From the IMG/VR virus record IMGVR_UViG_3300028829_004377, positions 1 through 64,000 of that record: a stretch of DNA of 64,000 nt; one strand, 5' to 3'. The stretch comes from a virus. Shown here piece after piece: positions 1-64,000 of this stretch. The position numbers and the translations under genes are program-made. Under the pieces are notes generated by a model that had not been told where the DNA came from, searched no databases, and saw only the letters and a list, made by a program, of their open reading frames with translations. How positions within the stretch are numbered: position 1 is the stretch's first letter; every line of letters begins with the position of its first letter.

Positions 1-125
1 AAAGAGTTATCTATGATGACGATGGTAATGCAACCGAGAAGAGTGATGTTATTGTAGAAGACTATGGTAAATCAGCTCATCATAGTCCAGGTATAATTAA
101 TAATTTAGATTTAGATGATATATGA
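1..125 (+). CDS. C-terminal end of a truncated upstream gene (possibly neck protein gp14)
   Basis: The reading frame that starts at base 3 is open from the window edge to a TGA at 123-125 and encodes about 40 residues ending in an acidic tail (NNLDLDDI). The stop overlaps the start of the gp15 gene in an ATGA arrangement, so the two are translationally coupled. In T4 and cyanophages gp14 precedes gp15, which makes gp14 the first guess. The fragment itself is too short to identify. Confidence 0.6.
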   Translation, partial: RVIYDDDGNATEKSDVIVEDYGKSAHHSPGIINNLDLDDI

Positions 126-1114
126 TAGGTACACATTTTTACAATGAGACTATTAAAACTTCAGTAGCAGTATTCGGTAGTCTTTTTAACAACTTAGTAA
201 TTAAAAGAAGAGATGGTAAACTCTTACCAGTACCTATTAGCTATGGTCCTCGTCAAAAATGGCTAGATGCTCAAAAACAATTTCAGCCTTCTGAAGAAAT
301 GTTTGAAAAGTTATTACCTAGAATGTCATATGAAATAGTAGCTATGAATTATGATCAATCTAGAAAATTAACTAACAGACAAACTATGTTAAGAGAACCT
401 GATGGTTTAACAGACCCTAGACAAAGAATAAATGTACCTACTCCTTACAATTTAGATTTTACTTTATACTGTGCTACAAAAACTCTTAATGATGGTTGGC
501 AAATAATCGAACAAATACTACCATTCTTTACTCCTGCTTATACAGTAAAGGTAAGACATTTTCCTCAAGATGCAAGTGCATTGACTCCTACACCAACTAA
601 TTCATATGATCAGACTTTTACGTTGTTATCTACTACTTGGGCTGATGATTATACAGGTGAAATAGGTGATAGAAGAGTTATAGAATGGACAATGGAATTC
701 CAAACAAAGATATGGTTACACGGACCAGTAGCAGCAACATCAGTAATTGTTGATTCTAGAGCTATTGTCTCAGTACCACCAACTGGAGTGCCAATAAATA
801 AGATGTCTCGAGCTTCTACTCAAGCAGGTACTGAAGTTGGTTACGCAGTTCTATCAGGTGATAGCAGAGGCTATGATTCTGACTCAAAAGGACCTTATGT
901 ATTAGACTCAGATGGAGTAACGTTTAGACTTTATGATTCAGATCTTGATTTTGATTCTGATGGTGCTACAAAGAAGCTTAGAAAAAGAAGAAATGTAGTA
1001 AACGATTCAGATGTTAGATATAGTAATGATTCTGATAGAAGTCCGACAATATTAAACTTAAGTGATAGCGATGGTAACATCATAAAGATCGTTAGAAACT
1101 TGCCAGAGAATTAG
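122..1114 (+). CDS. gp15: Tail sheath stabilizer / tail completion protein gp15-like, with Asp-Ser-Asp-rich tail
   Basis: The N-terminal ~220 residues resemble the T4 gp15 family: the opening MIGTHFYNETIK, then FGSLFNNL, then YGPRQKWL match the start of cyanophage sheath-stabilizer proteins as I remember them. In T4, gp15 caps the tail, stabilises the contracted sheath and joins tail to neck. The product is 330 aa against 272 aa in T4. The excess is a C-terminal extension (about residues 245-330) holding seven Asp-Ser-Asp tripeptides, several followed by Gly, and a basic patch KKLRKRR. That extension is not part of the family as I know it. The ATG overlaps the previous stop. Alternative identity: another neck or terminator protein, less likely. 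Confidence 0.8.
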   Translation: MIGTHFYNETIKTSVAVFGSLFNNLVIKRRDGKLLPVPISYGPRQKWLDAQKQFQPSEEMFEKLLPRMSYEIVAMNYDQSRKLTNRQTMLREPDGLTDPRQRINVPTPYNLDFTLYCATKTLNDGWQIIEQILPFFTPAYTVKVRHFPQDASALTPTPTNSYDQTFTLLSTTWADDYTGEIGDRRVIEWTMEFQTKIWLHGPVAATSVIVDSRAIVSVPPTGVPINKMSRASTQAGTEVGYAVLSGDSRGYDSDSKGPYVLDSDGVTFRLYDSDLDFDSDGATKKLRKRRNVVNDSDVRYSNDSDRSPTILNLSDSDGNIIKIVRNLPEN

Positions 1115-1122
1115 AATAAATA
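1115..1122 (+). promoter_or_regulatory. Late-promoter-like octamer AATAAATA next to a start codon
   Basis: AATAAATA lies four bases before the ATG at 1127 and overlaps the end region of gp15. It matches the T4 late -10 element (TATAAATA) at seven of eight positions. In AT-rich DNA this can occur by chance, and transcription from it would begin about at the ATG. Confidence 0.3.
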
Positions 1123-1126
1123 AGAT

Positions 1127-2551
1127 ATGTCAAGTAAAGATTTAATAAATTTAGGAACAGCCCCAGATTCGGGGACAGGAGATACAGCTAGAAAAGGCGG
1201 TATGAAGATTAATAATCTTTTCGCTGACATCTATGCTAACTACGGTGACAACCCAATTGGTAATGATCCTGATGGAAAGAACTATGGATATAGAAAAGCC
1301 TATTCAGAAGGTGAATATAAAGTAGGTGAGTTACATCCAGCTACTAAATTTAAGAGAGTTTCATTTAAGCAAGATTCAGATGGTGCTACTGAAAGAGCAG
1401 ATGGTTCATATGATTTTTTCCATAATGGTGAAGGTTATTTTGTAAAAGATTCAGACGGTGTAATTTATTCACCTTCAAGTTCAACTATACCATCTATATA
1501 CTTAAGTAAAGAATGGTATTTCATGTCAAGAGGAGAGCAAATAACTCCTGACTTAACTCAATTAGATTCAGATTATTTTCATATAGTATTACCACTAGCT
1601 AAAGCTGGTGATAGAGTAATCATAAGAGATAGTTTAGGTCATATATCTGAATCAACTCCTATGTCATTATGGGCTACACCTTATGAATGGAATAGTGTAT
1701 CTCAAATAAATGAATGGATTACTAATACACCTGAAGCAGGACTAGCTGCTGACTCTGATAGCTTCCCATCTGTTAACCATAGTAGAATAACAGTTCCAGG
1801 AGCTGCATCAGGTACTAATGCTTCATTAAGACAAACACAGATTACTAATTCAGATATAGTTGGAATTACCGGTTATGAAAAAATACCATTTGCAGGTACA
1901 ACAGGTTATAGAAGTAATATTCCAGTATCACCAATTACGTTTAATACAAAACATATTGAAGTTGAGTGTACATATCTAGGTGCAAATACTGGATGGGTGT
2001 ATAAACAAACTACTATTACTGACTCTGGTGATACTAATATAAAACAGACTCACGATAAGTTTCATTCAAGAGATTGGTTTCAATGGAATAAAGCTGATTT
2101 AAATGAATCAGATTCAGTTATATTACAAAACCAATACTTGTTACCTATAATGTCATCTAACGGTCAAAGAATAACTCTTACAGATGGCGCTCCTGTATTC
2201 AAAGTATTCCAAGAAATAGGTTATGATTCAGATGAATTTGGAAATAAATTGCAAGATTTTTTTAGTGGTTATGTAACTAACAACAATGAAAATATTACAG
2301 GTGATGGTGATGATAACGTTGTTACTGTCAATGTAGGAGACTCAGATACTATTATGGCTAGAAAGTATAGAAGAGCTCAAATAGCGGCTGGTAACGCAAC
2401 ATACCCTGTTGGTGTTAGTCAAAGCATAGGCAATTGGTACAATGAAATAAATATACCATCAATAGTAACTAAAGATGGAATATTGATATTAATTTCTAAC
2501 TACCCATTTTCAGGTAGGATAGAATTATTTGTTAAAGGAAGTGTAGGTTAA
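1127..2551 (+). CDS. gp9: gp9-like baseplate wedge / fibre connector protein
   Basis: The N-terminus (LINLGTAPDSGTGD, then GGMKINNLFADIY, then YGD) parallels T4 gp9 (LIDTGEIGNASTGD, GGNKINSDFNAIY, FGD). T4 gp9 links the long tail fibres to the baseplate and signals sheath contraction. This protein is 474 aa, much longer than the 288 aa of T4 gp9, and carries six Asp-Ser-Asp tripeptides (QDSDGAT, KDSDGV, LDSDYF, ADSDSF, YDSDEF, GDSDTI) in the part without a T4 counterpart. It sits between gp15 and a fibre gene. A gp10-like tail pin is an alternative, since gp9 and gp10 share a domain. Confidence 0.7.
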   Translation: MSSKDLINLGTAPDSGTGDTARKGGMKINNLFADIYANYGDNPIGNDPDGKNYGYRKAYSEGEYKVGELHPATKFKRVSFKQDSDGATERADGSYDFFHNGEGYFVKDSDGVIYSPSSSTIPSIYLSKEWYFMSRGEQITPDLTQLDSDYFHIVLPLAKAGDRVIIRDSLGHISESTPMSLWATPYEWNSVSQINEWITNTPEAGLAADSDSFPSVNHSRITVPGAASGTNASLRQTQITNSDIVGITGYEKIPFAGTTGYRSNIPVSPITFNTKHIEVECTYLGANTGWVYKQTTITDSGDTNIKQTHDKFHSRDWFQWNKADLNESDSVILQNQYLLPIMSSNGQRITLTDGAPVFKVFQEIGYDSDEFGNKLQDFFSGYVTNNNENITGDGDDNVVTVNVGDSDTIMARKYRRAQIAAGNATYPVGVSQSIGNWYNEINIPSIVTKDGILILISNYPFSGRIELFVKGSVG

Positions 2552-3861
2552 TGGCTAACCCTAATGTAGATTCAGATTTTAGTAGAGGTTTTTACCAACA
2601 TAGAAGGACTTATAGTGCTACTGTGAACGGTGACGGAGCTCCTCTAGCTACTGATTTGCTAGAAGGTGAAATAGCAATAAACCTTTCTACAAGTAAATTA
2701 TATACAAAAAAGAATACTTTTCAAGATATAGACTATACAGATAAAATAGAAACGTTTCAGCAAAATGCGGGTATTTTATTAGATTTTTCTCCTATAAGTT
2801 CTGCTTACATAGGACAAAAAGTGGGTATTAATTTTAATAATGGTACTAAGTCTTTTATTTTTATAGACAGTGATGATACTACAGTGGGTAATTGGGTTAA
2901 TGATTTTGTAACTCACGTTGCTGCTAACCACCCATCTACTAGTGTTATCAACGGTACAGCATTAGGAGAGTTTGGTAAAACTAGTCAAGTATTAGTTTTT
3001 ACAGATGACTCAGATCAAGCATTAAGTTATGATTTAGATTCTGATTTTGTCAGATACATAGATCATACAAGAACAACAGTATCAAGATTGATACAATCAT
3101 CAGATTCAGACAACGATATTTTCGCAAAACAAGGTACAATAACACCAACAAGTTTTATAAAAACATATAAGACGGCAGGTTCAGTTAAATCAATAACCTC
3201 AACGTCAGTACCATTACGTAAGTTCGTTTCTGGTTCAGAGAATTCATACTTCGTTACTAATTTAACATTAGCGACAGGTGGAATAAACGAAGGGACAGAT
3301 CAATTTAGAGTTTCTATAGATCAAAATAATCCCTCTATTCTAGATTTAACAGCTAGAATACCTACAACATCCAACACCCCTCCTGCAGTTGCAGCAACCT
3401 CGTCTAAGCCCGGGTTAAATGGTGATTTGTGGATACAGCCTCCAGGTGCTGAAAATGATTCAGAGCCTAGTCATTTATATTGGCTAGATATGTCAGTAGT
3501 GAATTCTACTGCCGCTCAAGCTAAAGCTAGAGCCATGTCAGATTCAGATAGAATCTCTCAAGGAGTTGTCTTAATTGATTCAGATGGATCTGGCGGATCT
3601 ACCTTTGCTGAATGGAGACAAGTTACTTCTGGTAGTTTTCTTATAACTCAAAACTTTGGTACTGTATCTGAAACAAAAACTTTCGATTCTGATTCAATTC
3701 ATACTATGAAAGGAACACTTGACGTTAGTAATGGTGTACTAAAAGCTGGTTCTCGATTTGAGTTCCAAAACGATATGTTTACTAAAACTAAACGATTAAG
3801 AATAAAAAATGTAAGTGGAAGCACTGTATTTTCTATGGTAGGATTTGACTCAGACGGGTAA
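2551..3861 (+). CDS. Tail fibre / virion structural protein with Asp-Ser-Asp motifs
   Basis: The 436-aa product contains the motif LLEGEIAINLSTSKLYTKK near residues 37-55, of the GE(L/I)AIN...KLY(T/V) type common in phage fibre proteins that attach to baseplates. Its ATG shares the last base of the previous stop (TAATG), so it is co-translated with the gp9-like gene. Nine Asp-Ser-Asp tripeptides are spread through the chain and the protein ends in FDSDG. The specific role (fibre, tail pin or collar) cannot be read from sequence. Confidence 0.65.
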   Translation: MANPNVDSDFSRGFYQHRRTYSATVNGDGAPLATDLLEGEIAINLSTSKLYTKKNTFQDIDYTDKIETFQQNAGILLDFSPISSAYIGQKVGINFNNGTKSFIFIDSDDTTVGNWVNDFVTHVAANHPSTSVINGTALGEFGKTSQVLVFTDDSDQALSYDLDSDFVRYIDHTRTTVSRLIQSSDSDNDIFAKQGTITPTSFIKTYKTAGSVKSITSTSVPLRKFVSGSENSYFVTNLTLATGGINEGTDQFRVSIDQNNPSILDLTARIPTTSNTPPAVAATSSKPGLNGDLWIQPPGAENDSEPSHLYWLDMSVVNSTAAQAKARAMSDSDRISQGVVLIDSDGSGGSTFAEWRQVTSGSFLITQNFGTVSETKTFDSDSIHTMKGTLDVSNGVLKAGSRFEFQNDMFTKTKRLRIKNVSGSTVFSMVGFDSDG

Positions 3862-3863
3862 AA

Positions 3864-3871
3864 AATAAATA
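3864..3871 (+). promoter_or_regulatory. Putative T4-type late promoter (AATAAATA)
   Basis: AATAAATA lies in the 44-base gap between two structural genes, 34 bases before the ATG at 3906. A purine-rich ribosome site (AAAGAGG, about 3890-3896) follows. The phage encodes a gp55-type late sigma, so an element of this sort is expected. The downstream genes are so tightly packed that this could be the main promoter for the whole plus-strand modification island. Confidence 0.5.
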
Positions 3872-3905
3872 AACTAACTATAACAGTTTAAAGAGGAATA
3901 GACAA

Positions 3906-4838
3906 ATGACTGTAAGAAGACCCCTAAAAATTAACGGAACATCTGGCCTTATTGAAATGTCAGATGCAGATTTAGATTACGTATCATACGTAGTAAGAGT
4001 ATACTGGGCTGGTAGAACTAATGATCCAGGGCACTTAACAATTAATTCAAATCCATCCGGTTATAGTTCTATCGGAGCAGTAACAGATGAATCAAGATCA
4101 CAAGGTAGAAGAACTACTGATATTGGTAACGTATGGGGAGTAGGACCTTCCAACTCAAACGTTAATGCCCCTGGTTCATCAGGAGCAACTACCTATACAA
4201 TGTATCAAAATTATAATAACAGTACTGACGAACCTAATAGTACAACTTGGAATGCTGGAGCATTAGTTGCTGTAGATGCTGACTATGATAACCTACAACC
4301 ATTAGGTTATGTAGGTGCTACTAAGACATTAGCTGATATGTATGATACAGTTATTGATCCTATCATTCAAGATGTTGAAGGAGGAGGCGTTGGTAAGTTT
4401 CATTTAGCAACTTCTGCACCTGACGGTACATATGCTTCTACAGGTATGACAATGGCTAATAGACAAGTTACAGCTGGTAATACAGGTGGACCAAGTACAA
4501 CAACTTATACACTATACAAGAAGACTTCAGAGTCAGCCCCGACTACTTCAAGACCTGTAAGATATAATTCTACTAATGCAGGATTTATTGAAATGTCAGA
4601 TGCAGAAATTCAGAGCTTTTTTACTCCTTTCTTGTATAACAGAATAAATGAAAGTAGTAAATTAGTCTATACTTTCAGTACATCTACATCAGGTATTGAT
4701 GCAGGTGGTTTTGTAGAAACACATTATGATGGCTCTACAAATGCATCATCTGGCCAGGTAATATCAGGCCATACATACTATAGAGATGTTAATAGTTTAA
4801 GTACTACTAACCATTATCTAAGACTAGCTAATACATAA
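3906..4838 (+). CDS. Virion structural / fibre-like protein with a duplicated motif
   Basis: This 310-aa protein has two copies of one motif: INGTSGLIEMSDADLD near the N-terminus and NSTNAGFIEMSDAEIQ near residue 220. The rest is rich in Thr, Ser, Asn and Tyr. The (I)IEMSDAE motif is common in structural proteins of marine T4-like phages, as I recall. It has no Asp-Ser-Asp motif, unlike its upstream neighbours. It follows a late promoter and a clear ribosome site. Its exact place in the virion is unknown. Confidence 0.6.
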   Translation: MTVRRPLKINGTSGLIEMSDADLDYVSYVVRVYWAGRTNDPGHLTINSNPSGYSSIGAVTDESRSQGRRTTDIGNVWGVGPSNSNVNAPGSSGATTYTMYQNYNNSTDEPNSTTWNAGALVAVDADYDNLQPLGYVGATKTLADMYDTVIDPIIQDVEGGGVGKFHLATSAPDGTYASTGMTMANRQVTAGNTGGPSTTTYTLYKKTSESAPTTSRPVRYNSTNAGFIEMSDAEIQSFFTPFLYNRINESSKLVYTFSTSTSGIDAGGFVETHYDGSTNASSGQVISGHTYYRDVNSLSTTNHYLRLANT

Positions 4839-4862
4839 TAGCAAAGCGGAGAAAAATATATT

Positions 4863-5426
4863 ATGAAAACGGAAATTATGAATACAGTCTATACGCCGGA
4901 AACTGCTTACTTCGTTGACGATGATAAAACTACTATCAACGTCAACGTTGAAGAGCACTTTCACGTAGAAGGCTATGACGGGCAAGCGCCTGAAAGAGTT
5001 AGCAAATTTTTGAGGACGGTGTCAGTTGGACCCAATCCAATCTTCGAAGAGTTTGTTAAGCAAGTTCCTTTAACAGTTGTTGAAGAAAATACTACCAAGT
5101 TCCACGAAAGATTAATCAGCGAGCACAACGAGTTACGTAACGAAATTACCGCAGAGGTAATGAGTGATATCGGAAAACAGTTGTCTAAGCAAGGTGAAAC
5201 TGCAGCCCCTGCAGCTACTAACCTTACAGAGTTGACTCAAGATGATCTTTTTAAATTAAAATTACAAGCTTTCGAAATCGATGAAGTAAAGAGTTCTAAG
5301 AATAGAGAACTTAAAGCTAAGATTAGAAAAGCTGGTAACCTTATGGAAATAGTAGCTATGACCGCAGCAACTATTTTAGACAATCCTGCTAAACAAACTG
5401 AAGAGACGCCTCCGGAAACAGCCTAA
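4863..5426 (+). CDS. Uncharacterised 187-aa protein coupled to the first radical-SAM gene
   Basis: I do not recognise this protein. It has an acidic, His-containing N-terminal region (FVDDDKTTINVNVEEHFHVEG), a helical middle, and a C-terminal region rich in Lys and Glu ending in a Thr/Pro/Glu tail. There is no signal peptide or membrane segment. Its stop codon overlaps the ATG of the twitch radical-SAM gene (TAATG at 5424-5428), so the two are probably made together. It could be a partner or substrate of that enzyme, or simply the last structural gene of the preceding block. Confidence 0.6.
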   Translation: MKTEIMNTVYTPETAYFVDDDKTTINVNVEEHFHVEGYDGQAPERVSKFLRTVSVGPNPIFEEFVKQVPLTVVEENTTKFHERLISEHNELRNEITAEVMSDIGKQLSKQGETAAPAATNLTELTQDDLFKLKLQAFEIDEVKSSKNRELKAKIRKAGNLMEIVAMTAATILDNPAKQTEETPPETA

Positions 5427-6847
5427 TGGCTTATCCTTCAGAAACGTTTTGTGCACTTCCATGGATGCATGTAAGTACTAGACCTAATGGACATATGCGT
5501 GTCTGTTGTACTGCTAATGCATCTGGAGTACAGAATGCAGATAGTACAAATAAAACAGCTTCAGAAGTAGGTGTATTAAGAAGAGAAGACGGTAAACCTG
5601 CTAACCTAGCAACTACTGGTTTACTTGAAGCTTGGAATAATACCTATATGAAAGAAACTAGAAAGACTATGATGAGAGGTGAAAAACCAGCATCATGTCT
5701 TAAATGTTATAAGGAAGAAGAAGCTGGACATAGATCTAAAAGACAATGGGAAACTGATAAGTGGATTAGAGATGAAGGTATTGAATCTATACTACAAGGT
5801 TACGATACTGAAACTGGTGAAGTACCTGCTCAAGTCAGATACGTAGACTTAAGATTAGGATCTAAATGTCAATTAGCATGTGTTATGTGCTCACCGCATG
5901 ATTCATCTAACTGGGTACCTGACCATAAAAAAATATGGTCTAATTTAAAAAACAAAAAACTTAAAAGTACTATGGCTTGGGAAAAAGAGTCAGGTAAGTT
6001 AGCTTGGTCCGGTGGTTCATATAACTGGCATAAAAAGAATAAAGATTTTTTTCCAGAATTATATACTCAAATACCTCATATTAAACAATTGTATTGGGCA
6101 GGTGGTGAACCTCTAATACATGATGAGCATTATGAACTATTAGAAAAATGTATAAGAGAAGGTTATGCTTCTCAAATGGAAGTAAGATATAACTCTAATG
6201 GTTTAGAATGGAGAGATGATCTATTCGATTTATGGAAACATTTCAAGAAAGTAATATATCATTTTAGTATAGATGATATTGAAGACAGATTAAACTTTGT
6301 TAGATACCCTGCAGAGTTTAAACATTTAGAAAAGCAGATGCATGTATTAGATAATTACCCTCATGGTAATTTAATGCTTACTACTGCTTTTACAGGAATG
6401 GCAATTAATTATTTTTACGTACCAGAATTTATTAAGTGGAAAATAAACAGTGAGTTTAAACTACTTAATCAGTGGCCTTCTGGTGCAGGTATATTTAGTT
6501 GTCACTTAGCTTATTGGCCCCCTCAGTTGAACGTTAAAGCTTTACCTACTTTTTTTAAAGAAGAAGTCAGACTTAAATGGGAACAAGATTTGTATCCTTG
6601 GCTAGAACAAAATTGGCAAAAATGTACAGGTGTTAAAGAGCACAATGTATCTTATGAACAATGGCGTAATAGTGAATATGGTATTAAAAGATTAGAAGGT
6701 CTTTTAAACTTTATGGATGCTGAAGATTGGTCAGAAAGATTACCTGAGACTGCTGAGTGGTGTTATACTGTAGCAGAAACTAGAGGTCAAGATTTTGATA
6801 AAATATACCCAGATATGGATTGGCTAAAATGTTATCTAAAAAAGTAG
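5426..6847 (+). CDS. Twitch-domain radical SAM enzyme
   Basis: The protein (473 aa) begins with a Cys-containing twitch/SPASM-like segment: FCALPWMHVSTRPNG with C9, then C27-C28 and C91-x2-C94. It continues into a radical SAM core with the 4Fe-4S motif C148-x3-C152-x2-C155 (CQLACVMC), followed by WAGGEPL, the SAM-binding GGE motif. Such enzymes cleave SAM to a 5'-deoxyadenosyl radical, and the extra cysteines usually bind an auxiliary cluster used on peptide or protein substrates. The substrate is unknown. It is the first of a series of related genes and is translationally coupled on both sides. Confidence 0.88.
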   Translation: MAYPSETFCALPWMHVSTRPNGHMRVCCTANASGVQNADSTNKTASEVGVLRREDGKPANLATTGLLEAWNNTYMKETRKTMMRGEKPASCLKCYKEEEAGHRSKRQWETDKWIRDEGIESILQGYDTETGEVPAQVRYVDLRLGSKCQLACVMCSPHDSSNWVPDHKKIWSNLKNKKLKSTMAWEKESGKLAWSGGSYNWHKKNKDFFPELYTQIPHIKQLYWAGGEPLIHDEHYELLEKCIREGYASQMEVRYNSNGLEWRDDLFDLWKHFKKVIYHFSIDDIEDRLNFVRYPAEFKHLEKQMHVLDNYPHGNLMLTTAFTGMAINYFYVPEFIKWKINSEFKLLNQWPSGAGIFSCHLAYWPPQLNVKALPTFFKEEVRLKWEQDLYPWLEQNWQKCTGVKEHNVSYEQWRNSEYGIKRLEGLLNFMDAEDWSERLPETAEWCYTVAETRGQDFDKIYPDMDWLKCYLKK

Positions 6848-7893
6848 CTGTAGAGCATAACAATAAAAATTCAGATAATTTAGTAAAGATAGAATGGTTC
6901 ATTTCTAAGAGATGTAACTTTCACTGTTCTTATTGTGATAAGCATACGCATGATCATAGTTCAGGTTTCCCTGACTTAGATACAATGAAAGCTACATTAG
7001 ATAAGATAATGAATACTACTGATAAAAAGATTAGACTTTCTTTTACTGGTGGTGAACCTACTATATGTAAACACTTATTTGACTTTTGTAAATATGGTAA
7101 AGAAAAATACGGTGATAGAATTAATCAGTTTAGTATTACTACTAATGGTTCTAGAACTACAAAGTATTATGTAGAGTTATCACAGTATGTGAACTCTATG
7201 ATATTTTCTTATCATATGGAATATCATGACGTTGAAAAGATACCTGATAGTGTCTATGCAGTTCATGAAGCAGGTAACCTTCAACACTTACATGTTCACA
7301 TGATGATGCTACCTACAGTATTTGATAAAGCAGCTAAGCAAATAGATGAGTTTAGAAAAAAAGGTATAGCAGTTTCAATAAGAAGAATAAGACCTGCTTA
7401 TAGAGAAGATAATAAAGAAATGAGATTACCTTTTGATAATGATAAACAAATAGCGTCAATAAATTTAACTGGTTCAGATGGTAGACCAGATTATAGCGGC
7501 GATAAAGGCTATTATACTGATGAAGAACTAAACTATCTTAAAAATATTCCAGTATCAGATTTTAAAAATGTTATTGCACATGAAGTAAACGATAACTATG
7601 AAGTAAGTAATAGAGAGACTAACGTAAATGAGTTTACAGTAGCTAAAAATAATCAATATCTAGGTTGGTATTGTTGGGCTGGTATACAAAGTCTAAGAAT
7701 AGAACCTAGCGGTGATGTATGGAATGCTACTTGTAGAACTAAAAAACTAGGGAACATTTTTAAAGAGTTTACTATGATTAGTAAACCAGAACCTTGTATA
7801 AGAAATTGGTGCGCATGCGCTGCTGATCTTAATACAACAAAAGTAAAAGATCTTATATACGGGGATCTAGTAAGGGTAGGACATGAACTTTAA
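6829..7893 (+). CDS. Radical SAM enzyme with C-terminal cysteine region
   Basis: This is a radical SAM protein of 354 aa. The cluster motif C29-x3-C33-x2-C36 (CNFHCSYC) is followed by SFTGGEPT. The C-terminal third has further cysteines (WYCWAGIQSL, then ATCRTKKLG, then CIRNWCACAAD), consistent with a SPASM-like auxiliary-cluster domain. I chose the ATG at 6829 rather than a TTG nine bases upstream. The start lies within the end of the previous gene. It lacks the N-terminal twitch region of its neighbour, so it is a different subfamily. The substrate is unknown. Confidence 0.85.
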   Translation: MLSKKVAVEHNNKNSDNLVKIEWFISKRCNFHCSYCDKHTHDHSSGFPDLDTMKATLDKIMNTTDKKIRLSFTGGEPTICKHLFDFCKYGKEKYGDRINQFSITTNGSRTTKYYVELSQYVNSMIFSYHMEYHDVEKIPDSVYAVHEAGNLQHLHVHMMMLPTVFDKAAKQIDEFRKKGIAVSIRRIRPAYREDNKEMRLPFDNDKQIASINLTGSDGRPDYSGDKGYYTDEELNYLKNIPVSDFKNVIAHEVNDNYEVSNRETNVNEFTVAKNNQYLGWYCWAGIQSLRIEPSGDVWNATCRTKKLGNIFKEFTMISKPEPCIRNWCACAADLNTTKVKDLIYGDLVRVGHEL

Positions 7894-8185
7894 AAGAGCA
7901 ACAGTAAATGACGACGTTTTTTGTACATTTCCTTTTGTACATATAGCTACAAAAACCGCAGGTGAAATAAAACCTTGTTGTAGAGCTAGACCAACTAGTA
8001 ATATACAAGACGAGAGCTTAGAAGAAGCTTGGAACAACCCAAGAATGAGAGCTATTAGAAAAGAATTATTATCTGGTATAAAGTCTCCTGAGTGTAATGC
8101 TTGTTGGAAGCATGAAGATCAAGGTATAAGATCTATGAGACAAAGGACAGTAAAGAATCATATTAAGACTTTCGGACCTACTTAA
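7883..8185 (+). pseudogene. Twitch radical SAM gene, 5' part of a frame-disrupted copy
   Basis: The 100-aa product matches the N-terminal twitch segment of its neighbours: FCTFPFVHIATKTAG, then KPCCRAR, then CNACWKHEDQG. It stops at a TAA (8183-8185) exactly where the radical SAM core should begin. The core continues in another frame from 8167 onward (next entry). The conserved Asp-hydrophobic-Arg and the last two cluster cysteines survive in that second frame, but the first cysteine does not. A small deletion plus frameshift across the cluster motif best explains this. A sequencing error is possible. Confidence 0.75.
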
Positions 8186-8193
8186 AGTGTAGA

Positions 8194-9042
8194 ATGTGTC
8201 ATCCAGTAGATAGTACTTCTTGGGCTCAAGACTGGGGTGCAATAAAAGGATTAATGCAAAAGCATAATAAGAGTACTTATGAAAAAGTAGAGCAGTTTAA
8301 CATAGAAAGAAAACCTTATGTTAGTAAATGGCACACTGAAGAGTTCTGGGATGAGTTTAAAGCATTATGTCCATACTTTAGAGAGATATATTTTGCAGGA
8401 GGTGAGCCTCTAACTGATCCTTTACATTATAAAGTCTTACATTATATTATGGAGTACGGAGAAGCAGATAAAGTATCATTAAGATATGCTACTAATATGA
8501 CTAAGTTAAATTATAAGAAAGACAATGTCTTAGAAATGTGGAATAGTTTTAAAAGAGTTCATATTAATATTAGTATTGACGGTACAGGGGATATCTATAA
8601 TTATATTAGACAGTTAGGTGATTATAAAGTAGTACAAGAAAACATTTTAAAGGTAATTGATCATCCTAAACTTTATAAGATAGCTGGTGCATTGACTTTA
8701 CAAGTTTACAACATATGGTTTATGCCAGAGATAGCTAAAGACTTTGAAGATATGGGTATAGAATTACACACTCATAGAGTCAATTATCCTACGTTCTTAG
8801 ATTGTAGAGTTATACCTCCTAAGTTTAAACAACAAATAAAAAATAAATTAAGAACTTCTAAGTTTGCAAATAATCCTCATTTTATGGATGCTATTAATAC
8901 ATTAGATGGAGACATGACTGAACTTATTCCTAAGTTTATAGAATTTTCAGATACCTTAGATGTTAAACAACAAGTTGATATATCTTGGAGAGATCTGTTA
9001 CCTGATATGGCAGAAGAAATGGATGCGTTCGTTGCTAGATAA
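8194..9042 (+). pseudogene. Twitch radical SAM gene, 3' part of the frame-disrupted copy
   Basis: This open frame of 282 codons has no proper start of its own and begins inside the cluster motif. Reading its frame upstream gives DFRTYLKCRMCHP, where intact neighbours read DLRLGNLCNLKCRMCNP. The first cluster Cys position is Thr, and about four residues are missing. The rest is intact, with FAGGEPLTDPLHY and ISIDGTGD like the paralogues. If translated alone the protein would lack a complete 4Fe-4S site and probably be inactive. That the remaining 280 codons are undamaged suggests a recent event or a base-calling error. Confidence 0.75.
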
Positions 9043-10321
9043 ACCTTGCGTAGCTCCTTTTACTTCTGTGAACGTTGACTCTACGGGTCAAGTGGTACCT
9101 TGTTGTGTATACAATATGAAAGGTGATCATGATGCTTGGGATAAAAATTTAGATACTAATGTAGGTAATAATATTAGAAATAAATTTAGAAGTTGGGATT
9201 GGTTAAGAAAAGATATTAATGAAGGTAAGTATCCTTCTAATTGTAATGTATGTAAGTTAAGAGGTCAAGCAGGTAAAACTAGAGCAGATGATTATAGAAG
9301 AAACTTAGAACCTTATATTACTGATGAAATGACTAAACCTAAAATACTTATGATGGATTTAGATCTAAGTAATAAATGTAATTTGAAATGTTTACATTGT
9401 GGAGTTCATAGTTCAACTGGTTGGTTAAAAGAAGAAGAAAAATTAGTCAAGATTGAAAATAATAAGTTCAATAGAGAATCTAGACCAGGTATGATTAGAG
9501 TTAAACATAACACTATATCTGATCTATTAGAGTTTCCTAGTCTTACACAAAACGTTAGAATGATAGAAGTTAAAGGTGGAGAACCTTTATATCAAGATGA
9601 AAGATATGATCTATTAGATGTGTTTATTAATCATGGAGTATCAAAAAATATAACGTTAAAATATATTACAAATATGACTTATAGAGATAAAAAGCTTCTT
9701 ACTATGTGGTCTAACTTTCATAGAATAAGACTTATAATAAGTATTGAAGGTACAGGAGAGTTGTATAATCTTATTAGAGGACATAAAACTGCTACTACTA
9801 AAACTATAAGTGATAATGTAAATTGGTATATAGATACCTTTCATGAAATGAAAAAAAATAAACACGATTGTTGGTTAAAAGAAAAAATAGAACCTCTAAA
9901 AGATAATAGAACAATAATTGAACCTCAGTTAAGAATTAATTGGTCTGTAACTGCTATGGCTTGTAACTTATTAGACATTGATAATATTTTTAACTTTATA
10001 GAAAAGACAGATAAGAATTATAAAAATGGCGGTGTAGGAAGTATACCTACATTAGTTGTTAATCCTACTTATCTAGATTATAGAGTTTTACCTAGATGGT
10101 ATATTGATGAAGCTAGAGAGATATTTAGAAGAAGTCACCATAATGCAGTTAAAAATTTTAATAAGATGTTAACTGTATGGGACGAAGAGGAAAGAATACC
10201 TAAATTTATAAAGTTTATTGAATATATTGAAACTATGTGCGAGATTAGAAAACAGAATCCTTCTTGTATAAAGTATTGGAAAGAACTAAAAGATGAATAT
10301 GAGGTTTTAAAAAATGCTTAA
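9023..10321 (+). CDS. Twitch-domain radical SAM enzyme
   Basis: This is a 432-aa enzyme from the ATG at 9023, giving MRSLLDKPCVAPFTSV, which aligns with the start of the other twitch proteins; longer frames only extend into the previous gene. The N-terminal cysteines are C9, C27-C28, C74 and C77. The core motif is C119-x3-C123-x2-C126 (CNLKCLHC), followed by VKGGEPLYQDERYD. An insertion of about 30 residues rich in Lys and Asn sits after the ISIEGTGE strand. The substrate is unknown. The high sequence relatedness to the genes at 5426, 7883 and 12051 points to duplication and divergence. Confidence 0.85.
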   Translation: MRSLLDKPCVAPFTSVNVDSTGQVVPCCVYNMKGDHDAWDKNLDTNVGNNIRNKFRSWDWLRKDINEGKYPSNCNVCKLRGQAGKTRADDYRRNLEPYITDEMTKPKILMMDLDLSNKCNLKCLHCGVHSSTGWLKEEEKLVKIENNKFNRESRPGMIRVKHNTISDLLEFPSLTQNVRMIEVKGGEPLYQDERYDLLDVFINHGVSKNITLKYITNMTYRDKKLLTMWSNFHRIRLIISIEGTGELYNLIRGHKTATTKTISDNVNWYIDTFHEMKKNKHDCWLKEKIEPLKDNRTIIEPQLRINWSVTAMACNLLDIDNIFNFIEKTDKNYKNGGVGSIPTLVVNPTYLDYRVLPRWYIDEAREIFRRSHHNAVKNFNKMLTVWDEEERIPKFIKFIEYIETMCEIRKQNPSCIKYWKELKDEYEVLKNA

Positions 10322-11384
10322 GTGGCCAATAGGAGCAAAAGAAACTGAAAAACTACAATTAGAGTTAACTTCTTATTGTAATTTAGCTTGCCCTGGATGC
10401 GAAAGACTAGCTAATCCAGCTGCTCTTCCATTCCTTAATACTAATTATATGCATTTAGAAGATATTAAGAAATGGTTTACTATTGAAACTTTACCAAAGC
10501 TTGCAATAATTAGTTTTTCAGGTCAGATTGACGAACCATTAATACATCCTGAAGCAGATAAAATTATTGAATACTTAATAGAAGAATTTCCTAGTACAAG
10601 AATTTCAATTAGTACTAATGGTGCTACTAGAAATGAGAAGTTCTTTACTAGGATAGGGGAGATATCTAACAAGTATAAAAGACCTAATGGTGATAAAAGA
10701 TTAGATGTTGAGTTTGCTATTGATGGTCTAGAAGATACTAATCATATCTATAGAGTAGGAGCTGATTGGAATAAACTTATGAGAAACGCTAAAGCATTTA
10801 TAGCAGCTGGAGGATTAGCTTCATGGAAGTTTATTATGTTTAACCATAATTATAATCAAGTTAAAGAAGCTAATAAGATGGCTGTTGAAATGGGTTTTCA
10901 TAGATTTACTTATATAGCTTCAGCTAGAAAATCTACAGAAAAATTAGGAATGAACTTTGTACCTAAGTTAATAAAAGGCAAGAAGCCTATTAACTCTAAA
11001 GCATTTGGTTCGGTTAAAGCACCTCCGGGTCAACCTAAAAAGACACTTAATGATGGATCTAAACCTAAAATTCATTGTAAAGCGTTAAAAAGACTAGATG
11101 GCAGAAAAGGGTGGTTATTCGTTAACCATGATGGATTTGCACAACCGTGTTGCTATTTTGGTTTCCAACATAGAACAATAGATCCTTTAGATAACTTACA
11201 TAATATTTCTGCAGAAGAATTTTTTGATACTAGTCCTTTTTTAACAGGTTTAATGGAAAGTTGGGAATCAGATAAACCTAATCCTATATGTGCAAGAAAA
11301 TGTACTGGAGCAGGAAATAGAGATAGCGCTATAACATTATTAAGGAACGGAGAAGAACAATGGGAAGTAGTAAAGAACAGATAG
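10314..11384 (+). CDS. Radical SAM/SPASM enzyme
   Basis: This 356-aa protein has the cluster motif C22-x3-C26-x2-C29 (CNLACPGC) close to the N-terminus and lacks a canonical GGEP, showing FSGQIDEPLIHPE instead. A strand AIDGLEDTNHIYR is shared with the gene at 14473. The C-terminus has SPASM-like cysteines (HCKAL, then QPCCYFG, then CARKCTG). SPASM enzymes typically act on ribosomal peptides or proteins through auxiliary Fe-S clusters. The gene overlaps both neighbours by a few codons. The substrate is unknown. Confidence 0.83.
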   Translation: MLKWPIGAKETEKLQLELTSYCNLACPGCERLANPAALPFLNTNYMHLEDIKKWFTIETLPKLAIISFSGQIDEPLIHPEADKIIEYLIEEFPSTRISISTNGATRNEKFFTRIGEISNKYKRPNGDKRLDVEFAIDGLEDTNHIYRVGADWNKLMRNAKAFIAAGGLASWKFIMFNHNYNQVKEANKMAVEMGFHRFTYIASARKSTEKLGMNFVPKLIKGKKPINSKAFGSVKAPPGQPKKTLNDGSKPKIHCKALKRLDGRKGWLFVNHDGFAQPCCYFGFQHRTIDPLDNLHNISAEEFFDTSPFLTGLMESWESDKPNPICARKCTGAGNRDSAITLLRNGEEQWEVVKNR

Positions 11385-12061
11385 GTTGGTGTTATCCAGA
11401 TAATAATCTACATGATTATATTATCTATCCACCAGAAAGATATGTAGATAATTATAATGCTTGGAGAGGTTATAATAAGCAAGGTTATATGCATTGTCCT
11501 TCTTATCAAAACTTTTTTTCTAATACTTACGTAATAAAATCTCCTATACAATTTACTGCTACTAGTAGTAAAGGTGAAGTAAAAGTAGAATCAAATCAAG
11601 TAGATGATCATGAAATGAATAGAATAGTTAGTTATCATTCATCTAATGATATGCATGATAGAGACAAACCTTTCTTTCAAATGGCTTTCAAATATTTGTT
11701 TATAGCTGATCAACCTACTCTAATGGATATAATGCCCCCGTTTAACCACTCGTACCCCGGTCAAATCATAGGAGGTAGTTTCAATATACACAGTTGGGTT
11801 AGAAATGTATCTTGGGGCTTTCAGTTTAATAGAACTAATGATATACTTAAAGTAGAAAGAGGTGATCCTTTAATGTATATTAGATTTACTAATTCAGAGT
11901 TAAAGAATAACATAAAGTTAGTTAAATGTAAACTAACAGAAGATATATTTAAAGAGCTAGATAGAAAAAGAGATCTAGGTAAATTTGTAAAAGGTAAAAA
12001 GTTTAACTTTATTGCTACTGCACTTAAACTAAGAAAACAAAGGCTTGTCTATGAAGAATAA
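11360..12061 (+). CDS. Uncharacterised 233-aa protein, possibly DUF6065-like
   Basis: The protein lies between two radical SAM genes and overlaps both. It has many aromatic and short beta-strand-like stretches, for example NTYVIKSPIQFTAT, GGSFNIHSWVR, FNRTNDI and GDPLMYIRFTN. The order of these elements reminds me of DUF6065-type proteins (a CPFDF-like strand and a late EKGEP.C.I strand), but the match is from memory and weak. There is no signal peptide, membrane segment or catalytic motif that I can name. It may be a partner or oxygenase-like accessory of the adjacent radical SAM enzymes. Confidence 0.55.
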   Translation: MGSSKEQIGWCYPDNNLHDYIIYPPERYVDNYNAWRGYNKQGYMHCPSYQNFFSNTYVIKSPIQFTATSSKGEVKVESNQVDDHEMNRIVSYHSSNDMHDRDKPFFQMAFKYLFIADQPTLMDIMPPFNHSYPGQIIGGSFNIHSWVRNVSWGFQFNRTNDILKVERGDPLMYIRFTNSELKNNIKLVKCKLTEDIFKELDRKRDLGKFVKGKKFNFIATALKLRKQRLVYEE

Positions 12062-13220
12062 ATCGTTCTGTATATTACCGTGGATGCATATTGCTACAAC
12101 TTCAACAGGTAAATATAGACCTTGTTGTAATATTGCTCAAGGTACTACTATAACTAAACCTGATGGTACACATTACAATGTAGTAGAAGATACTATTGAA
12201 GAAATGTGGTACTCTGAATATATGATTAATCTTAGAGATAAAATGCTAAGAGGGAAAAAATCTAGAATATGTAAAAGATGTTACAGAGAAGAACAAGCTG
12301 GTGTAGAATCAGCTAGACAGTCTGCTAATAATAGATATATGTTTGACTTTAAAAAGAGTACTAAACCACCTATTAAAGTAAAATATTTAGATTTAAGATT
12401 AGGTAATTTATGTAACCTGAAATGTAGAATGTGTAACCCTTACGCGTCAAGTATGTGGACTAAAGAATGGAATCTAATAGCAGATGAAGATAAAAAGCTA
12501 CCTGAAGATAGACTTAAGTATCTAAAGAATATGACTTGGCCAGATGAACCTTTCTTATGGGACCAAATAGATAAGCATAGATTAGATATAGAAGAAATAT
12601 ATCTTACAGGGGGTGAGCCTACATTAATTAAACAACAATATCAACTATATGATAGTTTAATTGAAAAAGGACTTGCACATAATATAAAATTAAAGTATAA
12701 TACTAATTTAACTAACATACCTGATAAGTTAGTTGACTACTGGAAACACTTTAAGCAAGTAAAACTTAATGCTTCAGTTGATGCGTTTGGTGAATTAGAT
12801 AGGTATATTAGATATCCTAGTTCATGGAAGAAGATAGATGAGAATCTAAAACGTTTTAGAAATATGAAAAATGTTAGATTAGAAGTTCATTGTACTGTTC
12901 AAATTTATAATATTCTTAGATTGCATGAACTGTTTGATTATCTTAATCCTTTAGGTATACCTGTTTACTTGAATATACTTAACCATCCCGAACAGTTAAA
13001 TATAAGAGTATTACCAGAAGAGCTCAAAGATAGAGCTGCTTTGTACTTAGAAAAAAATTATGATATAGTTATTAGAAAGAAAGATAGCATCGCGGACTAC
13101 ATGTATAAAGAAGATTGGTCTCATCTACTTCCTAAATTTAAAAACTATACCGACACTCTAGATAAATCTAGAGACGAGTCATTATACAACCTAGTGGAGG
13201 AATTTAAATATGTCTCTTAG
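12051..13220 (+). CDS. Twitch-domain radical SAM enzyme
   Basis: The product is 389 aa from the ATG at 12051; an in-frame TTG six bases upstream is a less likely start. It shows the full twitch pattern: FCILPWMHIATTSTG, C25-C26, C74-x2-C77, then KYLDLRLGNLCNLKC with the core motif C121-x3-C125-x2-C128. YLTGGEPTLI follows. This is the cleanest intact relative of the broken gene at 7883-9042 and serves as the template for judging what that copy lost. It overlaps the previous gene and ends 11 bases after the start of the PP-loop gene. The substrate is unknown. Confidence 0.87.
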   Translation: MKNKSFCILPWMHIATTSTGKYRPCCNIAQGTTITKPDGTHYNVVEDTIEEMWYSEYMINLRDKMLRGKKSRICKRCYREEQAGVESARQSANNRYMFDFKKSTKPPIKVKYLDLRLGNLCNLKCRMCNPYASSMWTKEWNLIADEDKKLPEDRLKYLKNMTWPDEPFLWDQIDKHRLDIEEIYLTGGEPTLIKQQYQLYDSLIEKGLAHNIKLKYNTNLTNIPDKLVDYWKHFKQVKLNASVDAFGELDRYIRYPSSWKKIDENLKRFRNMKNVRLEVHCTVQIYNILRLHELFDYLNPLGIPVYLNILNHPEQLNIRVLPEELKDRAALYLEKNYDIVIRKKDSIADYMYKEDWSHLLPKFKNYTDTLDKSRDESLYNLVEEFKYVS

Positions 13221-13941
13221 TTTCACCTTCCCAGAAGGAACTAAAGGAGTTGCGTGTAAAATATCAGGAGGCGCAGACTCATCTATAATGTATTATGCTT
13301 TATGTGATTTTATAAAAGATAAGAACATAGACTTATATGCTGTTACAGTTATTACTACTAGTAAAAGACTATACAATTATTATGCACAACAAGTTATTGA
13401 ATATACAGGCAATAAGTTAGGTGTGTGGCCAGTAGAACATATTGTAAGATATGTAGATGGCTCTTTAACTTACGACCCAGAAACTGGTTATAGTAGAGCC
13501 AAAGGTTATATTCAAGGACAAAGAGATATAGTAACAGAGTTAAAAGACGCTAGTAAAATTCAATCATTAGTATCTGCAACTACTACTAATCCTCCTGATG
13601 AGTTTAATAAGTGGTATGATGAGCAAGTAGGAGAATGTAGAAGAGATCCTAATAGAGATGTCAATAGTGGATACAATAAAGATTTAGTTAAATGGCATAA
13701 TGGTAAAAAAGACTTCTCATATAATGATCAGTTTCATGAAACTGATAAGAAAGGTGTAGCTCAAACTTATAGAGATTATGGTGTATTTGAAGAACTATAT
13801 CCTTTAACTTGGTCTTGTGAAGAACCAGATAACTTTACTGGTCATCATTGTGGTAAATGTTTTTGGTGCTTTGAGAGAGAATGGGGCTTTGAAATGCTTG
13901 AATATGGTAACTCCGAATTGAAATGTAGCAAACCTCAATGA
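13210..13941 (+). CDS. PP-loop ATP pyrophosphatase (QueC/ExsB-like)
   Basis: Residues 19-24 are SGGADS, the PP-loop signature that binds ATP and adenylates a substrate. The C-terminus carries four cysteines in the pattern SC-x11-C-x2-C-x2-C (SCEEPD...HCGKCFWCFER), similar to the zinc site of QueC, which makes 7-cyano-7-deazaguanine. The middle is divergent and none of the other deazaguanine genes (QueD, FolE) is visible here, so another adenylating or sulfur-transfer role is equally possible. A good ribosome site (GGAGGA) precedes the ATG. It is co-transcribed with the radical SAM genes. Confidence 0.75.
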   Translation: MSLSFTFPEGTKGVACKISGGADSSIMYYALCDFIKDKNIDLYAVTVITTSKRLYNYYAQQVIEYTGNKLGVWPVEHIVRYVDGSLTYDPETGYSRAKGYIQGQRDIVTELKDASKIQSLVSATTTNPPDEFNKWYDEQVGECRRDPNRDVNSGYNKDLVKWHNGKKDFSYNDQFHETDKKGVAQTYRDYGVFEELYPLTWSCEEPDNFTGHHCGKCFWCFEREWGFEMLEYGNSELKCSKPQ

Positions 13942-14480
13942 TGTTATTATCTGAAAACGATATACAGAAAGTAGAATTAGATAACGATATTGTTATTAAA
14001 ACTTTTAAAGGTGCAAAAGATATTCATGGTCATGCTTTATACAATAATCAATTAGGTGATATTTGGTTTGAGAGATATAAAAGATACAGAGAAATAGTTC
14101 CTTCTATATGTGAAGTTTATGAAGTAACATCTAATAGAATTGTAATGGAGTATGTAAAAGGTGAATCGGTTCATTTTAGAACTTGTACTAAGAAAGAATT
14201 AAATGCAGTACTATTATACTATTACGAATTAATGAGAGGTAGTCTAACATATTATAATGAATATGGCCACTACTTTGTTCATGGAGATATGAACCCTACT
14301 AATATGCTATTACAAACTAGAGATGTTTACCCGTCTACAGTTTCAACAAAAGGAACTAAAAAAGAATTATTAAACTTAAGACTAATTGAACCAGATGGCT
14401 TTTTTAGGCATGCAAGACTTGATTTGAATAATTTTATTATGAATCAAATGAGATTTAGTACAAGGTTAATGTATGTATAA
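13938..14480 (+). CDS. Small kinase-fold phosphotransferase (APH/LPS-kinase type)
   Basis: The 180-aa protein has a catalytic loop HGDMNPTNML (H115, D117, N122), which is the H-x-D-x4-N pattern of aminoglycoside-phosphotransferase and lipopolysaccharide-kinase-like enzymes. Downstream, LIEPDGF stands where the metal-binding D-F-G/D-P-D loop is expected. The N-lobe is short but includes IVIKTFKG (possible ATP lysine). It is smaller than typical family members (about 250-300 aa). It overlaps both neighbours. The acceptor could be a sugar, a lipid-linked glycan or a protein; the sequence does not say which. Confidence 0.65.
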   Translation: MMLLSENDIQKVELDNDIVIKTFKGAKDIHGHALYNNQLGDIWFERYKRYREIVPSICEVYEVTSNRIVMEYVKGESVHFRTCTKKELNAVLLYYYELMRGSLTYYNEYGHYFVHGDMNPTNMLLQTRDVYPSTVSTKGTKKELLNLRLIEPDGFFRHARLDLNNFIMNQMRFSTRLMYV

Positions 14481-15495
14481 GTATGAAGATATAAGACAAA
14501 TACACTTAGAGCCTACTCAACTCTGTCAAGCATCTTGCCCTATGTGTGATAGAAATAAAAACGGAGGTGATGTAAACCAGTTCTTAAAAAATAAGTCTCT
14601 TACAGCAGATCAAGTTAAGCACATACTACCTAAAGAATTTGTACAGCAACTCAATACATTATACATGTGTGGTAATCATGGTGATCCTATCTTTGCTCCT
14701 GAATGTTTAGAAATGTTTAAGTATCTAAGAGAATGCAATCCTTATCTTAAACTAGGTATGACTACTAACGGTGGAGCTAGAAAAGTTGAATGGTGGGAAG
14801 AATTAGCTCAATACGATGTACATGTTAATTTTTCTATAGATGGTTTAGAAGATACTAATCATCATTATAGACAAGGAGTAAAATGGCAGCATGTAGAAGA
14901 GAACTTAGATGCATTTACTTCTGCAGGAGGCAAAGCTGATTGGACTTTTTTAGTTTTTAATTACAATGAACACCAAGTAGAAGAAGCAGAAAAGTATTCT
15001 AAGTTATTAGGTGTTAATAAATTTATACCTAAGAAGTCAGGTAGATATATTACAGCTAATCAAGAAAGAAAAACTAAACATCAAGCAGTTTTTAGAAAAG
15101 GTTTAAGTTCTTTATTATCTGAACCTACAAATCCTAAGTGGAGAAATAAAGAGCTACAAAAAGATTTTGATATTAAAAAAATAATTAAAGAAGAAAAAGT
15201 TTGTCCTAAGTGTGTAGAAAAAAAAGAACTGTATATAAGTGCTGAAGGTTTTATTTTACCTTGTTGTTGGACAGCAGGTCAAATGTATAAGTGGTATTTA
15301 CCTAAAGAGTCTACACAAATATGGGACCATATAAAGAAGTATAATATATCAGCATTAGAAACTTCTACTAAAGAAGTTATGGAATCAGGTTTTTTAGAAT
15401 CTATTGAAAGAGCTTGGCAAGGTGAAAACAAATTAGAAGTATGCGCTATAAAATGTAATAAGGTATTCGACCCTTTTACAGCGCAGTGGAGTTAA
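14473..15495 (+). CDS. Radical SAM/SPASM enzyme
   Basis: The cluster motif is C18-x3-C22-x2-C25 (CQASCPMC). The following strands (MTTNGG, then SIDGLEDTNHHYRQG) match the gene at 10314, and both lack a standard GGEP. The C-terminal half has a SPASM-like arrangement: CPKCVEKKELYISAEG, then PCCWTAG, then CAIKC. It is 340 aa. The SIDGLEDTNH motif defines a second subfamily in this cluster, distinct from the twitch proteins. The substrate is unknown. Confidence 0.85.
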   Translation: MYKYEDIRQIHLEPTQLCQASCPMCDRNKNGGDVNQFLKNKSLTADQVKHILPKEFVQQLNTLYMCGNHGDPIFAPECLEMFKYLRECNPYLKLGMTTNGGARKVEWWEELAQYDVHVNFSIDGLEDTNHHYRQGVKWQHVEENLDAFTSAGGKADWTFLVFNYNEHQVEEAEKYSKLLGVNKFIPKKSGRYITANQERKTKHQAVFRKGLSSLLSEPTNPKWRNKELQKDFDIKKIIKEEKVCPKCVEKKELYISAEGFILPCCWTAGQMYKWYLPKESTQIWDHIKKYNISALETSTKEVMESGFLESIERAWQGENKLEVCAIKCNKVFDPFTAQWS

Positions 15496-15496
15496 T

Positions 15497-16267
15497 ATGC
15501 CAGACAAATGGAATGAAATTAAATTAAACTTATTAGAAATAAATGAGAAAAAAGGTTACTGTGCTAAACGATACCAATTACATACCGATAATCAAATACG
15601 TAAATTTGATATGCAAAAAGAATTTATGAAAGAGTATATTGATAAGTTAGATTTTTTTCCTAAATTACTTGCATGGGAAAGACAAGGTTCAACTGCTCAA
15701 GTTGCTTATAAATTTATACCTAACGCTATGCAAGCTAGTCATTACTTTGGTACAGAATATAAACACCCTATTATTAATACATCAGTAAGTCAAGTTGTTG
15801 AATATTATTTTTGGGCTTTTAATTTTGTACCTTATATGATTTACACTGTTGGAGCTCCTTATATTAAAGAAATGTATAAAGATAAAGGATCGACTAATCC
15901 TCATCAAGGTATGATGTATATGGGATTAAATGATTACTTTGACGAAAGAGCTTTGATAGATAAAAAAGGTAAATTATGGGTAGTAGGTCTTGATGCTTTA
16001 AGAATTAATAGAGACCCTTTTGCTTATCTACAATCCCCTCCTTATGGAAGAGTATCTAAAATGTTAGCTAGAGTACATCAAAAGTTAAAAGAAATGGAAT
16101 ACGATATTGACTATAAAGAAAAATTAGATAGAATGTCATTTAGAGCAGAAAATGCTGAAAAAGAATATAAAATAATTGAAAGCAAAATTAAGAATACTAT
16201 TAATAAAGATGTAATAAAAAATACAATAGGAGAGCAGCAATATGAATTCTATTTCAACTCTCAGTGA
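15497..16267 (+). CDS. Uncharacterised protein, possible degenerate kinase-fold relative
   Basis: The 256-aa protein has no sure family. The stretch LNDYFDERALIDKKGKL followed by WVVGLDAL parallels a kinase catalytic and metal-binding segment (HGDL..xNILID..G.LWVIDFDA), with the catalytic Asp kept but the His and Asn replaced by Leu and Arg. FPKLLAWE in the N-terminal third fits an N-lobe. It may therefore be a pseudokinase partner of the intact kinase-like gene at 13938. The likeness is from eye alignment and could be accidental. Confidence 0.5.
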   Translation: MPDKWNEIKLNLLEINEKKGYCAKRYQLHTDNQIRKFDMQKEFMKEYIDKLDFFPKLLAWERQGSTAQVAYKFIPNAMQASHYFGTEYKHPIINTSVSQVVEYYFWAFNFVPYMIYTVGAPYIKEMYKDKGSTNPHQGMMYMGLNDYFDERALIDKKGKLWVVGLDALRINRDPFAYLQSPPYGRVSKMLARVHQKLKEMEYDIDYKEKLDRMSFRAENAEKEYKIIESKIKNTINKDVIKNTIGEQQYEFYFNSQ

Positions 16268-17297
16268 TTATGATTTTAATGCTATACCATTTGAAGATAT
16301 AGAAATGGTAGGTCAGCATAGTATGGTAGTTAAAGACCTGTTTACTGTATCATGGCTACTAGGAAGATTTTGTAATTATTCATGTTCATATTGCTGGCCT
16401 TATGCTTCAAGTAGAACTAAAGATCATAGAGATACTGAATTATGTTTAATGACTATAGACGAAATAAAAAGACAAGCGAGGGACAATGGGTTTAATTCAT
16501 TTCATTTTTCACTTAGTGGCGGTGAACCTACTTTTCATCCAGGGTATTTGGAAATACTCGAGCATCTTGCTGATGACGCTGATAATTGCAATTATACTTC
16601 AATACATATGACAACTAACTTATCAAGGAAAGGACCTTGGTGGGATAGATATCTTAAATCAGCTAATAAATTTCAAAGAGCTTCTATTACAGCTTCTTGT
16701 CATAGAGAGCATGTTAACACTGAAGCTAAGTTAGAAGAGTTTAGAGACAAGTTAGTTTATTTACAAGACAATGGAGTTAAATTAACTATTAATCAAGTTA
16801 TGTTAGTTGATACATTCTGGCAATGTTGGGAAGATGCTCAATACTTTGCTGAAAAAGATATTAACGTTACACTTAAACCTCAATCAGACCCTACTGCTTC
16901 ATTTGTTGTGGATGGTTACACTGATGAAATGTTAGAGTTGCTTCATAACGGTATGCCTCAGAATATAGACGGTAAACAAATTTTTCAAGTTGTCATGAAA
17001 GACAGTAAAGGAAAAGAATGGTGGATGGATCAAGCTGAGAGATTTAATGCTTTTAACTTTAATAGATTTAAAGGTTGGGAATGTTCATCAGGTTATAGAT
17101 CTATAATTATTAGAGAGCCAGACGGTAGCGTAAAAAGAAGCTATAGTTGTAATGATAAACCTTTAGGTTATATTCATAAAGGATTTAAATTGTTTGACGG
17201 CCCTAAAATATGTTCTACAGATACTTGTGTATCATCTGCAGATAGTAAAATACCTAAACGTAAATTAGGTACTGGTCATGCACTATGGCCGAAATAA
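16242..17297 (+). CDS. Radical SAM enzyme
   Basis: The core motif is C44-x3-C48-x2-C51 (CNYSCSYC), followed by FSLSGGEPTFHPGYLE. Other cysteines lie in the C-terminus (WECSSGYRS, then YSCNDKPLG, then CSTDTC). Length is 351 aa. It belongs nearer to the gene at 6829 than to the twitch subfamily. A ribosome site (AGGAGAG) precedes the ATG, which lies 26 bases inside the previous gene. This is the last radical SAM gene of the run; sugar-enzyme-like genes follow. The substrate is unknown. Confidence 0.85.
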   Translation: MNSISTLSDYDFNAIPFEDIEMVGQHSMVVKDLFTVSWLLGRFCNYSCSYCWPYASSRTKDHRDTELCLMTIDEIKRQARDNGFNSFHFSLSGGEPTFHPGYLEILEHLADDADNCNYTSIHMTTNLSRKGPWWDRYLKSANKFQRASITASCHREHVNTEAKLEEFRDKLVYLQDNGVKLTINQVMLVDTFWQCWEDAQYFAEKDINVTLKPQSDPTASFVVDGYTDEMLELLHNGMPQNIDGKQIFQVVMKDSKGKEWWMDQAERFNAFNFNRFKGWECSSGYRSIIIREPDGSVKRSYSCNDKPLGYIHKGFKLFDGPKICSTDTCVSSADSKIPKRKLGTGHALWPK

Positions 17298-18010
17298 ACT
17301 TCTATACATTTAAATGGGGAGAAAAATATGGCCCGGAATACGTCAACAGACTTTACGGTTCTTTACGGCACCACTGTAGTAAGTCTTTCGTACTTAATCT
17401 TATTTCTGATAATTTTCACGGGATTGATTCTAGTATCAATTGTATCGATTATACCAGCTTCGATCCTTTTCCTCATCCAAAAAATCAAATCTTTACAAGA
17501 GAAAAACTCGTCTTATTCGACAAATTCGTAGAAGGTAAAAATTGTTGGTTAGATTTAGATATACTTATACATTCAAATATAGATGATTTATTAGATTTAG
17601 ATTTTCCTAGACCTAAATTTATATGGAACTACTGGAACAATTATAAAGAGAGATCTGAAAGATGGTATGGTAAAGGTGTATCATGTCATGTCAATTCTTC
17701 TTTCGTTATGTGGGAAGGTGATAAAGGTAGATACTTATACAACTTACTTAAAGATAACGAAGAAAAAGCTTTCTTCACTTATAAGTCTTTAGATAAGTTT
17801 TTATTTTATCAAGCTCATAGAAAAGGGTTGATGGATTTCTGGGATGAAGGTATAGTAAGTAACTACAATAGAGAGTGGTTTCAGAAAAAAGGTAGGATGA
17901 GTATATTCAATACTTCACATATACTTTATAACAAAGGTATAACAGAGCAAGCATTTGAATTAGATGAGGCAAAAGGATGGGCAGAAGAGATGTGGAAAAG
18001 TTATTACTAA
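17285..18010 (+). CDS. Glycosyltransferase-like protein (DxD, GT-A type)
   Basis: The N-terminal motif GEKYGPEYVNRL recurs in the genes at 19320 and 19856, making the three paralogues. CWLDLDILIHSN provides a D-x-D in the position expected for nucleotide-sugar and metal binding in GT-A enzymes (GT8-like). VNSSFVMWEGD resembles the acceptor-side loop of such enzymes. It has no membrane segment, so it would act in the cytoplasm. The acceptor is unknown; a virion protein or a host glycan are both plausible. Confidence 0.7.
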   Translation: MAEINFYTFKWGEKYGPEYVNRLYGSLRHHCSKSFVLNLISDNFHGIDSSINCIDYTSFDPFPHPKNQIFTREKLVLFDKFVEGKNCWLDLDILIHSNIDDLLDLDFPRPKFIWNYWNNYKERSERWYGKGVSCHVNSSFVMWEGDKGRYLYNLLKDNEEKAFFTYKSLDKFLFYQAHRKGLMDFWDEGIVSNYNREWFQKKGRMSIFNTSHILYNKGITEQAFELDEAKGWAEEMWKSYY

Positions 18011-18393
18011 ATGCTATTATAGATGGAGGTTATGAATCAGTAACTTTTATAGCTAGTAATGAGAGACCACGATTAATAAGAGAAGTCAAAGGATTAGGAA
18101 TAGATCTAGACGTTGTAGATTATGATCCTAAGTTTGAGAATCCAAGAGATGCTATATTCGATAATATAACCTTTAACGAATTAGTAGTTGATTTTAATAC
18201 TGAAAAGCACTATCCTATAGGTAAAGTATATAAAGGTGATATGATTGTTATAGGAGATAACGATCAGCATAATGGCGATTGTAACCCTACAACTAGTTGT
18301 GATCAAATTATTCTCGATAACGAAATAACTAAAGTAGATTTTAACTATAATATAGATAAGTGGTACATAGTAAAGGGTAGTAATGCAAATTGA
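17977..18393 (+). CDS. Uncharacterised 138-aa protein
   Basis: I do not recognise this protein. It begins 34 bases inside the previous gene and ends 11 bases inside the next. Visible features are YESVTFIASNERP and DVVDYDP, which look like beta-alpha units of a Rossmann-type fold, and HYPIGKVYKGDMIVIGDND. Together with the following methyltransferase-like gene it may form a two-subunit enzyme, or be a split version of one longer protein. No catalytic residues can be named. Confidence 0.5.
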   Translation: MGRRDVEKLLLNAIIDGGYESVTFIASNERPRLIREVKGLGIDLDVVDYDPKFENPRDAIFDNITFNELVVDFNTEKHYPIGKVYKGDMIVIGDNDQHNGDCNPTTSCDQIILDNEITKVDFNYNIDKWYIVKGSNAN

Positions 18394-19009
18394 ATACGCT
18401 AATATGCTTAAGTGGTTCTATTATAATCATCCGGATAAGATAGATAGATTCGTTCAATCAGTATCTGAGAATCAACAGAAATCTAAACAACAATTATTTT
18501 ATGGTCTTAAAGATAAAAATATAGTTATACCTACAGATGAGAATGGTGAAGTAACTATAGAGATAGTAGGAGGCTGGTTTGGTTGGCCTCTTATAGGTAT
18601 GTTAGTTAAGTTTTTAGATATACCAATAAGAAAAATTAATTTTTATGAATTAGATGATTTCGCTTGCACTGTACTAAGAAAGTATATAGATATATTTAAA
18701 CCAGCTTTTGAAATTAATATATTCAATCAAGATTGGTTTGAAGATACAACCGAAAGAAGAGCTCATATAATTATTAATACTAGTTGTGAGCATATGGACG
18801 ACTTTGGTAATATGAAAAAAGTATTCATAGCACCAGAAAGAACTCTACTTATGATTACTAGTAATGATAAAGTAGATGAACCAGATCATATTAATTGTAA
18901 AGAGAGTGCTGTTCAGTTAGCTAAAGATAATGATATTCATATGCTACATGGTGATAGAATATGGTTCGAAGATTATAGAAGATTTATAGTGGTAGGAAAA
19001 TGGAAGTAA
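18383..19009 (+). CDS. Possible SAM-dependent methyltransferase-like protein
   Basis: The 208-aa protein has an apparent Rossmann order: a strand-loop VEIVGGWFGWPLIGML-like region (residues ~58-72), an acidic strand end INFYELDDFA, and IIINTSCEHMDDF, which resembles the catalytic-strand loop of class I methyltransferases. The glycine-rich SAM loop is not canonical, so the assignment is tentative. It overlaps the preceding unknown gene and the Fe-S assembly gene that follows. Confidence 0.45.
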   Translation: MQIEYANMLKWFYYNHPDKIDRFVQSVSENQQKSKQQLFYGLKDKNIVIPTDENGEVTIEIVGGWFGWPLIGMLVKFLDIPIRKINFYELDDFACTVLRKYIDIFKPAFEINIFNQDWFEDTTERRAHIIINTSCEHMDDFGNMKKVFIAPERTLLMITSNDKVDEPDHINCKESAVQLAKDNDIHMLHGDRIWFEDYRRFIVVGKWK

Positions 19010-19335
19010 TTAAAGAACAAATAATAAGTAGACTAAAAGAAGTTTACGACCCTGAAATATCTATTAACATATATGACTTAGGTTTAATATACGATATCAA
19101 TTTAGAAAAATTACCCTTTGTGACTCTAACACATACATTAACTTCTGCTTTTTGTCCTGCAGCCGATTGGATAATAAAAGAAATAAAGAAAGCAGTAATT
19201 AACTCTCCTGGTGTAAAAGATTGTGAAGTTATTACTACTTTTGATCCTCCATTTGATATGTCAAGAGTAAGCGATGATGTAAAATTAGCAATGGGGTGGC
19301 ATGATGATGAGACGGATAATTGGGAACCTTACTAG
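19000..19335 (+). CDS. DUF59/MIP18-family Fe-S assembly factor (SufT/PaaD-like)
   Basis: Residues 17-32 (DPEISINIYDLGLIYD) are the family signature DPE...n..DLGLI, and C52 lies in TSAFCPAADWI, where the family has its conserved cysteine. The length of 111 aa is normal. DUF59 proteins help mature 4Fe-4S proteins, so its presence in a run of radical SAM genes makes functional sense: the phage may supply assembly capacity for its own clusters. It pairs with the A-type carrier at 52110. A ribosome site (GGTAGGA) lies just upstream. Confidence 0.85.
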   Translation: MEVIKEQIISRLKEVYDPEISINIYDLGLIYDINLEKLPFVTLTHTLTSAFCPAADWIIKEIKKAVINSPGVKDCEVITTFDPPFDMSRVSDDVKLAMGWHDDETDNWEPY

Positions 19336-19883
19336 ACATATTATTAGTTAATACTGGAAACAAATATTCAGAAAAATATGTTGATAATATAGTTTATATG
19401 TTATCTAATACTGGTACTAGGTATGATAAAATACACATAATAAGAGATGAGCAATATGATGGCGTGTGGAATAAACTTCAATTATTTAGAGACTTTAAAA
19501 ACGGTCCTTACTTATATTTCGATTTAGATGTTTGTATAAAAGATAATGTCGAACACTTGGTAAGAGATAACTTTACTTTACTACATGCTTGGTGGAGAAC
19601 TGCTCATCATACTCCATTAAATTCATCTATAATGTCTTGGAAAGGTGACTATAGTTTTTATTATAACACATTTGCAGCTAACTCAGATTATTATATGTTA
19701 AATTATAAAGGCATAGATCAATATATTTACGAATTAGATATGGTGTATGAAACTTATGATCCTGTCTGTACAAGTTACAACTGGCATGGTTTTGATGAAA
19801 AGTGGCCTGTTATAATTTTTAATCAAGCTGGCGAAAAAATGTTAGAGGATGGTCCATGGTCAAAGTATATGCAGTTAGGGTAG
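19320..19883 (+). CDS. Glycosyltransferase-like protein (DxD), second paralogue
   Basis: The 187-aa protein opens with ILLVNTGNKYSEKYVDNI, related to GEKYGPEYVNRL and GTKYGPEYETYL of its paralogues. YLYFDLDVCIKDN holds the D-x-D, and HTPLNSSIMSWKGD matches the VNSSFVMWEGD loop of the gene at 17285. The likely start is a TTG at 19320, because the first ATG would remove the first beta strand. It overlaps both neighbours. It is shorter than usual GT-A enzymes, so it may be a minimal or partner-dependent transferase. Confidence 0.65.
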   Translation: MGTLLDILLVNTGNKYSEKYVDNIVYMLSNTGTRYDKIHIIRDEQYDGVWNKLQLFRDFKNGPYLYFDLDVCIKDNVEHLVRDNFTLLHAWWRTAHHTPLNSSIMSWKGDYSFYYNTFAANSDYYMLNYKGIDQYIYELDMVYETYDPVCTSYNWHGFDEKWPVIIFNQAGEKMLEDGPWSKYMQLG

Positions 19884-20425
19884 GTACCAAGTACGGTCCT
19901 GAATATGAAACCTATTTAAAAAATAAATTACCAAGCATTGAATTTCTAAATAAAGAAGAACATCCTTTTATTCTGCAATGGAATAAATTAAGGTTTATGG
20001 AATTAGACATAAACGAACCTATATGCGTAATAGATGTTGATATTGAATTACATAATGATTATATGGAGTTATTTAATTACCCTATCAATAGAGGAGAATT
20101 TTTAAGTATACCAGCCTGGTGGAGAGATACACACAATGAAAGATATAAAATCAATGGTGGTTTCTATAAATACTACCCTAGAGACTGCAAATACATCGTC
20201 GAAAAATACAGATCTAAACCTGAGTATTATTCGACAAAATATATTAGAAATAAGACGACAGTTGGACCCGTCAACGGAGAACAATACTTTGTCGAAGACT
20301 CAGCAAGACGTCGCCTCAAAGTTATCACAGTTTCAGAAGCCTGGGTTCAACGAGCGGTACAAGACACATTTATTCAAGACGGTGAAGTAAAATTAGTACA
20401 CTACTCTTGGCAACCAACCAAGTGA
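19856..20425 (+). CDS. Glycosyltransferase-like protein (DxD), third paralogue
   Basis: The 189-aa protein begins VYAVRVGTKYGPEYETYL and carries ICVIDVDIELHND with the D-x-D. FLSIPAWWRDTHN corresponds to LLHAWWRTAHH in the gene at 19320. It is the last gene of the plus-strand island; its final 25 bases overlap the 3' end of the first oxygenase gene on the minus strand, so the two transcription units converge with no room for a separate terminator. Confidence 0.65.
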   Translation: MVKVYAVRVGTKYGPEYETYLKNKLPSIEFLNKEEHPFILQWNKLRFMELDINEPICVIDVDIELHNDYMELFNYPINRGEFLSIPAWWRDTHNERYKINGGFYKYYPRDCKYIVEKYRSKPEYYSTKYIRNKTTVGPVNGEQYFVEDSARRRLKVITVSEAWVQRAVQDTFIQDGEVKLVHYSWQPTK

Positions 20426-20868
20426 ATACGTTTAACATTTTTAGTACAATTCATAGCTGTATGTCCTACAGTAGTATCTAACCTATATGCATGACCATTA
20501 GCAGGTACATGTTCTGCTTTATCACCAGTTACATGAAAACAATGTTCATGAGTATTTACAGCTAAATGAACTCTAGGTGTTCTATCTTTATGATACGTAT
20601 AACAAGTCTTAGGGTGCATTAACATAACTCTAGTTCTAACTAAGTTATAATCTTTTATGAATCTTGTTATTTCCCAACTATCATCTGTATTAATAGCATT
20701 GAAATAACTATCAGGTTTATCAGCTACCCAACCGCAGCCATAATGCCAATCGTCTGTAGGAGATTGTAAACTAATTTGATTACCTTCAAACCAACCATGT
20801 TGAGTTACTACTTGATGTAATTCAGCTTTTATTCTTTCTACATCATAGATTTTTGATAACCTATCCAT
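20401..20868 (-). CDS. Fe(II)/2-oxoglutarate oxygenase, Asp/Asn beta-hydroxylase-like
   Basis: The 155-aa protein shows the double-stranded beta-helix facial triad H93-K-D95 (YTYHKDRTPRVHLAV) and H136 (TVGHTAMN), followed by R147 for 2-oxoglutarate. The layout is that of small aspartyl/asparaginyl beta-hydroxylase-like enzymes. Substrates of this family are proteins or small molecules; none is identified here. It is the distal gene of a six-oxygenase minus-strand run, and its end overlaps the convergent glycosyltransferase-like gene by 25 bases. Confidence 0.8.
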   Translation of the reverse strand: MDRLSKIYDVERIKAELHQVVTQHGWFEGNQISLQSPTDDWHYGCGWVADKPDSYFNAINTDDSWEITRFIKDYNLVRTRVMLMHPKTCYTYHKDRTPRVHLAVNTHEHCFHVTGDKAEHVPANGHAYRLDTTVGHTAMNCTKNVKRIHLVGCQE

Positions 20869-21326
20869 TTACTTTTTACCTCTTCAATATCTTCGTCGTA
20901 ACATATCTGAAAGTTAATTCTTAAATTATCGTTATTAACTATTTTATGTTCTTCTAAAGTATTTAAAATTACAGGACCATCACTCATATTATTTCTAGTA
21001 TATAAAGGAGCATAATTTTTAGTTAACGGATGAATAACAACACTAGATCTTTTATTTTGCTTGCCATCTGTATGCCAATCCTGTATACTATCAGGTTGTA
21101 ATCTACTTAACATCATCTTTATATTTTTATTTTTCTTTAAATTATCTATAGGACTATCTTCTAATATATCTAAAACTTCTTGTGTGACTGGAGTGAACTC
21201 TAAAGGTGTTTTAACACCTGTCTTTGTACTATAATGTTCTTTCCACTTAGCAGTTTTAGAATAATTTAATAATGTATCTATATCTTTATCACTTAAAAAT
21301 TTAACTAATGGTATAAGATTTTTCAT
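20838..21326 (-). CDS. Fe(II)/2-oxoglutarate oxygenase-like protein
   Basis: The 162-aa protein has H85-T-D87 (QDWHTDGKQNKRSSVVIHPL), H127 (EEHKIVNN) and R136 (LRINFQICY), the expected order of iron ligands and 2-oxoglutarate Arg. The length matches a minimal beta-hydroxylase-like fold. It overlaps both neighbours in the operon. The sequence differs enough from the flanking oxygenases to suggest a different substrate. Confidence 0.72.
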   Translation of the reverse strand: MKNLIPLVKFLSDKDIDTLLNYSKTAKWKEHYSTKTGVKTPLEFTPVTQEVLDILEDSPIDNLKKNKNIKMMLSRLQPDSIQDWHTDGKQNKRSSVVIHPLTKNYAPLYTRNNMSDGPVILNTLEEHKIVNNDNLRINFQICYDEDIEEVKSKWIGYQKSMM

Positions 21327-22341
21327 CTAAGAAAACGCCTTCTTCAAATAATTCAAATGGATGTACCTTACCAAAGTACTCGTTAGTAAACCAACATTGC
21401 TCTTCTTCGTTGAATTCAAACCAAGGAGCTAATCCTAATACTATAGCAGTTCTTTGTCCTGTACCTTCGCTTATACTTACCTTATGAGGATTCTCTGTAT
21501 TCCAACAATACATATAACCTGGATCATTATGGAAAGTATTTTCTTCTGTATTAATATGTAACTTGCATTTTATATCTGCATTGATAGGAATATTAATTCT
21601 AGTGTTAATAAAGATGTTTTCATCATCATGCCAATGAACATAACCTGGATATTTTAATGTAACCATTCTACTACGAACTATAGAAAATGGTGTAGAGTCT
21701 ATAAATGTACCTAGATAGCCGTGCATAGACGCGGGAGTTCTTTTACAGTAAGCGAATGTATCACTGTAAGTGTTGCGACCTTGTTGCTTAGCTGCTATAG
21801 GGTTGTTCTTATGATCAAAATGTCTTTTACAAAGTTCTTTATATTCTAATTGATTGACAAAACCTTCTTCTTTTAGATATAATAAACCTGCATCTAAAGT
21901 ATACTTGCCTATTATCTCATAAAATGTAGTTCTTTTATTTGCATGGACTAGATCATCCCATATCTTTTTACCTCTTTCATCTTCGAAAAGAGTACCTAAG
22001 TTGTACCTTACCTCACCTAAAGTTTGAGCATTAACAGGTAAGTTATCAGCTTGCCAATGGTTAGGATTATAAGTTAAAGATAACCCACCATAGTTCTTAG
22101 CTCTTTCTTGATTACCTTCTATAATATTACCTTTAAAAAAACCATACCAACCATATTCAGCATATGCTTCTTTACAAGCAGTCCATAAATTATCTATAAC
22201 TTTATTATCAAGTTCTTTTATACAAGGTTTAGAATAATCATACTTATCAAACTTACGAATAGCATCATAAAAGCCTGAATGCTTTTTAATATAATAATGT
22301 ATTATTTCGTCTTCGGGTATGTCTTTAAGATAAAACTGCAT
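21301..22341 (-). CDS. Aspartyl/asparaginyl beta-hydroxylase-like oxygenase with N-terminal extension
   Basis: The catalytic domain is in the C-terminal 120 residues: H238-D-D240 (HWHDDENIFINTR), then the loop PGYMYCWNTENPHKVSI with H286, then R297 (GTGQRTAIVLGL). The first ~220 residues form a helical region with no assignment. The whole is 346 aa, the longest of the set. The PGY..W....PH.V pattern is close to the beta-hydroxylase (AspH-type) families. It sits in the middle of the run, overlapping both neighbours. Confidence 0.82.
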   Translation of the reverse strand: MQFYLKDIPEDEIIHYYIKKHSGFYDAIRKFDKYDYSKPCIKELDNKVIDNLWTACKEAYAEYGWYGFFKGNIIEGNQERAKNYGGLSLTYNPNHWQADNLPVNAQTLGEVRYNLGTLFEDERGKKIWDDLVHANKRTTFYEIIGKYTLDAGLLYLKEEGFVNQLEYKELCKRHFDHKNNPIAAKQQGRNTYSDTFAYCKRTPASMHGYLGTFIDSTPFSIVRSRMVTLKYPGYVHWHDDENIFINTRINIPINADIKCKLHINTEENTFHNDPGYMYCWNTENPHKVSISEGTGQRTAIVLGLAPWFEFNEEEQCWFTNEYFGKVHPFELFEEGVFLDEKSYTIS

Positions 22342-22972
22342 TGTTCTCTATTAACTTTTCTCTAACTATATTATAGTCCATATCAAATACTTGGAACTTA
22401 GCAGTTCTTCTATCTTGATGAAAGGGCTGCACTCTATGTCTTGGAACTGTATTAAGTAATCCTATTCTATAGTTAAAGTGAACATCAGGATCACCAGCCA
22501 TGTTTCCTAAGTATTCTAAGTTAGCTGTATCGTCTTCTAAAGCTACATTTATCGCACATGAACCTAAAGGATCAGAATGCCAAGGTAAGTCACTGCCTGC
22601 TATTTGTTTAAAATATTTTGGTACTACTCTTTTGTTATCTAAAATATATCTAAGTATCATAGTACACTTAACAGTTTCAGGATTTGTATCTGTATACTGA
22701 GACATATCATTTGTAAATTTATATGTATGCCAATTAGGTGTATATTCAAACCAGCTATTTTCAGCTTTACATTTCTCTTTGAGAGGATGCTCAAAAGGTT
22801 TCATCTCAGTTTGATCGAATTCTAATTTAAGAGCTTCAATATCTAACCAATCGAATTTACATTCAGTAACTAAGTCTTCTCTTTTCATATCATTATTAAT
22901 ATCAGGGTCTTTTCTTTCCCAGAGAGTTACTTTACCTAATTGTATTTTTTGTAATGGTTCTACAGTTGACAA
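22325..22972 (-). CDS. Fe(II)/2-oxoglutarate oxygenase-like protein
   Basis: The 215-aa protein has H132-S-D134 (DLPWHSDPLGSCAINV) and H179 (NTVPRHRVQPFHQD) in the double-stranded beta-helix order, with Arg residues after H179 for 2-oxoglutarate. The start is probably a TTG (22972); the nearest internal ATG would remove about 28 residues. It overlaps the TauD-like gene by 13 bases and the beta-hydroxylase by 17 bases. Confidence 0.7.
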   Translation of the reverse strand: MSTVEPLQKIQLGKVTLWERKDPDINNDMKREDLVTECKFDWLDIEALKLEFDQTEMKPFEHPLKEKCKAENSWFEYTPNWHTYKFTNDMSQYTDTNPETVKCTMILRYILDNKRVVPKYFKQIAGSDLPWHSDPLGSCAINVALEDDTANLEYLGNMAGDPDVHFNYRIGLLNTVPRHRVQPFHQDRRTAKFQVFDMDYNIVREKLIENNAVLS

Positions 22973-23823
22973 TTCTCGTACCCAAAACTAGCTCTATATA
23001 AAAACCTATCACCTTCGACAGCATTTCGCTTATGTATACTATGAAACTGATCCATGAATATTAGATCACCTGGTCTCCAATCGTCGTGATGGTACATATA
23101 TTTATCTTGAAATACATGTTTCTTTAACTTGACCATATGCTCTTCCATATTTACAAGTTCATGATCTTCATCACCATCTTCTATTCTTTTCCACATATCT
23201 CTAATATAATGAAAAGTAAAATACAAACCTTTTTCTTTTGTATAAGGGTGAGTATATACTAATGGTTTAGTTACACCATACTTTAACGCTCTAGCACCTC
23301 CTTGAAACATAGCTAGTTCTTTATCATCTTCTTCTAATTTATAAAAGGTATTATTCTCAAACTTGAAATTACAATCTATATTATCGTAATAATGTCTATC
23401 TTCTTTTGATAGATCATTATATGCTTGTCTAGTATCACAGAAAGATGTTACAGAATTTTCACCTGGTTTTAGACAGTATAGCATAACACATGCTTCAGTG
23501 CCACTCTTTCTTCCATTACCATTACTATGCCAATCTAGTTCTTTGTCAGCGAATATACCAATCTTTTCGCCTTCTTTTCTTTCGTTAGTAACTCTAAACA
23601 ATCCTGGATAATCTGGATGCATAAAAAACTGATTAGGTTTAAGTACATTACCTATTTGTTCTAAAATATATAAAAGTCTTTCTTCATTAATAGTTTGATT
23701 ACGTACTAGTATGACATTATCTTTTACTATTTGTCTTCCAAAATATTTTATATCTTCATCAGACATAGAATTAAAATCTATATCATATTCGTACCCAATG
23801 TTCTTTAATGGTTTCCTATCCAT
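22960..23823 (-). CDS. TauD/TfdA-family dioxygenase with an H-x-N iron motif
   Basis: The 287-aa length and layout fit TauD/TfdA enzymes: VILVRNQTI near the N-terminus, the iron motif region DWHSNGNG (H99, N101), and FHSIHKRNAVEGDRF with H261/H264 and R273 near the C-terminus. The canonical motif is H-x-D/E, but here the acidic ligand is Asn. I recall the same WHSNGN in proteins of marine T4-like phages, so it may be a conserved variant rather than an error. A strong ribosome site (AAGGAGG) precedes the ATG. Confidence 0.8.
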   Translation of the reverse strand: MDRKPLKNIGYEYDIDFNSMSDEDIKYFGRQIVKDNVILVRNQTINEERLLYILEQIGNVLKPNQFFMHPDYPGLFRVTNERKEGEKIGIFADKELDWHSNGNGRKSGTEACVMLYCLKPGENSVTSFCDTRQAYNDLSKEDRHYYDNIDCNFKFENNTFYKLEEDDKELAMFQGGARALKYGVTKPLVYTHPYTKEKGLYFTFHYIRDMWKRIEDGDEDHELVNMEEHMVKLKKHVFQDKYMYHHDDWRPGDLIFMDQFHSIHKRNAVEGDRFLYRASFGYENCQL

Positions 23824-24479
23824 AACGCCTCCTTATCAGGTATATTCTTATACTCAATACCAAATATAAGAACTACTCTCCACTTATCATTATTAACAAC
23901 TCTATGAGACCATCCTGTATTTACAAAATAAGCATGTCCGTCTTCCATAGTAAGAGCCCTATAACCTTCTATTCTATTTCTAAACTGAAACTCTGAACCT
24001 ACTGTATCAACTGCTAGTTGCATCCTACATAATACAGAAGTATCAGTATCAATATGCCAGAACAATTCATGCCCTGGAGGCATTACAGATATTCTAGCTC
24101 TAAAAACTTCACCAAATGTTTCTTCTAACCAGTTTTTAATTACACTTACATCAGTATCATTACGCCAGTCATTGTAATTAGTTTCTTCGTTTATATCAGA
24201 ACCTTGTATAGTATTTCTCTGTAATAGTATTTGTCTATAACCACCAGTAGCATTAAAACTATTTTTAAGATCATAGCTATTAGATATCTGATACTTATCT
24301 GTACCTAAATCATCTTCTTTAATCTCAGTTATAATACGTTTAATCTCGTCCATTACATTTTCAGGTGCTTTGGTAATATGTTTAAACGAAGTAAGTTTGT
24401 GTCTAGTAGGTCCTCTATCACCTTTTGCTCTTATTCTAGCATTACTAAAACCATATTGCTTGTATTCTTTATCCGCCAT
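23805..24479 (-). CDS. Fe(II)/2-oxoglutarate oxygenase, Asp/Asn beta-hydroxylase-like
   Basis: The 224-aa protein has the motif order H142-I-D144 (LFWHIDTDTSVLCRMQLAV), H192 (TGWSHRVVNND) and R201 (WRVVLIFGI), plus EDGHAYFVNTG before the distal His, as in aspartyl/asparaginyl beta-hydroxylase relatives. The sequence MPPGHELFWHIDTD is typical of this family. It overlaps the TauD-like gene and the acetyltransferase-like gene. Confidence 0.82.
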   Translation of the reverse strand: MADKEYKQYGFSNARIRAKGDRGPTRHKLTSFKHITKAPENVMDEIKRIITEIKEDDLGTDKYQISNSYDLKNSFNATGGYRQILLQRNTIQGSDINEETNYNDWRNDTDVSVIKNWLEETFGEVFRARISVMPPGHELFWHIDTDTSVLCRMQLAVDTVGSEFQFRNRIEGYRALTMEDGHAYFVNTGWSHRVVNNDKWRVVLIFGIEYKNIPDKEALWIGNH

Positions 24480-25077
24480 ATTTGTCTTTCCAATCTAATA
24501 AAGTCATATGATCTAAAGGAAATTTTTCTTTTACAAAACTGTAAGCTATCACAGATTGCCAAGCTCCTTTTTCATCTTTATTATAAGTTTTGTATAAACC
24601 TGGTTGTGTGTTCCATTCATGACCATAAAATTTATTTAACTTCTTTCCTAATTTTATTATAGTAGGTCTTCTGTAAATATATTCTACAGAAAAAAATAAA
24701 TGGTTTTTATTATTGAAATTATCTACTTGATGTTTAGCAATTACATTACCAGGAGTTAATTCATTAGATTCATATCTAATATTTTTTCTTCTGTATTTTG
24801 GATTGTAATATAATCTAGTCAATATTCTAGCAACATCATTACCAAAGTCTTGTACTGCAGCAAATGCTATCAACTCTTCTTCATCATCATCTGTAACTAC
24901 AAAAGACCAATCTAGATAATTTTTATATGTCTTTTGAAGACACCAATTAGTACTAGTATCAAACCATTTTATATCATCATGTCTAGTTAGCTCTTTACTA
25001 AACCTATTAATGTAATATAGAAATTGATCTTCGTAATTTTTTAATGAAAGTAACTTATACTTTTTTGCCCATAACAT
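24469..25077 (-). CDS. Uncharacterised protein, possibly GNAT acetyltransferase-like
   Basis: The 202-aa protein contains a beta-strand series WSFVVTDDDEEELIAF, then AAVQDF, then ARILTRLYYNPKYRRKN, which resembles the central sheet and the pyrophosphate-binding loop region of GNAT enzymes. No exact acetyl-CoA loop (R/Q-x-x-G-x-G/A) is seen, so this is weak. It lies between the desaturase and the oxygenase genes and overlaps both. No membrane segments are present. Confidence 0.4.
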   Translation of the reverse strand: MLWAKKYKLLSLKNYEDQFLYYINRFSKELTRHDDIKWFDTSTNWCLQKTYKNYLDWSFVVTDDDEEELIAFAAVQDFGNDVARILTRLYYNPKYRRKNIRYESNELTPGNVIAKHQVDNFNNKNHLFFSVEYIYRRPTIIKLGKKLNKFYGHEWNTQPGLYKTYNKDEKGAWQSVIAYSFVKEKFPLDHMTLLDWKDKYGG

Positions 25078-25777
25078 ATTCTATAAACCACGCAGTAGGG
25101 TCCCATTGACCTTTTTCTCGTCCAATCCTATAATGTGCAGCTTTCTTATGATGCTCTTCATGCCAGCCTTCACCAGCAGTAAGAAGATTAGCAAACCAAC
25201 TGTTAGTAGGTTTACCATTCGAATGCCCTAATACATTAAGCAACCCATAACCATGAAATGCAAAAACAACTGGCATACAATATCCGAAAACTAACAATAA
25301 AGGATCTACTAAAAAGAATGCTACCATAATAAAAAGATTGTACATAAAATAGTTTTTATAAAAATGTACTAGTATAGGATTTCTAAGATACTTTTTTATA
25401 AATCTTCTTTTAATTTGAAAATCATACCCCCAAGTATTTACATAAACAGACCACTTGCCTTTTTTAATATGACTATGAGGATCTAAATCTGTATCTGAAT
25501 AAGCATGATGCTGTCTATGAGTAGCAGCCCATGTTAATGCAGGACCTGCTCCTGAAAAGATACCTAATATATTTACACATACTTCAAAGAACTTATTACC
25601 TTCAAATGAACTATGAGAATAAAATCTATGATAACCGCCAGATATAGATACGATAGCGACAACGTACCACCATGCTAACGCAGCAAGAAACATCCACCAT
25701 TGACCATAAATGGCTCCTGGTATAATCATTAAGTGACAAAACATATGATTTATTAGTAACTTAGTAGTATTGCTCAT
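25055..25777 (-). CDS. Fatty-acid (acyl) desaturase, membrane-bound
   Basis: Three histidine boxes are present in order: H50-RFYS-H55, H87-RQ-H90-H91, and a C-terminal HEEHH box after TAGEGW. A further conserved segment NVLGHSNGKPTN precedes the third box. These define delta-9-type membrane desaturases that use a diiron site. Hydrophobic segments flank the boxes, and the 240-aa length is short for the family. The protein would act in the host membrane on acyl chains. It is the promoter-proximal gene of the minus-strand operon. Confidence 0.88.
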   Translation of the reverse strand: MSNTTKLLINHMFCHLMIIPGAIYGQWWMFLAALAWWYVVAIVSISGGYHRFYSHSSFEGNKFFEVCVNILGIFSGAGPALTWAATHRQHHAYSDTDLDPHSHIKKGKWSVYVNTWGYDFQIKRRFIKKYLRNPILVHFYKNYFMYNLFIMVAFFLVDPLLLVFGYCMPVVFAFHGYGLLNVLGHSNGKPTNSWFANLLTAGEGWHEEHHKKAAHYRIGREKGQWDPTAWFIEYVMGKKV

Positions 25778-25781
25778 GTAC

Positions 25782-25789
25782 TATTTATA
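25782..25789 (-). promoter_or_regulatory. Late promoter TATAAATA for the minus-strand operon
   Basis: On the minus strand an exact T4 late octamer TATAAATA ends four bases before the desaturase ATG (25777). It is in a 45-base divergent spacer shared with gp16 on the plus strand. With a T4-like start distance, transcription would begin about at the A of the ATG, so the desaturase message may have no leader. It would serve the whole eight-gene minus run. Confidence 0.6.
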
Positions 25790-25822
25790 GTCGTATTAAA
25801 TAATAAGGATAGGAGTTTACTT

Positions 25823-26194
25823 ATGAAAGATGAATTACAATCAGTGCAAACTGATCTTAGCGAAGAGAATAAAAAATTAGCTAAACTTGCTAGAAATAGA
25901 TCAGATGATTATGAATATGCTAGAGAAATTCTATACCAATCCTCAGAAAAAATTCAAGATATTTTAGATGCAGCTGTTAATCTAGCTAGAGAATCTGAAC
26001 ATCCAAGAGCTATTGAAGTAGCAACTGAAGCAGCTAAAGCATTGGGTGACACAGCAGCAAAAATGATGGACCATCATTTAAAGACAGAAAAATTAAACAA
26101 CCCTACTGGAGAGAAAAACCAGGTCACGAATAATAATTTAAATGTAAAAATGAATACAAAAGATTTATTGGAGCTTTTACAACGTGATAGTTAA
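25823..26194 (+). CDS. gp16: Terminase small subunit gp16
   Basis: The 123-aa, mostly helical, charged protein lies directly in front of gp17 and overlaps its GTG start, as gp16 does in T4-like phages. It has a central region DAAVNLARESEHPRAIEVATEAAK typical of T4-type small terminase subunits and an Asn-rich C-terminal part. It recognises DNA and regulates the gp17 packaging ATPase. T4 gp16 is 164 aa. A ribosome site (TAGGAG) precedes the ATG. Confidence 0.82.
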   Translation: MKDELQSVQTDLSEENKKLAKLARNRSDDYEYAREILYQSSEKIQDILDAAVNLARESEHPRAIEVATEAAKALGDTAAKMMDHHLKTEKLNNPTGEKNQVTNNNLNVKMNTKDLLELLQRDS

Positions 26195-28019
26195 AAAAGA
26201 TTTATATAATCCATCTGAACATAAAAGATATAAAAAATTCGGTGATGTGTATGTTAAAAATAAAACAGCATTAATTACTTATCTTTCAGAACAAAGATAC
26301 AATAAAAAAGCTCCTACCCAAAATACAAACGCAAAGTTATTTGAAAAGAACCCTACTGGTGTTAGTCACTATATGGGCAATCCTAATATTAAAGCTGCTC
26401 ATGTTAACTTAGATTATACAAAAGAACAACTATTAGAGTTTCAAAAATGTGCTAAAGATCCTGTTTACTTTACAGAGACTTATATTAGAATTATGTCTGT
26501 TGATTTTGGATTAATACCATTTACATTATACGACTTTCAAAGAAAAATGGTAGAAACATTTAACGAGAATAGATTTAACATATGTAAATTACCTAGACAG
26601 TCTGGTAAATCAACTACATCTGTTGCTTATATTTTATGGTACTTGTTATTCAATCAAGGTAAGACAGTTGGAATATTAGCTAACAAAGGTGAATTAGCTC
26701 AAGAGATGTTAGGTAGACTAGCTACAGCATATGAGTCATTACCTTTCTGGTTACAACAAGGTTGTGTAACTTATAATAAAAGATCTATAGAATTAGAAAA
26801 TGGTAGTAAAGTCATTGCTACAGCGTCTTCTGGATCAGCTGCTCGAGGTATGTCATTCTCGTTATTATTCTTAGATGAATTTGCGTTCGTGCCTCCTAAC
26901 GATGCTGAAGATTTTTTTAGATCTGTTTACCCTACTATTTCATCAGGTACTGATACTAAAATGATAGTAGTATCTACTCCTAAAGGTATGAATCATTTTT
27001 ATAAGATGTGGATGGAGTCTACTGAGAATAGATCTAAATTTGTTCCTATAGAAATAAACTGGTGGGACGTTCCAGGTAGAGATGAAGACTGGAAATACGA
27101 ACAAATATCTAATACATCTGAAGATCAATTTAGACAAGAGTTTGAATGTCAGTTTATAGGTTCAAGCAATACTCTCATAGCGCCTGGTAAATTAGGTCAA
27201 ATGGCTTACATAGCACCTATACGTAATCAAGAGTCTATAGACTATTATGAAGATCCTAAACCAGGTCATAATTATATTATGTGTGTTGATTCTGCTAGAG
27301 GAATTAGATTAGATTATAGTGCATTTGTAATAGTAGATATAACAGCTGTACCTTATAAAGTAGTTGCTAAGTTTAGATCAAATGAAGTATCACCTATGAT
27401 TTTTCCAAACTTTATAGTTAACTTAGGGAGATATTATAATCAAGCATGGGTACTTATTGAAGTTAACGATGTGGGTCAACAAGTAGCTGTAGGTGTACAA
27501 CAAGAATTTGAATACGAAAATATATTATCTACTGTTTCTAAAGGCAGAGCTGGTTTTCAGTTAGGATCAGGTCCAGGAGCTAAGTTAGGAGTTACAACAT
27601 CGCATTCAGTTAAGACAAATGGTTGTTCTAATTTAAAGTCTTTAATTGAAGCAGACAAATTAATAGTAGAAGATTATGATGTATACGTTGAATTAACAAC
27701 GTTTGTTAGAAAAAGTGAATCAACAGCAGGCTCATTTGAAGCTGAACCAGGCTGTAATGACGATCTAGTTATGTGTTTAGTTTTATTTGCATGGGCTGCA
27801 GGTACAGAATACTGGAAAGAATTAACCGATACTAATGCTAAGCAGCATATGTACAAACAAAAATTAGACGAAATTGAAGATGAAGTTATGCCAATCGGAT
27901 TTTTACCTTATGATAATATGTTAGAGACAACAATTGATAGTCAAGGAGACGTTTGGACTTCTGTAGATGAAGCTGTTGTACCTGAATGGTATAACGATGT
28001 CTACAGAGGAAATTTTTAA
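26184..28019 (+). CDS. gp17: Terminase large subunit gp17 (packaging ATPase/nuclease)
   Basis: The 611-aa product equals the T4 length (610). It has the gp17 Walker A LPRQSGKSTTSV (residues ~136-147), the Walker B LLFLDEFAF, and a C-terminal RNase H-type nuclease with MCVDSARGIRLDYSAF and late Asp residues (GCNDDLVM). gp17 is the motor that pumps DNA into the prohead and cuts concatemers. The start is the GTG at 26184, which overlaps gp16 by 11 bases. Confidence 0.96.
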   Translation: MIVKKDLYNPSEHKRYKKFGDVYVKNKTALITYLSEQRYNKKAPTQNTNAKLFEKNPTGVSHYMGNPNIKAAHVNLDYTKEQLLEFQKCAKDPVYFTETYIRIMSVDFGLIPFTLYDFQRKMVETFNENRFNICKLPRQSGKSTTSVAYILWYLLFNQGKTVGILANKGELAQEMLGRLATAYESLPFWLQQGCVTYNKRSIELENGSKVIATASSGSAARGMSFSLLFLDEFAFVPPNDAEDFFRSVYPTISSGTDTKMIVVSTPKGMNHFYKMWMESTENRSKFVPIEINWWDVPGRDEDWKYEQISNTSEDQFRQEFECQFIGSSNTLIAPGKLGQMAYIAPIRNQESIDYYEDPKPGHNYIMCVDSARGIRLDYSAFVIVDITAVPYKVVAKFRSNEVSPMIFPNFIVNLGRYYNQAWVLIEVNDVGQQVAVGVQQEFEYENILSTVSKGRAGFQLGSGPGAKLGVTTSHSVKTNGCSNLKSLIEADKLIVEDYDVYVELTTFVRKSESTAGSFEAEPGCNDDLVMCLVLFAWAAGTEYWKELTDTNAKQHMYKQKLDEIEDEVMPIGFLPYDNMLETTIDSQGDVWTSVDEAVVPEWYNDVYRGNF

Positions 28020-28030
28020 TTGTTAGATTT

Positions 28031-28038
28031 AATAAATA
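28031..28038 (+). promoter_or_regulatory. Putative late promoter (AATAAATA)
   Basis: AATAAATA lies 29 bases before the ATG at 28068, in the short gap after gp17, with a GAGGT ribosome site in between. It would drive the Asp-Ser-Asp-rich fibre genes. Confidence 0.5.
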
Positions 28039-28067
28039 AATCATCTGATCAGAGGTAGAATTATAAA

Positions 28068-28490
28068 ATGGCGCGCCAGCTAAAGTACAATCTAAATAAC
28101 CGTGTTTTAACTATTGAAAACATGCTTGTAGATAAAATAGATTTCCAAGACAGTGACATCGCTGTCTTTACTTACGCTTCCGGAGCTACGGCAACGGCTA
28201 CTTCATCCGTTAGAAAGATAGCAGAGTTTAGTAAGTTAAGCTATGGTTCCGCTAAGTTCGTGATACAAGCCACGGATAAAATCACTGATGACAAGATGGT
28301 GACTGAAGTCTTGTTATTTTGCGATAGTGATTCAGTTGATATTACAGAGTATGCTACATTATTTTCAAGTAGTAGTCGCTTTGTAGATTTTAGTTCTGTA
28401 ATAAATGGAAGTTTATGTGAACTTAGATCACAAACCACTAGTGCTAACCAAACCGAGTTCAAGATTAATCTTACACTAATACGTAATTAA
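28068..28490 (+). CDS. Small virion/fibre-associated beta-domain protein
   Basis: The 140-aa protein has a beta-rich domain (KMVTEVLLFCDSDSVDITEY, LRSQTTSANQTEFKINLT) that resembles the C-terminal part of the next fibre (QVSEVLLTHDGTNVAFVEY, LRITSASAQSTTYKI). It may be a stand-alone copy of a fibre tip or trimerisation domain. Two Asp-Ser-Asp tripeptides are present, one written GACAGTGAC and one GATAGTGAT, both with the AGT serine codon. It begins after a late-promoter-like element. Confidence 0.6.
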   Translation: MARQLKYNLNNRVLTIENMLVDKIDFQDSDIAVFTYASGATATATSSVRKIAEFSKLSYGSAKFVIQATDKITDDKMVTEVLLFCDSDSVDITEYATLFSSSSRFVDFSSVINGSLCELRSQTTSANQTEFKINLTLIRN

Positions 28491-28525
28491 TTTTGTCCGC
28501 CTAGAACTTCAAGAGGGAGAGGAAA

Positions 28526-30025
28526 ATGGCAAATAGAGACTTTAGAATCCGTCAAGGATTATTGGTCGGTGATTCCGACCTGCATTTTAGTCTTGTAGGA
28601 GATACTAGTTTAAAGTTAAAAACCGGAAGTACAATTACCATTGGCGATAACGCTGTTATCAAAGCTGGTGATAATAATTCGCTTTTAACTAATAACGCAG
28701 GATATCTTACAGCAAGTAACGTTAACCAGATTATAGCAGATAATGAATCTGATAGTACCGTTATACAAGCTTTAAAGACTAAGCAAGACCAATTAGCTGC
28801 GAGAGTAGACTCTGACTCAACTAGAGTTCAGACTATTCGAGGTCAAGTAGATGTTATCCATACAAGAATGGATTCTGATCATGACTTATTTCAAGCTAAA
28901 ATAGCAGCTGGTTTATTAAACCTTGCTGACTCAGACCTGTTAACATTTCAATTAGACCAAAAAGTTGCTGCTCTTATCGGCAGATTAGATTCTGATTCTA
29001 TTGTTCAACAGACTATTAGATCACAAGTTTATCCTAGATTAGATTCTGATCATTCAGCAGCATTAAGAGCAGACTTAGACTCTGATAGTACTAAAATACA
29101 AGCTATTCAAATTGCTTTAGATGATTTGAATACAAGAGCGAAGATAATAGATTCTGACTCAATCTCAAATATGATTGACTCTGACTTTATTAATAGTAGA
29201 TTACACTTTACTGAGAACGGTGTCTTTGCTGTTGACTCAGAAGGTGAATTGATGGTATTAACAGGATCAGATACAATTGACTCTGTTGGTAACGCTATTA
29301 CTACATTAAGAACAGATCGTGATTCTGATTCGACTAAGTTACAATTATTGCAAGGTAAGCAAAGTGATATTATTGCAAGATTAGACTCTGAAGATCCTAG
29401 AATCGCAGCTCTTAGAAAAGAATTTATCTCAAGATTAGATTCTGATCAAGCTGTTATCTCTTCTTTGGTGTTATCAAGTAACTTACAAAAGGCCAGATTA
29501 GACTCTGACCAGACGCAAGTACAACTTGTTAATACAAGAGTAAATGATGCCTTAGCTAGACTCGACTCAGATACTGTAAAGATATCTGCATTACAGAGAG
29601 TAGTTGATGCGTTAAGAGGCGATCAAGATTCAGAAGATTCTCTGAAATCTAAATTTAATAATGATATTACGTTAGGTGTTAATGCAGCTAATACTGGTGG
29701 TATAGCGGTTGTGGCTCCAGCTACAATAACTACTACTAGTACTGATGCAACAACAGTTACTACACGTGCTTCAAACTCCTTTAAAGGAATGAAAGTACTA
29801 GTAACTGCTGCTAACACAGTATCAGGTGAGAATCAAGTATCAGAAGTACTTCTTACTCATGATGGTACTAACGTCGCTTTTGTTGAGTACGGTATAGTAT
29901 ACACTGGATCAATTCCGGTTACTGCTATAAGTGCTGATATAAATGGTGGAAATGTAAGACTAAGAATCACTTCTGCGTCTGCTCAATCTACTACTTATAA
30001 AATCATAGAGCAAATAACGTTATAA
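28526..30025 (+). CDS. Long tail-fibre-like protein with RLDSD coiled-coil repeats
   Basis: The 499-aa protein starts with RIRQGLLVGDSDLHF, a marker shared with the fibre at 30093. Its middle (residues ~90-370) is a chain of RLDSD-type repeats 18 or 21 residues long, with Ile/Leu/Val spaced like a coiled coil. The C-terminal ~90 residues form a beta domain shared with the gene at 28068. Thirteen Asp-Ser-Asp tripeptides are present. The design (N-terminal attachment, helical shaft, C-terminal beta tip) is that of a trimeric phage fibre. Confidence 0.72.
   Translation: MANRDFRIRQGLLVGDSDLHFSLVGDTSLKLKTGSTITIGDNAVIKAGDNNSLLTNNAGYLTASNVNQIIADNESDSTVIQALKTKQDQLAARVDSDSTRVQTIRGQVDVIHTRMDSDHDLFQAKIAAGLLNLADSDLLTFQLDQKVAALIGRLDSDSIVQQTIRSQVYPRLDSDHSAALRADLDSDSTKIQAIQIALDDLNTRAKIIDSDSISNMIDSDFINSRLHFTENGVFAVDSEGELMVLTGSDTIDSVGNAITTLRTDRDSDSTKLQLLQGKQSDIIARLDSEDPRIAALRKEFISRLDSDQAVISSLVLSSNLQKARLDSDQTQVQLVNTRVNDALARLDSDTVKISALQRVVDALRGDQDSEDSLKSKFNNDITLGVNAANTGGIAVVAPATITTTSTDATTVTTRASNSFKGMKVLVTAANTVSGENQVSEVLLTHDGTNVAFVEYGIVYTGSIPVTAISADINGGNVRLRITSASAQSTTYKIIEQITL
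28802..29640 (+). repeat. RLDSD repeat array (18- and 21-residue units) in fibre
   Basis: Units such as RLDSDSIVQQTIRSQVYP (18 residues) and RLDSDTVKISALQRVVDA (start of a 21-residue unit) recur within the fibre. Hydrophobic positions sit seven to eleven residues apart. Serine in the DSD is mostly TCN here, with AGT in some units. Confidence 0.8.
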
Positions 30026-30028
30026 ATA
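30021..30028 (+). promoter_or_regulatory. Late promoter TATAAATA
   Basis: An exact TATAAATA overlaps the stop of the preceding fibre and lies 64 bases before the ATG at 30093. It is followed by a GAAA-loop hairpin in the leader. Confidence 0.6.
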
Positions 30029-30040
30029 TAATAATATACG

Positions 30041-30060
30041 AGGAGAGAGAAATCTCTCCT
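30041..30060 (+). other. Leader hairpin with GAAA tetraloop
   Basis: AGGAGAGA, GAAA and TCTCTCCT make a perfect 8-bp stem closed by a GNRA tetraloop. It lies 12 bases after the late promoter, at about the 5' end of the message, and has no T-run after it. A protective 5' hairpin is more likely than a terminator. Confidence 0.6.
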
Positions 30061-30092
30061 CTATAATATGACTCTGGGGATAGTGAACCGAG

Positions 30093-31631
30093 ATGGCACA
30101 AAAAAATTTTATGATAAAAAACGGTCTTCGTGTAGGAGACTCTGACCTTTTCGTTACTTCAGGCGGTACAACCGTTAAAGGACTTACTGTAGGTAACGTT
30201 AGTATTCCCTCAACTATTGGTTCTGACAATCAAATTTTAAAGGTTGTCTCTGGTTCACTTGCCTTCGCATCTGTTGCCGAAATAGAAGATAGTGACTTAA
30301 CTAAAGTCGCAAATTTACAAAACAAAGTAGACGGTTTAATAAACAGATTAGATTCTGATGATGCTGATAGACAAATAGGTACTTTAGTAGTCGACAGTGA
30401 TGGTCAAATATTATTAAACACAAATGATGATGTAGCAAATTCAGGTACTTTGACTATTGACTCTGATGGACAGATATTATTCTTAACTGGTAACGATACA
30501 TTAGACTCAGTTGGTGGTGCTATATTATCTCTTAGAGCTGATAGAGATTCCGATTCATCTAAGTTAGCAAAAATAAGTGAAATTACAAACAGGCTAGATT
30601 CAGACAGCGCAGCTATTCAATCATTAGCAACTAAGACGAGAGCAGATCTAGACAGTGATAGTATAATAATACAATCATTAAAAGCAGCTACAAATACTAA
30701 TACAGCTAACATAGCTGGTTTAGGTGGTATAGATTCAGATCACACATTCCAAACTTTAACTGTTAATAACACAACTACAGATGATAGTATATTAGTTACT
30801 ACAACTGAAGATTCTAATAATGCAGGTCCAGTGATTACACTTAAACGTAATAGTTCTAGTGTAGCCGACGCAGATTACTTAGGTCAAATAAAGTTCAAAG
30901 GTGAAAATGATGCTAACCAAGAAATAGTATATGCAAAAATTACAGGAAAAATACAAGACGCTAGTGACGGAACTGAAGATGGTATTATTGAAATAACTCA
31001 TAAGAAAGCTGGCTCAAATAATATTAGTGCAAGATTTAATAGCGACACACTTCAATTAATTAATGGTACAGGATTAGAAGTTGATGGTACAGTAACTGTA
31101 GGCAATGGATTAACTCTAACTGATGGCAACGTTATAGTAGCAAATGGTCATGGTATAGATTTTAGTGCCACAAGTGATGCTACTGGTATGACCGGTGAAC
31201 TGCTTGATGATTATGAAGAAGGTATATATACCCCTACAGTCACAGGTAGGACAAGTGGTAGCTATACTCTTGGAGATAGTGCTACAAAATTGTCATATGT
31301 AAAAATTGGTAGAATGGTTCACTTGCAAGGTCAATTACATATAACTGGTGAAAGTAGTCCAAACGGAGTTATAGATATAAGTTTACCATTTGCAACAGGT
31401 AATGGCGCAGATTTAAGTGATAGGTCTGTTGGTTCAGTTGCTTTTGATGGAGTTGGTGCACAAGGTCCGGATCATAATTCTGGTAATTTTGTTAATTTTT
31501 ATGTTTCAACTGATGCATCTGTTGGATCATTTAGGTCATCTGAGAATAATACATCGGCAGGAACTCTTAACAACTCTCATATGGCAACCAATGATAGGTT
31601 TACCATAGGTATAACATACATGACGTTCTAA
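30093..31631 (+). CDS. Tail fibre protein with DSD shaft and marine-phage C-terminal domain
   Basis: The 512-aa protein starts MIKNGLRVGDSDLF, parallel to the previous fibre. Its first half has nine Asp-Ser-Asp tripeptides, including two VDSDGQI/IDSDGQI repeats. The C-terminal ~150 residues contain DDYEEGIYTPTVTG, then YVKIGRMVHLQGQL, then ISLPFATGN, a domain I know from many marine phage fibres and likely the receptor-facing end. The GTG-started gene at 31650 follows 18 bases later. Confidence 0.72.
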   Translation: MAQKNFMIKNGLRVGDSDLFVTSGGTTVKGLTVGNVSIPSTIGSDNQILKVVSGSLAFASVAEIEDSDLTKVANLQNKVDGLINRLDSDDADRQIGTLVVDSDGQILLNTNDDVANSGTLTIDSDGQILFLTGNDTLDSVGGAILSLRADRDSDSSKLAKISEITNRLDSDSAAIQSLATKTRADLDSDSIIIQSLKAATNTNTANIAGLGGIDSDHTFQTLTVNNTTTDDSILVTTTEDSNNAGPVITLKRNSSSVADADYLGQIKFKGENDANQEIVYAKITGKIQDASDGTEDGIIEITHKKAGSNNISARFNSDTLQLINGTGLEVDGTVTVGNGLTLTDGNVIVANGHGIDFSATSDATGMTGELLDDYEEGIYTPTVTGRTSGSYTLGDSATKLSYVKIGRMVHLQGQLHITGESSPNGVIDISLPFATGNGADLSDRSVGSVAFDGVGAQGPDHNSGNFVNFYVSTDASVGSFRSSENNTSAGTLNNSHMATNDRFTIGITYMTF

Positions 31632-31649
31632 TAATTATAGGAGTAGAAA

Positions 31650-31907
31650 GTGGCATTAACAGAAGAAACAATACAAGATAAAATTGAAGTGGTAGGGCCG
31701 TATAAATTTATACAAGTTAGAACTGCAACAGTCATTAAAAGAGATGGTACAGAAATAAGTCGAGTTTTTTCAAGACACATAGTTTCACCAAACATAAGTG
31801 CAGATGGCTTATCTAATGAAAGCACAGAAGTGCAAAATATAGCAAACGGTGTTTGGACAGATGAAATTAAAACTGCTTATGCTGCACATTTAGCTGATGA
31901 CGACTAG
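31650..31907 (+). CDS. Small conserved marine-phage protein (85 aa)
   Basis: The product starts with GTG after a good ribosome site (ATAGGAG). The sequence DKIEVVGPYKFIQVRTATVI and ISRVFSRHIVSPN resembles a small protein found next to fibre genes in cyanophages, as I recall; its function is unknown. It may be a fibre chaperone or minor virion protein. It contains no Asp-Ser-Asp. Confidence 0.7.
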   Translation: MALTEETIQDKIEVVGPYKFIQVRTATVIKRDGTEISRVFSRHIVSPNISADGLSNESTEVQNIANGVWTDEIKTAYAAHLADDD

Positions 31908-31917
31908 AGTGCATAAT

Positions 31918-31925
31918 TATAAATA
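31918..31925 (+). promoter_or_regulatory. Late promoter TATAAATA
   Basis: An exact octamer lies 10 bases after the previous stop and 76 bases before the ATG at 32002. The leader that follows is unusually long for this phage and carries two inverted repeats. Confidence 0.6.
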
Positions 31926-31930
31926 AAACA

Positions 31931-31965
31931 GCATTAATGCTACTGAGCTAGAACCACGAAAGTGG
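31931..31965 (+). other. Structured leader: palindrome and GAAA-loop hairpin
   Basis: GCATTAATGC (31931-31940) is a perfect palindrome, and CCAC-GAAA-GTGG (31954-31965) is a 4-bp stem with a GNRA loop. They lie in the leader of the gene at 32002. A second GAAA-loop hairpin follows the late promoter at 30021. Confidence 0.45.
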
Positions 31966-32001
31966 CAGGGCTTCCAACCAGAACAAAAGGGGTAAAGGAA
32001 A

Positions 32002-32592
32002 ATGGCAACTCAGATATTAGGACGAGTAAGACTCGTTTTTAAAGGCGCTTATAACGCCGGTACAACATACCAAAAATTAGATACAGTACATCACGAAGGT
32101 ATTGCATACTCAGCAGTATCAGGTGGCTTCTCAGGTGTAACCCCTGGATCAGATGCTACTAAATGGGCTGTTATTATTGACACAGGTACTAATCCAGGAC
32201 TTATTGCTAGATTAGATTCTGATACAGTTAAGTTAAGTAACTTATCAGCAGCTGTTAATAACTTAAGAGCAGATAGAGACTCAGAGCACGGTTTGATTAT
32301 ATCAAAACTTAATCAAGTAGCTGACTCTGATTTCATTATGGCTCAATTGAATCCAAAAATAACAGAAATCATAGCTAGATTAGACTCTGATACAGTAGCA
32401 GTTTCAGCTGTTAAGACAGCATTGAATAGTGGATACACATTCCCAGGTGGTATTACTATTACAGCAGGTCAAGCATTTAACTTTGATGGTAATGCTTTTA
32501 CAGACGCACACAAATTAGAAATTAGAAATACTTCTAATAGTGTTGTATTCGGAGGATATGTACTAGATACAGACGATAACTCAGGCAACTAG
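32002..32592 (+). CDS. Fibre protein with carbohydrate-binding-like N-terminus
   Basis: The 196-aa protein starts with a segment KGAYNAGTTYQKLDTVHHEG, then AYSAVSG, then KWAVI, which has the shape of a chitinase-type carbohydrate-binding module (W/Y-x-Y..G-D.V...G..Y). Two RLDSDT repeats follow as a short coiled coil. The C-terminus ends with a beta stretch. It has three Asp-Ser-Asp tripeptides. A short tail fibre or adaptor fits best. Confidence 0.62.
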   Translation: MATQILGRVRLVFKGAYNAGTTYQKLDTVHHEGIAYSAVSGGFSGVTPGSDATKWAVIIDTGTNPGLIARLDSDTVKLSNLSAAVNNLRADRDSEHGLIISKLNQVADSDFIMAQLNPKITEIIARLDSDTVAVSAVKTALNSGYTFPGGITITAGQAFNFDGNAFTDAHKLEIRNTSNSVVFGGYVLDTDDNSGN

Positions 32593-32618
32593 TAACTGGG
32601 AATAAAAGGTGAGGGTGA

Positions 32619-35600
32619 ATGGCGTACGATTCAGATGATATCCCTCTCGTTACTAGACTAGAGGCAGGTACTAATGTAGGTGTAGGGTTTGTTGTAAACT
32701 CCGAAGGTGAAGGTGTTTACACTATATCCTCTACTACTGACTCAGATGTTGTTAAGAATATGGTCTTTGAGCATGCTGGCACAGCCGTTGCAGCTCTTAG
32801 ATCAGATCTTGACTCAGAGACAACACGCGTCCAGACTCTTTTAAGAAGAGCTGAAACTGCAGTATCTCGACTAGACTCTGATGAGAGTAGATTACAAGCA
32901 ATTAAGACTGATTTAACTGCAAGGTTAGACTCAGATACTGCTGCTATTAGTAACTTAGCCGCTAATGCTGGTCACGACTCAGATGCAATCGTTAATATGA
33001 TTCAAGAGCATGCTGGACAAAATACAGTAGGCAATCAAATCACACTCGGTGCTCCCTTACAAGATGGTTCCTTATCAAGTGAAACTGGTGCTATAGCATT
33101 AGAAACAACTGAAACAGTTACTGACGCTATCGATAAATTAAATGAAGCTACTAGAAACGTAATTAGAAATACTGCTGTTTCTAATTTAGATTTTACTGGT
33201 GACAACTTAATCGGTGGTGCTGGTTTCACTACTACATTAACAACAAGTGCAGATGGTAACCCTAATAGATATGATATTCATTGGGGTGACGGTAACATAG
33301 ATTCAGACAGTTCTGATAGTACACCATCTCATACATACAATTCAAACGTAGGTTCTCCTTTTACTGTAAGAGTAATAGCTAGAAACTCTTCTGGAGAAGG
33401 TGCTGGTTCATTTTCAGTTAAAGAAAGAAGTAACTACGTAACAGTTTTTACAGCTACACCAGCTGTTTCATTCGCAATATATGCTGCATCGTCTGGTGGT
33501 TCTCCTATTACACAATGGGATGATGGCGATACAATTTATTTACAAAATAATACTACTAATACTTCAAATGCAATCGCAGGTTATGTTTTTAATTTTGGTG
33601 ATAGCGATTTAATGCATGCTATAGATTCTGATAGATTACCTGGTGGTTCTATTAATAACGGCGGTAGTAGATTACCTTATACATTTGATACAGTAGTTGA
33701 AGAAGATAGAAGATTTAATATTTCTCTCACATTAAATTCACACACTACAGCTAACCCAACTGATATACCTGCAGCTGACTCAGATAATTTCTTTAATGTT
33801 TTAGATACACATACACCATCTGTAAGTATAAATGATAGTGATGGTGTAAATGAAGAAGCTACATCAGGTCATGTTATACAAGCAACTAACAATTCAGGTT
33901 CAGGTGTTGGTAACTTTGCAACATTTGGTAGTAGATATGTTTATGTATGGGGTGACGGTACATCTAATACAACAGTAAATGCAGGAACAGGTTCATCAGG
34001 TGATAGAGGAGCTAGTGCAGTTTCTCATACTTATGCATTACCTGATTCAGATCAAGCTAATGGACATACAGTTACTTTTACTGGTAAATTACAAATAACT
34101 TCTAATCATGATTCATCTCCTTTCGAATCAGATCCTTTTGAAATTACAGTTAGACCTGATTTAAGAGTCAACTATGCTGCAACTGCAGTAACTGTTTCTG
34201 ATAGATCAGGAGATAATAGTAGAGACATATATGACTTTGTAGACTTAAACGGTGCAAATAGAGCATTAGTAAGAGCTACTAACACATCACAAAATGCAAC
34301 TAATTTAACTTATAGTTGGGCCGATGGAGATTCAGATTCATTAACTGAAGATGGATCATCTCCAGGTTCATTAGGAGCTACTATTGATCATGACTATACT
34401 GGAGAGTCAACTGGTAGTTATGCTTCTCAATTATTTGCTTCTGGTTCACCTGGAAGTGTAGCTCAATCAGATAAAGAAAGTGTCACATTTACAATTAACG
34501 CAGTACCAGCTGCTCCTAGTAACTTATCTACTTTTACTTTAACTTTATCAGATTCAGCTCACGGTACTAATCCTAAATTAGCTTCAGGTTTCACTGATAA
34601 TACAGGTACTATGTCTACATTAGCAGCAGGAACATCTCTTAATAGTACAACTGCAAGAAGATATACTACTGGAATTATAGATACTAATACAATTAATAAT
34701 GCTTATAATGGAGCTGCAGGTGAAGTAACATGTATAAGAAATGGTGATAGTGACGGTACTATATCATTTACTACAACATCAGGAGAAACTGGAGCTGCTG
34801 GTTCACTTCAAGTTACTCAACAAGCTGATGCTCATGATACTATTAGTTCTTCTACATATCCATCCAATTTTTATCAGACATTTGATGCTAAAATAGCTAG
34901 ATCTTTATCAGGTTATACTTTAGGACTTAATGCACAATTAATAAAACATTCGCAGACAGGTTCAACATCTACTGTTCACATATTAAGAGACGATACAGTT
35001 TCAGCGGCTCCGACAGTATCAAGTACAGGTACTGTATCAGTTAATAATTCAGGAACCTATAGATACATTTCAGGAGTGCCTTATTTTAATTCTGGAAGCC
35101 CTACAATAAACGTTGCAGGTATTCAAATATCAAATTTTGTAGGACAAGCTTATAATGATACATCCTCTCCTGTTGAAATAGATTCTGGAACTAATCAAGA
35201 AAGTACTAGTTCTGCTGGTACAGTTAATACAAATTATACTTACGCTAATGTAGATGGTTCATCAACAATGTTATCCGGAGGCATACCTATTGCTAATACA
35301 GGTGTTAGTTCTGCTTATACATTAGCTACCTTAAGTGTTGCTATTACATCTTCATCAGTTAGAACAGTAGATAGAATTAAAGTGAGAGCAAGTAATACTA
35401 ACGGTACTAGTTCTTATGTAGAAAATACAACTAATATAAACGTGCATACAGCTTCTCAATCTGGAATAAACGAAACTGCTATAAGTGTAGCTGGTGGATT
35501 AGGTTCAGGTTTTACCGACAACGGAGTTAGATCAGGAGCTTTAAAATCAGCTACTACTGATACCCCTGCGTTGAGAGGTGGTTCATATAATTATTACAAT

Positions 35601-36122
35601 ACAGATATATTCGTAGAAGATTCAGATAGTGGAGTTCAAGGCACTAAAGAAGCTACAATTAGATTAGGGGTATTAAAACACGATACTACTAACTACAGTA
35701 CATATGTTCCTCCTGGACCAAACAGATCAGGTGATACAGGAACTCAATATTTTACAATGGCGTTTAGAAGAACAGCAATGGCTAACTTTACAGTTAATAT
35801 TGTTTCGTCTTCTGGTATAGAAGGTATGTTTATAGCAGCACCAGGCACAGTAATTGATTCATCATCCTCATTAAATGGATGGTTAGATTGTGGAGGTCAA
35901 TATGCAGGTGCTGGTGTACCAGGCGCTAACACAGGATCAGGAGGAAACGGTTCTAATGGATGTGCATCTACTGGAGGTGATATTGTAGGTACAGGAGCGC
36001 TGAATGGCTCTTTTACTTTCACGCTCGGTACAGAAAACGCAACCAATGCTACTAATAATAATATTCTTTTAAGAATAGGATTAGCATCAGGTGATTCAGT
36101 AACTAGTTTGAGTATAAGTTAA
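32619..36122 (+). CDS. Giant fibre/adhesin with coiled-coil base and PKD-like domains
   Basis: At 1167 aa this is the largest protein of the window. Residues 1-130 include RLDSD coiled-coil units. From about residue 185 a series of Ig/PKD-like domains follows: YDIHWGDGNI...SHTY, then YVYVWGDGTSN...SHTYALPDSD, then LTYSWADGDSD...DHDYTGES. The rest is a Ser/Thr/Gly-rich beta adhesin ending in several Gly-rich stretches. Fourteen Asp-Ser-Asp tripeptides are present. PKD domains mediate binding to proteins or polysaccharides, so this is a likely host-recognition fibre. Confidence 0.72.
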   Translation: MAYDSDDIPLVTRLEAGTNVGVGFVVNSEGEGVYTISSTTDSDVVKNMVFEHAGTAVAALRSDLDSETTRVQTLLRRAETAVSRLDSDESRLQAIKTDLTARLDSDTAAISNLAANAGHDSDAIVNMIQEHAGQNTVGNQITLGAPLQDGSLSSETGAIALETTETVTDAIDKLNEATRNVIRNTAVSNLDFTGDNLIGGAGFTTTLTTSADGNPNRYDIHWGDGNIDSDSSDSTPSHTYNSNVGSPFTVRVIARNSSGEGAGSFSVKERSNYVTVFTATPAVSFAIYAASSGGSPITQWDDGDTIYLQNNTTNTSNAIAGYVFNFGDSDLMHAIDSDRLPGGSINNGGSRLPYTFDTVVEEDRRFNISLTLNSHTTANPTDIPAADSDNFFNVLDTHTPSVSINDSDGVNEEATSGHVIQATNNSGSGVGNFATFGSRYVYVWGDGTSNTTVNAGTGSSGDRGASAVSHTYALPDSDQANGHTVTFTGKLQITSNHDSSPFESDPFEITVRPDLRVNYAATAVTVSDRSGDNSRDIYDFVDLNGANRALVRATNTSQNATNLTYSWADGDSDSLTEDGSSPGSLGATIDHDYTGESTGSYASQLFASGSPGSVAQSDKESVTFTINAVPAAPSNLSTFTLTLSDSAHGTNPKLASGFTDNTGTMSTLAAGTSLNSTTARRYTTGIIDTNTINNAYNGAAGEVTCIRNGDSDGTISFTTTSGETGAAGSLQVTQQADAHDTISSSTYPSNFYQTFDAKIARSLSGYTLGLNAQLIKHSQTGSTSTVHILRDDTVSAAPTVSSTGTVSVNNSGTYRYISGVPYFNSGSPTINVAGIQISNFVGQAYNDTSSPVEIDSGTNQESTSSAGTVNTNYTYANVDGSSTMLSGGIPIANTGVSSAYTLATLSVAITSSSVRTVDRIKVRASNTNGTSSYVENTTNINVHTASQSGINETAISVAGGLGSGFTDNGVRSGALKSATTDTPALRGGSYNYYNTDIFVEDSDSGVQGTKEATIRLGVLKHDTTNYSTYVPPGPNRSGDTGTQYFTMAFRRTAMANFTVNIVSSSGIEGMFIAAPGTVIDSSSSLNGWLDCGGQYAGAGVPGANTGSGGNGSNGCASTGGDIVGTGALNGSFTFTLGTENATNATNNNILLRIGLASGDSVTSLSIS

Positions 36123-37984
36123 TGGCAATTAGTTTAACAGCAAAGGTAGACTTTCTTTTTAAGAAATTAGGTTTCGGTGTTGCTAGAACTGACTCTGATT
36201 CATTAAAAGGTCCAACTAACGAATCTATTGCATCTCCATTATTAAACAGAGGTGATAAAACTCTAGTACAAGCTAATCTTATACCAGCTACTTTACCTGC
36301 AAGTACTACAGGAGTTGTAGAAGTATATAGTTCAAGCAATTTAGTTGAAGCTGTAGCAGATGGTACAGCGAGTGCTAATAGAACTTGGATTACTGGTGTC
36401 ACAGATTGGATACCACCTGAATTTGGTTCAACATATCAAGTAAAAGTATATCTACACGATTCAGGTGACAGTGATAATGCAGCTGGAATATCTAATCAGC
36501 TATTTGCTGCTGGTTCTGGTAATGACGATGAATGGTTTTTTGATTATCAGTCTGGTGTGTTACACTTTATGGGTGAAAACTTACCTAATGGTAAAGACTT
36601 TACAGACAAAAGCATATACATTAGTGGTGGTCAATATATTGGTATACTAGGTGTAGGTTCTGTCGGATTTGATAGTGATCAAGTTATAGAAATAATAAGA
36701 GAGAACGGTTTAAGAGTATTAGAAATACCTTCCGACTCTGACTTAAAAGTTGTAGCTGATCTATCTAATAATGTCAATACTATTACTGCTAGATTAGATT
36801 CAGATTCAAGTTTTATACAAGCGTTAGCTACTCAAGTAAAATCAAGATTAGATTCAGACGATGCAGCATTACAAGCACTAAGTACTTCGACTGCAGCTGC
36901 ACAAGCAAGAGCTGATGCTGCTCACGTAAGATTAGATTCTGAGTCAACTAAAGTACAGTTGTTAAAAACTAATTTAACCAGTAGACTAGATTCAGATTCA
37001 TTAGTAGTACAAGCATTAAAAACTGCTCAAGATATAATTCATACTAGAATAGATTCAGATAGAGCTGCTTTAGATAGTAGAGTATCTGACATAAGATTAA
37101 GATTAGATTCAGAGGCAGCTAAAGTATCAGTACTTCAATCTCAAATGAGATTAAGATTAGACTCTGAAGGTACTAAGTTAAGTTTATTGCAGTCTCAAGT
37201 AAGAGCTAGATTAGATAGTGATCATAATTTATTTCAAGATAAGATAAGAAGTATTGTAGGTATTGGTGACTCTGATCTTGCAGTAGCTGCTACATTGAGA
37301 AATGAAGTAGATGGATTAAGAGCTGACATTGATAGTGAAACTACTAGAATGACATATATTCAGTCTTTAGCTGGTAGAATAAAATCAGATATGGATTCAG
37401 ATTTTGTACATTTTACTAGTAAAGTAGGTTCATCAGGCGGCGCTAGCGATTCAGATATAAATGTACTTACCAATAAAATAAATTTATTAAGATCTGATAG
37501 AGATTCAGATGAAATAGCTATTCAAGCATTGGGTACATTAATAGGTACTATGCAAGGTGATATAGCTAAATTGAATACTTTAATAGGAGTTACTTCAAGC
37601 TCAACACCTGCAACTCCTGTACCAACTGATTCTGAAAACTTAGCGACAGTTACGTTCTCAACTGATAGTGATCAGATATTAGAAGCTCAAATGAGTGTTA
37701 CTTGGAGAGTTGTATCCGGAGACGGATCTACAGTGTCTTCTAATACTATGATATTTGCTAAAGGTTCATCAGATGCAAATATATTAAGGGTGCTAGCTTA
37801 CAACCTAGAATCACATCCTGTAGCTAAAGGTTTCTTTAATACATTATTGTATAGAGATTCGAATGTTATTGAATATGCATTCAAAGATAAGTTCAGCTTA
37901 GCTGAATATAAATTAACGTTTACAATAAATAGTCATGGCGGGGATAATCCTCGATTTACTAATACGTTACCGACAGGTTCGTAG
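36122..37984 (+). CDS. Fibre protein with long RLDSD coiled coil
   Basis: The 620-aa protein starts translationally coupled to the giant fibre (TAATG). Residues 1-200 form a domain ending in GSVGFDSDQVIEIIRENG. Residues ~224-380 are a regular series of 18-residue RLDSD/RLDSE units, and the C-terminus (after SSSTPATPVPTDSEN) is a beta domain. Fourteen Asp-Ser-Asp and several Asp-Ser-Glu motifs occur. It probably partners the PKD protein in one fibre. Confidence 0.7.
   Translation: MAISLTAKVDFLFKKLGFGVARTDSDSLKGPTNESIASPLLNRGDKTLVQANLIPATLPASTTGVVEVYSSSNLVEAVADGTASANRTWITGVTDWIPPEFGSTYQVKVYLHDSGDSDNAAGISNQLFAAGSGNDDEWFFDYQSGVLHFMGENLPNGKDFTDKSIYISGGQYIGILGVGSVGFDSDQVIEIIRENGLRVLEIPSDSDLKVVADLSNNVNTITARLDSDSSFIQALATQVKSRLDSDDAALQALSTSTAAAQARADAAHVRLDSESTKVQLLKTNLTSRLDSDSLVVQALKTAQDIIHTRIDSDRAALDSRVSDIRLRLDSEAAKVSVLQSQMRLRLDSEGTKLSLLQSQVRARLDSDHNLFQDKIRSIVGIGDSDLAVAATLRNEVDGLRADIDSETTRMTYIQSLAGRIKSDMDSDFVHFTSKVGSSGGASDSDINVLTNKINLLRSDRDSDEIAIQALGTLIGTMQGDIAKLNTLIGVTSSSTPATPVPTDSENLATVTFSTDSDQILEAQMSVTWRVVSGDGSTVSSNTMIFAKGSSDANILRVLAYNLESHPVAKGFFNTLLYRDSNVIEYAFKDKFSLAEYKLTFTINSHGGDNPRFTNTLPTGS
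36791..37262 (+). repeat. 18-residue RLDSD/RLDSE repeats in fibre shaft
   Basis: Consecutive units (RLDSDSSFIQALATQVKS, RLDSESTKVQLLKTNLTS, RIDSDRAALDSRVSDIRL, RLDSEAAKVSVLQSQMRL, RLDSEGTKLSLLQSQVRA) are each exactly 18 residues, interrupted by a few longer spacers. Eighteen residues equal one heptad plus one hendecad, or five straight helical turns. Confidence 0.85.
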
Positions 37985-37994
37985 ATCTATAGAT

Positions 37995-38002
37995 TATAAA
38001 TA
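37995..38002 (+). promoter_or_regulatory. Late promoter TATAAATA before the tail sheath gene
   Basis: An exact octamer lies 32 bases before the sheath ATG. A perfect 14-base palindrome TTGTAAATTTACAA (38005-38018) and a strong ribosome site AAAGGAG follow. Confidence 0.65.
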
Positions 38003-38034
38003 TATTGTAAATTTACAAATAAAGGAGTCAAAAA

Positions 38035-40233
38035 ATGGCCTTCCAAGTTAGTCCAGGTGTACAGGTAAAAGAAAAAGACCTTACCAATATTATACCTGCT
38101 GTAGCAACTACAACAGGTGCATTTGCTGGAAATTTTGAATGGGGACCTTGTCTAGAACCTACACTTATTTCAAGTGAAGAACAGTTAATAGCAAAGTTTG
38201 GTAACCCAAAAGTATCAACAGTAGCAGGTGAAAGTACTAGAAGCGATTGGTACACAGCTGCGAACTTTTTATCATACGCAAATGCAATTCAAATAGTAAG
38301 AATTTTAACTGATGGCGCTAGAAACGCTGCATCAGAGTTCGTTACATTAGAGTCAGGAAAGACAACAATTAGTATTACTGGTACCCCAGCTTTTACTTTT
38401 CCCGATTCAGATGGTGAGGGACATAAAACTCAGACAGTAACCATTGGAGCAGTTACAAGCGCATCTGCATTTCAATTTACAGTTACTGATTCCGACGATA
38501 TTTCATCCATTGGTGACGTTGCAAACATCTTAAAGAATGCTATCAATACTGAAGCTAATGCCACAGACGCCGCGATAGACTCCGACGGTGCCGCAGCATT
38601 GGCAGGTGATACAGCAATTACTTTTACAACACCAGCCGCTGCAACTGCTCCTTCAGCTGTAACTACAGTAGGACTAACGTTTACTCCTTATCAAGAAGCT
38701 GAACAAGGTTCTGGTTTTGCTACAGCAGCAGTTCTTAATAATTTAGATGACTTTAATGCTGAAGAAAGTACTCTTATCAATGGTTCAGTCTATGCTAGGT
38801 TCCCTGGTCATAGAGGTAACGGTATAGGAGTAGCTCTTATTGATGCTGGCATGAACGATTCAGACTTTAACAATACACCTATTGTTGGCTCTGGTTCAGC
38901 TGCAATTAAAGCAGCTACATTGTTTGAAAAGAGACCAGGTAGGTCACAATGGTCTGTAGACAACTTTGACTCAGATGTTCAAGATGAAGTACATGTTATT
39001 GTATACACCTCTGATACTACTATCACAGGATCTGCATATGAAGTACTTGAAACATTTGAAGGTTTATCTAAAGCAGGTAACGGTAAAACAGCTGATGGTG
39101 GTCAAAATTATTATAAAAATATAATTAATAATACATCACAGTGGATTTACGTACTTACAGAAGATCTAGCTAACGGTAATTCTACCGCAGCAGTATCAAA
39201 TTCTGAACAAGTAACTGCAATAGGTATTGATATTTACAAAGCAAATGAAAAAGACTTCGTAAGATTTGTTACTAACATGTCTCTAACAGGTGTAAGAAGA
39301 TACACACTTAATGGTGGTTCTTCTGGAGATGATGTTGATGCAGGTGATTATACAGCAGGTCTTGATAAGTTTAAAGATCCGGAAGAAATTGATATCTCAT
39401 TAATTTTAGGTAATAGTTTCGGTAGCGGTTCTTCAAACGCGACAAAACAAAAAGTAGTACAAAAGTATGCAATAGATAATATTGCAAATGTAAGAAAAGA
39501 TTGTGTAGTATTTTGCTCACCATCTTATGATGCAGCAGTAGTTAATCCAACTGCAGCTAAAGTTACTACTTATTTTTCTGACTTTAACTCTACATCGTAT
39601 GCAATGTTCGATTCTGCTTGGAAGAGAATGTATGACAGATATAATGATCAATTTTTCTGGTCAGCGATGGCAGGTGATACAGCAGGTATCACCGCAAGGT
39701 CAGAATTCACTAATGATGCTTGGTGGTCACCAGCAGGTTTCAATAGAGGTTTTGTATCCAATGTAGTTAAATTATCTTTCAATCCTCAACAAGCAGACAG
39801 AGATGTTCTGTATAGAGAAAGAGTCAACCCTATGGTTACTCAAAGAGGTCAAGGTACATTACTATTTGGTGATAAAACTGCACTAAGTAAACCTTCAGCT
39901 TTTGATCGTATTAATGTAAGAAGATTATTCATTGTATTAGAAAAAGCAATTGCAACTGCAGCCAAGTTTCAACTCTTTGAATTCAACGACGACTTTACAA
40001 GAGCTAATTTTGTAGCAGCAGTAGAGCCTTTCTTACAAGATATAAAAGCAAGAAGAGGATGCCAAGACTTTAAAGTAGTTTGTGATACTTCAAATAATAC
40101 ACCGGCGGTTATTGATGGTAATAGATTCGTAGCTGACATCTATATCAAACCTAATCGTTCAATTAACTTTATAACTCTTAACTTCGTCGCAGTTAGAACC
40201 GGCGTTAGTTTTGAAGAAGTAGCAGGAGCGTAA
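38035..40233 (+). CDS. gp18: Tail sheath protein gp18
   Basis: The start MAFQVSPGVQVKEKDLTNIIPAVATTTGAF is typical of T4-type sheath proteins, and the C-terminal half has RRLFIVLEKAIATAAKFQLFE and the final SINFITLNFVAVRTGVSFEE, the conserved domain-IV region. At 732 aa it is longer than T4 gp18 (659). Residues ~120-230 appear to be an insertion with Ala/Thr/Ser-rich beta sequence and three Asp-Ser-Asp tripeptides; two more occur later. It is followed two bases later by the tube gene, the usual T4 order. Confidence 0.95.
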   Translation: MAFQVSPGVQVKEKDLTNIIPAVATTTGAFAGNFEWGPCLEPTLISSEEQLIAKFGNPKVSTVAGESTRSDWYTAANFLSYANAIQIVRILTDGARNAASEFVTLESGKTTISITGTPAFTFPDSDGEGHKTQTVTIGAVTSASAFQFTVTDSDDISSIGDVANILKNAINTEANATDAAIDSDGAAALAGDTAITFTTPAAATAPSAVTTVGLTFTPYQEAEQGSGFATAAVLNNLDDFNAEESTLINGSVYARFPGHRGNGIGVALIDAGMNDSDFNNTPIVGSGSAAIKAATLFEKRPGRSQWSVDNFDSDVQDEVHVIVYTSDTTITGSAYEVLETFEGLSKAGNGKTADGGQNYYKNIINNTSQWIYVLTEDLANGNSTAAVSNSEQVTAIGIDIYKANEKDFVRFVTNMSLTGVRRYTLNGGSSGDDVDAGDYTAGLDKFKDPEEIDISLILGNSFGSGSSNATKQKVVQKYAIDNIANVRKDCVVFCSPSYDAAVVNPTAAKVTTYFSDFNSTSYAMFDSAWKRMYDRYNDQFFWSAMAGDTAGITARSEFTNDAWWSPAGFNRGFVSNVVKLSFNPQQADRDVLYRERVNPMVTQRGQGTLLFGDKTALSKPSAFDRINVRRLFIVLEKAIATAAKFQLFEFNDDFTRANFVAAVEPFLQDIKARRGCQDFKVVCDTSNNTPAVIDGNRFVADIYIKPNRSINFITLNFVAVRTGVSFEEVAGA

Positions 40234-40234
40234 C

Positions 40235-40795
40235 ATGACTTTAAGAATAGATGACTTTAAAGCAGCCCTTATAGGTGGTGGAGCAAGACCAAATTATTTT
40301 AGAGTGTTTCCAGGTTTTCCTGGAACAGTCACTAATACAGATAATACTGGTCTTGGTCTAGTACAGTTAGGTTCTTTTCTTATCAAAGGTGCTCAATTAC
40401 CTCCATCAACGATTGGTGAAATACCTGTACCGTTTAGAGGTAGACAATTAAAAGTTGCTGGAGATAGAATCTTCGAAGACTGGACAATTACTATTATGAA
40501 TGACAATAACTTTGCTATTCGTAATGCATTTGAGTCTTGGATGAATCAAATCAATCAACATGTAAATGGTACAACAGAATTAGGTACTAACGTTCAGGCG
40601 TACATTCAAGATTGGAGAGTTGAGCAGTTAGATAAAAATAACGACGTTCAAAAGACTTACACTTTTAGAGGCTGTTTCCCAGTTCAGGTTGACCCAATCG
40701 ATATGTCTTTCGATGCAACAGACACTATCGAAGAGTTCAGCGCAACTATAGCATATCAATACTGGACTAGTAATACTACAGACAATGTCGGATAA
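40235..40795 (+). CDS. gp19: Tail tube protein gp19
   Basis: The 186-aa product directly follows the sheath gene, as in T4, and has tube-protein features: PNYFRVFPGFPG, then IKGAQLPPSTIGEIPVPFRG, then DWTITIMNDNNFAIR, then FRGCFPVQVDPIDMSFD. gp19 forms the inner tube through which DNA passes. It has no Asp-Ser-Asp, in contrast to the sheath around it. Compare the second tube-like protein at 49807. Confidence 0.93.
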   Translation: MTLRIDDFKAALIGGGARPNYFRVFPGFPGTVTNTDNTGLGLVQLGSFLIKGAQLPPSTIGEIPVPFRGRQLKVAGDRIFEDWTITIMNDNNFAIRNAFESWMNQINQHVNGTTELGTNVQAYIQDWRVEQLDKNNDVQKTYTFRGCFPVQVDPIDMSFDATDTIEEFSATIAYQYWTSNTTDNVG

Positions 40796-40841
40796 TCGAC
40801 TATAACAGTATTATTAGACTAGTATATTATGAGGAAGCAGA

Positions 40842-42461
40842 ATGGCAGACAAAAGAATAGATCTCTTTGGATTTGAATTAGTAACTCCAGAGAAAGAAAA
40901 AAAGCAACCAAGTCCAATACCCATGGAAATGGATGACGGTACTGAGTTGCCTGTCGGCGGAAGAATCGGCTACACTTATGAACAAGACGCAAAGTATCGT
41001 AACGAACATCAACTAATTAAACAATATAGAGACATCAGCTTTTTTCCAGAAGCTGATGCCGCTATAGATGATATCGTTAACGAAGCATTTGTAGTTGAGC
41101 ATGAGAGAGCTCCTGTATCAATTAGATTAGATACTCTTAATATCGATGATAGAATTAAAAAGAATATCAGAGATGAATTTAAAAACGTTCTTCATTTATT
41201 AAAATTTCAAAAAAAATCATACGATCATTTTAGACAATGGTATGTAGATGGTAGGTTATACTTTCAAGTTATTATTGATAAAAAACAACCTAAAGAAGGT
41301 ATTAGAGAATTAAGAGCTATAGATGCTTTGAAAATAAAAAGAGTAGTTAAACCTAACTATGAAAAAGATAAGTCGACTGGTGTACCAATTCTTACAGAAG
41401 TAAAAGAATGGTTTGAGTTTGCTCCTGATAAAAATTTACAAGCTTCAGCTAAATTATCTAAAGACTCAGTAGTATTTTGTTCTTCTGGTTTAGTAGATAG
41501 AAATAGAGGAATGATCATAGGTTACTTAGATAAAGCTATTAAGCCTTTTAACAATCTAAGATCTATGGAAGATGCTCTTATTGTTTATAGAATAGCTAGA
41601 GCTCCTGAAAGAAGAATATTTTATGTTGATGTAGGTCAGTTACCTAAAATTAAAGCTGAACAATACATTAAAGATATGATGAATAGATATAGAAATAAAA
41701 TTGACTATGATCCATCTACAGGTTTAGTTAGAGATAGTCGTAAGTTTATGTCTATGTTAGAAGACTTTTGGTTACCTAGAAGAGACGGATCTAAAGGAAC
41801 TGAAATTACAACTCTACCTGGTGGAGCTAATTTAGGTGACTTAGGTGATGTAGAATATTTTAAAGGTAAATTGTATCAAGCATTAAACGTTCCTATTAGT
41901 AGAATTAATCAAGATAATAATTTTCAGTTAGGAAGAGCTTCAGATATTAGTAGAGATGAATTAAAGTTTACTAAGTTTATTCATAGAATAAGAAAACAGT
42001 TTGCAGAATTATTTAACGAAGTGTTAAGAGTTCAGTTAGTACTAAAGGGTGTTTGTACTACAGGTGAGTTCGAAGAGATGAGACAGTATATCACTTATGA
42101 TTATATCTCTGATACACACTTTGAAAATTTAAAAAGAATAGAAATACTAGGTGATCAATTAAATGTATTGAGAGATGCTTCAGAATATGTTGGTAAGTAC
42201 TTCTCTATTGAATATATTAGAAAAGAAGTTCTAGGTCAAACAGAAGAAGACATTGCTAGAATTGATCAGCAGATTATGGATGAGATGGAGAAAGAGCAAA
42301 TTACAGATATAGATGCTCCTAATGATGTAGCTAATAATGATTATGTCAATATGTACGATGAATATAAGCGATCTCCAAAGCTTAAACTTACAGAAGATAG
42401 TTCTGATTTAGACATAAATATAGAAGCTATAGAGGACTCTGATGCCGTTACCGAACAGTAA
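40842..42461 (+). CDS. gp20: Portal vertex protein gp20
   Basis: The 539-aa protein matches T4 gp20 in length (524) and contains the portal motifs RDISFFPEADAAIDDIVNEA, YRIARAPERRIFYVDVGQLP and FWLPRRDGSKGTEI. It forms the dodecameric DNA entry channel. The acidic C-terminus ends EDSDAVTEQ with one Asp-Ser-Asp. It follows gp18-gp19 as in T4 and overlaps the neck gene by 20 bases. Confidence 0.96.
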   Translation: MADKRIDLFGFELVTPEKEKKQPSPIPMEMDDGTELPVGGRIGYTYEQDAKYRNEHQLIKQYRDISFFPEADAAIDDIVNEAFVVEHERAPVSIRLDTLNIDDRIKKNIRDEFKNVLHLLKFQKKSYDHFRQWYVDGRLYFQVIIDKKQPKEGIRELRAIDALKIKRVVKPNYEKDKSTGVPILTEVKEWFEFAPDKNLQASAKLSKDSVVFCSSGLVDRNRGMIIGYLDKAIKPFNNLRSMEDALIVYRIARAPERRIFYVDVGQLPKIKAEQYIKDMMNRYRNKIDYDPSTGLVRDSRKFMSMLEDFWLPRRDGSKGTEITTLPGGANLGDLGDVEYFKGKLYQALNVPISRINQDNNFQLGRASDISRDELKFTKFIHRIRKQFAELFNEVLRVQLVLKGVCTTGEFEEMRQYITYDYISDTHFENLKRIEILGDQLNVLRDASEYVGKYFSIEYIRKEVLGQTEEDIARIDQQIMDEMEKEQITDIDAPNDVANNDYVNMYDEYKRSPKLKLTEDSSDLDINIEAIEDSDAVTEQ

Positions 42462-43440
42462 ACAAGAACTAGCAGATTATATTTTACGTAGACTGGGTGC
42501 ACCTGTCATTAACGTAGAGATTGCTGATGTACAATTAGAAGATTGTATTGATGATGCTGTTCAGCTGTATCAAGAGTACCATTACGATGGCGCTGAAAGA
42601 ACTTATAGAGTTATAAAGATTGATAGTAACTTTATTAAAAGAAATAATAGAAGACACCAAGACTTAGGAGCAGAAGATTTTGACTCTGACAAATATAGTA
42701 CCTATAGATTAGGTTCTAGAGTAATGAAAAAACTGAATAACGTTACAGGTCAAAGAGTTTATATAAAGACTGATTCAGATTCTGCGCATGATGGATTTAG
42801 AAGATACTTCACTTTAGAAGAGCAAGTACTAGAAGATCAAAATATAATTCTTACTAGTGCTGGTCAAATAGGAGTTAAAGTACCTAATGATATAATTTCG
42901 GTTACTAGAATAGCTAAAGTAGACTCTTTTAGTCAAGCGGGAATGTATAATTACGAGTACCAATACTTTTTAAATAATTTTGATTTCTTTTATGGTGGTA
43001 TGGGAGCAGGAGGATTAACTTCTTATTATATTCAAAAGACTTTTGTAGAACATATAGAGTTCTTATTGAATACATCTCCTGCCATAAGATTTAATAAACA
43101 TAAAAATAGATTGTATTTCGATACAGATATGAATAGATTGAAGACTGCTGCTAATGGTGGTAAGAAGACTCATTATATGTTAGCTGAATGTTATGTAGTA
43201 ACTGACCCAGAAATATACGGACAAGTATATCAAGACAGTTGGTTAAAAACATACGCTGTTGCTTTAGCTAAAATGCAATGGGGTGCTAATCTTAAGAAAT
43301 ATCAAAATACTGAACTACCAGGTGGTGTTCAATTAGATGGCCAAACGTTGTATAACGAAGGACGCGAAGAAGAGACATCTCTTAGAGATGAACTTAAAAA
43401 CAATAACCAATTAGAGCTAGACTCTATAATGTGGGGTTAA
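42442..43440 (+). CDS. gp13: Neck protein gp13-like
   Basis: The N-terminus (PNSKQELADYILRRLGAPVI, then LEDCIDDAVQLYQEYHYDG) is that of gp13-type neck proteins in marine T4-like phages, as I recall. Length 332 aa versus 309 in T4. gp13 seals the head after packaging and connects to the tail. Two Asp-Ser-Asp tripeptides lie at residues ~75-115. In T4 gp13 sits before gp14-gp15, whereas here it follows the portal, a rearranged order. Confidence 0.82.
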   Translation: MPLPNSKQELADYILRRLGAPVINVEIADVQLEDCIDDAVQLYQEYHYDGAERTYRVIKIDSNFIKRNNRRHQDLGAEDFDSDKYSTYRLGSRVMKKLNNVTGQRVYIKTDSDSAHDGFRRYFTLEEQVLEDQNIILTSAGQIGVKVPNDIISVTRIAKVDSFSQAGMYNYEYQYFLNNFDFFYGGMGAGGLTSYYIQKTFVEHIEFLLNTSPAIRFNKHKNRLYFDTDMNRLKTAANGGKKTHYMLAECYVVTDPEIYGQVYQDSWLKTYAVALAKMQWGANLKKYQNTELPGGVQLDGQTLYNEGREEETSLRDELKNNNQLELDSIMWG

Positions 43441-43448
43441 TAAATATT

Positions 43449-43622
43449 ATGGAAAATAAATTTGATTTTACAACGAATATGGGAGATCAAGATACATTTG
43501 TTAAAGATGTAAAATCCCATATAGATACTAAAGTAATTGGACATCTCCAGCAAATGAAGCAGGAGTTGGCCTCTAAATTTATAGAAGATGGTAAAAATGA
43601 ATCTGAAGAACCTAAAGAGTAG
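43449..43622 (+). CDS. Small prohead core-like protein (gp67 position)
   Basis: The 57-aa acidic/basic helical protein starts at the ATG 43449; upstream in-frame codons include only a GTG. It lies between the portal/neck genes and a charged prohead-core-like gene, where T4 has gene 67 (prohead core). The sequence (HLQQMKQELASKFIEDG) is too short for a sure match. It overlaps the next gene. Confidence 0.55.
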   Translation: MENKFDFTTNMGDQDTFVKDVKSHIDTKVIGHLQQMKQELASKFIEDGKNESEEPKE

Positions 43623-44328
43623 AATCTACGAAGAGAAAAAACAACTCGTCTTAGATTCGATAAGACAAGGAGTAGAAATAGAAGAGACTATTTTTACACC
43701 TGAGCAAATTGAAGAGTTTAAAGAAGAAGTTGTTATCTTAGACTATGAAGAAATAGTAGAAGGTGACATTGACGACTTTGACGAAGCAGAAGCTGCTCTT
43801 AACTTACATGAAGAAGATGATGATGACTGTGGTTGTCATCCTCATGAAGCAGATGATGAGTGTCAATGTCCTAAAACTTATTTAGACTTCGTTCCTATGG
43901 AAGATGGGGAAGAGTATGATTTAGAATTTGCTATCGAAGATAGAACTTACTATGATGATGCTATAGAAAATTATCTTAAAATTAAAGATGCTTTATTTGC
44001 AGAAGATTATGAAGTTCATGATGTAGAGGTAATGCAAGAAGACGGTACAGTTGTAATTGACGAAAAAATGGCTAGAGTAATCTTTAAAAGATCTAAAGGC
44101 ACAATTACTAAGAAGAAAAAGTGTATGCCAGGTATGAGATTAGCAGGTAGAAGATGCTTACCTCAAACCGGTACTCAAAAAGCTAAAATGAAAAGATTAG
44201 GAATTAAACTTAAAAGAGCTAAAAAGGCTATGGGTGCTGCTAAGAAAAAGAAAGCAGCTCGTATTGCTAAAATAACAAAGAAAAGAATTAAAGGTCGTAC
44301 AAGATCACTAGCTTCTTTATCAAACTAG
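43588..44328 (+). CDS. Prohead core-like protein, acidic N-half and basic C-half
   Basis: The 246-aa protein starts at 43588 or at the second ATG 43597. The N-terminal half is strongly acidic and carries a Cys/His cluster (DCGCHPHEADDECQC); the C-terminal ~80 residues are very basic (KKKKCMPGMRLAGRRC, then AKMKRLGIKLKRAKKAMG). Position and charge fit a gp68-type prohead core component, which is cleaved by gp21. The basic tail could bind DNA. The Cys cluster is unexplained. Confidence 0.6.
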   Translation: MVKMNLKNLKSRIYEEKKQLVLDSIRQGVEIEETIFTPEQIEEFKEEVVILDYEEIVEGDIDDFDEAEAALNLHEEDDDDCGCHPHEADDECQCPKTYLDFVPMEDGEEYDLEFAIEDRTYYDDAIENYLKIKDALFAEDYEVHDVEVMQEDGTVVIDEKMARVIFKRSKGTITKKKKCMPGMRLAGRRCLPQTGTQKAKMKRLGIKLKRAKKAMGAAKKKKAARIAKITKKRIKGRTRSLASLSN

Positions 44329-44337
44329 GAGATATAA

Positions 44338-44682
44338 ATGGCTAACACTATAATAGCAAAAAGAATTACAGCAAGAGATCAAAACTCTGCAAGGGTAACA
44401 TTGCATATTGATTCTGCTTCAGCATTCGATTCAGATGCATTATTGTTTACATTAGAAACTGGTGAAACTAAAAGATTCCAACCTAATAGAATCGAGACAG
44501 TTATTAATATGGGACCTAATGATGTTACATTAGACGGTAAAGTATTCGAAACTGGTAACTGGTTACTATCTCAATTTGGAGGTTTACCTTTTACTGGATC
44601 AGCAGGAGGTGGATCTCTTACTGTAGTAGGTACTAGCCCTAATGCAATAATTGAATTAAGAGGCTTTATAGTAGCTAATTAA
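44338..44682 (+). CDS. Small structural protein of unknown function
   Basis: The 114-aa protein lies between the prohead core gene and the gp21 protease. It is beta-rich with a Gly-rich loop (FTGSAGGGSLTVVG) and one Asp-Ser-Asp (AFDSDALLF). Its place in the head-assembly cluster suggests a minor capsid or decoration protein. I do not recognise a family. Confidence 0.6.
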   Translation: MANTIIAKRITARDQNSARVTLHIDSASAFDSDALLFTLETGETKRFQPNRIETVINMGPNDVTLDGKVFETGNWLLSQFGGLPFTGSAGGGSLTVVGTSPNAIIELRGFIVAN

Positions 44683-44696
44683 GATAGGATAGAACA

Positions 44697-45350
44697 ATGA
44701 AACTTATAGCAGAACCAACATTATTTGAAAACGTGAAAGTAATATCTGAAGGTAAAGGTAGCAATAAAAAACTATTCATATCAGGTCCTTTTTTACAAGC
44801 TGAAAAAGAAAACAGAAATGGTAGAATATACCCTCAATCAGTAATGGACGGAGCAGTATCAAAGTACAAAGAAGAGTACATTGATAAAAAAAGAGCGCTA
44901 GGTGAATTAAACCATCCAGCTGAACCTGTTGTGAATCCAGAGAGAGCAGCTATTCTTACTGAGTCTTTAGAACAAGATGGAATATATTATAAAGGAAAAG
45001 CAAAGGTATTATCTACACCTATGGGTAAGATAGTAGAAAATTTATTAGATGATGGAGTGACTGTAGGTGTTAGTTCTAGAGGTTTAGGTTCTCTTAAGCC
45101 AACTAGAATGGGACATAATGAAGTACAGAGTGATTTTGTACTAACAACTGCAGCCGATATCGTATTTGATCCTTCAGCTCAATCTTCATTCGTTGAAGGT
45201 GTTTATGAACAAGCTGAATGGATATATGAGTCAGGGGTATTCTCTAGAGTAGATCTTGATATAGAGCGAAAAAATTTAATGCTAGCAAAGAAATCTGAAT
45301 TAAACGAAGTTAAGCTTAATATGTTTAACAAGTTCTTAAGAGATCTTTAA
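44697..45350 (+). CDS. gp21: Prohead core protease gp21
   Basis: The 217-aa product has the gp21 pattern: FLQAEKENRNGRIYP, H73 in ALGELNHP, and S126/S127 in VGVSSRGLGSL, the serine protease residues of the T4 prohead protease family. It matures the head by cleaving core proteins and the capsid protein. Length equals T4 (212). It precedes the scaffold gene. Confidence 0.94.
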   Translation: MKLIAEPTLFENVKVISEGKGSNKKLFISGPFLQAEKENRNGRIYPQSVMDGAVSKYKEEYIDKKRALGELNHPAEPVVNPERAAILTESLEQDGIYYKGKAKVLSTPMGKIVENLLDDGVTVGVSSRGLGSLKPTRMGHNEVQSDFVLTTAADIVFDPSAQSSFVEGVYEQAEWIYESGVFSRVDLDIERKNLMLAKKSELNEVKLNMFNKFLRDL

Positions 45351-45352
45351 TT

Positions 45353-45360
45353 AATAAATA
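45353..45360 (+). promoter_or_regulatory. Putative late promoter (AATAAATA)
   Basis: AATAAATA lies just after the gp21 stop, 24 bases before the scaffold ATG at 45385, with an AAGGAG ribosome site between them. Confidence 0.5.
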
Positions 45361-45384
45361 AAAGGACAACAAGGAGTGGACCCC

Positions 45385-47403
45385 ATGTCTAAAGATTTGA
45401 TAAACGTAATAGAAGATCTTCTTGAAGAGAAGGCACCTAAGAGTGGTGAGCATATGACCAAAAAGGATATGATTACCAACCCTCAGGAAAAAAAGCCTAT
45501 GAAAGAAGATAACATAGCAGAAGCTGATCAAAATGCCGACAACGCTAAGAATTTAACTAGCGATGGTAAGACAGCTGATATGGCTACAATTAAACCAGGA
45601 AGCGGTAAACAGTCTCCTGAAGTAGCAGCTGACAAAGGACCCCATAACCAAGCAGGTGAAAATGCTGGTGATGAAGGTGATATGAATAAAGGGAAGATTG
45701 CTAGTGATGCATCTGCAACGGTCGAGGCTGATAAAGGTCCACATGATCAGTCTACCGATAACGCAGGCGATACTAATTCAATAGATGGTATAAGCGCTAA
45801 ACCTTCTCAAGCATCTGCAGAAGCAGAAGCTAACAAAGGACCTCATAACCAATGTGACGATCCAGGAATGAGCGAAGAGACAGAATCAGAAGAAGAAGCT
45901 GAAACTGTTGATGAAAAAGCTAAGATGGATCCGGTTGGTCAAGAAGATGGTGACGTAGATAACGATGGCGACGAAGATGAGTCAGATGATTATCTAAAGA
46001 AAAGAAGAAATGCTATCAATAAAGCAATGAAAAAAGAAGAAGTAACTTATGAAGATGCTATGTATGTTCTTCATGCTGGTGAAATCACAATCGAAGAAGG
46101 TACTGCCAACTGGGATTGGAATGAGCTTAAAAACTTAGAAGAAGAAAACTGGTATGAGTTAATGAAAGAACTAACTGAAGAAGAAGAAAGTATCTTCGCT
46201 GATGAGTTAGCTCAATTAGCTGAATCAATTGAAGAATCAGAAGCTGAATATGATGCTGAAACAGAAGAAAAAGAAGCTGTAGAAGAAGAGCATCACGAAA
46301 AAGATGAAGACGGTAACGTTATCGAGCATCCTATCGAAGATGAAGCTGAAAAAGCAACTACTGAAGAAGTAGAAGAAGTAGAAGAAGCTTTACCAGCAGG
46401 TGAACCAATGCAAAAAGTTGGTGATGCTAAAGGTCAAGATACTACTATTCAGACTGATGCTAATATGAAAAATTTACCTGATCAAGATAAAAAATCAGCT
46501 AAAGGTGAAGCAGAAACAAAAGGTGGTGATGTAGGCGCTGGTCCACATAATCAAGCAAACGATCCTCATGACACACCAACTATTGCAAATCCTGCAGGAC
46601 CTACAAAGATGGCAAAAGCTTCAGTAAAAGCAGATGCTAATAAAGGTGCTCATGATCAAGCAAGTGATCCAATTGTTAATAAAATGGCAGCAGAAGAAAC
46701 TGAAACTGATTTAGAAGCAGAATTAGATGAAGATTTTAAACGTAAAGCTGCTGTAGTATTTGAAACAGCTGTAAATGAAAAAGTAGATCTAGTAGTTGAG
46801 AAGATTCAAGCTGACTACGAAGAGAAACTTAATGAAGAGAAAGCTGCTATTAGCGATAAGATTAACGAGTATGTTGATTATGCAGTTAAAGAATGGTTAG
46901 AAGAGAATGCATTAGAAATTAAGTACTCTCTTAGAACTGAAGTAGCTGAAAACTTTATCTCAGGAATGAGAAAACTATTTGCAGAAAACTATATCGATAT
47001 CCCTGAAGATGATATCTCAGTAGTTGATGAGTTAACTGAACAAATAGATTCTTTCAAAGAACAAGTAGAAGAGTCTCAGACTCTTGCAGAAAATTTACAA
47101 AAAGAAGTCCTTGATTATAAAAAGGCTTCAATTGTAGAAGAGGTATCATCAGAGCTAACACAGACACAGAAAATTAGATTAGAAAAATTAGCTGAGTCAG
47201 TAGATGCTAAAGATACTGAAGAGTTCCAAGCCAAGTTAAGTGACCTCAAAGAGGCTTACTTTAATCAAAGCGAAGAAAACTCAAAGCTTCTAACCTCATT
47301 GAGTGAAGAAGTGATTGGTACTGACGAAGTAATTACAGAAGATCATAACGACTCTACAGTAAGTGCATACGCGCAGTTCTTATCAAAAACTATAAGTAAA
47401 TAA
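45385..47403 (+). CDS. gp22: Prohead scaffold protein gp22, expanded with KGPHNQ repeats
   Basis: The ATG at 45385 follows AAGGAG at proper spacing; an upstream GTG is unlikely. The 672-aa protein is far longer than T4 gp22 (269). Its C-terminal part (residues ~440-640: FKRKAAVVFETAVNEKVDLV and LAENFISGMRKLF-like helices) has the gp22 scaffold character. The N-terminal two thirds are acidic and disordered, with five copies of an (A-D/N)KGPH(N/D)Q-like motif. It lies between gp21 and gp23, the T4 order, and should be removed by gp21. Confidence 0.85.
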   Translation: MSKDLINVIEDLLEEKAPKSGEHMTKKDMITNPQEKKPMKEDNIAEADQNADNAKNLTSDGKTADMATIKPGSGKQSPEVAADKGPHNQAGENAGDEGDMNKGKIASDASATVEADKGPHDQSTDNAGDTNSIDGISAKPSQASAEAEANKGPHNQCDDPGMSEETESEEEAETVDEKAKMDPVGQEDGDVDNDGDEDESDDYLKKRRNAINKAMKKEEVTYEDAMYVLHAGEITIEEGTANWDWNELKNLEEENWYELMKELTEEEESIFADELAQLAESIEESEAEYDAETEEKEAVEEEHHEKDEDGNVIEHPIEDEAEKATTEEVEEVEEALPAGEPMQKVGDAKGQDTTIQTDANMKNLPDQDKKSAKGEAETKGGDVGAGPHNQANDPHDTPTIANPAGPTKMAKASVKADANKGAHDQASDPIVNKMAAEETETDLEAELDEDFKRKAAVVFETAVNEKVDLVVEKIQADYEEKLNEEKAAISDKINEYVDYAVKEWLEENALEIKYSLRTEVAENFISGMRKLFAENYIDIPEDDISVVDELTEQIDSFKEQVEESQTLAENLQKEVLDYKKASIVEEVSSELTQTQKIRLEKLAESVDAKDTEEFQAKLSDLKEAYFNQSEENSKLLTSLSEEVIGTDEVITEDHNDSTVSAYAQFLSKTISK

Positions 47404-47462
47404 GAAAAATTAATAATGATTAAGAAAAATTATATCAACGTTTTTAATAGGGAGATAGAGTA

Positions 47463-48947
47463 ATGTCCTTTGATGTTCTCACTGAAAAATGGGCCCCAGT
47501 AATTAACCACGATGATTTGCCTGAAATTAAAGAAAGAGAAAAGAAAGCAGTTGTAGCTCAAGTTCTAGAGAACACAGAGAAAGCATTGCAAGAAGAGTCT
47601 CAAATTCAGGAATCAAGTGTATCTGGTGCAGCCTTTGGTGGAGCGTTTTCCGGAGCCGGAGATAACGCCACTATTAATGCAACTGGTCGTGCAGGTTACG
47701 ATCCAATTATCATATCACTAGTAAGAAGAGCGATGCCTCAAATGATGGCTTTCGATCTTTGTGGTGTGCAAGCTATGTCAGCGCCAACAGGTTTAATCTT
47801 CGCACTACGTGCAAGATATAATAACAGAAATGAAGTCGATGGACTTGGTGAAGAGGGCTTAGAGGCTTTCTACAACGAAGTGTTCCCGAACTTTTCTGGT
47901 ACAGCCTTCAATACTGGTGCTCCAGGCACTCATGCTGATGGTGCAAATGAGTCTACTTCAGGTAACCCATTTGATCCTTCAAGAGCTTCTAACAGTGGTT
48001 CAACATCTGCAGAGTCAGATGCGTATACTGATAACTCAGTAACACCTGTGAATAACCCATTCGGTACTGCTACCGGAGCTAACCCAGCACTAGCTGGTGG
48101 TTCTGCTAAAATCAGTGCAGAAGGTACTTCTTCATATGGTATGACTACTAGAGAAGGTGAAGGCGATAACTTCAGAGAAATGTCATTCACAATTGAGAGA
48201 ACAGCTGTCGAAGCAAAGACACGTGCTCTTAAAAGTGAATACACTATGGAGTTAGTCCAAGATCTTAGAGCTGTTCACGGTCTAGATGCTGAAGCAGAAT
48301 TATCAAATATTCTGTCTACAGAAATCTTAGCTGAGATCAATAGAGAAGTAGTATACACTATTATTTCTCAAGCTAAAAGAGGTGCTACAGGCCTAACAAC
48401 AGCAGGAAGATTTGATCTTATTGCTGATGGTCAAGGTAGATGGTCAGTAGAAAGACAAAAAGGTCTTATGCTTCAGATAGAAAAAGAAAGCAATAACATT
48501 GCATTCGAAACTAGAAGAGGTAAAGGTAACTTTATGTTATGTTCTGCTAACGTAGCTTCAGGTTTGACTATGGCTGGCTTGCTAGACTATAGCTCAAATA
48601 TCCAGGATAACCTAGATGTAGATGTTACATCAGGTGTATTCGCAGGTACTTTAAATGGTAGAACAAGAGTTTATATTGACCCTTATGCAACATCAGGTGA
48701 CTACATCGTTGTTGGTTATAAAGGTACAAACAATATGGACGCTGGTATGTTCTATTGTCCTTATGTACCTCTACAAATGGTCAGAGCTGTTGCTCAAGAG
48801 ACTTTCCAACCTAAAATCGGTTTTAAAACTAGATACGGTATGGTAAGTAATCCATTTGCTGGTGGAGCTTCTGCAATTCAATCTAAAGGATTAGTTGCAC
48901 CTCACTCAAACGTCTACTACAGAAAGTTCGCAGTAGATAACGTGTAA
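47463..48947 (+). CDS. gp23: Major capsid protein gp23
   Basis: The 494-aa protein has the gp23 features: LTEKWAPVINH, then YDPIIISLVRRAMPQMMAFDLCGVQ, then TYTMELVQDLRAVHG-like (EYTMELVQDL), and TRYGMVSNPF at the C-terminus. gp21 cleavage removes the N-terminal ~60 residues in T4. A Gly/Ser/Asn-rich insertion (residues ~135-225) is typical of marine relatives. It has no Asp-Ser-Asp. A strong terminator follows. Confidence 0.97.
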   Translation: MSFDVLTEKWAPVINHDDLPEIKEREKKAVVAQVLENTEKALQEESQIQESSVSGAAFGGAFSGAGDNATINATGRAGYDPIIISLVRRAMPQMMAFDLCGVQAMSAPTGLIFALRARYNNRNEVDGLGEEGLEAFYNEVFPNFSGTAFNTGAPGTHADGANESTSGNPFDPSRASNSGSTSAESDAYTDNSVTPVNNPFGTATGANPALAGGSAKISAEGTSSYGMTTREGEGDNFREMSFTIERTAVEAKTRALKSEYTMELVQDLRAVHGLDAEAELSNILSTEILAEINREVVYTIISQAKRGATGLTTAGRFDLIADGQGRWSVERQKGLMLQIEKESNNIAFETRRGKGNFMLCSANVASGLTMAGLLDYSSNIQDNLDVDVTSGVFAGTLNGRTRVYIDPYATSGDYIVVGYKGTNNMDAGMFYCPYVPLQMVRAVAQETFQPKIGFKTRYGMVSNPFAGGASAIQSKGLVAPHSNVYYRKFAVDNV

Positions 48948-48966
48948 TAGCTTATACGAAAAACGC

Positions 48967-48995
48967 AAAAGGGAGGCTTCGGTCTCCCTTTTTTT
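48967..48995 (+). terminator. Rho-independent terminator after gp23 with UUCG loop
   Basis: AAAAGGGAG pairs with CTCCCTTTT; the inner GC..GT closes on TTCG, giving a C(UUCG)G tetraloop. A run of seven T (48989-48995) follows. This isolates the abundant capsid transcript from the next gene. Confidence 0.92.
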
Positions 48996-48998
48996 GTG

Positions 48999-49006
48999 TA
49001 TAAATA
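48999..49006 (+). promoter_or_regulatory. Late promoter TATAAATA after the capsid terminator
   Basis: An exact octamer lies three bases after the T-run and seven bases before the ATG at 49014, leaving almost no leader. Confidence 0.6.
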
Positions 49007-49013
49007 TAATGTA

Positions 49014-49817
49014 ATGATATTAGATAAGCGAACACTTTTACAGAATGTTGCTCCGGCAAAATGTCACACTAAAGTTTTTTCAGAGTATGAATTAAACACT
49101 TTGTTTGATTTAGCTTTTAAGTATGGAGGTGCTAGGTATAATCGTTATGGTAATGTCTTTATTCAAGGACAGTCTGTTAAAGAAGCTTATGAATTAATTA
49201 AAAAGAAATTAAGTATAAGTGGAGAGTTCTTAGGTGGCAACTTCTTTATAACTACTTCCCCTTATGGTATACATACAGACAGTTTTAAAGAGATAGATTT
49301 TATCGATGATAAAAATAATACCGTATATAGAAACGTAGTTATTCCTTTATGGATTGGTAAGCATAAAGATAATTATAGAAACTCAGCAGGTAAGATGGTA
49401 TTATTTAATCAAAGATTAATAGATTATTCAGCTGATTTTGTTAAAGGTTACAAAGGCGATTATAATAAAACTGGTTCACAATATAAAGGTTATACAGATT
49501 ATAGTGATTTGCAATTTTATCATAACAACGGTAAAGAAATAAAAAAAGAAAAAAATTTAAAACCTTTTGATCAAAACTTTTATGATAATTATCTTTACCA
49601 TTTAGATTATGAAAGACTAGAAGGTTTAACTATTGAAAACGTATTTGATTGGATACCTGGAAGTATAATAGAGTTAGATGCTATACAAGTACATTGCAGT
49701 AGTTTAAATAAAAGAAAAGAATTTAAAGACGATTACAATTATTTAAAATCGTTAACTTGGAATAATAAAATGGGTTTATTAATTAAATTTAAAACAGAGG
49801 TAATAAATGGCAACTAA
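49014..49817 (+). CDS. Fe(II)/2-oxoglutarate oxygenase-like protein beside the capsid gene
   Basis: I chose ATG 49014 (267 aa); a GTG 18 bases upstream lies inside the promoter. The protein has H87-T-D89 (TTSPYGIHTDSFKE), NVVIPLWIG, and a distal strand GSIIELDAIQVHCSSLN with a candidate third ligand His, followed by MGLLIKF. The order fits a double-stranded beta-helix oxygenase, although the 2-oxoglutarate Arg may be Lys. It is transcribed as a late gene with a tail-tube-like gene, whose ATG it overlaps. Confidence 0.6.
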   Translation: MILDKRTLLQNVAPAKCHTKVFSEYELNTLFDLAFKYGGARYNRYGNVFIQGQSVKEAYELIKKKLSISGEFLGGNFFITTSPYGIHTDSFKEIDFIDDKNNTVYRNVVIPLWIGKHKDNYRNSAGKMVLFNQRLIDYSADFVKGYKGDYNKTGSQYKGYTDYSDLQFYHNNGKEIKKEKNLKPFDQNFYDNYLYHLDYERLEGLTIENVFDWIPGSIIELDAIQVHCSSLNKRKEFKDDYNYLKSLTWNNKMGLLIKFKTEVINGN

Positions 49818-50388
49818 TTTTACAGACGTTATTACAAATAGACAAGTAGAGTTAAGCTTTACTCCACCTCAAAATTATTTTTTGACATGTGAAAGATTAC
49901 CTAAGGTTGTATTTACAGTTCAGTCGTTTACAATACCAACAATAAATGGTGGTGAATCTGTATTACCTAACTCATTAAATCCTACTAGAATGTACGTACC
50001 CGGAGACGGTATAGATTATGGAAGCTTAGATGCAACAGTTGTTATTGATAAAAATTTTACAGCTTATAGAGAATTTTTATTATGGATGAAAGCAATTAAC
50101 GTTCCGGAAAGTAGTGATCAATTTACAGAGTATTCAAAAAGAATTAGAGGCTCAGGTCCAGAATTTAGTAAAACAATGACTAACATAGAGTTGTTTGGTA
50201 CTGATGCAGGTAACAGACCTATTGTAGCTTGGAAGTTTAAAAATGCTTTTCCTATATCATTAGAAGGTCCACAATATAATTCTAGTTCTATAGACGTGGA
50301 ACCATTAACTTGTACAATGACATTTAGATACATGTATTTCGAACACGAAACATACACTGATGGCAAAGCTAACAATGATTCAATATAA
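49807..50388 (+). CDS. Second tail-tube-like protein (gp19 family)
   Basis: The 193-aa protein is beta-rich with PPQNYFLTCERLPKVVF, then FTIPTINGGESVLPN, then VPGDGIDYGSLDATVVID, and FPISLEGPQYNSSSIDVEP near the C-terminus, matching the tube fold of gp19 and its relatives. The true gp19 is at 40235, so this is likely a baseplate tube-initiator, terminator or paralogue. It sits between gp23 and the gene at 50415. Confidence 0.72.
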   Translation: MATNFTDVITNRQVELSFTPPQNYFLTCERLPKVVFTVQSFTIPTINGGESVLPNSLNPTRMYVPGDGIDYGSLDATVVIDKNFTAYREFLLWMKAINVPESSDQFTEYSKRIRGSGPEFSKTMTNIELFGTDAGNRPIVAWKFKNAFPISLEGPQYNSSSIDVEPLTCTMTFRYMYFEHETYTDGKANNDSI

Positions 50389-50394
50389 TAAATA
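50387..50394 (+). promoter_or_regulatory. Putative late promoter (AATAAATA)
   Basis: AATAAATA lies 20 bases before the ATG at 50415, with TCAGGAG as ribosome site. Confidence 0.45.
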
Positions 50395-50414
50395 ATATAA
50401 TCAGGAGTATTAAA

Positions 50415-51668
50415 ATGAAAAGTTTTACAGATTATTTAGATGAAATTAGAAAACCTTCCGCTGAAGATGAACATGAAGCAGATCAAGGTCAACATATTGT
50501 AATGCAGCTTAGAAAGTCTGTTACAATGAACGGACAAAAGCATGTTAAATTTAATGACGGTAAAACACATCAAGTGTCTAGAGCTCATGCTTCTAAATTT
50601 TTATCAAAACATCAAGGTATGAAAACCTCTCATGAAAAAAGAAAATTGCAAGCTACAGCTGCAAAGTCTCATGATCATTTTCATAGTACAATAAAAGACC
50701 ATTATGAAACCCCTGATGCTGTTGCTGATCGAATTAGCGAATTGTTTGGTTTTGCTAAAAAAGCAGCTCCGAAAAGAACATTTAAAGTAAAGAAACGCCC
50801 GCCAGAAGAATTAACAATTCAAGATAAAATTAAAGCTCGAAGAAAGACTGGAGACTTTTCAAATAAAAAAATGGGTGAAACAAAAGAAGCACCTGCAGGA
50901 ACATATTTTACAAAAGCAGGTCAGCTAAAAAAGGGTGACCCGGCTTCAGATGGTCCAGGCGGCGCGAAGTTAGCATCTGATCCTTTAGATAAGCAAAGAA
51001 AAACTATTGTAAATTTAAAGAACCATCCAAGCAAAGAATCAGTTGGAGAAGAGCATGATCCTAAACATGTTAAACAAGCAATTGGTATTGCTTCTGATCC
51101 TCGATATAAACAAGGTAATATGACTGGTGCTGTTAATGCTATGAATAAGTTATCAAAAGACATTCATAAGCATCCTCAAGTTGCAGCAGTTCTTAGAAAA
51201 CAAAATGAACATATGGATAATTATGTAAATAAATTATCTGAATTATCAAAAGACACTATGGGTAAGTATGTAAAGAAAGCTGTTAAAAATGTTGACGATC
51301 GTTCATTCGCAGCAGGAATAACAGATGAGCAACCTGGCCATCGTACAGCTAAGAATCATGCTAAGATAAGAAATAGAAGAACAGGTATTGATCGTGCTGT
51401 AGATAAAATGACTAAAGAAGATATGTCAGGTATGTCACAAAAATCAGGTGATAAAAGAAGTACAGATAGTGGAGCTGGGATGACAGCTCAAGGTGTTGCT
51501 AAGTATAATAGACGTACAGGTGGTGATTTAAAAACAGCTGTAACAACTCCTCCGAGTAAGTTAAAAGCAGGAAGTAAAGCAGCAGGAAGAAGAAAAAGTT
51601 TTTGTGCTCGTTCATCAGGTTGGACTGGTGAAAGAGGAAAGGCAGCTAGAGCTAGATGGAACTGCTAA
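50415..51668 (+). CDS. Modular basic protein with SKDTMGKYVKKA module and DUF6321-like end
   Basis: The 417-aa protein is Lys-rich. Residues ~270-340 contain LSKDTMGKYVKKAVKNV and DRSFAAGI, a module that occurs three more times in the gene at 59332. The C-terminus (KLKAGSKAAGRRKSFCARSS, ending ARARWNC) matches my memory of DUF6321 in marine T4-like phages. It is probably a virion-internal or structural protein; no enzymatic motif is visible. Confidence 0.65.
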   Translation: MKSFTDYLDEIRKPSAEDEHEADQGQHIVMQLRKSVTMNGQKHVKFNDGKTHQVSRAHASKFLSKHQGMKTSHEKRKLQATAAKSHDHFHSTIKDHYETPDAVADRISELFGFAKKAAPKRTFKVKKRPPEELTIQDKIKARRKTGDFSNKKMGETKEAPAGTYFTKAGQLKKGDPASDGPGGAKLASDPLDKQRKTIVNLKNHPSKESVGEEHDPKHVKQAIGIASDPRYKQGNMTGAVNAMNKLSKDIHKHPQVAAVLRKQNEHMDNYVNKLSELSKDTMGKYVKKAVKNVDDRSFAAGITDEQPGHRTAKNHAKIRNRRTGIDRAVDKMTKEDMSGMSQKSGDKRSTDSGAGMTAQGVAKYNRRTGGDLKTAVTTPPSKLKAGSKAAGRRKSFCARSSGWTGERGKAARARWNC

Positions 51669-51865
51669 GCTTTAGTCAATTCAAAGAAAATTTTAAAGAC
51701 GGAAAGAATCCTCAGGATAAAGGAGACTCTAAACGACATGGAGTACCTACTAAATCATCTGTATCTAATTTAAGAAAAGTAGCAAAGCAAGGAGGACGAA
51801 AAGGTCAACTTGCTCATTGGATGGCTAATATGAAAGCCGGAAAAAAGAAAGCTAAAAATAAATGA
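51656..51865 (+). CDS. Small basic protein (69 aa)
   Basis: The protein starts inside the end of the previous gene and ends by overlapping the next. It is very basic (RKVAKQGGRKGQLAHWMANMKAGKKKAKNK). The GDSKRHGVPTKSSVSNL region resembles small proteins of marine phages. Its role is unknown; nucleic-acid binding is plausible. Confidence 0.6.
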   Translation: MELLSFSQFKENFKDGKNPQDKGDSKRHGVPTKSSVSNLRKVAKQGGRKGQLAHWMANMKAGKKKAKNK

Positions 51866-52110
51866 AGTTAGAACAGAAGCCAACTGTAAAACAAGAGCAA
51901 ACTATTAAGCCTAAACTTAATATTAATCAACTTATTAAGCAGCTAGCAGTACATGAAGCTGAATGTACACTTCGTTATCAGAGAATAGAAGAATTATTAG
52001 AAGATCACAAATCCGCAATTAAAAAATTCGATATAAAAGTATGGGGACTAGCTGTACTTATTATAGCTCAAGCTTCAATTTTAACTATGATTGCACAAAA
52101 GGTTTTATAA
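51862..52110 (+). CDS. Small protein with one C-terminal membrane segment
   Basis: The 82-aa protein has an N-terminal helix with charged coil (LIKQLAVHEAECTLRYQRIEEL) and a single hydrophobic segment WGLAVLIIAQASILTMIA near the C-terminus. The shape recalls XhlA-type holin partners, but the match is only architectural. It shares its last base with the start of the Fe-S carrier gene. Confidence 0.6.
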   Translation: MKLEQKPTVKQEQTIKPKLNINQLIKQLAVHEAECTLRYQRIEELLEDHKSAIKKFDIKVWGLAVLIIAQASILTMIAQKVL

Positions 52111-52415
52111 TGGTAAAGTTAACAGAATCAGCTCGTGAATATATGGGCTCACTAACAAAAAAGAATAATAAAAAATATGCTTACCTAGGTGTACTAGGAG
52201 GCGGTTGCTCTGGCTTTCAATACGAATGGGACATGACTGATACTAATGAAAAGGGACAAGTAATAGAAGACATACTTGTTGTAGATAAAGTAGCAGAAAT
52301 GTTCGTTATAGGATGCACAGTTGATTATGTACAAGAGTTTGGAGGTTCTTATCTTAAAGTTATTAATCCAAACGCTAAAGCGCAATGTGGATGCGGAGAA
52401 AGTTTTGCAGTATAG
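52110..52415 (+). CDS. A-type Fe-S carrier (IscA/HesB/ErpA-like)
   Basis: From the ATG at 52110 the product is 101 aa: LTESAREYMGSL, C33 in GGGCSGFQYEW, then C93 and C95 in AQCGCGESF. These are the three conserved cysteines of A-type carriers, and the length is normal. It delivers Fe-S clusters to apo-enzymes. Similar genes occur in marine T4-like phages. Together with the DUF59 protein at 19000 it could serve the radical SAM enzymes. Confidence 0.93.
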   Translation: MVKLTESAREYMGSLTKKNNKKYAYLGVLGGGCSGFQYEWDMTDTNEKGQVIEDILVVDKVAEMFVIGCTVDYVQEFGGSYLKVINPNAKAQCGCGESFAV

Positions 52416-52417
52416 AG

Positions 52418-53188
52418 ATGTCATTTGTTGTCACTAATGGATGGAAATTCGATTTACCTAGACTAAAGTCAGAGTTAAAACGAGTTCTACTAGAACATAA
52501 TATTCATAAAAATAGAGAAGGTGGTTTGCATGGTGTATCAGTTACATCATCTGATGGTACTTCTGTAAGCGGTTTTGGTTATCATATAGAAATACAATAT
52601 GATAGAAAGAATCAAAATTATAGAGAGTGGAACTACAACGGAGAAAAATTAATGCTTCCGGATGTAGTATTTGATCTTAATTGGTGTAGAGAAAATAAAG
52701 TTTATCATATGTTAGACTTTGATAAACCTACCTCAGCATGTACAGGTTACTTTAAAGAAATTGTCGACATGCTAATTAGTAAAAATATGAACCCTCGTAG
52801 ATGTAGATTATCATATCTAGGTCCAGGAGAGATGATAAAAGAACATTCAGATGGAAGAGGCTTTAAGTTCCATATACCTATTCATACAGATGGAACTGAC
52901 TTTGTATACAATGATAAGTCATATAAGTTAGAAGAAGGAACAGCTTATATGTGTAATGTTCACCCTCGCCATTATGTAGCTAATAATAACAATACTGATA
53001 GATGGCACTTTGTATGTGATGTATGGGATACAGATGGTAACTTTTCTATTGGTAAAATAGAACAGTCTGAATTGTTTCAAGAGACAATTAATGCTATGTA
53101 TTGGAGAGGATACGTTAATGGTTTAAGAGACTACCCTGATCGTATACTTATCGGTAGTGACCCCTACCACGTGGTCGGCGGGGCTTAA
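52418..53188 (+). CDS. Fe(II)/2-oxoglutarate oxygenase, Asp/Asn beta-hydroxylase-like
   Basis: From ATG 52418 the product is 256 aa. H143-S-D145 (IKEHSDGRGFKFHIPIHTDG), H182/H185 (CNVHPRHYVANN) and R195 (TDRWHFVCDV) give the ligand order of aspartyl/asparaginyl beta-hydroxylase-like enzymes. The GPGEMIKEHSDG and GTAYMCNVHPRH segments are typical. It is the eighth oxygenase-like gene in the window and starts two bases after the Fe-S carrier stop. Confidence 0.82.
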   Translation: MSFVVTNGWKFDLPRLKSELKRVLLEHNIHKNREGGLHGVSVTSSDGTSVSGFGYHIEIQYDRKNQNYREWNYNGEKLMLPDVVFDLNWCRENKVYHMLDFDKPTSACTGYFKEIVDMLISKNMNPRRCRLSYLGPGEMIKEHSDGRGFKFHIPIHTDGTDFVYNDKSYKLEEGTAYMCNVHPRHYVANNNNTDRWHFVCDVWDTDGNFSIGKIEQSELFQETINAMYWRGYVNGLRDYPDRILIGSDPYHVVGGA

Positions 53189-53223
53189 GATTCCTTAACA
53201 GTTACCTTTAAGTGATAGTCGAA

Positions 53224-53258
53224 AGGAAGGAAAAGGTTCCCTCCTCTCAACTTTTTTT
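53224..53258 (+). terminator. Probable plus-strand terminator between convergent genes
   Basis: AGGAAGGAA and TTCCCTCCT form a nine-position stem with one mismatch and an AAGG loop, followed after six bases by seven T (53252-53258). It would end the structural transcript ahead of the convergent phoH. Confidence 0.5.
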
Positions 53259-53950
53259 TATAAATTTTCCTTATAAAACATTTTGACTAGTTGTGCTACA
53301 ATATCTGATCTTACAATGTCTTTTAAACCAAATTTAATTATTGGAATATCGATATTATATTTTTGACACATCTCAACAAAATCAACTAAACCGTCACCGT
53401 TAGCTACATCAGATTGAGCAGGGTCACCTAGTAAAATTAACTTACTTCCTTCTCCTAATCTAGTTGTTACAGCTTTAATTTCTTCTATTGTTAAATTTTG
53501 AGCTTCATCTACTAACACTAAAGAGTTTTCAAATGATCTTCCTCTTATAGTCTCAATAGGTTGTACTTCTATTTCGTTTTTAGTTTCCATAAAGTCGTAA
53601 CGACCGGAACCTAAACCTTGTCTAAGCACATTAGTTAGAGGTGCTAACCATGGCGCTAGTTTATCTTTAATTGACCCAGGAAAGAAACCTAGAGAGCGTC
53701 CCGTTGGTACGTTAGCTCGTGAGAGTACTATCTTATCATAACCTCCTTTTAAGAATAGTTGACTTACTTTCATACCCGAACAATATGTCTTTCCTGTACC
53801 TGCAGGTCCAATAACAGCTGTTATAGAACTTTGTTCGATACAATCTAATAAGTATTGTTGAGTAGGATTTTTTGGTTGAATATGGAAGGATGCCGCGCTT
53901 TTAATATCAATCATAAAGGAATCCTTTTTGCGTGTCTTGGCTCTGCCCAT
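53258..53950 (-). CDS. phoH: PhoH-like ATPase
   Basis: The 230-aa protein has Walker A GPAGTGKT (residues 48-55), the PhoH signature SRANVPTGRSLGFFPGSIKDK, Walker B LVLVDEAQN and the downstream LLGDPAQSD. It is a common marine phage gene, related to the ATPase half of helicases, whose role in infection is not established. It is the only minus-strand gene in this half of the window and is preceded by a promoter and a terminator-like hairpin. Confidence 0.95.
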   Translation of the reverse strand: MGRAKTRKKDSFMIDIKSAASFHIQPKNPTQQYLLDCIEQSSITAVIGPAGTGKTYCSGMKVSQLFLKGGYDKIVLSRANVPTGRSLGFFPGSIKDKLAPWLAPLTNVLRQGLGSGRYDFMETKNEIEVQPIETIRGRSFENSLVLVDEAQNLTIEEIKAVTTRLGEGSKLILLGDPAQSDVANGDGLVDFVEMCQKYNIDIPIIKFGLKDIVRSDIVAQLVKMFYKENL

Positions 53951-53974
53951 TCGTACTTCTCCGTCTTATAAATG

Positions 53975-54008
53975 AAAAAAAGCTCAGACCTGATCCCAGG
54001 TTGAGCTT
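53975..54008 (-). terminator. Terminator-like hairpin in the phoH leader (possible attenuator)
   Basis: On the minus strand AAGCTCA and ACCTG-type arms make a 12-bp stem with one bulged base and a four-base loop, ending in GCTTTTTTT. It lies between the minus-strand late promoter (54052-54059) and the phoH start codon, so it could stop or attenuate phoH transcription. Confidence 0.7.
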
Positions 54009-54051
54009 ATTGTTGAAATGTATGATAACTTTTTTAATATTCATACTATAA

Positions 54052-54059
54052 TATTTATA
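54052..54059 (-). promoter_or_regulatory. Late promoter TATAAATA facing phoH
   Basis: The minus strand reads TATAAATA, overlapping the first base of the uvsY ATG on the other strand. It lies about 100 bases upstream of phoH, with the terminator-like hairpin between. Confidence 0.5.
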
Positions 54060-54493
54060 TGATAACGCATGAACAGTTACTAGATTTATGGGAAAAAGAT
54101 GCTGAGATTGATAAAAATAATCTCGACACTACTGCTGCATCTGTGCCTAAATTACATCATAAATATCTAAAAATATATCTTGACCTAAGAGCTAAAAAGA
54201 TTGCATTCAATCATAAGCTAGAAGCAATAAGAAAAGATAAAGAATTATATTATACAGGTCAAGCAACTTCAGATACTTATAAAGAGAAGCCTTTCGATCT
54301 TAAACTTAAGACTAAGTCTGGTATTGAGAAGCATGTAAATACTGACCCTGAGGTAGTAGGATTGTTAAAGAAAATAGAATATATGGATGTACTTCTAGAA
54401 GGTGTACAGCATATCTTAGATCAGATAAAGTGGCGTAATCAGTCTATACGATCTGCGATAGATTGGATTAAGTTTACATCTGGTGAGCTATGA
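54059..54493 (+). CDS. uvsY: Recombination mediator UvsY
   Basis: The 144-aa protein matches UvsY in length (137 in T4) and content: LWEKDAEIDKNNLDTTAASVPKLHHKY at the N-terminus (read in two parts) and a C-terminal WRNQSIRSAIDWIKF. UvsY loads the UvsX recombinase onto gp32-coated single-stranded DNA. It lies next to UvsW, as in T4. There is almost no leader: the ATG overlaps the divergent late promoter. Confidence 0.92.
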   Translation: MITHEQLLDLWEKDAEIDKNNLDTTAASVPKLHHKYLKIYLDLRAKKIAFNHKLEAIRKDKELYYTGQATSDTYKEKPFDLKLKTKSGIEKHVNTDPEVVGLLKKIEYMDVLLEGVQHILDQIKWRNQSIRSAIDWIKFTSGEL

Positions 54494-55950
54494 TAGTATT
54501 TAAAAAGAAAGATGACGTTCATCTTACTTTCGATGGCGACAGACATGAACTGCAACAGCTATCAGATTACTTTACATTCAAAGTTCCAGGTGCAGAGTTC
54601 TCACCACAATATAGAAATAAGTTCTGGGATGGTAAAATACGTTTAGTTAACTTACGTAACTTTACTTTATATGGTGGACTATGGCAAGAGATAATTAAGT
54701 TTAGTAAAGACTTAGATGTTGAAGTTGAGTTTGAAGGTACTAAGTTTGACTTTCCAGGAAGAGAGCAGCCAGTATCAGATCAGATGTTAGATGGTTACTT
54801 AGACTTTCTTAAGCCATTAAGTAAAAAGAAACCTATAACAATAAGAGACTATCAAAGAGAAGCATTTAAGATAGCTATAAGGCAACAAAGAACTTTATTA
54901 TTATCTCCTACTGCTTCTGGTAAAAGTTTAATTGCATATAGTTTATGTAGGTGGTGGGAACAAGTACACGATAGAAAGATACTTATCATAGTACCTACTA
55001 TATCTTTAGTAGCTCAAATGATAGGTGACTTTAAAGATTACTCGGGAGGTAGTTATGCACCTCACGGTATAACGGGAGGTTTAGAAAAAGAGACAGATAA
55101 GAGATGTGTAGTATCTACTTGGCAATCAATTCATAAAATGTCAACTGGGTGGTTTGCACAATTTGGTTCTGTAATAGTAGATGAAGTTCATCATGCTCAA
55201 GCTAAATCTATACAAAAGATCATGGGTAAATTATTGATCTGTCCAGATAGAATAGGTCTAACTGGCACACTGCAGGAAGCAAAGACTCATGAGTTAGTAC
55301 TCAAAGGTTTATTTGGTCCTGTACATAAAGTAATAACTACAAAGGAGTTAATAGATAGAAATCAAATATCAGATTTATCAGTTCGTATTCTAACTTTACA
55401 ATACGGCGCAGAAGATCGAAAGCTTTTAAGCAAATATAAATATCAAGAAGAGATAGATTATCTTATTGGTCATGAGAGAAGAAATAAAATTATAGCTCGT
55501 ATGGCAGGAGACTTACCTGGTAATACGTTAGTAGTTTTTAGTAGAATAGCTCATGGAAAAGCCATATATGATCTTATCGAAACTGAAAAGGACTTACATT
55601 ATGTTGCTGGAGAGACAGATAAAGATTCGAGAGAAGCTGTTAGATACCTTGCTGAGAACAACGATACTATCATCGTTGCATCACTTGGTGTATTTAGCAC
55701 GGGGATTAATATTCGTAACCTCCACAACCTCGTATTTGCTCATCCAAGTAAATCCAAAATTAAAGTCCTACAATCGATCGGTCGCGTTTTAAGAAAAGCT
55801 GATAATGGTGTAAAAGCTACAGTGTTTGATATTGTAGATGATCTTAAGCATGGATCAAGAGAAAACTTTGCTTTAAGACATGCAAGTGAGCGCTTTAAAT
55901 TTTATGTGGACGAATCGTTTGATTTTAAAATATCTAAAATAGAATTATGA
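54490..55950 (+). CDS. uvsW: Recombination/branch-migration helicase UvsW
   Basis: The 486-aa superfamily 2 helicase has Q-motif region IRDYQREAF, Walker A LSPTASGKSL, DEVH in VIVDEVHHAQ, the GLTGTL motif III, and motif VI QSIGRVLRK. T4 UvsW (503 aa) unwinds branched DNA and R-loops and shifts replication to the recombination mode. It overlaps uvsY by four bases (ATGA) and the sigma gene by four. Confidence 0.95.
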   Translation: MIVFKKKDDVHLTFDGDRHELQQLSDYFTFKVPGAEFSPQYRNKFWDGKIRLVNLRNFTLYGGLWQEIIKFSKDLDVEVEFEGTKFDFPGREQPVSDQMLDGYLDFLKPLSKKKPITIRDYQREAFKIAIRQQRTLLLSPTASGKSLIAYSLCRWWEQVHDRKILIIVPTISLVAQMIGDFKDYSGGSYAPHGITGGLEKETDKRCVVSTWQSIHKMSTGWFAQFGSVIVDEVHHAQAKSIQKIMGKLLICPDRIGLTGTLQEAKTHELVLKGLFGPVHKVITTKELIDRNQISDLSVRILTLQYGAEDRKLLSKYKYQEEIDYLIGHERRNKIIARMAGDLPGNTLVVFSRIAHGKAIYDLIETEKDLHYVAGETDKDSREAVRYLAENNDTIIVASLGVFSTGINIRNLHNLVFAHPSKSKIKVLQSIGRVLRKADNGVKATVFDIVDDLKHGSRENFALRHASERFKFYVDESFDFKISKIEL

Positions 55951-56573
55951 CAGCTATGGAAACACCAACACCACAAAGAAGAACAAGACTAAAACCTGGT
56001 AACGAACATTACGTAAACAATAAAGAGTTTACTAAAGCGTTAGATGAGTATGCAAGAGACTGTAAAGAGAAACTTGCTTCTGGAAAAACTAGACCTATTA
56101 TGAACAAATATTTAGGAGAATGCGTTATAAAAATGGCGTCAAGACTTTCTCTTTCACCTAACTTTAGAGGCTATGCTTATAGAGAAGAGATGGTACAAGA
56201 TGCTATTTTAGGAGCAGTAAATTATATGCATTTGTTTGATGGTAGTAGATTTAATAATGGATTTGCATATGTGACTCAGATATTGTTCTCACATATGATA
56301 CAAACTATTAAAAAAGAAAAAAAGAAATACGAATTAAATTTAAAACTAATTCAGAAAGCTGAACTACAGCATATGAATGACCCTGAGTTTCAGTCTGCAG
56401 CTATGGAAGGTGCTAGAGCTATAGCAGATCAAAAACTAGGTGAGATAGCAGACAGTAAGAAGCATGTATCTAAAAGAGCAACTGGCTTTAGATTAAGGTC
56501 AGGTTATACAAAAGCTGATAGAGAGGCTTACAAAGGAACACCATTATCAGAATCAGAACCAAAGGATAATTAA
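55947..56573 (+). CDS. gp55: Late-transcription sigma factor gp55
   Basis: The 208-aa protein has the gp55 organisation: YREEMVQDAILGAVNYMHLF and FDGSRFNNGFAYVTQILFSHM are sigma region 2-like helices recognising the -10 element. T4 gp55 is 185 aa. It directs host RNA polymerase to TATAAATA late promoters, which are abundant here. It is coupled to uvsW and gp47 by overlapping start/stop codons. Confidence 0.93.
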   Translation: MTAMETPTPQRRTRLKPGNEHYVNNKEFTKALDEYARDCKEKLASGKTRPIMNKYLGECVIKMASRLSLSPNFRGYAYREEMVQDAILGAVNYMHLFDGSRFNNGFAYVTQILFSHMIQTIKKEKKKYELNLKLIQKAELQHMNDPEFQSAAMEGARAIADQKLGEIADSKKHVSKRATGFRLRSGYTKADREAYKGTPLSESEPKDN

Positions 56574-57622
56574 TGAAGATAGCGATACTTGGTGATACAC
56601 ATTTCGGTTCTCGTAACTCGAATAGTATCATACAACTTTGGCAAGAAAAGTTTTTTAAAGATGTATTCTGGCCGTATATAGATGAACATAATATTAAAAC
56701 TGTAATACAAACTGGCGACTATTTCGATAATCGTAAGTGGATTAATATACAGACTATGGCTTTCCAGAAAAAAATATTCGTAGATCATATCCAGAAAAGA
56801 GATATGACTTGTTATGGTATAATAGGTAACCATGATATACCTTTACGATATTCTTTAGAAAATAACTCACCTGGTCAATTACTTAACCATGAAAAAGGTA
56901 TGGTCTATTATGATAAGACTACAAATCTTGAGCTAGATGGAGTAACATTTACTCTTATGCCTTGGCTATGCAAGGATAATCAAGAGGAATCAGTAGATAT
57001 TATACGTAATGGTGGTGAAGTATTAGTAGGTCATTATGAAATAGATGGTATGGATATGCATCCTGGTGCTAAAGCTAGAGCAGAACTTAAACCTGCTGAC
57101 TTTAAAAATTGGAAGTATGTTATATCTGGACACTACCATACTCATTCAGAAAAGGCAAATATTAATTACGTAGGTACTCCATATCAGATGACATGGAATG
57201 ATGCTAAAGGTAAGAACGGTTTTTGGATTATGGATACTACAGATCTTAGTATGGAGTATATAGTTAACCCTTATACTTTCTTTCATAGAATCTATTGGGA
57301 AGACGGGACCGATTATGATATATCTACTATAACTAACTCGTACGTTAAATTAATAATAAAGAAGAAATCTGACTTTGAAATATTCGAAAAGTTTATCGAT
57401 AAAGTAAATCATCATGATCCTTTCGACCTAAAAATTATAGAATCGTTTGAAGAGTATAACGAAGATAATGTAGGTGATATGATTAAGATGGTTGCTACTA
57501 CTGATCTTATAGGTCAGTATATAGATGACGTTGCTACTGATAATAATAAAGAAGCGATAAAGAAACTCATGTTAGAAATATATGAAGATGCGATGAGGAC
57601 GGAAGAGTTTGATACAGTTTGA
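56573..57622 (+). CDS. gp47: Recombination endonuclease subunit gp47 (Mre11-like)
   Basis: The 349-aa protein has the metallophosphoesterase motifs GDTHFGSRN (residues 7-15), QTGDYFDNRKW, GNHDIPL and SGHYHTHSE. gp47 with gp46 resects DNA ends, like Mre11-Rad50. T4 gp47 is 339 aa. It overlaps gp46 by 14 bases. Confidence 0.96.
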   Translation: MKIAILGDTHFGSRNSNSIIQLWQEKFFKDVFWPYIDEHNIKTVIQTGDYFDNRKWINIQTMAFQKKIFVDHIQKRDMTCYGIIGNHDIPLRYSLENNSPGQLLNHEKGMVYYDKTTNLELDGVTFTLMPWLCKDNQEESVDIIRNGGEVLVGHYEIDGMDMHPGAKARAELKPADFKNWKYVISGHYHTHSEKANINYVGTPYQMTWNDAKGKNGFWIMDTTDLSMEYIVNPYTFFHRIYWEDGTDYDISTITNSYVKLIIKKKSDFEIFEKFIDKVNHHDPFDLKIIESFEEYNEDNVGDMIKMVATTDLIGQYIDDVATDNNKEAIKKLMLEIYEDAMRTEEFDTV

Positions 57623-59321
57623 TGAGATTACATATAAAAATTTCCTATCTACAGGCAATACAGGCCAGACATTATTTCTAAGTAGAACTCCCTCAGCACT
57701 TATAACTGGACCTAATGGTTCAGGTAAGTCTACTATGTTAGATGCTTTATGTTTTGCTGTATTCAATAAACCTTATAGAGCTATATCTAAGACTCAGTTA
57801 GTAAACTCTGTTAACGAAAAAGGTTTAGAAGTAACTCTTAAGTTAAGAGTGAAAGGTATACCATATAAAATAATTAGAGGTGTTAAACCTAATATATTTG
57901 AAATCTATAAAGAGGATAATCTTTTAACTCAAGATGCTTCTTTAAGAGACTATCAGCAAAAGCTAGAAGATATTATAGGTTTAAATTACAAGTCATTTAC
58001 TCAGATTGTTATTTTAGGTACAGCTAGATATCAATCGTTTATGGACTTAGCTAACTGGGAACGTAGAGGTATCATAGAAGAAATATTAGACATAACTGTT
58101 TTTTCTAGAATGAATGCTATACTTAAAACGAGAGATAATAATCTAGAATTAGATATAAAAGATACTGATTACAATAAAGACTTAAACAAGACTAAAATAT
58201 CTGCTCAGAATGGTTTGATTGATAATATTACTGCTCGTTCTAGAGAGTCTGTAGATAAGATTGAAGAAGAAGAGTTAAGAGTCAATGCCGAAATAAAGTT
58301 GTTGGAAGAACAGCTTATTAAGAAAGACTCTGATATAGAAAGTTTACTCTTAGAGATTACAGAAGAAGATAAGTTAAAGAATAAACTAAAAGAAGGTGAG
58401 TACCAGTTATTCAAAGTTAAGACTGAACTAACTAGTCATGATAAAAAATTAAGCTTCTATCAAAATAATTCTATATGTCCTGAATGTGATCAGCCTCTTA
58501 CTGAAGAGCATAAGAATAATAAAATTAGTTTACATGCTGCTAAGAAGACAAAGTATAGTAGTATTATAGGTACTGCTGAAACTGCTATAAGTAATATACA
58601 AGATAATGTAAGAGCTATAAACGCAGTTAAAGAAAAAGTTACTGATATAAGATCAGATAAATCTAAACTAGCTGCTGATATAAACTCTAATAAAGCCTAT
58701 CTTAATAACCTAAACAATAATAAGAACGTAAAAGCTGATGCTAAATCTCTTAATGATGCTAAAGCACAACTAGCTGCATTAAAAGAAGAGAAAAAAGAAA
58801 TACAATCCAAGTCTCTACAACAATTAGAACTTAAGCATCATCTAGAAGTGTGTAAAGTATTACTAAAAGATACTGGTATAAAAGCTAAAATCATAAAGCA
58901 ATACTTACCTGTTATGAATAAACTTATCAATAAGTACTTAGATAGAATGGGTGCTAACTATTCGTTTAACTTAGACGAAAACTTTAACGAAAGTATAAAG
59001 AGTAGATATAGAGATCATTTTAGTTATGCTTCTTTCTCAGAAGGAGAGAAGATGAGAATAGATCTTGCGTTAATGTTTACTTGGAGAGAGATTGCTAAGT
59101 TAAAGAACTCTGTTAATACTAATCTACTTATTATGGATGAGGTAGGTGATAGTTCTTTAGATGCTGAAGCTACAGATATACTATGGGACATTATAGGTGA
59201 TATGGAAGGTACAAACGTATGGGTTATATCTCATAAGTATCAAACTGGAGATAGATTTAAGTCTCTTATCGAGTTCTATAAGCAAGGCAACTTCTCATAC
59301 ATTAAAGACTCAATAGTTTAA
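57609..59321 (+). CDS. gp46: Recombination endonuclease subunit gp46 (Rad50-like)
   Basis: The 570-aa SMC-like ATPase starts with TTG (57609). Walker A GPNGSGKST is at residues 34-42; a coiled coil with a zinc-hook CPEC motif occupies the middle; and the C-terminal signature SEGEKMRIDLALMF plus Walker B LLIMDEVGDSSLD complete the ATPase head. T4 gp46 is 560 aa. A single Asp-Ser-Asp occurs in the coiled coil. Confidence 0.96.
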   Translation: MIQFDEITYKNFLSTGNTGQTLFLSRTPSALITGPNGSGKSTMLDALCFAVFNKPYRAISKTQLVNSVNEKGLEVTLKLRVKGIPYKIIRGVKPNIFEIYKEDNLLTQDASLRDYQQKLEDIIGLNYKSFTQIVILGTARYQSFMDLANWERRGIIEEILDITVFSRMNAILKTRDNNLELDIKDTDYNKDLNKTKISAQNGLIDNITARSRESVDKIEEEELRVNAEIKLLEEQLIKKDSDIESLLLEITEEDKLKNKLKEGEYQLFKVKTELTSHDKKLSFYQNNSICPECDQPLTEEHKNNKISLHAAKKTKYSSIIGTAETAISNIQDNVRAINAVKEKVTDIRSDKSKLAADINSNKAYLNNLNNNKNVKADAKSLNDAKAQLAALKEEKKEIQSKSLQQLELKHHLEVCKVLLKDTGIKAKIIKQYLPVMNKLINKYLDRMGANYSFNLDENFNESIKSRYRDHFSYASFSEGEKMRIDLALMFTWREIAKLKNSVNTNLLIMDEVGDSSLDAEATDILWDIIGDMEGTNVWVISHKYQTGDRFKSLIEFYKQGNFSYIKDSIV

Positions 59322-59327
59322 TAAATA
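59320..59327 (+). promoter_or_regulatory. Late-promoter-like AATAAATA at a start codon
   Basis: AATAAATA overlaps the gp46 stop and ends four bases before the ATG at 59332. It may drive a near-leaderless late message, or be chance in AT-rich sequence. Confidence 0.35.
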
Positions 59328-59331
59328 AAAC

Positions 59332-62103
59332 ATGAGATTATTTAGAGTAGACTTTAAAGATAAAATAAGACCACCAATTCTTATCAGAGGCAAAACTAAA
59401 GCACAAGTAGCTCTCGACATGAAAGAGAAGTATGGTGAGTACATTGTAAGAGTAGATTACATATCACACGAAGACGCTGAGTCCCAATTCGGTCATTTTG
59501 ATTTGTTTAAAGAGGGTATTAATGTCAAGACAGCTGATATGGGTGATGTTGTAGATGATTTTTACAAATCAGATGCTCCTCAATTTAAAGGTAAATCAAA
59601 AACAAAGAGAAGACAAATGGCAATAGCAGCAAAATTATCAGCAGATGAAGATAAGAAAGTGCCTTCAATGGCTAGTTTAGAAAACAAACCTAAGTTAAAA
59701 ATACAACTTAAAAAAGCTACAAATGCATACGATAAGAATAAAGATGTGCTAGCTAAACATGGTTTCAAAAGACCTTCAATGAACGAAAATGATAAATATG
59801 ATAATGAATATAATGAGGAAATTAAAATGATTAAAGATCAATTTAAAAATCACATAGATGAAATTTCTAAAGATAAAATATATAATTATTTAGATAAATC
59901 AGGTCAAGAACCAGGTCATAAAAAAGATATGGAATCAGCATCTTCAAAAAGAGATAAAGGTTTTGATATGGCTACTAAAAAAGTTATTGGTAAAGCTAAA
60001 GTAAATGCTACTGAATCTAATATTGATGAAATTTCTAAAGATATGAAAAGTAGATATATTAAAAAAGCTGTTAGTAATTTAAAAGATAGAAGTTTTTCTC
60101 AAGGCATGGCTTATTCTAAACCTTTTGGAGGATCATCTCCAGAAGCTCAAAGAAATGATATTAAAATAGATAATAGAATGCAAGGTATAAAAAAAGCAGC
60201 TAAAGAAGATATAAATCAAGTTGATGAAATTTCTAAAAATACAGCTGCAAGCTATATTAGTAAAGCTTCTAGAGACGTTTATCATAAAGGTACAAACCAG
60301 GGACGAGCTGATGCAATAGCTGGTGCTGGAGGTTCTCATCCTGATCAAAATTATGATACAGGACCTGAAAGAAAAGCAGCTAAAAGAGTTGGTGGTATTG
60401 ATAAAGCTACTAAAAGATTAATGAAGAAAGAAACTTTTGCTCCTCCATATGCAGAATTTATTACACCAGAGTCAGACTTGAATGAAGAAATGTATTTTAA
60501 AGTTAACATTTCAGGTCTTCCAGATATGTATATGACAGCATCATCAGCAGGTATGATTAAAGCTAAGCTTAGAAAGATGTTGAAGAATATGGATATGATA
60601 GGTGATATTGTTAAGACTCCTAAAGCAGATGTCAGAAAAGCTTTTAGAATGAAAGCTATGGAAGGTGAAGAGTCAACAAATGAAGAAGCAATTGTTGAAA
60701 AACAAAGATTAGATCCAAATTGTTGGGATGGTTATAAGAAAGCAGGTACTAAAATGAAGGGTGGAATAAGAGTCAATAATTGTGTTCCAGAAGGTAAGGC
60801 TTATGGCCCTACTGGAGTAAGCTACTTTGTTCCTAAAGGACATAAAGACGAAGTAGATCCTAAAACAAAAGAGAAGTATCCTGAGAGACAAAAAGAAGAT
60901 ACAGTGAAAGAAGTTACAGCACGATCATCTGGATATGGTATAAGAAATAAAGTTTCAGATATGCCAGGTGTAGATTATAGTTGGAGAGATAAGAATAAAG
61001 GTTCAATTGCATCTAAAGACGCTGTCAAAAGAGCTAATGCACAATCAGACGCAAAGCGAGCTGAGTATAGAAAAAAAATGGGTATGAAAGAAGACATTAT
61101 AGATAACGTATCTAAATTTGGTCCTCCTAAAGAAGCTGAAGTGCAAGAGTCAAAAAAAAAAGTTGATGTAATTCAGCAAGTAAACTTTACTTCAATTCTT
61201 ACTGGTGATAATCCTTTCTATAGATCACTTCCAGAAGATCATGGAACATATTCAGATAATACTTATGCGGATGGTGATCATAAATTAAATTCACATCACT
61301 TAGACTCCGCTCACGCAATGCATAAAAAATCTAATCATGCTGGTGTAAAATTCCATACAGCTATGGGTGATGATGAACCGCATGCTGTGACTGTAAATAA
61401 AGGCAGCCCTGCTTTAAAAGATAAAAAGTTTATGGGTCATGTAAAAAAACTTACTAAAATGAATGAAGGTCATGATGAGATTCAAGACAAGAATGCTGAT
61501 GGTCTAGACGACAATCAAAAGCCTGAGGGTAGTAAAACTGCTAAACAGTTCCCTGCTCCTAAAGATGCAAAGAAAAAAATGAAAAATATGAAGATGGAAT
61601 TTTTTAAACAGGACGAAGTATCAGATTATATGATAGAAAAGTCTAAGTTAAAAAAAGGTGACATGAAAATGAGAGGTGGGAAGCTAGAGCCTAAGGCAAT
61701 GGCAGCTCTCAAGACAATGAGTCAGGATGAAGCTAAGGTACTGGTTCAGGGTCTACCCGCTAATTTAAGAAGATCAACTATGAAAGAACTTGGAATAAAA
61801 GAAGTAGTAGATGGTCGTACAACAGCATTTAAGACAACAGTTGAAAGACTTATAACAGCTAAGAATAAACCTGAGTTAGACGAAGCTGATATGACTGATG
61901 CACAAGTGCAATCTGCTAAGAAGGATGATAGTGCAATGGTTAAATCTGCTCAAAAGAAAGCTCGAGCTGATGTTATAAATTCAATGAATAAACCTAAAGT
62001 AAATGAGTTAAAGACTGATGATGATTTACCTAACTTAAAAGGTCTCAAAGAAGTTTCTGATCATGAAAGAAAAAAAGCATATAATTCAGCTAAAGACTTA
62101 TAG
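59332..62103 (+). CDS. Large modular phage protein with ISKxxxxYIKKA modules
   Basis: The 923-aa, Lys-rich, Cys-poor protein begins with a compact domain (MRLFRVDFKDKIRPPILIRG). From about residue 177 it has three copies of a DEISKxxxxxYIxKA module shared with the gene at 50415. Later come RLDPNCWDGYKKAGTKMKGG with RVNNCVPEG, a motif known to me from other marine phages, and several Asp/Lys-rich linkers. It looks like a chain of small modules for binding, perhaps an internal head or structural protein. No catalytic motif is recognised. Confidence 0.6.
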   Translation: MRLFRVDFKDKIRPPILIRGKTKAQVALDMKEKYGEYIVRVDYISHEDAESQFGHFDLFKEGINVKTADMGDVVDDFYKSDAPQFKGKSKTKRRQMAIAAKLSADEDKKVPSMASLENKPKLKIQLKKATNAYDKNKDVLAKHGFKRPSMNENDKYDNEYNEEIKMIKDQFKNHIDEISKDKIYNYLDKSGQEPGHKKDMESASSKRDKGFDMATKKVIGKAKVNATESNIDEISKDMKSRYIKKAVSNLKDRSFSQGMAYSKPFGGSSPEAQRNDIKIDNRMQGIKKAAKEDINQVDEISKNTAASYISKASRDVYHKGTNQGRADAIAGAGGSHPDQNYDTGPERKAAKRVGGIDKATKRLMKKETFAPPYAEFITPESDLNEEMYFKVNISGLPDMYMTASSAGMIKAKLRKMLKNMDMIGDIVKTPKADVRKAFRMKAMEGEESTNEEAIVEKQRLDPNCWDGYKKAGTKMKGGIRVNNCVPEGKAYGPTGVSYFVPKGHKDEVDPKTKEKYPERQKEDTVKEVTARSSGYGIRNKVSDMPGVDYSWRDKNKGSIASKDAVKRANAQSDAKRAEYRKKMGMKEDIIDNVSKFGPPKEAEVQESKKKVDVIQQVNFTSILTGDNPFYRSLPEDHGTYSDNTYADGDHKLNSHHLDSAHAMHKKSNHAGVKFHTAMGDDEPHAVTVNKGSPALKDKKFMGHVKKLTKMNEGHDEIQDKNADGLDDNQKPEGSKTAKQFPAPKDAKKKMKNMKMEFFKQDEVSDYMIEKSKLKKGDMKMRGGKLEPKAMAALKTMSQDEAKVLVQGLPANLRRSTMKELGIKEVVDGRTTAFKTTVERLITAKNKPELDEADMTDAQVQSAKKDDSAMVKSAQKKARADVINSMNKPKVNELKTDDDLPNLKGLKEVSDHERKKAYNSAKDL
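59857..60440 (+). repeat. Three DEISK module repeats
   Basis: Modules beginning DEISKDKIYNYLDK, DEISKDMKSRYIKKAVSNLK and DEISKNTAASYISKASRD follow each other at intervals of about 60 residues, each ending in a Lys-rich tail. A fourth copy lies in the gene at 50415. Confidence 0.75.
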
Positions 62104-62134
62104 AAAAAATAATTAAACTTACTATAACTATATT

Positions 62135-62905
62135 ATGAAAGTATCGCTCTTCACCGATTACGGTGCCTTAAATAGCTCTCCTATATTCAAAGCTTTCGCA
62201 GAAGGCTGCAACGAAGAAGTTGTGTACAATGATATGGATGCTGATGTAGCAGTCATATGGTCTATTTTATTTTCTGGAAGAATGAGAAAAAATAAAGACG
62301 TATGGCAACATTTTACTAAACAAAATAAACCTATAATAGTAATAGAAGTTGGGAGTATATTTAGAGACAAGACCTGGAGAGTAGGTATTGGAGGAATAAA
62401 TAGAAGTGCAGAGTTTGCAAACAAAGATAATTTAGATAGAAAAAGAAAAGATAAATTTAACCTAGCTATAAGACCTTATATAAAAAGTGGCGAATTTATA
62501 ACGATAGCTACACAGCGTCAAGATTCACATCAGTGGTTTGGAATGCCTCCTACTGATGAATGGATCAAGCAATGTGTAAAAGAAATTAATAAGTATACTG
62601 ATAAACCTATAGTTATTAGACCACACCCTAGAGATAAGGTTACTAATTGGAATAAACTTGCTGACGAGTTGACTGGCAAAATATTTTACGATATGCCAGA
62701 GAGTACTGGTGTTGGTGATGCAGTAAACTTTAGAGACATTATGAGTAGATCATGGTGTGTCGTAAACTATAGTTCAGGACCTGCATTGGAGGCAGCTTTA
62801 AATGGAGTACATGTTTATACTGGGTCTGCTAGTTTTGCTTATCCTTTATCTATACGTGATTGGAAGGATATCGAAAGTCCACCAAGAGTTGATCGTACTG
62901 ACTAG
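62135..62905 (+). CDS. GT-B/capsule-glycosyltransferase-like gene, ended by an in-frame amber
   Basis: The 256-aa product has VSLFTDYGALNSSPIFKAF at the N-terminus and a C-terminal VIRPHPRDKV, then NYSSGPALEAALNGVHVYTG, the pattern of GT-B-like enzymes of capsule or teichoic-acid type. It stops at TAG (62903-62905). The next 27 codons in the same frame read as a sensible C-terminus, so the gene seems interrupted by a nonsense codon. The paralogue at 62962 shows a similar layout. Confidence 0.65.
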   Translation: MKVSLFTDYGALNSSPIFKAFAEGCNEEVVYNDMDADVAVIWSILFSGRMRKNKDVWQHFTKQNKPIIVIEVGSIFRDKTWRVGIGGINRSAEFANKDNLDRKRKDKFNLAIRPYIKSGEFITIATQRQDSHQWFGMPPTDEWIKQCVKEINKYTDKPIVIRPHPRDKVTNWNKLADELTGKIFYDMPESTGVGDAVNFRDIMSRSWCVVNYSSGPALEAALNGVHVYTGSASFAYPLSIRDWKDIESPPRVDRTD

Positions 62906-62989
62906 CTTGATGAGTACGTACATACAGAGTGGTGGCCACAAGAAATTTCAGAAGGGATACCATGGAACAGACTCCGACCCTATCTCTAA
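62906..62989 (+). other. In-frame remainder after the amber codon
   Basis: The frame of the 62135 gene continues for 27 codons after TAG to TAA (62987-62989): LDEYVHTEWWPQEI, then SEGIPWNRLRPYL. EIxEG and W/N-R-L endings match the C-terminal ends of related genes (the 62962 paralogue has MREGICYENSN). The remainder is therefore coding in origin, and a single change (for example CAG to TAG) may have caused the interruption. Confidence 0.6.
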
Positions 62990-63771
62990 TACAACCAAGA
63001 CCGTCTCCAAAGATGGAAAGGATATACCAAGCTCTAGAAGAAGGTTATCCAGGAGCAAAGATAAACGCTCATAATACTGACATGTATGTACTATGGGGTC
63101 TCATAGCTAACAACCCACAATATATGATTAAAGATAGATTTATCTTTTGTGATATGCCTTATCATGGAAGGTATGATCCTAATAATGAAGATTGGGATAA
63201 CACATATTGGAGATGGTGCTTCAATGGTCTTCATGATAACAGAAAATTAAACGTACCTTCAGATAGATTCGATAAATGGGGACATGATATTGAATTTTTT
63301 GAGTATGTAGACTACCATGATAAAATTGTAATATGTCCTTCTAGTGAAACTATGACTCAATATATGCATGGTAAGAGTGTAGATGTATGGATTAAAGATG
63401 TTACTGAAGCACTCAGGTGTTATACTAATAGACCAATTGAAGTAAGAAAAAAACCTAGAGGTAATGGTACTAGTGGACCTGCAGCAGCAGGTATAAATCA
63501 AATAAGTTTAGATTTAGCTAATGCACATGCTGTTGTTGTGAGTGGTAGTATTGTAGCTATAGATGCTTTGAAAATAGGAGTTCCAGTTTTCAGTACTCAT
63601 AGATGTGCACCATCTGCATGGTGTACTAATAGAGATTTTTCCAAGATAAATAAACCAGAATACTATGATAGAGAAGAATTGTTTTATAATTTAGCCTATA
63701 AACAATACTCTATTAAAGAAATGCGCGAAGGTATATGTTATGAGAATTCAAATAGCTGGTTGCTCAATTAA
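62962..63771 (+). CDS. GT-B/capsule-glycosyltransferase-like paralogue
   Basis: I chose ATG 62962 (269 aa), because MEQTPTLSLIQPRPSPKMER aligns with the start of the previous gene and longer starts lie deeper in its coding tail. Matching segments include DMYVLWGLIAN versus DVAVIWSILF, and VVVSGSIVAIDALKIGVPVF versus CVVNYSSGPALEAALNGVHV, which is the nucleotide-sugar-binding half of GT-B-like folds. The gene overlaps the remainder of the previous gene. The acceptor is unknown. Confidence 0.65.
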   Translation: MEQTPTLSLIQPRPSPKMERIYQALEEGYPGAKINAHNTDMYVLWGLIANNPQYMIKDRFIFCDMPYHGRYDPNNEDWDNTYWRWCFNGLHDNRKLNVPSDRFDKWGHDIEFFEYVDYHDKIVICPSSETMTQYMHGKSVDVWIKDVTEALRCYTNRPIEVRKKPRGNGTSGPAAAGINQISLDLANAHAVVVSGSIVAIDALKIGVPVFSTHRCAPSAWCTNRDFSKINKPEYYDREELFYNLAYKQYSIKEMREGICYENSNSWLLN

Positions 63772-64000
63772 AGAGCAAAAACGAGTATTCGAGAATCCAA
63801 TCTTTAATACATTTGCTGAGATAGAAACCTGTCTTATTAAAATGGGTCATACAGTCGAAGCAAAACCATTTTTAGGTCTAATGGATAAAGCAGACTTTTG
63901 TATCATGTTCGGTTCAGTAACGAATAGAAAAAGAGATACAACTAGAGCTATTTTCAAAGATAAATTATTGCTTGCTAAAATTCCTACCTTTCATTTCGAT
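63740..64000 (+). CDS. Start of a third gene of the tandem group (cut by window end)
   Basis: From ATG 63740, overlapping the previous gene by 32 bases, an open frame runs to the window edge (87 codons): MRIQIAGCSIKEQKRVF, then NTFAEIETCLIKMGHTVEAK, then ADFCIMFGSVTNRKRD. The pattern beta-alpha-beta followed by A-D-x-x-I/V-x-x-G/W resembles the N-terminal halves of the two preceding genes. Function cannot be confirmed from the fragment. Confidence 0.65.
   Translation, partial: MRIQIAGCSIKEQKRVFENPIFNTFAEIETCLIKMGHTVEAKPFLGLMDKADFCIMFGSVTNRKRDTTRAIFKDKLLLAKIPTFHFD

Follow-up and report, generated by a model that had tools for sequence, protein, structure and literature searches.

A radical SAM-rich island with a conserved core between the tail-fibre and terminase genes of a marine T4-like virus

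Genes and borders of the island

The stretch of DNA analysed here (the window, 64,000 nt, positions 1–64,000 of IMGVR_UViG_3300028829_004377) belongs to a marine T4-like virus: PHROG matches recover homologues of gp15, gp16/gp17, gp18, portal, prohead protease and gp23 in T4-like order, and its TerL stands at 51–55% to cyanomyoviruses. An island of ~20 kb with 27 ORFs is sandwiched between tail-fibre genes on the left and terminase on the right, inside the late structural region as a preliminary description of the sequence had placed it. The left end given there, 4863, has to be moved. The gene at this position has a weak tail-fibre match and its relative in another phage (L093) adjoins a gene of fibre size (2440 aa), which argues against membership in the island; it probably lies outside, so that the enzymes begin at 5426. 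The right border is also present in an independent 4-kb assembly (99% TerL, L009), and a relative (L031) carries little or no island at the same place.

122–1114, plus: gp15 tail sheath stabiliser, left flank (phrog_227, E 5.6e-56)
1127–4838, plus: baseplate/fibre-type genes 1127, 2551 and 3906, left flank (1127 matches baseplate wedge/fibre connector PHROGs; 2551 and 3906 are so labelled solely from position and sequence type)
4863–5426, plus: small fibre-associated protein, probably outside the island (weak tail-fibre PHROG)
5426–6847, plus: N-terminal-twitch radical SAM (rSAM) enzyme NTwi_A, core (NF033640, 359 bits)
6820–7893, plus: rSAM enzyme (PF04055, E 6.1e-11; viperin/MoaA-like matches far under cut-offs)
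7883–8185, plus: broken N-twitch rSAM, N-terminal SPASM/twitch fragment
8194–9042, plus: broken N-twitch rSAM, catalytic (rSAM-half) fragment, first cluster Cys absent
8960–10321, plus: N-twitch rSAM (NF033640, 193 bits)
10314–11384, plus: rSAM with C-terminal SPASM-like region (PF04055, 30.4 bits)
11360–12061, plus: protein matching phrog_17480 (E 1.2e-16, a PHROG without assigned function)
12045–13220, plus: N-twitch rSAM NTwi_D (NF033640, 399 bits)
13210–13941, plus: QueC-like PP-loop ATP pyrophosphatase (QueC E 8.6e-6, phrog_1550, SGGADS motif)
13938–14480, plus: kinase-fold protein, RIO/ABC1-like (PF01163, RIO1, E 8.1e-6)
14473–15495, plus: core rSAM (PF04055, E 5.4e-13)
15497–16267, plus: protein of no assigned family, proposed degenerate kinase
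16242–17297, plus: core rSAM (PF04055, E 3.3e-13)
17285–18010, plus: DxD glycosyltransferase-like (aligned DxD; relatives in other islands)
17977–18393, plus: uncharacterised protein, kept in the closest relative
18383–19009, plus: core protein of predicted class I SAM-dependent methyltransferase fold (AF2 pLDDT 94.3; Foldseek)
19000–19335, plus: DUF59/PaaD-like Fe-S factor (PF01883, E 3.3e-15)
19320–19883, plus: DxD glycosyltransferase-like (aligned DxD; phrog_1962, E 0.0012)
19856–20425, plus: DxD glycosyltransferase-like (aligned DxD; relatives in L093 and L094)
20401–20868, minus: 2OG oxygenase, Asp/Asn hydroxylase-like (E 4.1e-4, just under the cut-off; HxD..H..R)
20838–21326, minus: 2OG oxygenase-like, motif alone (HxD..H..R)
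21301–22341, minus: 2OG oxygenase-like, motif alone (HxD..H..R)
22325–22972, minus: 2OG oxygenase-like, motif alone (HxD..H..R)
22960–23823, minus: TauD-family 2OG dioxygenase (PF02668, E 1.4e-30)
23805–24479, minus: Asp/Asn beta-hydroxylase-like 2OG oxygenase (PF05118, E 9.3e-6)
24469–25077, minus: protein of no assigned family, proposed acetyltransferase (E 0.075)
25055–25777, minus: fatty-acid-desaturase family protein (PF00487, E 1.1e-11)
25823–28019, plus: terminase genes gp16 (25823) and gp17 (26184), right flank

PF04055 occurs at eight places in the record, all within the island, in agreement with the seven intact rSAM enzymes and one broken copy counted earlier; the CX3CX2C motif is intact in 5426, 6820, 8960, 10314, 12045, 14473 and 16242. 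Scored over their whole length, 5426, 8960 and 12045 exceed the curated NF033640 cut-off of 170 bits and belong to this N-terminal-twitch subfamily, which thus has three intact members in the island in addition to the split copy (7883/8194), where the motif is lost. A literature search found no paper on the family. The split copy lacks the segment bearing the first cluster Cys and changes reading frame; since that segment is absent, a simple sequencing frameshift is unlikely as the sole origin, and an assembly error may lie behind it. Assignment of 6820 as viperin-like was rejected, since it scores 57 bits where the cut-off is 180.

Most of the remaining assignments held as well. The PP-loop ATPase (SGGADS and the QueC match) has relatives in 11 viral/bacterial loci, and a single-protein scan of viral contigs with it gave no match. 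The kinase-fold protein at 13938, the DUF59 factor and the desaturase are each backed by a family match, and the six Fe(II)/2OG-oxygenase-like genes by TauD and Asp/Arg hydroxylase matches together with HxD..H..R in the other five. Indeed, when the five non-TauD oxygenases were aligned, the invariant columns were H-x-D, T, H and R, that is, the 2OG triad plus Arg; 20838, 21301 and 22325 gave no convincing family match. The three glycosyltransferase-like genes have the aligned DxD in common, with a family match solely at 19320, and a weak one; no glycosyltransferase of the island has a strong match. Two proposals gained no support, namely the degenerate kinase at 15497, for which neither family nor structure matched convincingly, and the acetyltransferase at 24469. 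Three genes had been overlooked: 11360, 17977 and 18383, whose predicted model resembles many methyltransferases in Foldseek (E 4.6e-7).

Operon layout and late-promoter sites

Neighbouring genes overlap at 16 of 18 junctions on the plus strand and at all seven on the minus strand. The oxygenase half forms a minus-strand operon of its own and the strands converge at 20401–20425, which makes two operons; the single, almost continuously overlapping transcription unit proposed earlier is therefore retained for the plus strand but not for the whole island.

T4-like cyanophages use NATAAATA as their late promoter (PMC2984593). Two sites bear directly on the operons:

3864–3871, plus: late-promoter-like AATAAATA, before gene 3906, directed towards the plus-strand operon
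25782–25789, minus: T4-type late promoter TATAAATA, 5 nt ahead of the desaturase ATG, at the head of the minus-strand operon

Of 24 NATAAATA sites, twelve lie in intergenic DNA, which totals 1,291 bases in the window; they include one each at the head of the minus-strand operon, before gene 3906 and before gp18. The count of TATAAATA across the whole window is under chance, so that the intergenic placement alone is informative. Across 85 viral loci the motif is enriched 22-fold in intergenic DNA, as against 2.2–4.4-fold for control words, and 26 sites lie at most 100 nt upstream of gene runs containing an rSAM gene. No late-promoter site was found directly ahead of 5426, and a sigma-70 scan stayed at chance level. 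As consensus matches, not transcripts, these sites suggest that the island is probably switched on late.

A conserved core and its relatives

Four island genes, NTwi_A (5426, from an orthologue group of 78; AF2 pLDDT 90.8), rSAM 14473, rSAM 16242 and methyltransferase 18383, constitute a conserved core. Among 47 NTwi_A loci whose flanks are known for 4 kb or more on either side, rSAM 14473 lies beside NTwi_A in 44, the methyltransferase in 39, and rSAM 16242 and a DxD glycosyltransferase-like protein in 31 each. DUF59 is near only 4/47 and hence optional. Dozens of uncultured viruses (up to 457 kb) carry the core, which is also present in Bdellovibrionota chromosomes. For three core proteins, a search of 50,697 deposited phages gave no match, and no description of the core was found in the literature.

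The surroundings of the core vary. In one clade the core operon opens with a UDP-sugar-dehydrogenase-like gene, while sister islands contain small glycosyltransferase-like proteins, carbamoyltransferase and GDSL genes. In eight bacterial genomes, GT2 genes lie within 10 kb of the NTwi_A-type rSAM family 14 times, where 2.8 would be expected. At least four predicted TM segments were found in 1/602 non-rSAM neighbours in viral loci versus 22/353 in bacteria, and in the window island TM segments are predicted only in the desaturase; phages have few membrane proteins anyway. Fibre-like genes adjoin the sister clusters too, a closeness to be expected for any cargo in the g15–g18 hot spot.

That hot spot is the hyperplastic region of T4-like cyanophages (Millard 2009, as summarized in PMC2984593), where 4–14 cargo genes, carbon-metabolism and plastoquinone-related, vary between gp15 and the terminase/sheath genes. 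The window island is likewise a variable insert between g15 and g18 in the structural module, but its 27 ORFs are of rSAM, oxygenase and glycosyltransferase type with unknowns. Islands rich in rSAM genes have also been reported. The pelagimyophage host recognition cluster (PMC7029224) shares the marine T4-like setting, glycosyltransferases, rSAM cassettes and fibre neighbourhood; it lies between VrlC and gp14, whereas the window island extends from gp15/fibre genes to gp16, and the portion of that report on the cluster mentions the rSAM content with no conserved core. TARA_ERS488813_N000010, marine and T4-like as well, has 12 rSAM genes with ATC and PaaD, interpreted as Fe-S metabolism in the section of PMC5332604 concerned, which contains no gene-order or core analysis. 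Accordingly, the hot spot, the rSAM-rich islands and the host-surface hypothesis are already known, and the conserved core appears to be new. Tentatively, and with less than even confidence, we regard this core of T4-like and jumbo uncultured phages and Bdellovibrionota as an undescribed biosynthetic system of three rSAM enzymes and a methyltransferase, with exchangeable tailoring enzymes, making a chemically new surface or virion decoration; none of the deposited phage records searched contains this system.

Possible roles of the island

Decoration of either the virion or the host surface, as first suggested, remains the best class of explanation given the late promoters, the sugar genes in sister islands and the GT2 clustering in bacteria, with either acceptor putative. 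In our leading candidate, still somewhat short of an even chance, a module expressed late and active in the cytosol attaches a saccharide-type decoration to virion proteins, with the neighbouring tail fibres as the most likely target. A mobile modification module would occupy the hot spot that separates the tail-fibre genes from terminase; its core (5426, 14473, 16242 and 18383, plus a small DxD glycosyltransferase-like protein) would make a common scaffold, which accessory rSAM, QueC-like, kinase, 2OG-oxygenase, glycosyltransferase and desaturase genes would tailor differently in each phage. Both operons would be expressed late, alongside the structural proteins. Since all enzymes except the desaturase look soluble, they would work in the cytosol and use an acceptor available there late. 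Gene content, conservation of the core, promoter sites and the lack of membrane-assembly genes are observed, and from them we infer the sugar nature of the product, its acceptor and its benefit; the decoration would vary recognition by hosts, competing phages or defences. Tailoring by rSAM enzymes or oxygenases is not known to us from mycobacteriophage virion glycosylation. Virion glycans as such have a precedent in mycobacteriophages, whose capsid and tail-tube proteins carry them (Freeman 2023, cited in PMC12619734).

A close rival, somewhat unlikely in our judgement, is remodelling of the host envelope by the module, acting for instance on sugars of the LPS core or O-chain, which would block adsorption of other phages or keep progeny from sticking to debris. 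This host-surface and superinfection idea is already published for pelagimyophage islands, which are hypervariable, carry glycosyltransferases and rSAM cassettes, and were proposed to bring about an O-chain change (portions of PMC7029224). The proximity of the core to GT2 genes in Bdellovibrionota, with no virion there, points the same way and lends partial weight to a bacterial polysaccharide, the outcome the preliminary description had named as contrary to its proposal, but no defined polysaccharide is known for the set. However, the window island has no flippase, polymerase or membrane glycosyltransferase, and lacks the flippase, lipid-carrier glycosyltransferase and membrane glycosyltransferase of a gtrABC-type O-antigen conversion cassette; membrane proteins are almost absent from the viral clusters, and late rather than early promoter sites fit superinfection blocking less well.

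SPASM/twitch enzymes frequently use peptides. Direct modification of a ribosomal peptide or protein by the rSAM and 2OG enzymes (RiPP-like or on side chains), with sugars minor or absent, seems improbable, yet the solved structure nearest to the core rSAM is that of SkfB, a RiPP maturase (Foldseek E 3e-6, low TM; profile E 1.5e-5), which leaves room for a sugar-free peptide or protein substrate, and several proteins are Asp/Asn beta-hydroxylase-like. The fold similarity is low, though, and extends to nucleotide/nucleoside-type enzymes (viperin, BlsE); the comparison does not separate a peptide from a sugar substrate, and PDB sequence searches started from individual island proteins were uninformative. 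Moreover, no recurrent precursor-like small ORF was found beside the core in a search that short or divergent ones could escape, and the sole conserved small protein (~73 aa) lacks a variable part and does not occur in the window.

Hypermodification of phage DNA is very improbable: oxygenases, rSAM, QueC-like enzymes (here 13210) and glycosyltransferases do occur in known phage DNA-modification pathways, but T4 DNA-glucosylation genes are expressed ahead of the late genes, in contrast to the late promoters and late-region position of the island, and the island yielded no recognisable partner of QueD/QueE/FolE or base-hydroxymethylase type. Least probable of all is support of host or viral Fe-S proteins, for which rSAM, ATC and PaaD were grouped in the relevant section of PMC5332604 and to which DUF59 at 19000 would fit, because DUF59 is optional, the diverse rSAM enzymes consume Fe-S clusters, and the glycosyltransferase, methyltransferase and oxygenase partners are left over.

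With virion decoration as the preferred reading, the absence of the core from deposited phage records implies that its product would not be displayed by any known isolate. The scattered 'radical SAM auxiliary genes' of marine viruses would become one system defined by its conserved core, whose product and attachment site are thereby testable, and a common enzyme set would tie ocean phages to the predatory-type bacteria of the Bdellovibrionota.

Island layout and predicted late promoters

Family searches agree with much of the enzyme inventory proposed in the preliminary description. Seven radical SAM (rSAM) genes are whole and one is split, the stretch with the first cluster cysteine being gone; all eight rSAM places in the whole 69.5-kb virus record, whose first 64 kb make up the window, lie inside the island. 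Family matches likewise bear out the PP-loop protein (QueC-like), the kinase-fold protein (RIO-like), the DUF59 factor and the desaturase. The six 2OG-oxygenase-like genes stand as TauD and two Asp/Asn-hydroxylase-like proteins by family, one of the latter slightly below the family cut-off, and three by motif, the common HxD..H..R pattern, since H, D, T, H and R are the sole invariant columns of a five-protein alignment. DxD is common to all three glycosyltransferase (GT)-like genes, of which one has a family match, a weak one. The acetyltransferase and second kinase were not confirmed by these searches, and gene 18383, previously overlooked, has a class I methyltransferase fold (predicted structure pLDDT 94.3; Foldseek E 4.6e-7). 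The island had been started at 4863, which is a fibre-side gene; the enzymes start at 5426.

Gene overlap holds at 16 of 18 plus-strand and 7 of 7 minus-strand junctions, judged by gene coordinates. The single transcription unit was right for the overlapping plus-strand genes, but the island consists of two convergent operons. Its G+C content is 0.30–0.32, as against 0.32–0.37 across most of the rest.

Flanks of the island and predicted late promoters
Left flank: gp15 and fibre-type genes
5426..6847, plus strand: NTwi_A, N-terminal-twitch rSAM gene
Right flank: gp16/gp17
Before gene 3906: predicted NATAAATA, upstream of the plus-strand operon
Head of the minus-strand operon, 5 nt ahead of the desaturase start: predicted NATAAATA
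Before gp18: predicted NATAAATA

This site is the g15–g18 hyperplastic region known from T4-like cyanophages (PMC2984593). Elsewhere in the structural region, 32619-36122 encodes a 1167-aa protein matching phrog_8578, of unknown function (E 6.6e-68).

NATAAATA is the late promoter in T4-like cyanophages (PMC2984593). Twelve of its 24 predicted sites in the window fall within 1,291 intergenic bases, and in 85 viral loci its density is 22 times higher between genes (control words, 2.2–4.4 times). In one viral clade, an operon of 8–15 genes, the first UDP-sugar-dehydrogenase-like, lies behind a predicted site.

A core shared by viruses and bacteria

The N-twitch alignment scan returned 75 bacterial loci, mostly Bdellovibrionota, and at least 80 viral loci. 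Among the matches listed, NTwi_A orthologues form a clear group (n=78, 345–798 bits; the next score falls to 290), and a viral locus can pack as many as 12 genes of these rSAM families into ~21 kb; a single contig carries 13 candidate rSAM genes. Many residues of NTwi_A are invariant in phages and bacteria alike. In 47 listed loci with at least 4 kb known on each side, NTwi_A is accompanied by rSAM 14473 (44), the methyltransferase 18383 family (39), rSAM 16242 (31) and the DxD GT-like family (31), counts in which close viral relatives enter singly, uncollapsed, and in which retrieval via N-twitch proteins builds in the presence of NTwi and not that of its partners.

Chromosomal bacterial cases include contigs of 936 kb and 328 kb, and N-twitch matches number up to 28 per genome in the eight that were searched. 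A T4-type major capsid gene occurs in 9 of 32 viral records, one of them 457 kb. NTwi_A, rSAM 16242 and the methyltransferase gave zero tblastn matches among 50,697 deposited phages. The closest deposited phages are cyanomyoviruses (TerL identity 51–55%).

Four Bdellovibrionota-type contigs (L107, L164, L105, L151) carry arrays of 7–11 rSAM genes in mixed orientation, some also with oxygenases and QueC-like genes. Island contents are virus-like in contigs L098, L134, L143 and L155 (bins: Gammaproteobacteria, Acidimicrobiaceae, Rickettsiales, Chloroflexi), which may be viral contigs inside bacterial bins. A conserved ~73-aa protein, absent from the window, usually directly follows the core methyltransferase in L179:3834-4058, L192:3084-3311 and 13 more loci, on viral and a few MAG contigs.

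Cargo at this site varies among relatives. G001 (85% TerL) retains much of the plus-strand half in the same order, its oxygenase half being replaced by other genes; in L031 (66% TerL) just a 308-aa and a 90-aa gene separate fibre genes from gp16. In L023 (69% TerL identity), the stretch directly upstream of gp16 is occupied by five different rSAM genes.

T4-like marine genomes rich in rSAM genes, and the rSAM cassettes of pelagimyophage islands with an O-chain hypothesis, are already published (PMC5332604 and PMC7029224, respectively). In the papers searched we found no account of the conserved core, of its occurrence in Bdellovibrionota, of its predicted late promoters or of its absence from deposited phages.

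Chemistry and acceptor

Among the neighbours in viral islands are Asp/Asn hydroxylases, UDP-sugar dehydrogenases, B12-binding rSAM proteins, carbamoyltransferase and GDSL proteins, an aminotransferase family and, judged solely by inspecting sequences, amidinotransferase-like genes. Bacterial neighbours include GT2 (12/124), carbamoyltransferase, NDP-hexose 2,3-dehydratase and DegT; in eight genomes, a GT2 gene is found no more than 10 kb from an N-twitch gene 14 times (2.8 expected). These neighbours and the GT2 excess favour a sugar-type chemistry. In a sister island, L093:1890-3233 is a carbamoyltransferase gene (E 3.1e-46).

Our tentative reading is a late, cytosolic saccharide-type decoration, with virion proteins as the most likely acceptor. 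Remodelling of the host envelope, a close rival, seems somewhat less likely. Viral clusters differ from serotype-conversion cassettes in their scarcity of membrane proteins (at least four TM segments in 1 of 602 neighbours), which is weak evidence because phages in general encode few. Direct modification of peptides or proteins is more doubtful still. The structure closest to NTwi_A is the peptide maturase SkfB, which does not fix the substrate class, given the low TM-scores and that viperin and BlsE rank close behind. DNA modification and Fe-S support are minor options. It is the acceptor that separates decoration of the virion, which we tentatively prefer, from remodelling of the host envelope.

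Follow-up and report, generated by a model that had tools for sequence, protein, structure and literature searches.

Cyanomyoviruses carry up to five 2OG-FeII oxygenases per genome (PMC3037559), and it is normal for a marine T4-like phage to have several. The cultured pelagiphage Mosig EXVC030M (MT647606) has two Asp_Arg_Hydrox genes, a TauD-like gene with a His-x-Asn (HxN) motif and an SCD-like desaturase gene within about 6 kb, in an accessory region adjoining tail fibres and MoaA-like genes. The host recognition cluster of pelagimyophages, located between VrlC and gp14, is a large variable island that carries tail fibres, glycosyltransferases and radical-SAM cassettes (PMC7029224), and the T4-like virus TARA_ERS488813_N000010 is reported, in the accessible portion of its description, to carry 12 radical-SAM genes and paaD (PMC5332604).

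The window analyzed here, a stretch of 64,000 nucleotides from an IMG/VR virus record, comes from a marine T4-like virus and, like the cyanomyovirus genomes, holds several 2OG oxygenase genes. However, the cyanomyovirus genes are assigned to separate gene clusters, and the available part of PMC3037559 mentions no desaturase/TauD operon. The features of the pelagimyophage cluster listed above are shared with the window, whose operon instead sits between gp15 (122-1114) and terminase; no 2OG-desaturase operon is described in the available text of PMC7029224. Genes adjoining the operon encode radical-SAM, PP-loop ATPase and glycosyltransferase-like proteins. The radical-SAM island of the window includes a PaaD-like gene and so resembles that of TARA_ERS488813_N000010, for which the accessible portion of PMC5332604 has no discussion of 2OG oxygenases.

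From the ORF coordinates, eight overlapping minus-strand genes form one operon, with the six oxygenase-like genes (g1 to g6, 20401-24479) as its distal part and overlaps of 13 to 31 bases between adjacent ORFs of this six-gene run. Two further overlapping genes upstream of g6, g7 (24469-25077) and g8 (25055-25777), were outside the run noted in the original prediction. A weak T4-late-promoter-like site, TATAAATA, is found on the minus strand directly upstream of g8 (25782-25789); it was rejected as a late promoter of g8, as such sites are not enriched in the window (8 against 15.8 expected).

The six genes had been proposed as 2OG oxygenases from an H-x-D/N…H…R order of residues. This basis did not hold: the loose pattern is present in 58 of 279 unrelated neighbouring proteins (21%) and arises in 8 to 65% of shuffles of the six proteins, so motif counting alone was discarded as evidence. 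Because the bare motif is too common, the assignment rests on homology, conserved ligands and structure, and together with the ORFs these bear out six adjacent, overlapping, nonidentical genes. On this evidence all six appear to be genes of the 2OG-oxygenase fold, one being of the TauD type and the other five belonging to a single Asp/Asn-hydroxylase-like superfamily. As judged from sequence comparison, membership of the superfamily appears clear for g1, g3, g4 and g6 and weak for g2. Support for the fold comes from an AlphaFold model for g5, homology to a solved structure for g1, profile links alone for g3, g4 and g6, and a low-confidence model for g2.

Using the Pfam Asp_Arg_Hydrox profile (PF05118, gathering cut-off 22.6), g6 (23805-24479, minus strand) was detected above the cut-off (E of 9.3e-6, score 26.0) and g1 (20401-20868, minus strand; 155 amino acids) just under it (4e-4, 20.7), while g2, g3 and g4 were not detected. 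The g6 residues H142, D144, H192 and R201 are invariant across 14 aligned sequences (alignment A6), and the iron ligands and C-terminal Arg of g1 (H93, D95, H136 and R147) across 17 (alignment A7). In a phmmer search, g1 matched Cpz10, the caprazamycin beta-hydroxylase (7V4F; PMC9814697), at 1.8e-19 along almost the entire protein, with Cpz10 residues H115, D117, H160 and R170 corresponding in kind to the four of g1. Cpz10 acts on an aminoacyl-nucleoside and belongs to a bacterial antibiotic cluster, whereas g1 is a gene in a phage operon. An additional Asp/Asn-hydroxylase-like gene, x2, lies apart from the operon in the window (52385-53188, plus strand; H154, D156, H196 and R206) and scored above the PF05118 cut-off (7.6e-9, 36.0). 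The nearest solved relatives of g1 and x2 are Cpz10 and L-proline cis-4-hydroxylase. No match to x2 was found in phage records, and its orthologs lie inside the module in relatives, adjoining or near TauD in loci L003, L004, L006, L007 and L008.

The remaining three members of the superfamily are all on the minus strand; g2 and g4 are divergent. The product of g3 (21301-22341; 346 amino acids) has an Asp/Asn-hydroxylase-like C-terminal half (H238, D240, H286 and R297) preceded by an extension of approximately 200 residues; it was reached by the A7 profile at 9.5e-8 and linked by hhalign to g6, x2 and g1 at 90 to 96%. Its few relatives, which include L033:358-1245 (4.8e-20), keep the HxD and the second His, with the Arg not aligned in four. 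The g4 protein (22325-22972; 215 amino acids, TTG start; H132, D134, H179 and R188) was linked to g6 at 94 to 96% with ligands in register (hhalign) and was not reached by single-profile searches with A6 or A7. A few g4 relatives occur in L033, L034 and L027, one of which (L033:4561-5046) is without the first His. The weakest of the six is g2 (20838-21326; 162 amino acids; H85, D87, H127 and R136), which has few relatives and was weakly reached by the A7 profile (4.5e-4) and weakly linked to the g4 family in profile-profile comparison (44 to 60%, against at most 5.8% for shuffles). Its AF2 model has a mean pLDDT of 55.7, and the 50 structural matches listed are all P4H/PHD2/AlkB-type 2OG oxygenases (Z of at most 9.7), which lends weak support. 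Searches of viral contigs with g2, g3 and g4 singly returned no relatives, and g2, g3 and a possible 2OG oxygenase, x1 (48996-49817, plus strand), had no matches in phage records. The HxD and His of x1 (H93, D95 and H233) are kept across its four-member family, but x1 could not be connected to 2OG oxygenases by family or profile and was not accepted as a proven member. The eight such genes originally counted in 64 kb are thus better given as seven, probably eight.

The g5 protein (22960-23823, minus strand) is of the TauD/TfdA type, matching PF02668 over its full length at 1.4e-30 (107.5 bits against a cut-off of 27), with 34 relatives in IMG/VR. The double-stranded beta helix expected in the original prediction is present in its AF2 model (pLDDT 81.8; VIA Z of 23.8 to TauD 3PVJ, rmsd 3.0 over 262 residues); for g2 that check yielded only the low-confidence model. 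The nearest solved relatives, ScoE, Rv0097 and TauD, share the fold (Z about 23) and have a metal-binding Asp/Glu, a residue replaced by Asn in g5 and in its relatives from phages. With N101 in place of the carboxylate, invariantly in all aligned relatives, g5 (H99, N101, H264 and R277) lacks the 2-His-1-carboxylate iron triad. The His-x-Asn is also found in the TauD-like proteins of Mosig and Prochlorococcus phage P-HM1, while TauD enzymes have His-x-Asp. The Asn may abolish hydroxylase activity in g5. A more speculative and rather improbable idea is that the HxN protein is catalytically active, its third iron site being open or occupied by an amide, and performs noncanonical chemistry (e.g., halogenation, other ligand transfer, or desaturation/decarboxylation in place of hydroxylation) as the conserved core step of a phage multi-oxygenase natural-product or virion-modification pathway unknown from any bacterium.

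The first gene of the operon, g8, is predicted to encode an SCD1-like membrane acyl desaturase. It matches PF00487 at 1.1e-11, its profile matches stearoyl-CoA desaturase 4ZYO at 2.1e-18, and it carries the three His boxes (HxxxxH, HxxHH and HxxHH) with H50, H55, H87, H90, H91, H206, H209 and H210 invariant. The conserved module protein g7, whose family is present in 21 loci, is tentatively GNAT-like. Its profile matches are weak (0.075 for the window protein and 0.013 for the best, in one of 15 relatives), no PDB relative was found and the GNAT identity was not adopted.

To the extent that 35 loci including near-duplicate contigs can be counted, with the window among them, TauD is present in all 35, the desaturase in 22, g7 in 21 and g6 in 20. 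Around twenty marine viral contigs share this core, at varied genomic places. Tail-fibre and MoxR-like genes adjoin it in L003, L006 and L014, thyA/folA-like genes are neighbours in L027 and a terminase-like gene is directly beside it in L028. In many loci, radical-SAM genes lie immediately next to the module (convergently in the window and L027), though they were not detected in every locus, and in some loci (L009 and L016) the TauD gene stands alone. Related contigs commonly hold four to nine such oxygenase genes in less than 21 kb. The same set was recovered from marine viral contigs in runs of three to five genes, the six of the window being the longest among the loci compared. The original description of so dense a run as unusual for a phage holds for isolated phages, but is to be qualified in view of the several 2OG oxygenases normally present in a marine T4-like phage genome and of the many marine viral contigs with related operons. 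Among 50,697 phage records, g6 matched one phage, Mosig, which also gave the only close match to TauD (33%) and the best to the desaturase, the latter matching two Acinetobacter-labelled contigs as well. Mosig, where the g6-type, TauD and desaturase genes are grouped, has fewer oxygenases than the window, additional aminotransferase, flavin reductase and methylase genes, and no g7-family match. When bacterial genomes were searched by peptide pattern for members of the TauD and g6 families, a method that finds near-exact patterns only, the candidates returned included no relatives. As for descent from one ancestor, this can be upheld for the five genes that share a superfamily, the TauD gene being from another branch. 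The paralogs are old, and recent tandem duplication was rejected as the window copies fall in separate old clades with members from other phages, in a tree with several weak forks and with long branches for g2, g3 and g4.

The recurring gene set suggests a multistep chemical modification pathway. We tentatively favour reading the operon as a tailoring module whose several oxygenases would modify a single product in succession, because the core set recurs as a unit beside different neighbours and its linkage with the desaturase and radical-SAM genes is conserved. The most likely product would be a small molecule that is acylated or contains amino acids, or else a building block of the surface or virion. 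The neighbouring radical-SAM, PP-loop ATPase and glycosyltransferase-like genes would supply its skeleton; the acyl or amino-acid portion would be the target of the desaturase and the TauD-like protein, and amino-acid portions would undergo beta-hydroxylation by the Cpz10-like enzymes. The tailoring reading also draws support from the nearest solved relatives (Cpz10 and L-proline cis-4-hydroxylase; ScoE and Rv0097), which use small amino-acid or acyl-amino-acid substrates, and from the SCD1 His boxes kept in g8. Against a single product, oxygenase families and numbers differ among relatives, which a fixed linear pathway does not predict, some loci hold TauD alone, the acyltransferase identity of g7 is weak, radical-SAM genes are not found throughout and g5 may be inactive as a hydroxylase. 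PF05118-type enzymes are, moreover, equally able to modify proteins.

It is possible, if rather unlikely, that each oxygenase hydroxylates its own virion, tail-fibre or host protein and that the clustering reflects only the build-up of accessory genes in hypervariable islands. The family takes its name from Asp/Asn hydroxylation of protein domains, tail-fibre genes are near oxygenase genes in the window and relatives, paralog number varies among relatives, and the pelagimyophage island is described as collecting unrelated accessory genes (PMC7029224); yet this does not explain why the genes are constantly found with an acyl desaturase and the same TauD. The tail proteins of the window are Asp-rich (87 D-S-D repeats against 8.7 expected), but these repeats, enriched also in L031, are absent from the retrieved sequence adjoining the module in the majority of the other loci, including the fibre genes of L003, L014, L021 and L024, and the D-S-D-rich proteins were not adopted as hydroxylase substrates. 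Remodelling of host lipids or envelope appears improbable. Here g8 would desaturate acyl chains, g7 would be an N-acyltransferase and the 2OG enzymes would hydroxylate lipid head groups or chains, by analogy with OlsB, OlsC and OlsE in the synthesis and hydroxylation of ornithine lipids and with LpxO, which hydroxylates lipid A. The desaturase is of the SCD1 type, and freshwater pelagimyophages are reported to have a stearoyl-CoA desaturase and lipid genes; however, no firm acyltransferase match supports this role for g7, enzymes with nonlipid amino-acid substrates are the closest relatives of the small 2OG proteins, and five to nine hydroxylases exceed the needs of a lipid head group. Very improbable is a role in lowering host 2-oxoglutarate or in repairing or modifying nucleic acid, although 2OG signalling and DNA repair roles were proposed for the cyanophage enzymes (PMC3037559), since none of the six genes has an AlkB or TET Pfam match and the diverged active sites of six proteins, like the desaturase, would be superfluous for a 2OG drain.

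Since the phage TauD-like clade annotated "taurine catabolism dioxygenase" lacks the canonical iron carboxylate throughout, that label should not be taken to indicate use of taurine; the clade lends itself naturally to testing the effect of Asn at the iron-carboxylate position. Much of the accessory gene content of the very abundant marine T4-like phages is without known chemistry. As the putative tailoring module is compact and recurs as a unit, with a diverged copy in the cultured Pelagibacter phage Mosig, its product could be sought directly.

Eight overlapping genes were found on the minus strand from 25777 to 20401 of the window, which covers 64 kb of a virus record of 69,537 bases. The run of six consecutive 2OG-oxygenase-like genes (20401-24479; g1 to g6) put forward in the original prediction is present, as the distal part of this larger operon, whose two upstream genes encode a GNAT-like protein (g7, 24469-25077) and a fatty-acid desaturase with intact His boxes (g8, 25055-25777). 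The sequence TATAAATA is located at 25782-25789, just four bases ahead of the g8 start codon; as a T4-type late promoter it would give a transcript with hardly any leader.

The ordered motif H-x-D/N…H…R, on which the original prediction drew, is insufficient to identify these enzymes. Of 279 unrelated, similarly sized proteins from related loci, 58 matched its loose form, as did 8 to 65% of shuffles of the six proteins; the assignment must therefore rest on homology and fold, by which five of the six genes are secure. The product of g5 (22960-23823) is TauD type (Pfam, E = 1.4e-30), and its AlphaFold model (pLDDT 81.8, pTM 0.84; low confidence in the metal-motif stretch, residues 95 to 108) matches TauD and ScoE structures with Z scores of approximately 23 and an rmsd of approximately 3 over 260 residues. 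The PF05118 (Asp_Arg_Hydrox) cutoff was passed by g6 (23805-24479) and by x2 (52385-53188), a candidate outside the operon, with g1 just below it but matching the solved hydroxylase Cpz10 at 1.8e-19. Profile-profile comparison linked g1, g3, g4, g6, and x2 (best links, 94 to 100%), against which the unrelated desaturase and g7 families scored <1%. The g2 product is likely a 2OG oxygenase: its profile link to g4 is 44 to 60%, compared with at most 5.8% for shuffled g2, and its structure model is poor (pLDDT 55.7), yet each of the 50 structural matches listed, with Z up to 9.7, is a 2OG oxygenase. The second outside candidate, x1 (48996-49817), keeps H-x-D and a later His across four relatives; no link to any family was found.

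The superfamily profiles also drew in whole families adjoining the recurring gene set described below (L021:11397-12143, L014:11459-12133, and relatives) that lack the HxD…H…R ligands (27 of 114 members). These families are possibly pseudo-oxygenases or a product of iteration drift.

With g5 as the query, 34 viral contigs were identified, including near-duplicates (L003/L012, L015-L018, L021-L023, and L024-L026). Including the window, 22 loci carried the desaturase, 21 carried g7, 20 carried g6, and 18 carried the g1/x2 group. Well-covered loci carried four to nine oxygenase-like genes in <21 kb, in runs of three to five, making the window's six the longest run among the loci compared. The module of desaturase, g7, g6, and TauD genes lies beside the terminase in the window and L028, adjoins thymidylate-synthase-like and dihydrofolate-reductase-like genes in L027, and elsewhere adjoins tail-fiber and MoxR-like genes. 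Approximately 27 kb separates x2 from the module in the window; its ortholog is adjacent to or near TauD in L003, L004, L006, L007, and L008. Among 50,697 phage records, g6 found a match in just one, the cultured Pelagibacter phage Mosig, which was also alone in having a close TauD match and gave the highest-ranking match to the desaturase; the three genes lie within approximately 6 kb. As the set stays together while its location shifts, its arrangement is most simply read as that of one functional unit.

A phylogeny of 80 members of the superfamily, several of whose deep forks are weak, placed the window copies in separate groups alongside genes from other phages: L027 groups with g6 (75% identity), x2 is joined by five, and g1 by six; g2 and g4 share one more group, with long branches. 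The run is put together from old families, and recent tandem duplication is rejected.

In g5 the first pair of ligand positions reads H99-S-N101, and the Asn falls where TauD-type enzymes of solved structure have their metal-binding Asp. This Asn is invariant across the 34 contigs, the Mosig protein (34% identity), and a pair of divergent paralogs in L013 (28 to 31%); His-Ser-Asn also occurs in a gene annotated as taurine catabolism dioxygenase in cultured Prochlorococcus phage P-HM1 (L038:1096-2166). Other TauD-type genes of the same loci retain H-x-D. Methylphosphonate synthase has Gln instead of the carboxylate. In human AspH the carboxylate is replaced, leaving two His and water as ligands, and an open iron site of this kind is also found in 2OG halogenases (PMC13168262). 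Given these precedents, Asn alone need not mean a dead enzyme, and g5 may be active.

The convergent plus-strand neighbors of the operon span 5426-20425. They include no fewer than seven radical-SAM genes within 12 kb (5426-17297), several with N-terminal SPASM/twitch domains, with QueC-like PP-loop and kinase-like proteins encoded among them, and a PaaD-like Fe-S assembly gene (19000-19335); an IscA-type Fe-S gene is at 52041-52415. One radical-SAM gene is seemingly split into a SPASM-like N terminus (7883-8185) and the remainder (8194-9042), with the CxxxCxxC stretch absent between the pieces. Three plus-strand genes (17285-18010, 19320-19883, and 19856-20425) encode GT-A glycosyltransferase-like proteins with DxD-like motifs, judged by eye; none had a Pfam match. 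T4-like genes include those for gp15 (122), a gp9/10-like protein (1127), portal, scaffold, and gp23 capsid, and the nearest phage relatives of the terminase are from cyanophages (51 to 55% identity). Asp-Ser-Asp is abundant, with varied codons, in the tail-region proteins (122-3861 and 28526-40233), with 87 occurrences in the whole window versus 8.7 expected and a fiber-stalk-repeat-like spacing of approximately 18 to 21 residues in parts; an open frame of 1,337 amino acids in L031 has 38.

Several of these features are known from published accounts: multiple 2OG oxygenases per marine T4-like phage (PMC3037559), abundant radical-SAM genes with paaD in T4-like viruses (PMC5332604), and, in pelagimyophages, a variable island with radical-SAM cassettes, a common Asp/Asn beta-hydroxylase, and, in a freshwater group, a desaturase (PMC7029224). 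A search of open-access full texts yielded no earlier description of an operon combining desaturase, TauD(HxN), and Asp-Asn-hydroxylase genes, nor of the HxN clade.

Variation in the number of oxygenases from locus to locus counts against a shared series of tailoring steps, and the enzymes may instead modify proteins. The nearest solved relatives (Cpz10, L-proline cis-4-hydroxylase, ScoE, and Rv0097) have small substrates of the amino-acid or acyl-amino-acid type, consistent with a desaturase partner, and the recurrent linkage of the module extends to radical-SAM neighbors. From this we infer oxidative tailoring, in which several oxygenases would act in succession on one product.

Follow-up and report, generated by a model that had tools for sequence, protein, structure and literature searches.

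One of the closest described counterparts of the motif reported here is found in the staphylococcal SD-repeat proteins with their enzymes SdgA and SdgB. There, too, a serine stands between two aspartates, and the peptide DSD is the minimal acceptor O-GlcNAcylated by SdgB (PMC8561734). A second system is that of the Bacteroidota, in which D-(S/T)-x is glycosylated with a preference at position +1 that varies by species, and in which the motif is enriched in the phylum (PMC12871550). With its sequon, D-(S/T)-(A/I/L/V/M/T), the phage motif shares the near-obligatory Asp at -1, the preference for Ser and the variable +1 position. Our search of the literature found nothing relevant on such a motif in phages.

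We analysed a stretch of 64,000 nt (the window), which is part of a 69.5-kb record of a marine T4-like myophage. Among isolates, its tail sheath is matched best by the Pelagibacter phages HTVC008M and Mosig, with which the phage shares a similar Kyanoviridae-type gene order and the presence of enzyme genes amid the tail genes. The genes run from a gp15-like sheath stabilizer and structural ORFs through a hypervariable enzyme island and the terminase to the fibres, sheath and tube, followed by the portal and head genes. In this phage and its relatives the tripeptide D-S-(D/E) is present at approximately 10 to 20 times the chance level, and only in tail and neck proteins (Table 1). Unlike in the SD-repeat proteins, the phage DSD tripeptides are isolated, without long SD runs, and are scattered over many unrelated virion proteins. 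The Bacteroidota system acts on non-cytoplasmic proteins and also takes Thr, whereas the tail proteins of phages are synthesised in the cytoplasm, DTx is not enriched in them and the +1 residue is acidic.

Table 1. Motif-bearing ORFs and putative glycosyltransferase ORFs in the window
Feature	Position	Strand	Motif sites or database match
Sheath stabilizer (gp15-like)	122..1114	+	7 DSD; phrog_227, 5.6e-56
Structural ORF, weak match to baseplate wedge/fibre connector	1127..2551	+	6 DSD
Structural ORF, no assigned function	2551..3861	+	9 DSD
Putative glycosyltransferase-like ORF	17285..18010	+	DLD motif
Possible glycosyltransferase-like ORF	19320..19883	+	phrog_1962 glycosyltransferase, E=0.0012
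Putative glycosyltransferase-like ORF, candidate	19856..20425	+	DxD-type motif
Small structural ORF, weak connector match	28068..28490	+	2 DSD
Coiled-coil stretch of the 28526 ORF, with most of its 16 DS(D/E) sites	28802..29635	+	13 DSD, 3 DSE; 8 R(L/V/M)DS(D/E)
Fibre ORF	30093..31631	+	9 DSD, 2 in RLDSD context
Small fibre ORF	32002..32592	+	3 DSD, 1 DSE
PKD-like fibre, 1167 aa	32619..36122	+	14 DSD, 1 DSE; PF18911 E=4e-4, below Pfam's cut-off
Long predicted helical shaft, residues 205-488 of the 36122 ORF	36734..37585	+	DS(D/E) at 18- or 21-residue steps
Tail sheath (gp18-like)	38035..40233	+	5 DSD, all in variable loops

Enrichment of D-S-(D/E) in virion proteins

A set of 39 virion proteins from three relatives contains 301 copies of DSD, while 16.6 were expected (maximum in 200 shuffles, 28), a ratio which is somewhat inflated since the proteins were selected for at least two DSD each. 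DSE was found 66 times in the same set (6.9 expected). All other tripeptides of the types DxD, xSD and DSx were near or below chance, among them DTD (4 observed, 13.5 expected), DND (8 and 10.3), DAD (8 and 12.1) and ESD (4 and 6.8); DGD showed a slight excess only. When whole records were counted without such a selection, the observed and expected numbers of DSD were 88 and 10.8, 139 and 13.7, and 146 and 17.4; the 88 copies belong to the 69.5-kb record and the 146 to a record of 152 kb.

At the level of single ORFs, the sheath and the structural ORFs located at 122-3861 and 28068-37984 hold 10 to 30 times as many DSD as expected, and almost none occur among the enzyme-island and replication genes. 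The original prediction, which had placed a repeat at 28802-37262, was right in locating it there, while the excess of DSD extends to the ORFs at 122-3861 and to the sheath. The proteins concerned are fibres, baseplate or neck proteins and the sheath, and they include non-helical proteins. The tube, the major capsid protein and the large terminase have no DSD, and the portal has none or one. An over-representation this specific in its residues, and limited to a single class of proteins, is to be expected of a sequon.

The fibre repeat and its predicted coiled coil

The five fibre ORFs contain 22 units of the type R-(L/I/V/M)-D-S-(D/E), while 1000 shuffles of the same proteins gave 0.04 on average and never more than 2. 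Eight units are located in the 28526 ORF (the first at 28802), eight in the 36122 ORF, and two each in the ORFs at 32002, 32619 and 30093, the last of which was missing from the four fibres previously listed as carriers. In the PKD-like fibre both units lie close to the N-terminus, and the remaining DSDs are mostly in non-coil regions. In the same shuffle control at most one pair of neighbouring DS(D/E) sites was 18 or 21 residues apart; in the real proteins there are 25 such pairs. The repeat itself is therefore real. Its spacing had been called exact, which is justified for the 36122 protein, where 14 DS(D/E) sites lie in residues 205-461 and 12 of the 13 spacings are 18 or 21 (in order 21, 18, 28, 18, 21, 18, 18, 18, 18, 21, 21, 18, 18; random placement gives 0.5). 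Elsewhere it is looser; for example, the spacings 12, 19, 20, 24 and 9 occur too in the 28526 protein.

Around 62 RLDS(D/E) units, hydrophobic residues are found at -12, -8, -5, -1, +6, +9, +13 and +17 from the first Asp. This pattern matches the a/d positions of a predicted heptad coiled coil whose missing d slot would be filled by the second acid (+2), and the heptad/hendecad periodicity expected of a coiled-coil fibre shaft is present. In the AlphaFold model of the 36122 protein, a monomer prediction from 7 sequences with low confidence (pLDDT mostly 40-67, mean 47), helices are predicted at residues 205-265, 275-402, 406-436 and 444-488, and this shallow model shows no beta-helix. The proposal that the 18/21-residue repeat forms a coiled coil thus gains support from both the hydrophobic pattern and the model. 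Using tblastn, we found no match of the 36122 repeat in isolate phages.

The shafts resemble the trimeric coiled-coil fibre shafts of other phages in their long predicted heptad helices with stutter-like 18-residue units. They differ from them in the regular acid at core position d and in the conserved Ser, and further because the motif is common to non-coiled proteins as well. DSD is enriched and conserved in sheath loops, in the PKD-like fibre and in neck proteins, and the motif consequently needs another explanation than the coiled coil; the coiled-coil repeat is one display of a wider D-S-(D/E) motif.

Conservation and turnover of the sites

The structural model of the sheath resembles T4-like sheaths (36% identity and Z 36.8 to Klebsiella phage KP1; Z 33 to T4 gp18), and all five DSDs are located at loops or at the edges of structural elements, some of them reading DSDG. 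In the sheath alignment, each of 15 clade loci has five DSD, yet in three different sets of positions, and nearly all of the 21 other relatives in the alignment have none. This points to turnover of sites at a constant number.

In 281 orthologue pairs, which overlap in ancestry and for which retention is therefore given descriptively and without a p-value, the Ser of DS(D/E) was kept in 86.5% of the aligned cells (54.9% for other Ser). The Asp at -1 was retained in 89.3% and that at +1 in 82.7%, compared to 74.9% for other Asp. Replacement of Asp by Glu accounted for 7.9% of the changes at -1, for 43% at +1 and for 17.6% at other Asp. Most DSD-bearing sites are outside coil context, where 84% of the triplets were retained, and in coil-like context the value was 88%. 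As judged from these alignments, D-S-(D/E) appears to be under purifying selection with positional asymmetry.

Distribution among phages

In one clade with strong support, 20 of the 23 rows are DSD-rich sheaths. A separate DSD-rich sheath (L278) is on a long branch and its placement in the tree is unsure; its kin show a milder enrichment of DSD and DSA together. In one of these relatives (G024), the observed and expected numbers are 48 and 8.3 for DSD, 39 and 9.3 for DSA, 7 and 7.6 for DSE, and 5 and 10.7 for DTA. In this second T4-like clade (L358-L437, G024, G025, G019), a part is enriched for DSD and DSA and other members are near chance; DSE, DTD, DTA and DST are not enriched. Its DSD and DSA sites are likewise in tail, neck, fibre and sheath proteins. 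According to these sequences, the D-S core seems to be unchanged in the second clade and the preference at +1 to be different. In contrast to the DSD-rich relatives, DSD is at chance level in HTVC008M (14 observed, 15.2 expected) and Mosig (9 and 12.2), and the values for Melnitz (12 and 14.1) and P-HM1 (10 and 16.6) are similar. No isolate in the collection proved to be strongly enriched; of the records tested, phage C48C1 comes closest, with 32 DSD observed and 11.9 expected. In the long metagenomic relatives G018 and G028 it is at or near chance. A third enrichment, that of DGS, was dropped because hardly any of it lies outside giant fibre proteins.

A possible serine-modification sequon and other explanations

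Based on these observations, we consider it a serious possibility, just short of an even chance, that D-S-(D/E) is a serine-modification sequon, most likely for O-glycosylation, which in one clade is spread over the proteins of the outer tail, the neck and the fibres. A modification of Ser is favoured by the strict Ser, the strict Asp at -1, the acid at +1, the occurrence in helices as well as in loops, the site turnover, the restriction to the tail and the two bacterial precedents. A serine-directed enzyme, encoded by the phage or by its host, would recognise the Asp at -1 together with the acid at +1 and would modify the middle Ser, O-glycosylation being the likeliest chemistry. Fibre shafts would carry the sequon on a trimeric-type coiled coil at steps of 18 or 21 residues, and the sheath and other proteins would carry it in loops, which would give an even decoration of the tail surface. 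It is a little more speculative, though still plausible, that some marine T4-like phages have a tail-wide, sequon-directed Ser modification, with DS(D/E) or DS(D/A) according to the clade, by which sheath, neck and fibres are decorated and the capsid is not. The sequon would differ from the D-(S/T)-hydrophobic type: the first clade has D/E at +1 and no Thr, and in the second clade DSA fits this type while DTA does not. Such a modification might serve to shield the tail or in adhesion.

The same residue specificity, surface loops, site turnover and conservation would be expected if a phage or host protein, such as a decoration protein, a chaperone or a receptor, docked non-covalently on the unmodified tripeptide. 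We regard this as rather unlikely, since copy numbers this large, in both helices and loops, would rather be expected of sites marked by an enzyme, and no candidate partner was found. Still less probable is a structural role of the motif in trimeric coiled-coil shafts, where the second acid, placed at core position d, would make acidic, possibly metal-binding layers. The heptad with D/E at d, the 18/21 spacing and the helical model agree with such layers, but most DSD sites lie outside coil context and are about as conserved there, and the excess is also seen in the coil-free sheath and neck proteins. Moreover, Ser is required even though it is at heptad position c, away from the core, and N, T, A or G in its place are not clearly enriched. 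A role in coils only is thus left as a secondary function. The acidic rings or metal sites by which the motif had originally been explained do not account for it either, because DSD is equally enriched and approximately equally conserved outside coils, because acids or chelation alone would not make the middle Ser essential, and because the second clade uses DSA beside DSD, i.e. without a second acid.

Binding of calcium or magnesium as an adaptation to seawater would be in line with the acidic nature of the motif and with the sheath sites which read DSDG like calcium-binding loops. We consider it very unlikely, since DND, DTD and DAD occur less often than by chance and DGD just slightly more often, related marine phages have no excess of DSD, and the second clade uses DSA. 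Neither the tolerance for N, G and T nor the extended D-x-D-x-D-G pattern of a calcium loop was found, and only 12% of the DSDs are followed by G. Finally, the regular fibre repeats resemble products of repeat duplication, and selection at the DNA level or a spreading repeated DNA element could in principle have made the motif. This we hardly believe: the variety of codons contradicts a DNA-level cause, with 16 different nine-mers for 87 sites and Ser codons used broadly as elsewhere, a degenerate DSD-type DNA pattern matched 104 times in the forward but only 9 times in the reverse direction, and the positions differ between the sheath lineages.

If D-S-(D/E) is indeed a modification sequon, phage tails would bear a mark that is encoded in sequence, extends over the virion and can be read from genomes alone, and metagenomics would gain a simple signature of modified virions. 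Further, the sequon would be a possible target for the many unassigned glycosyltransferases, 2OG oxygenases and radical-SAM proteins adjoining the tail genes in marine T4-like phages.

Candidate modifying enzymes

None of the candidate enzymes was found to follow the distribution of the motif; as the records are mostly fragments, a missing enzyme is weak evidence either way. We read the ORFs at 19856 and 17285 as glycosyltransferase-like, and the PHROG match of the ORF at 19320 weakly suggests the same. The 19856 ORF of the window has no Pfam or PHROG match. Its family of short, conserved proteins comprises 277 viral loci; the 80 kept (L125-L204) have 49-76% identity, and only about nine of them are DSD-rich. 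As sole determinant of the motif it is out, since it occurs in many DSD-poor phages and was undetected in the contigs of the second clade that were searched. In difference to the staphylococcal system, no homologue of an SdgB-type GT4 was detected in 17 phage records, most of them fragments (PF00534 as a proxy; control genomes were positive). The RIO-like kinase at 13938 was not found in the 17 records, DSD-rich or DSD-poor. The radical-SAM cluster was rejected as the modifier, with matches in only three of the 17 relatives' records, two of them DSD-poor.

KdsA (3-deoxy-8-phosphooctulonate synthase) is encoded in some phages of both motif clades (G000, G014, G024, G025, G029), and was found in four of the 50 records searched, in motif-clade phages only. 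The loci are L093:8793-9536 (record 68792-69537), L210:1215-1988, L482, L483 and L485, with 290-310 bits for the two tested. The ORF next to KdsA in three phages of the second clade can be read as KdsB-like. At first KdsA was attractive as determinant, but it does not track the motif cleanly: G029 has it yet is barely DSD-enriched (L383), and it was not found in 109 kb of one strongly DSD-rich relative, nor in most DSD-rich fragments.

Several further genes were observed in these regions. The radical-SAM run in the tail region (5426-17297, plus strand) consists of eight PF04055 ORFs, one just under the cut-off; several belong to the twitch/SPASM family NF033640, and relatives hold other enzymes at that place. 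Genes for a weak Asp/Asn hydroxylase-like match, TauD and a fatty acid desaturase are on the opposite strand amid the structural region (20401-25777, minus strand). In the relative G001, adjacent genes for an AGT-like DNA glucosyltransferase (PF11440), an NAD-dependent epimerase and a cytidylyltransferase-like protein are present at L094:9561-12180 (minus strand).
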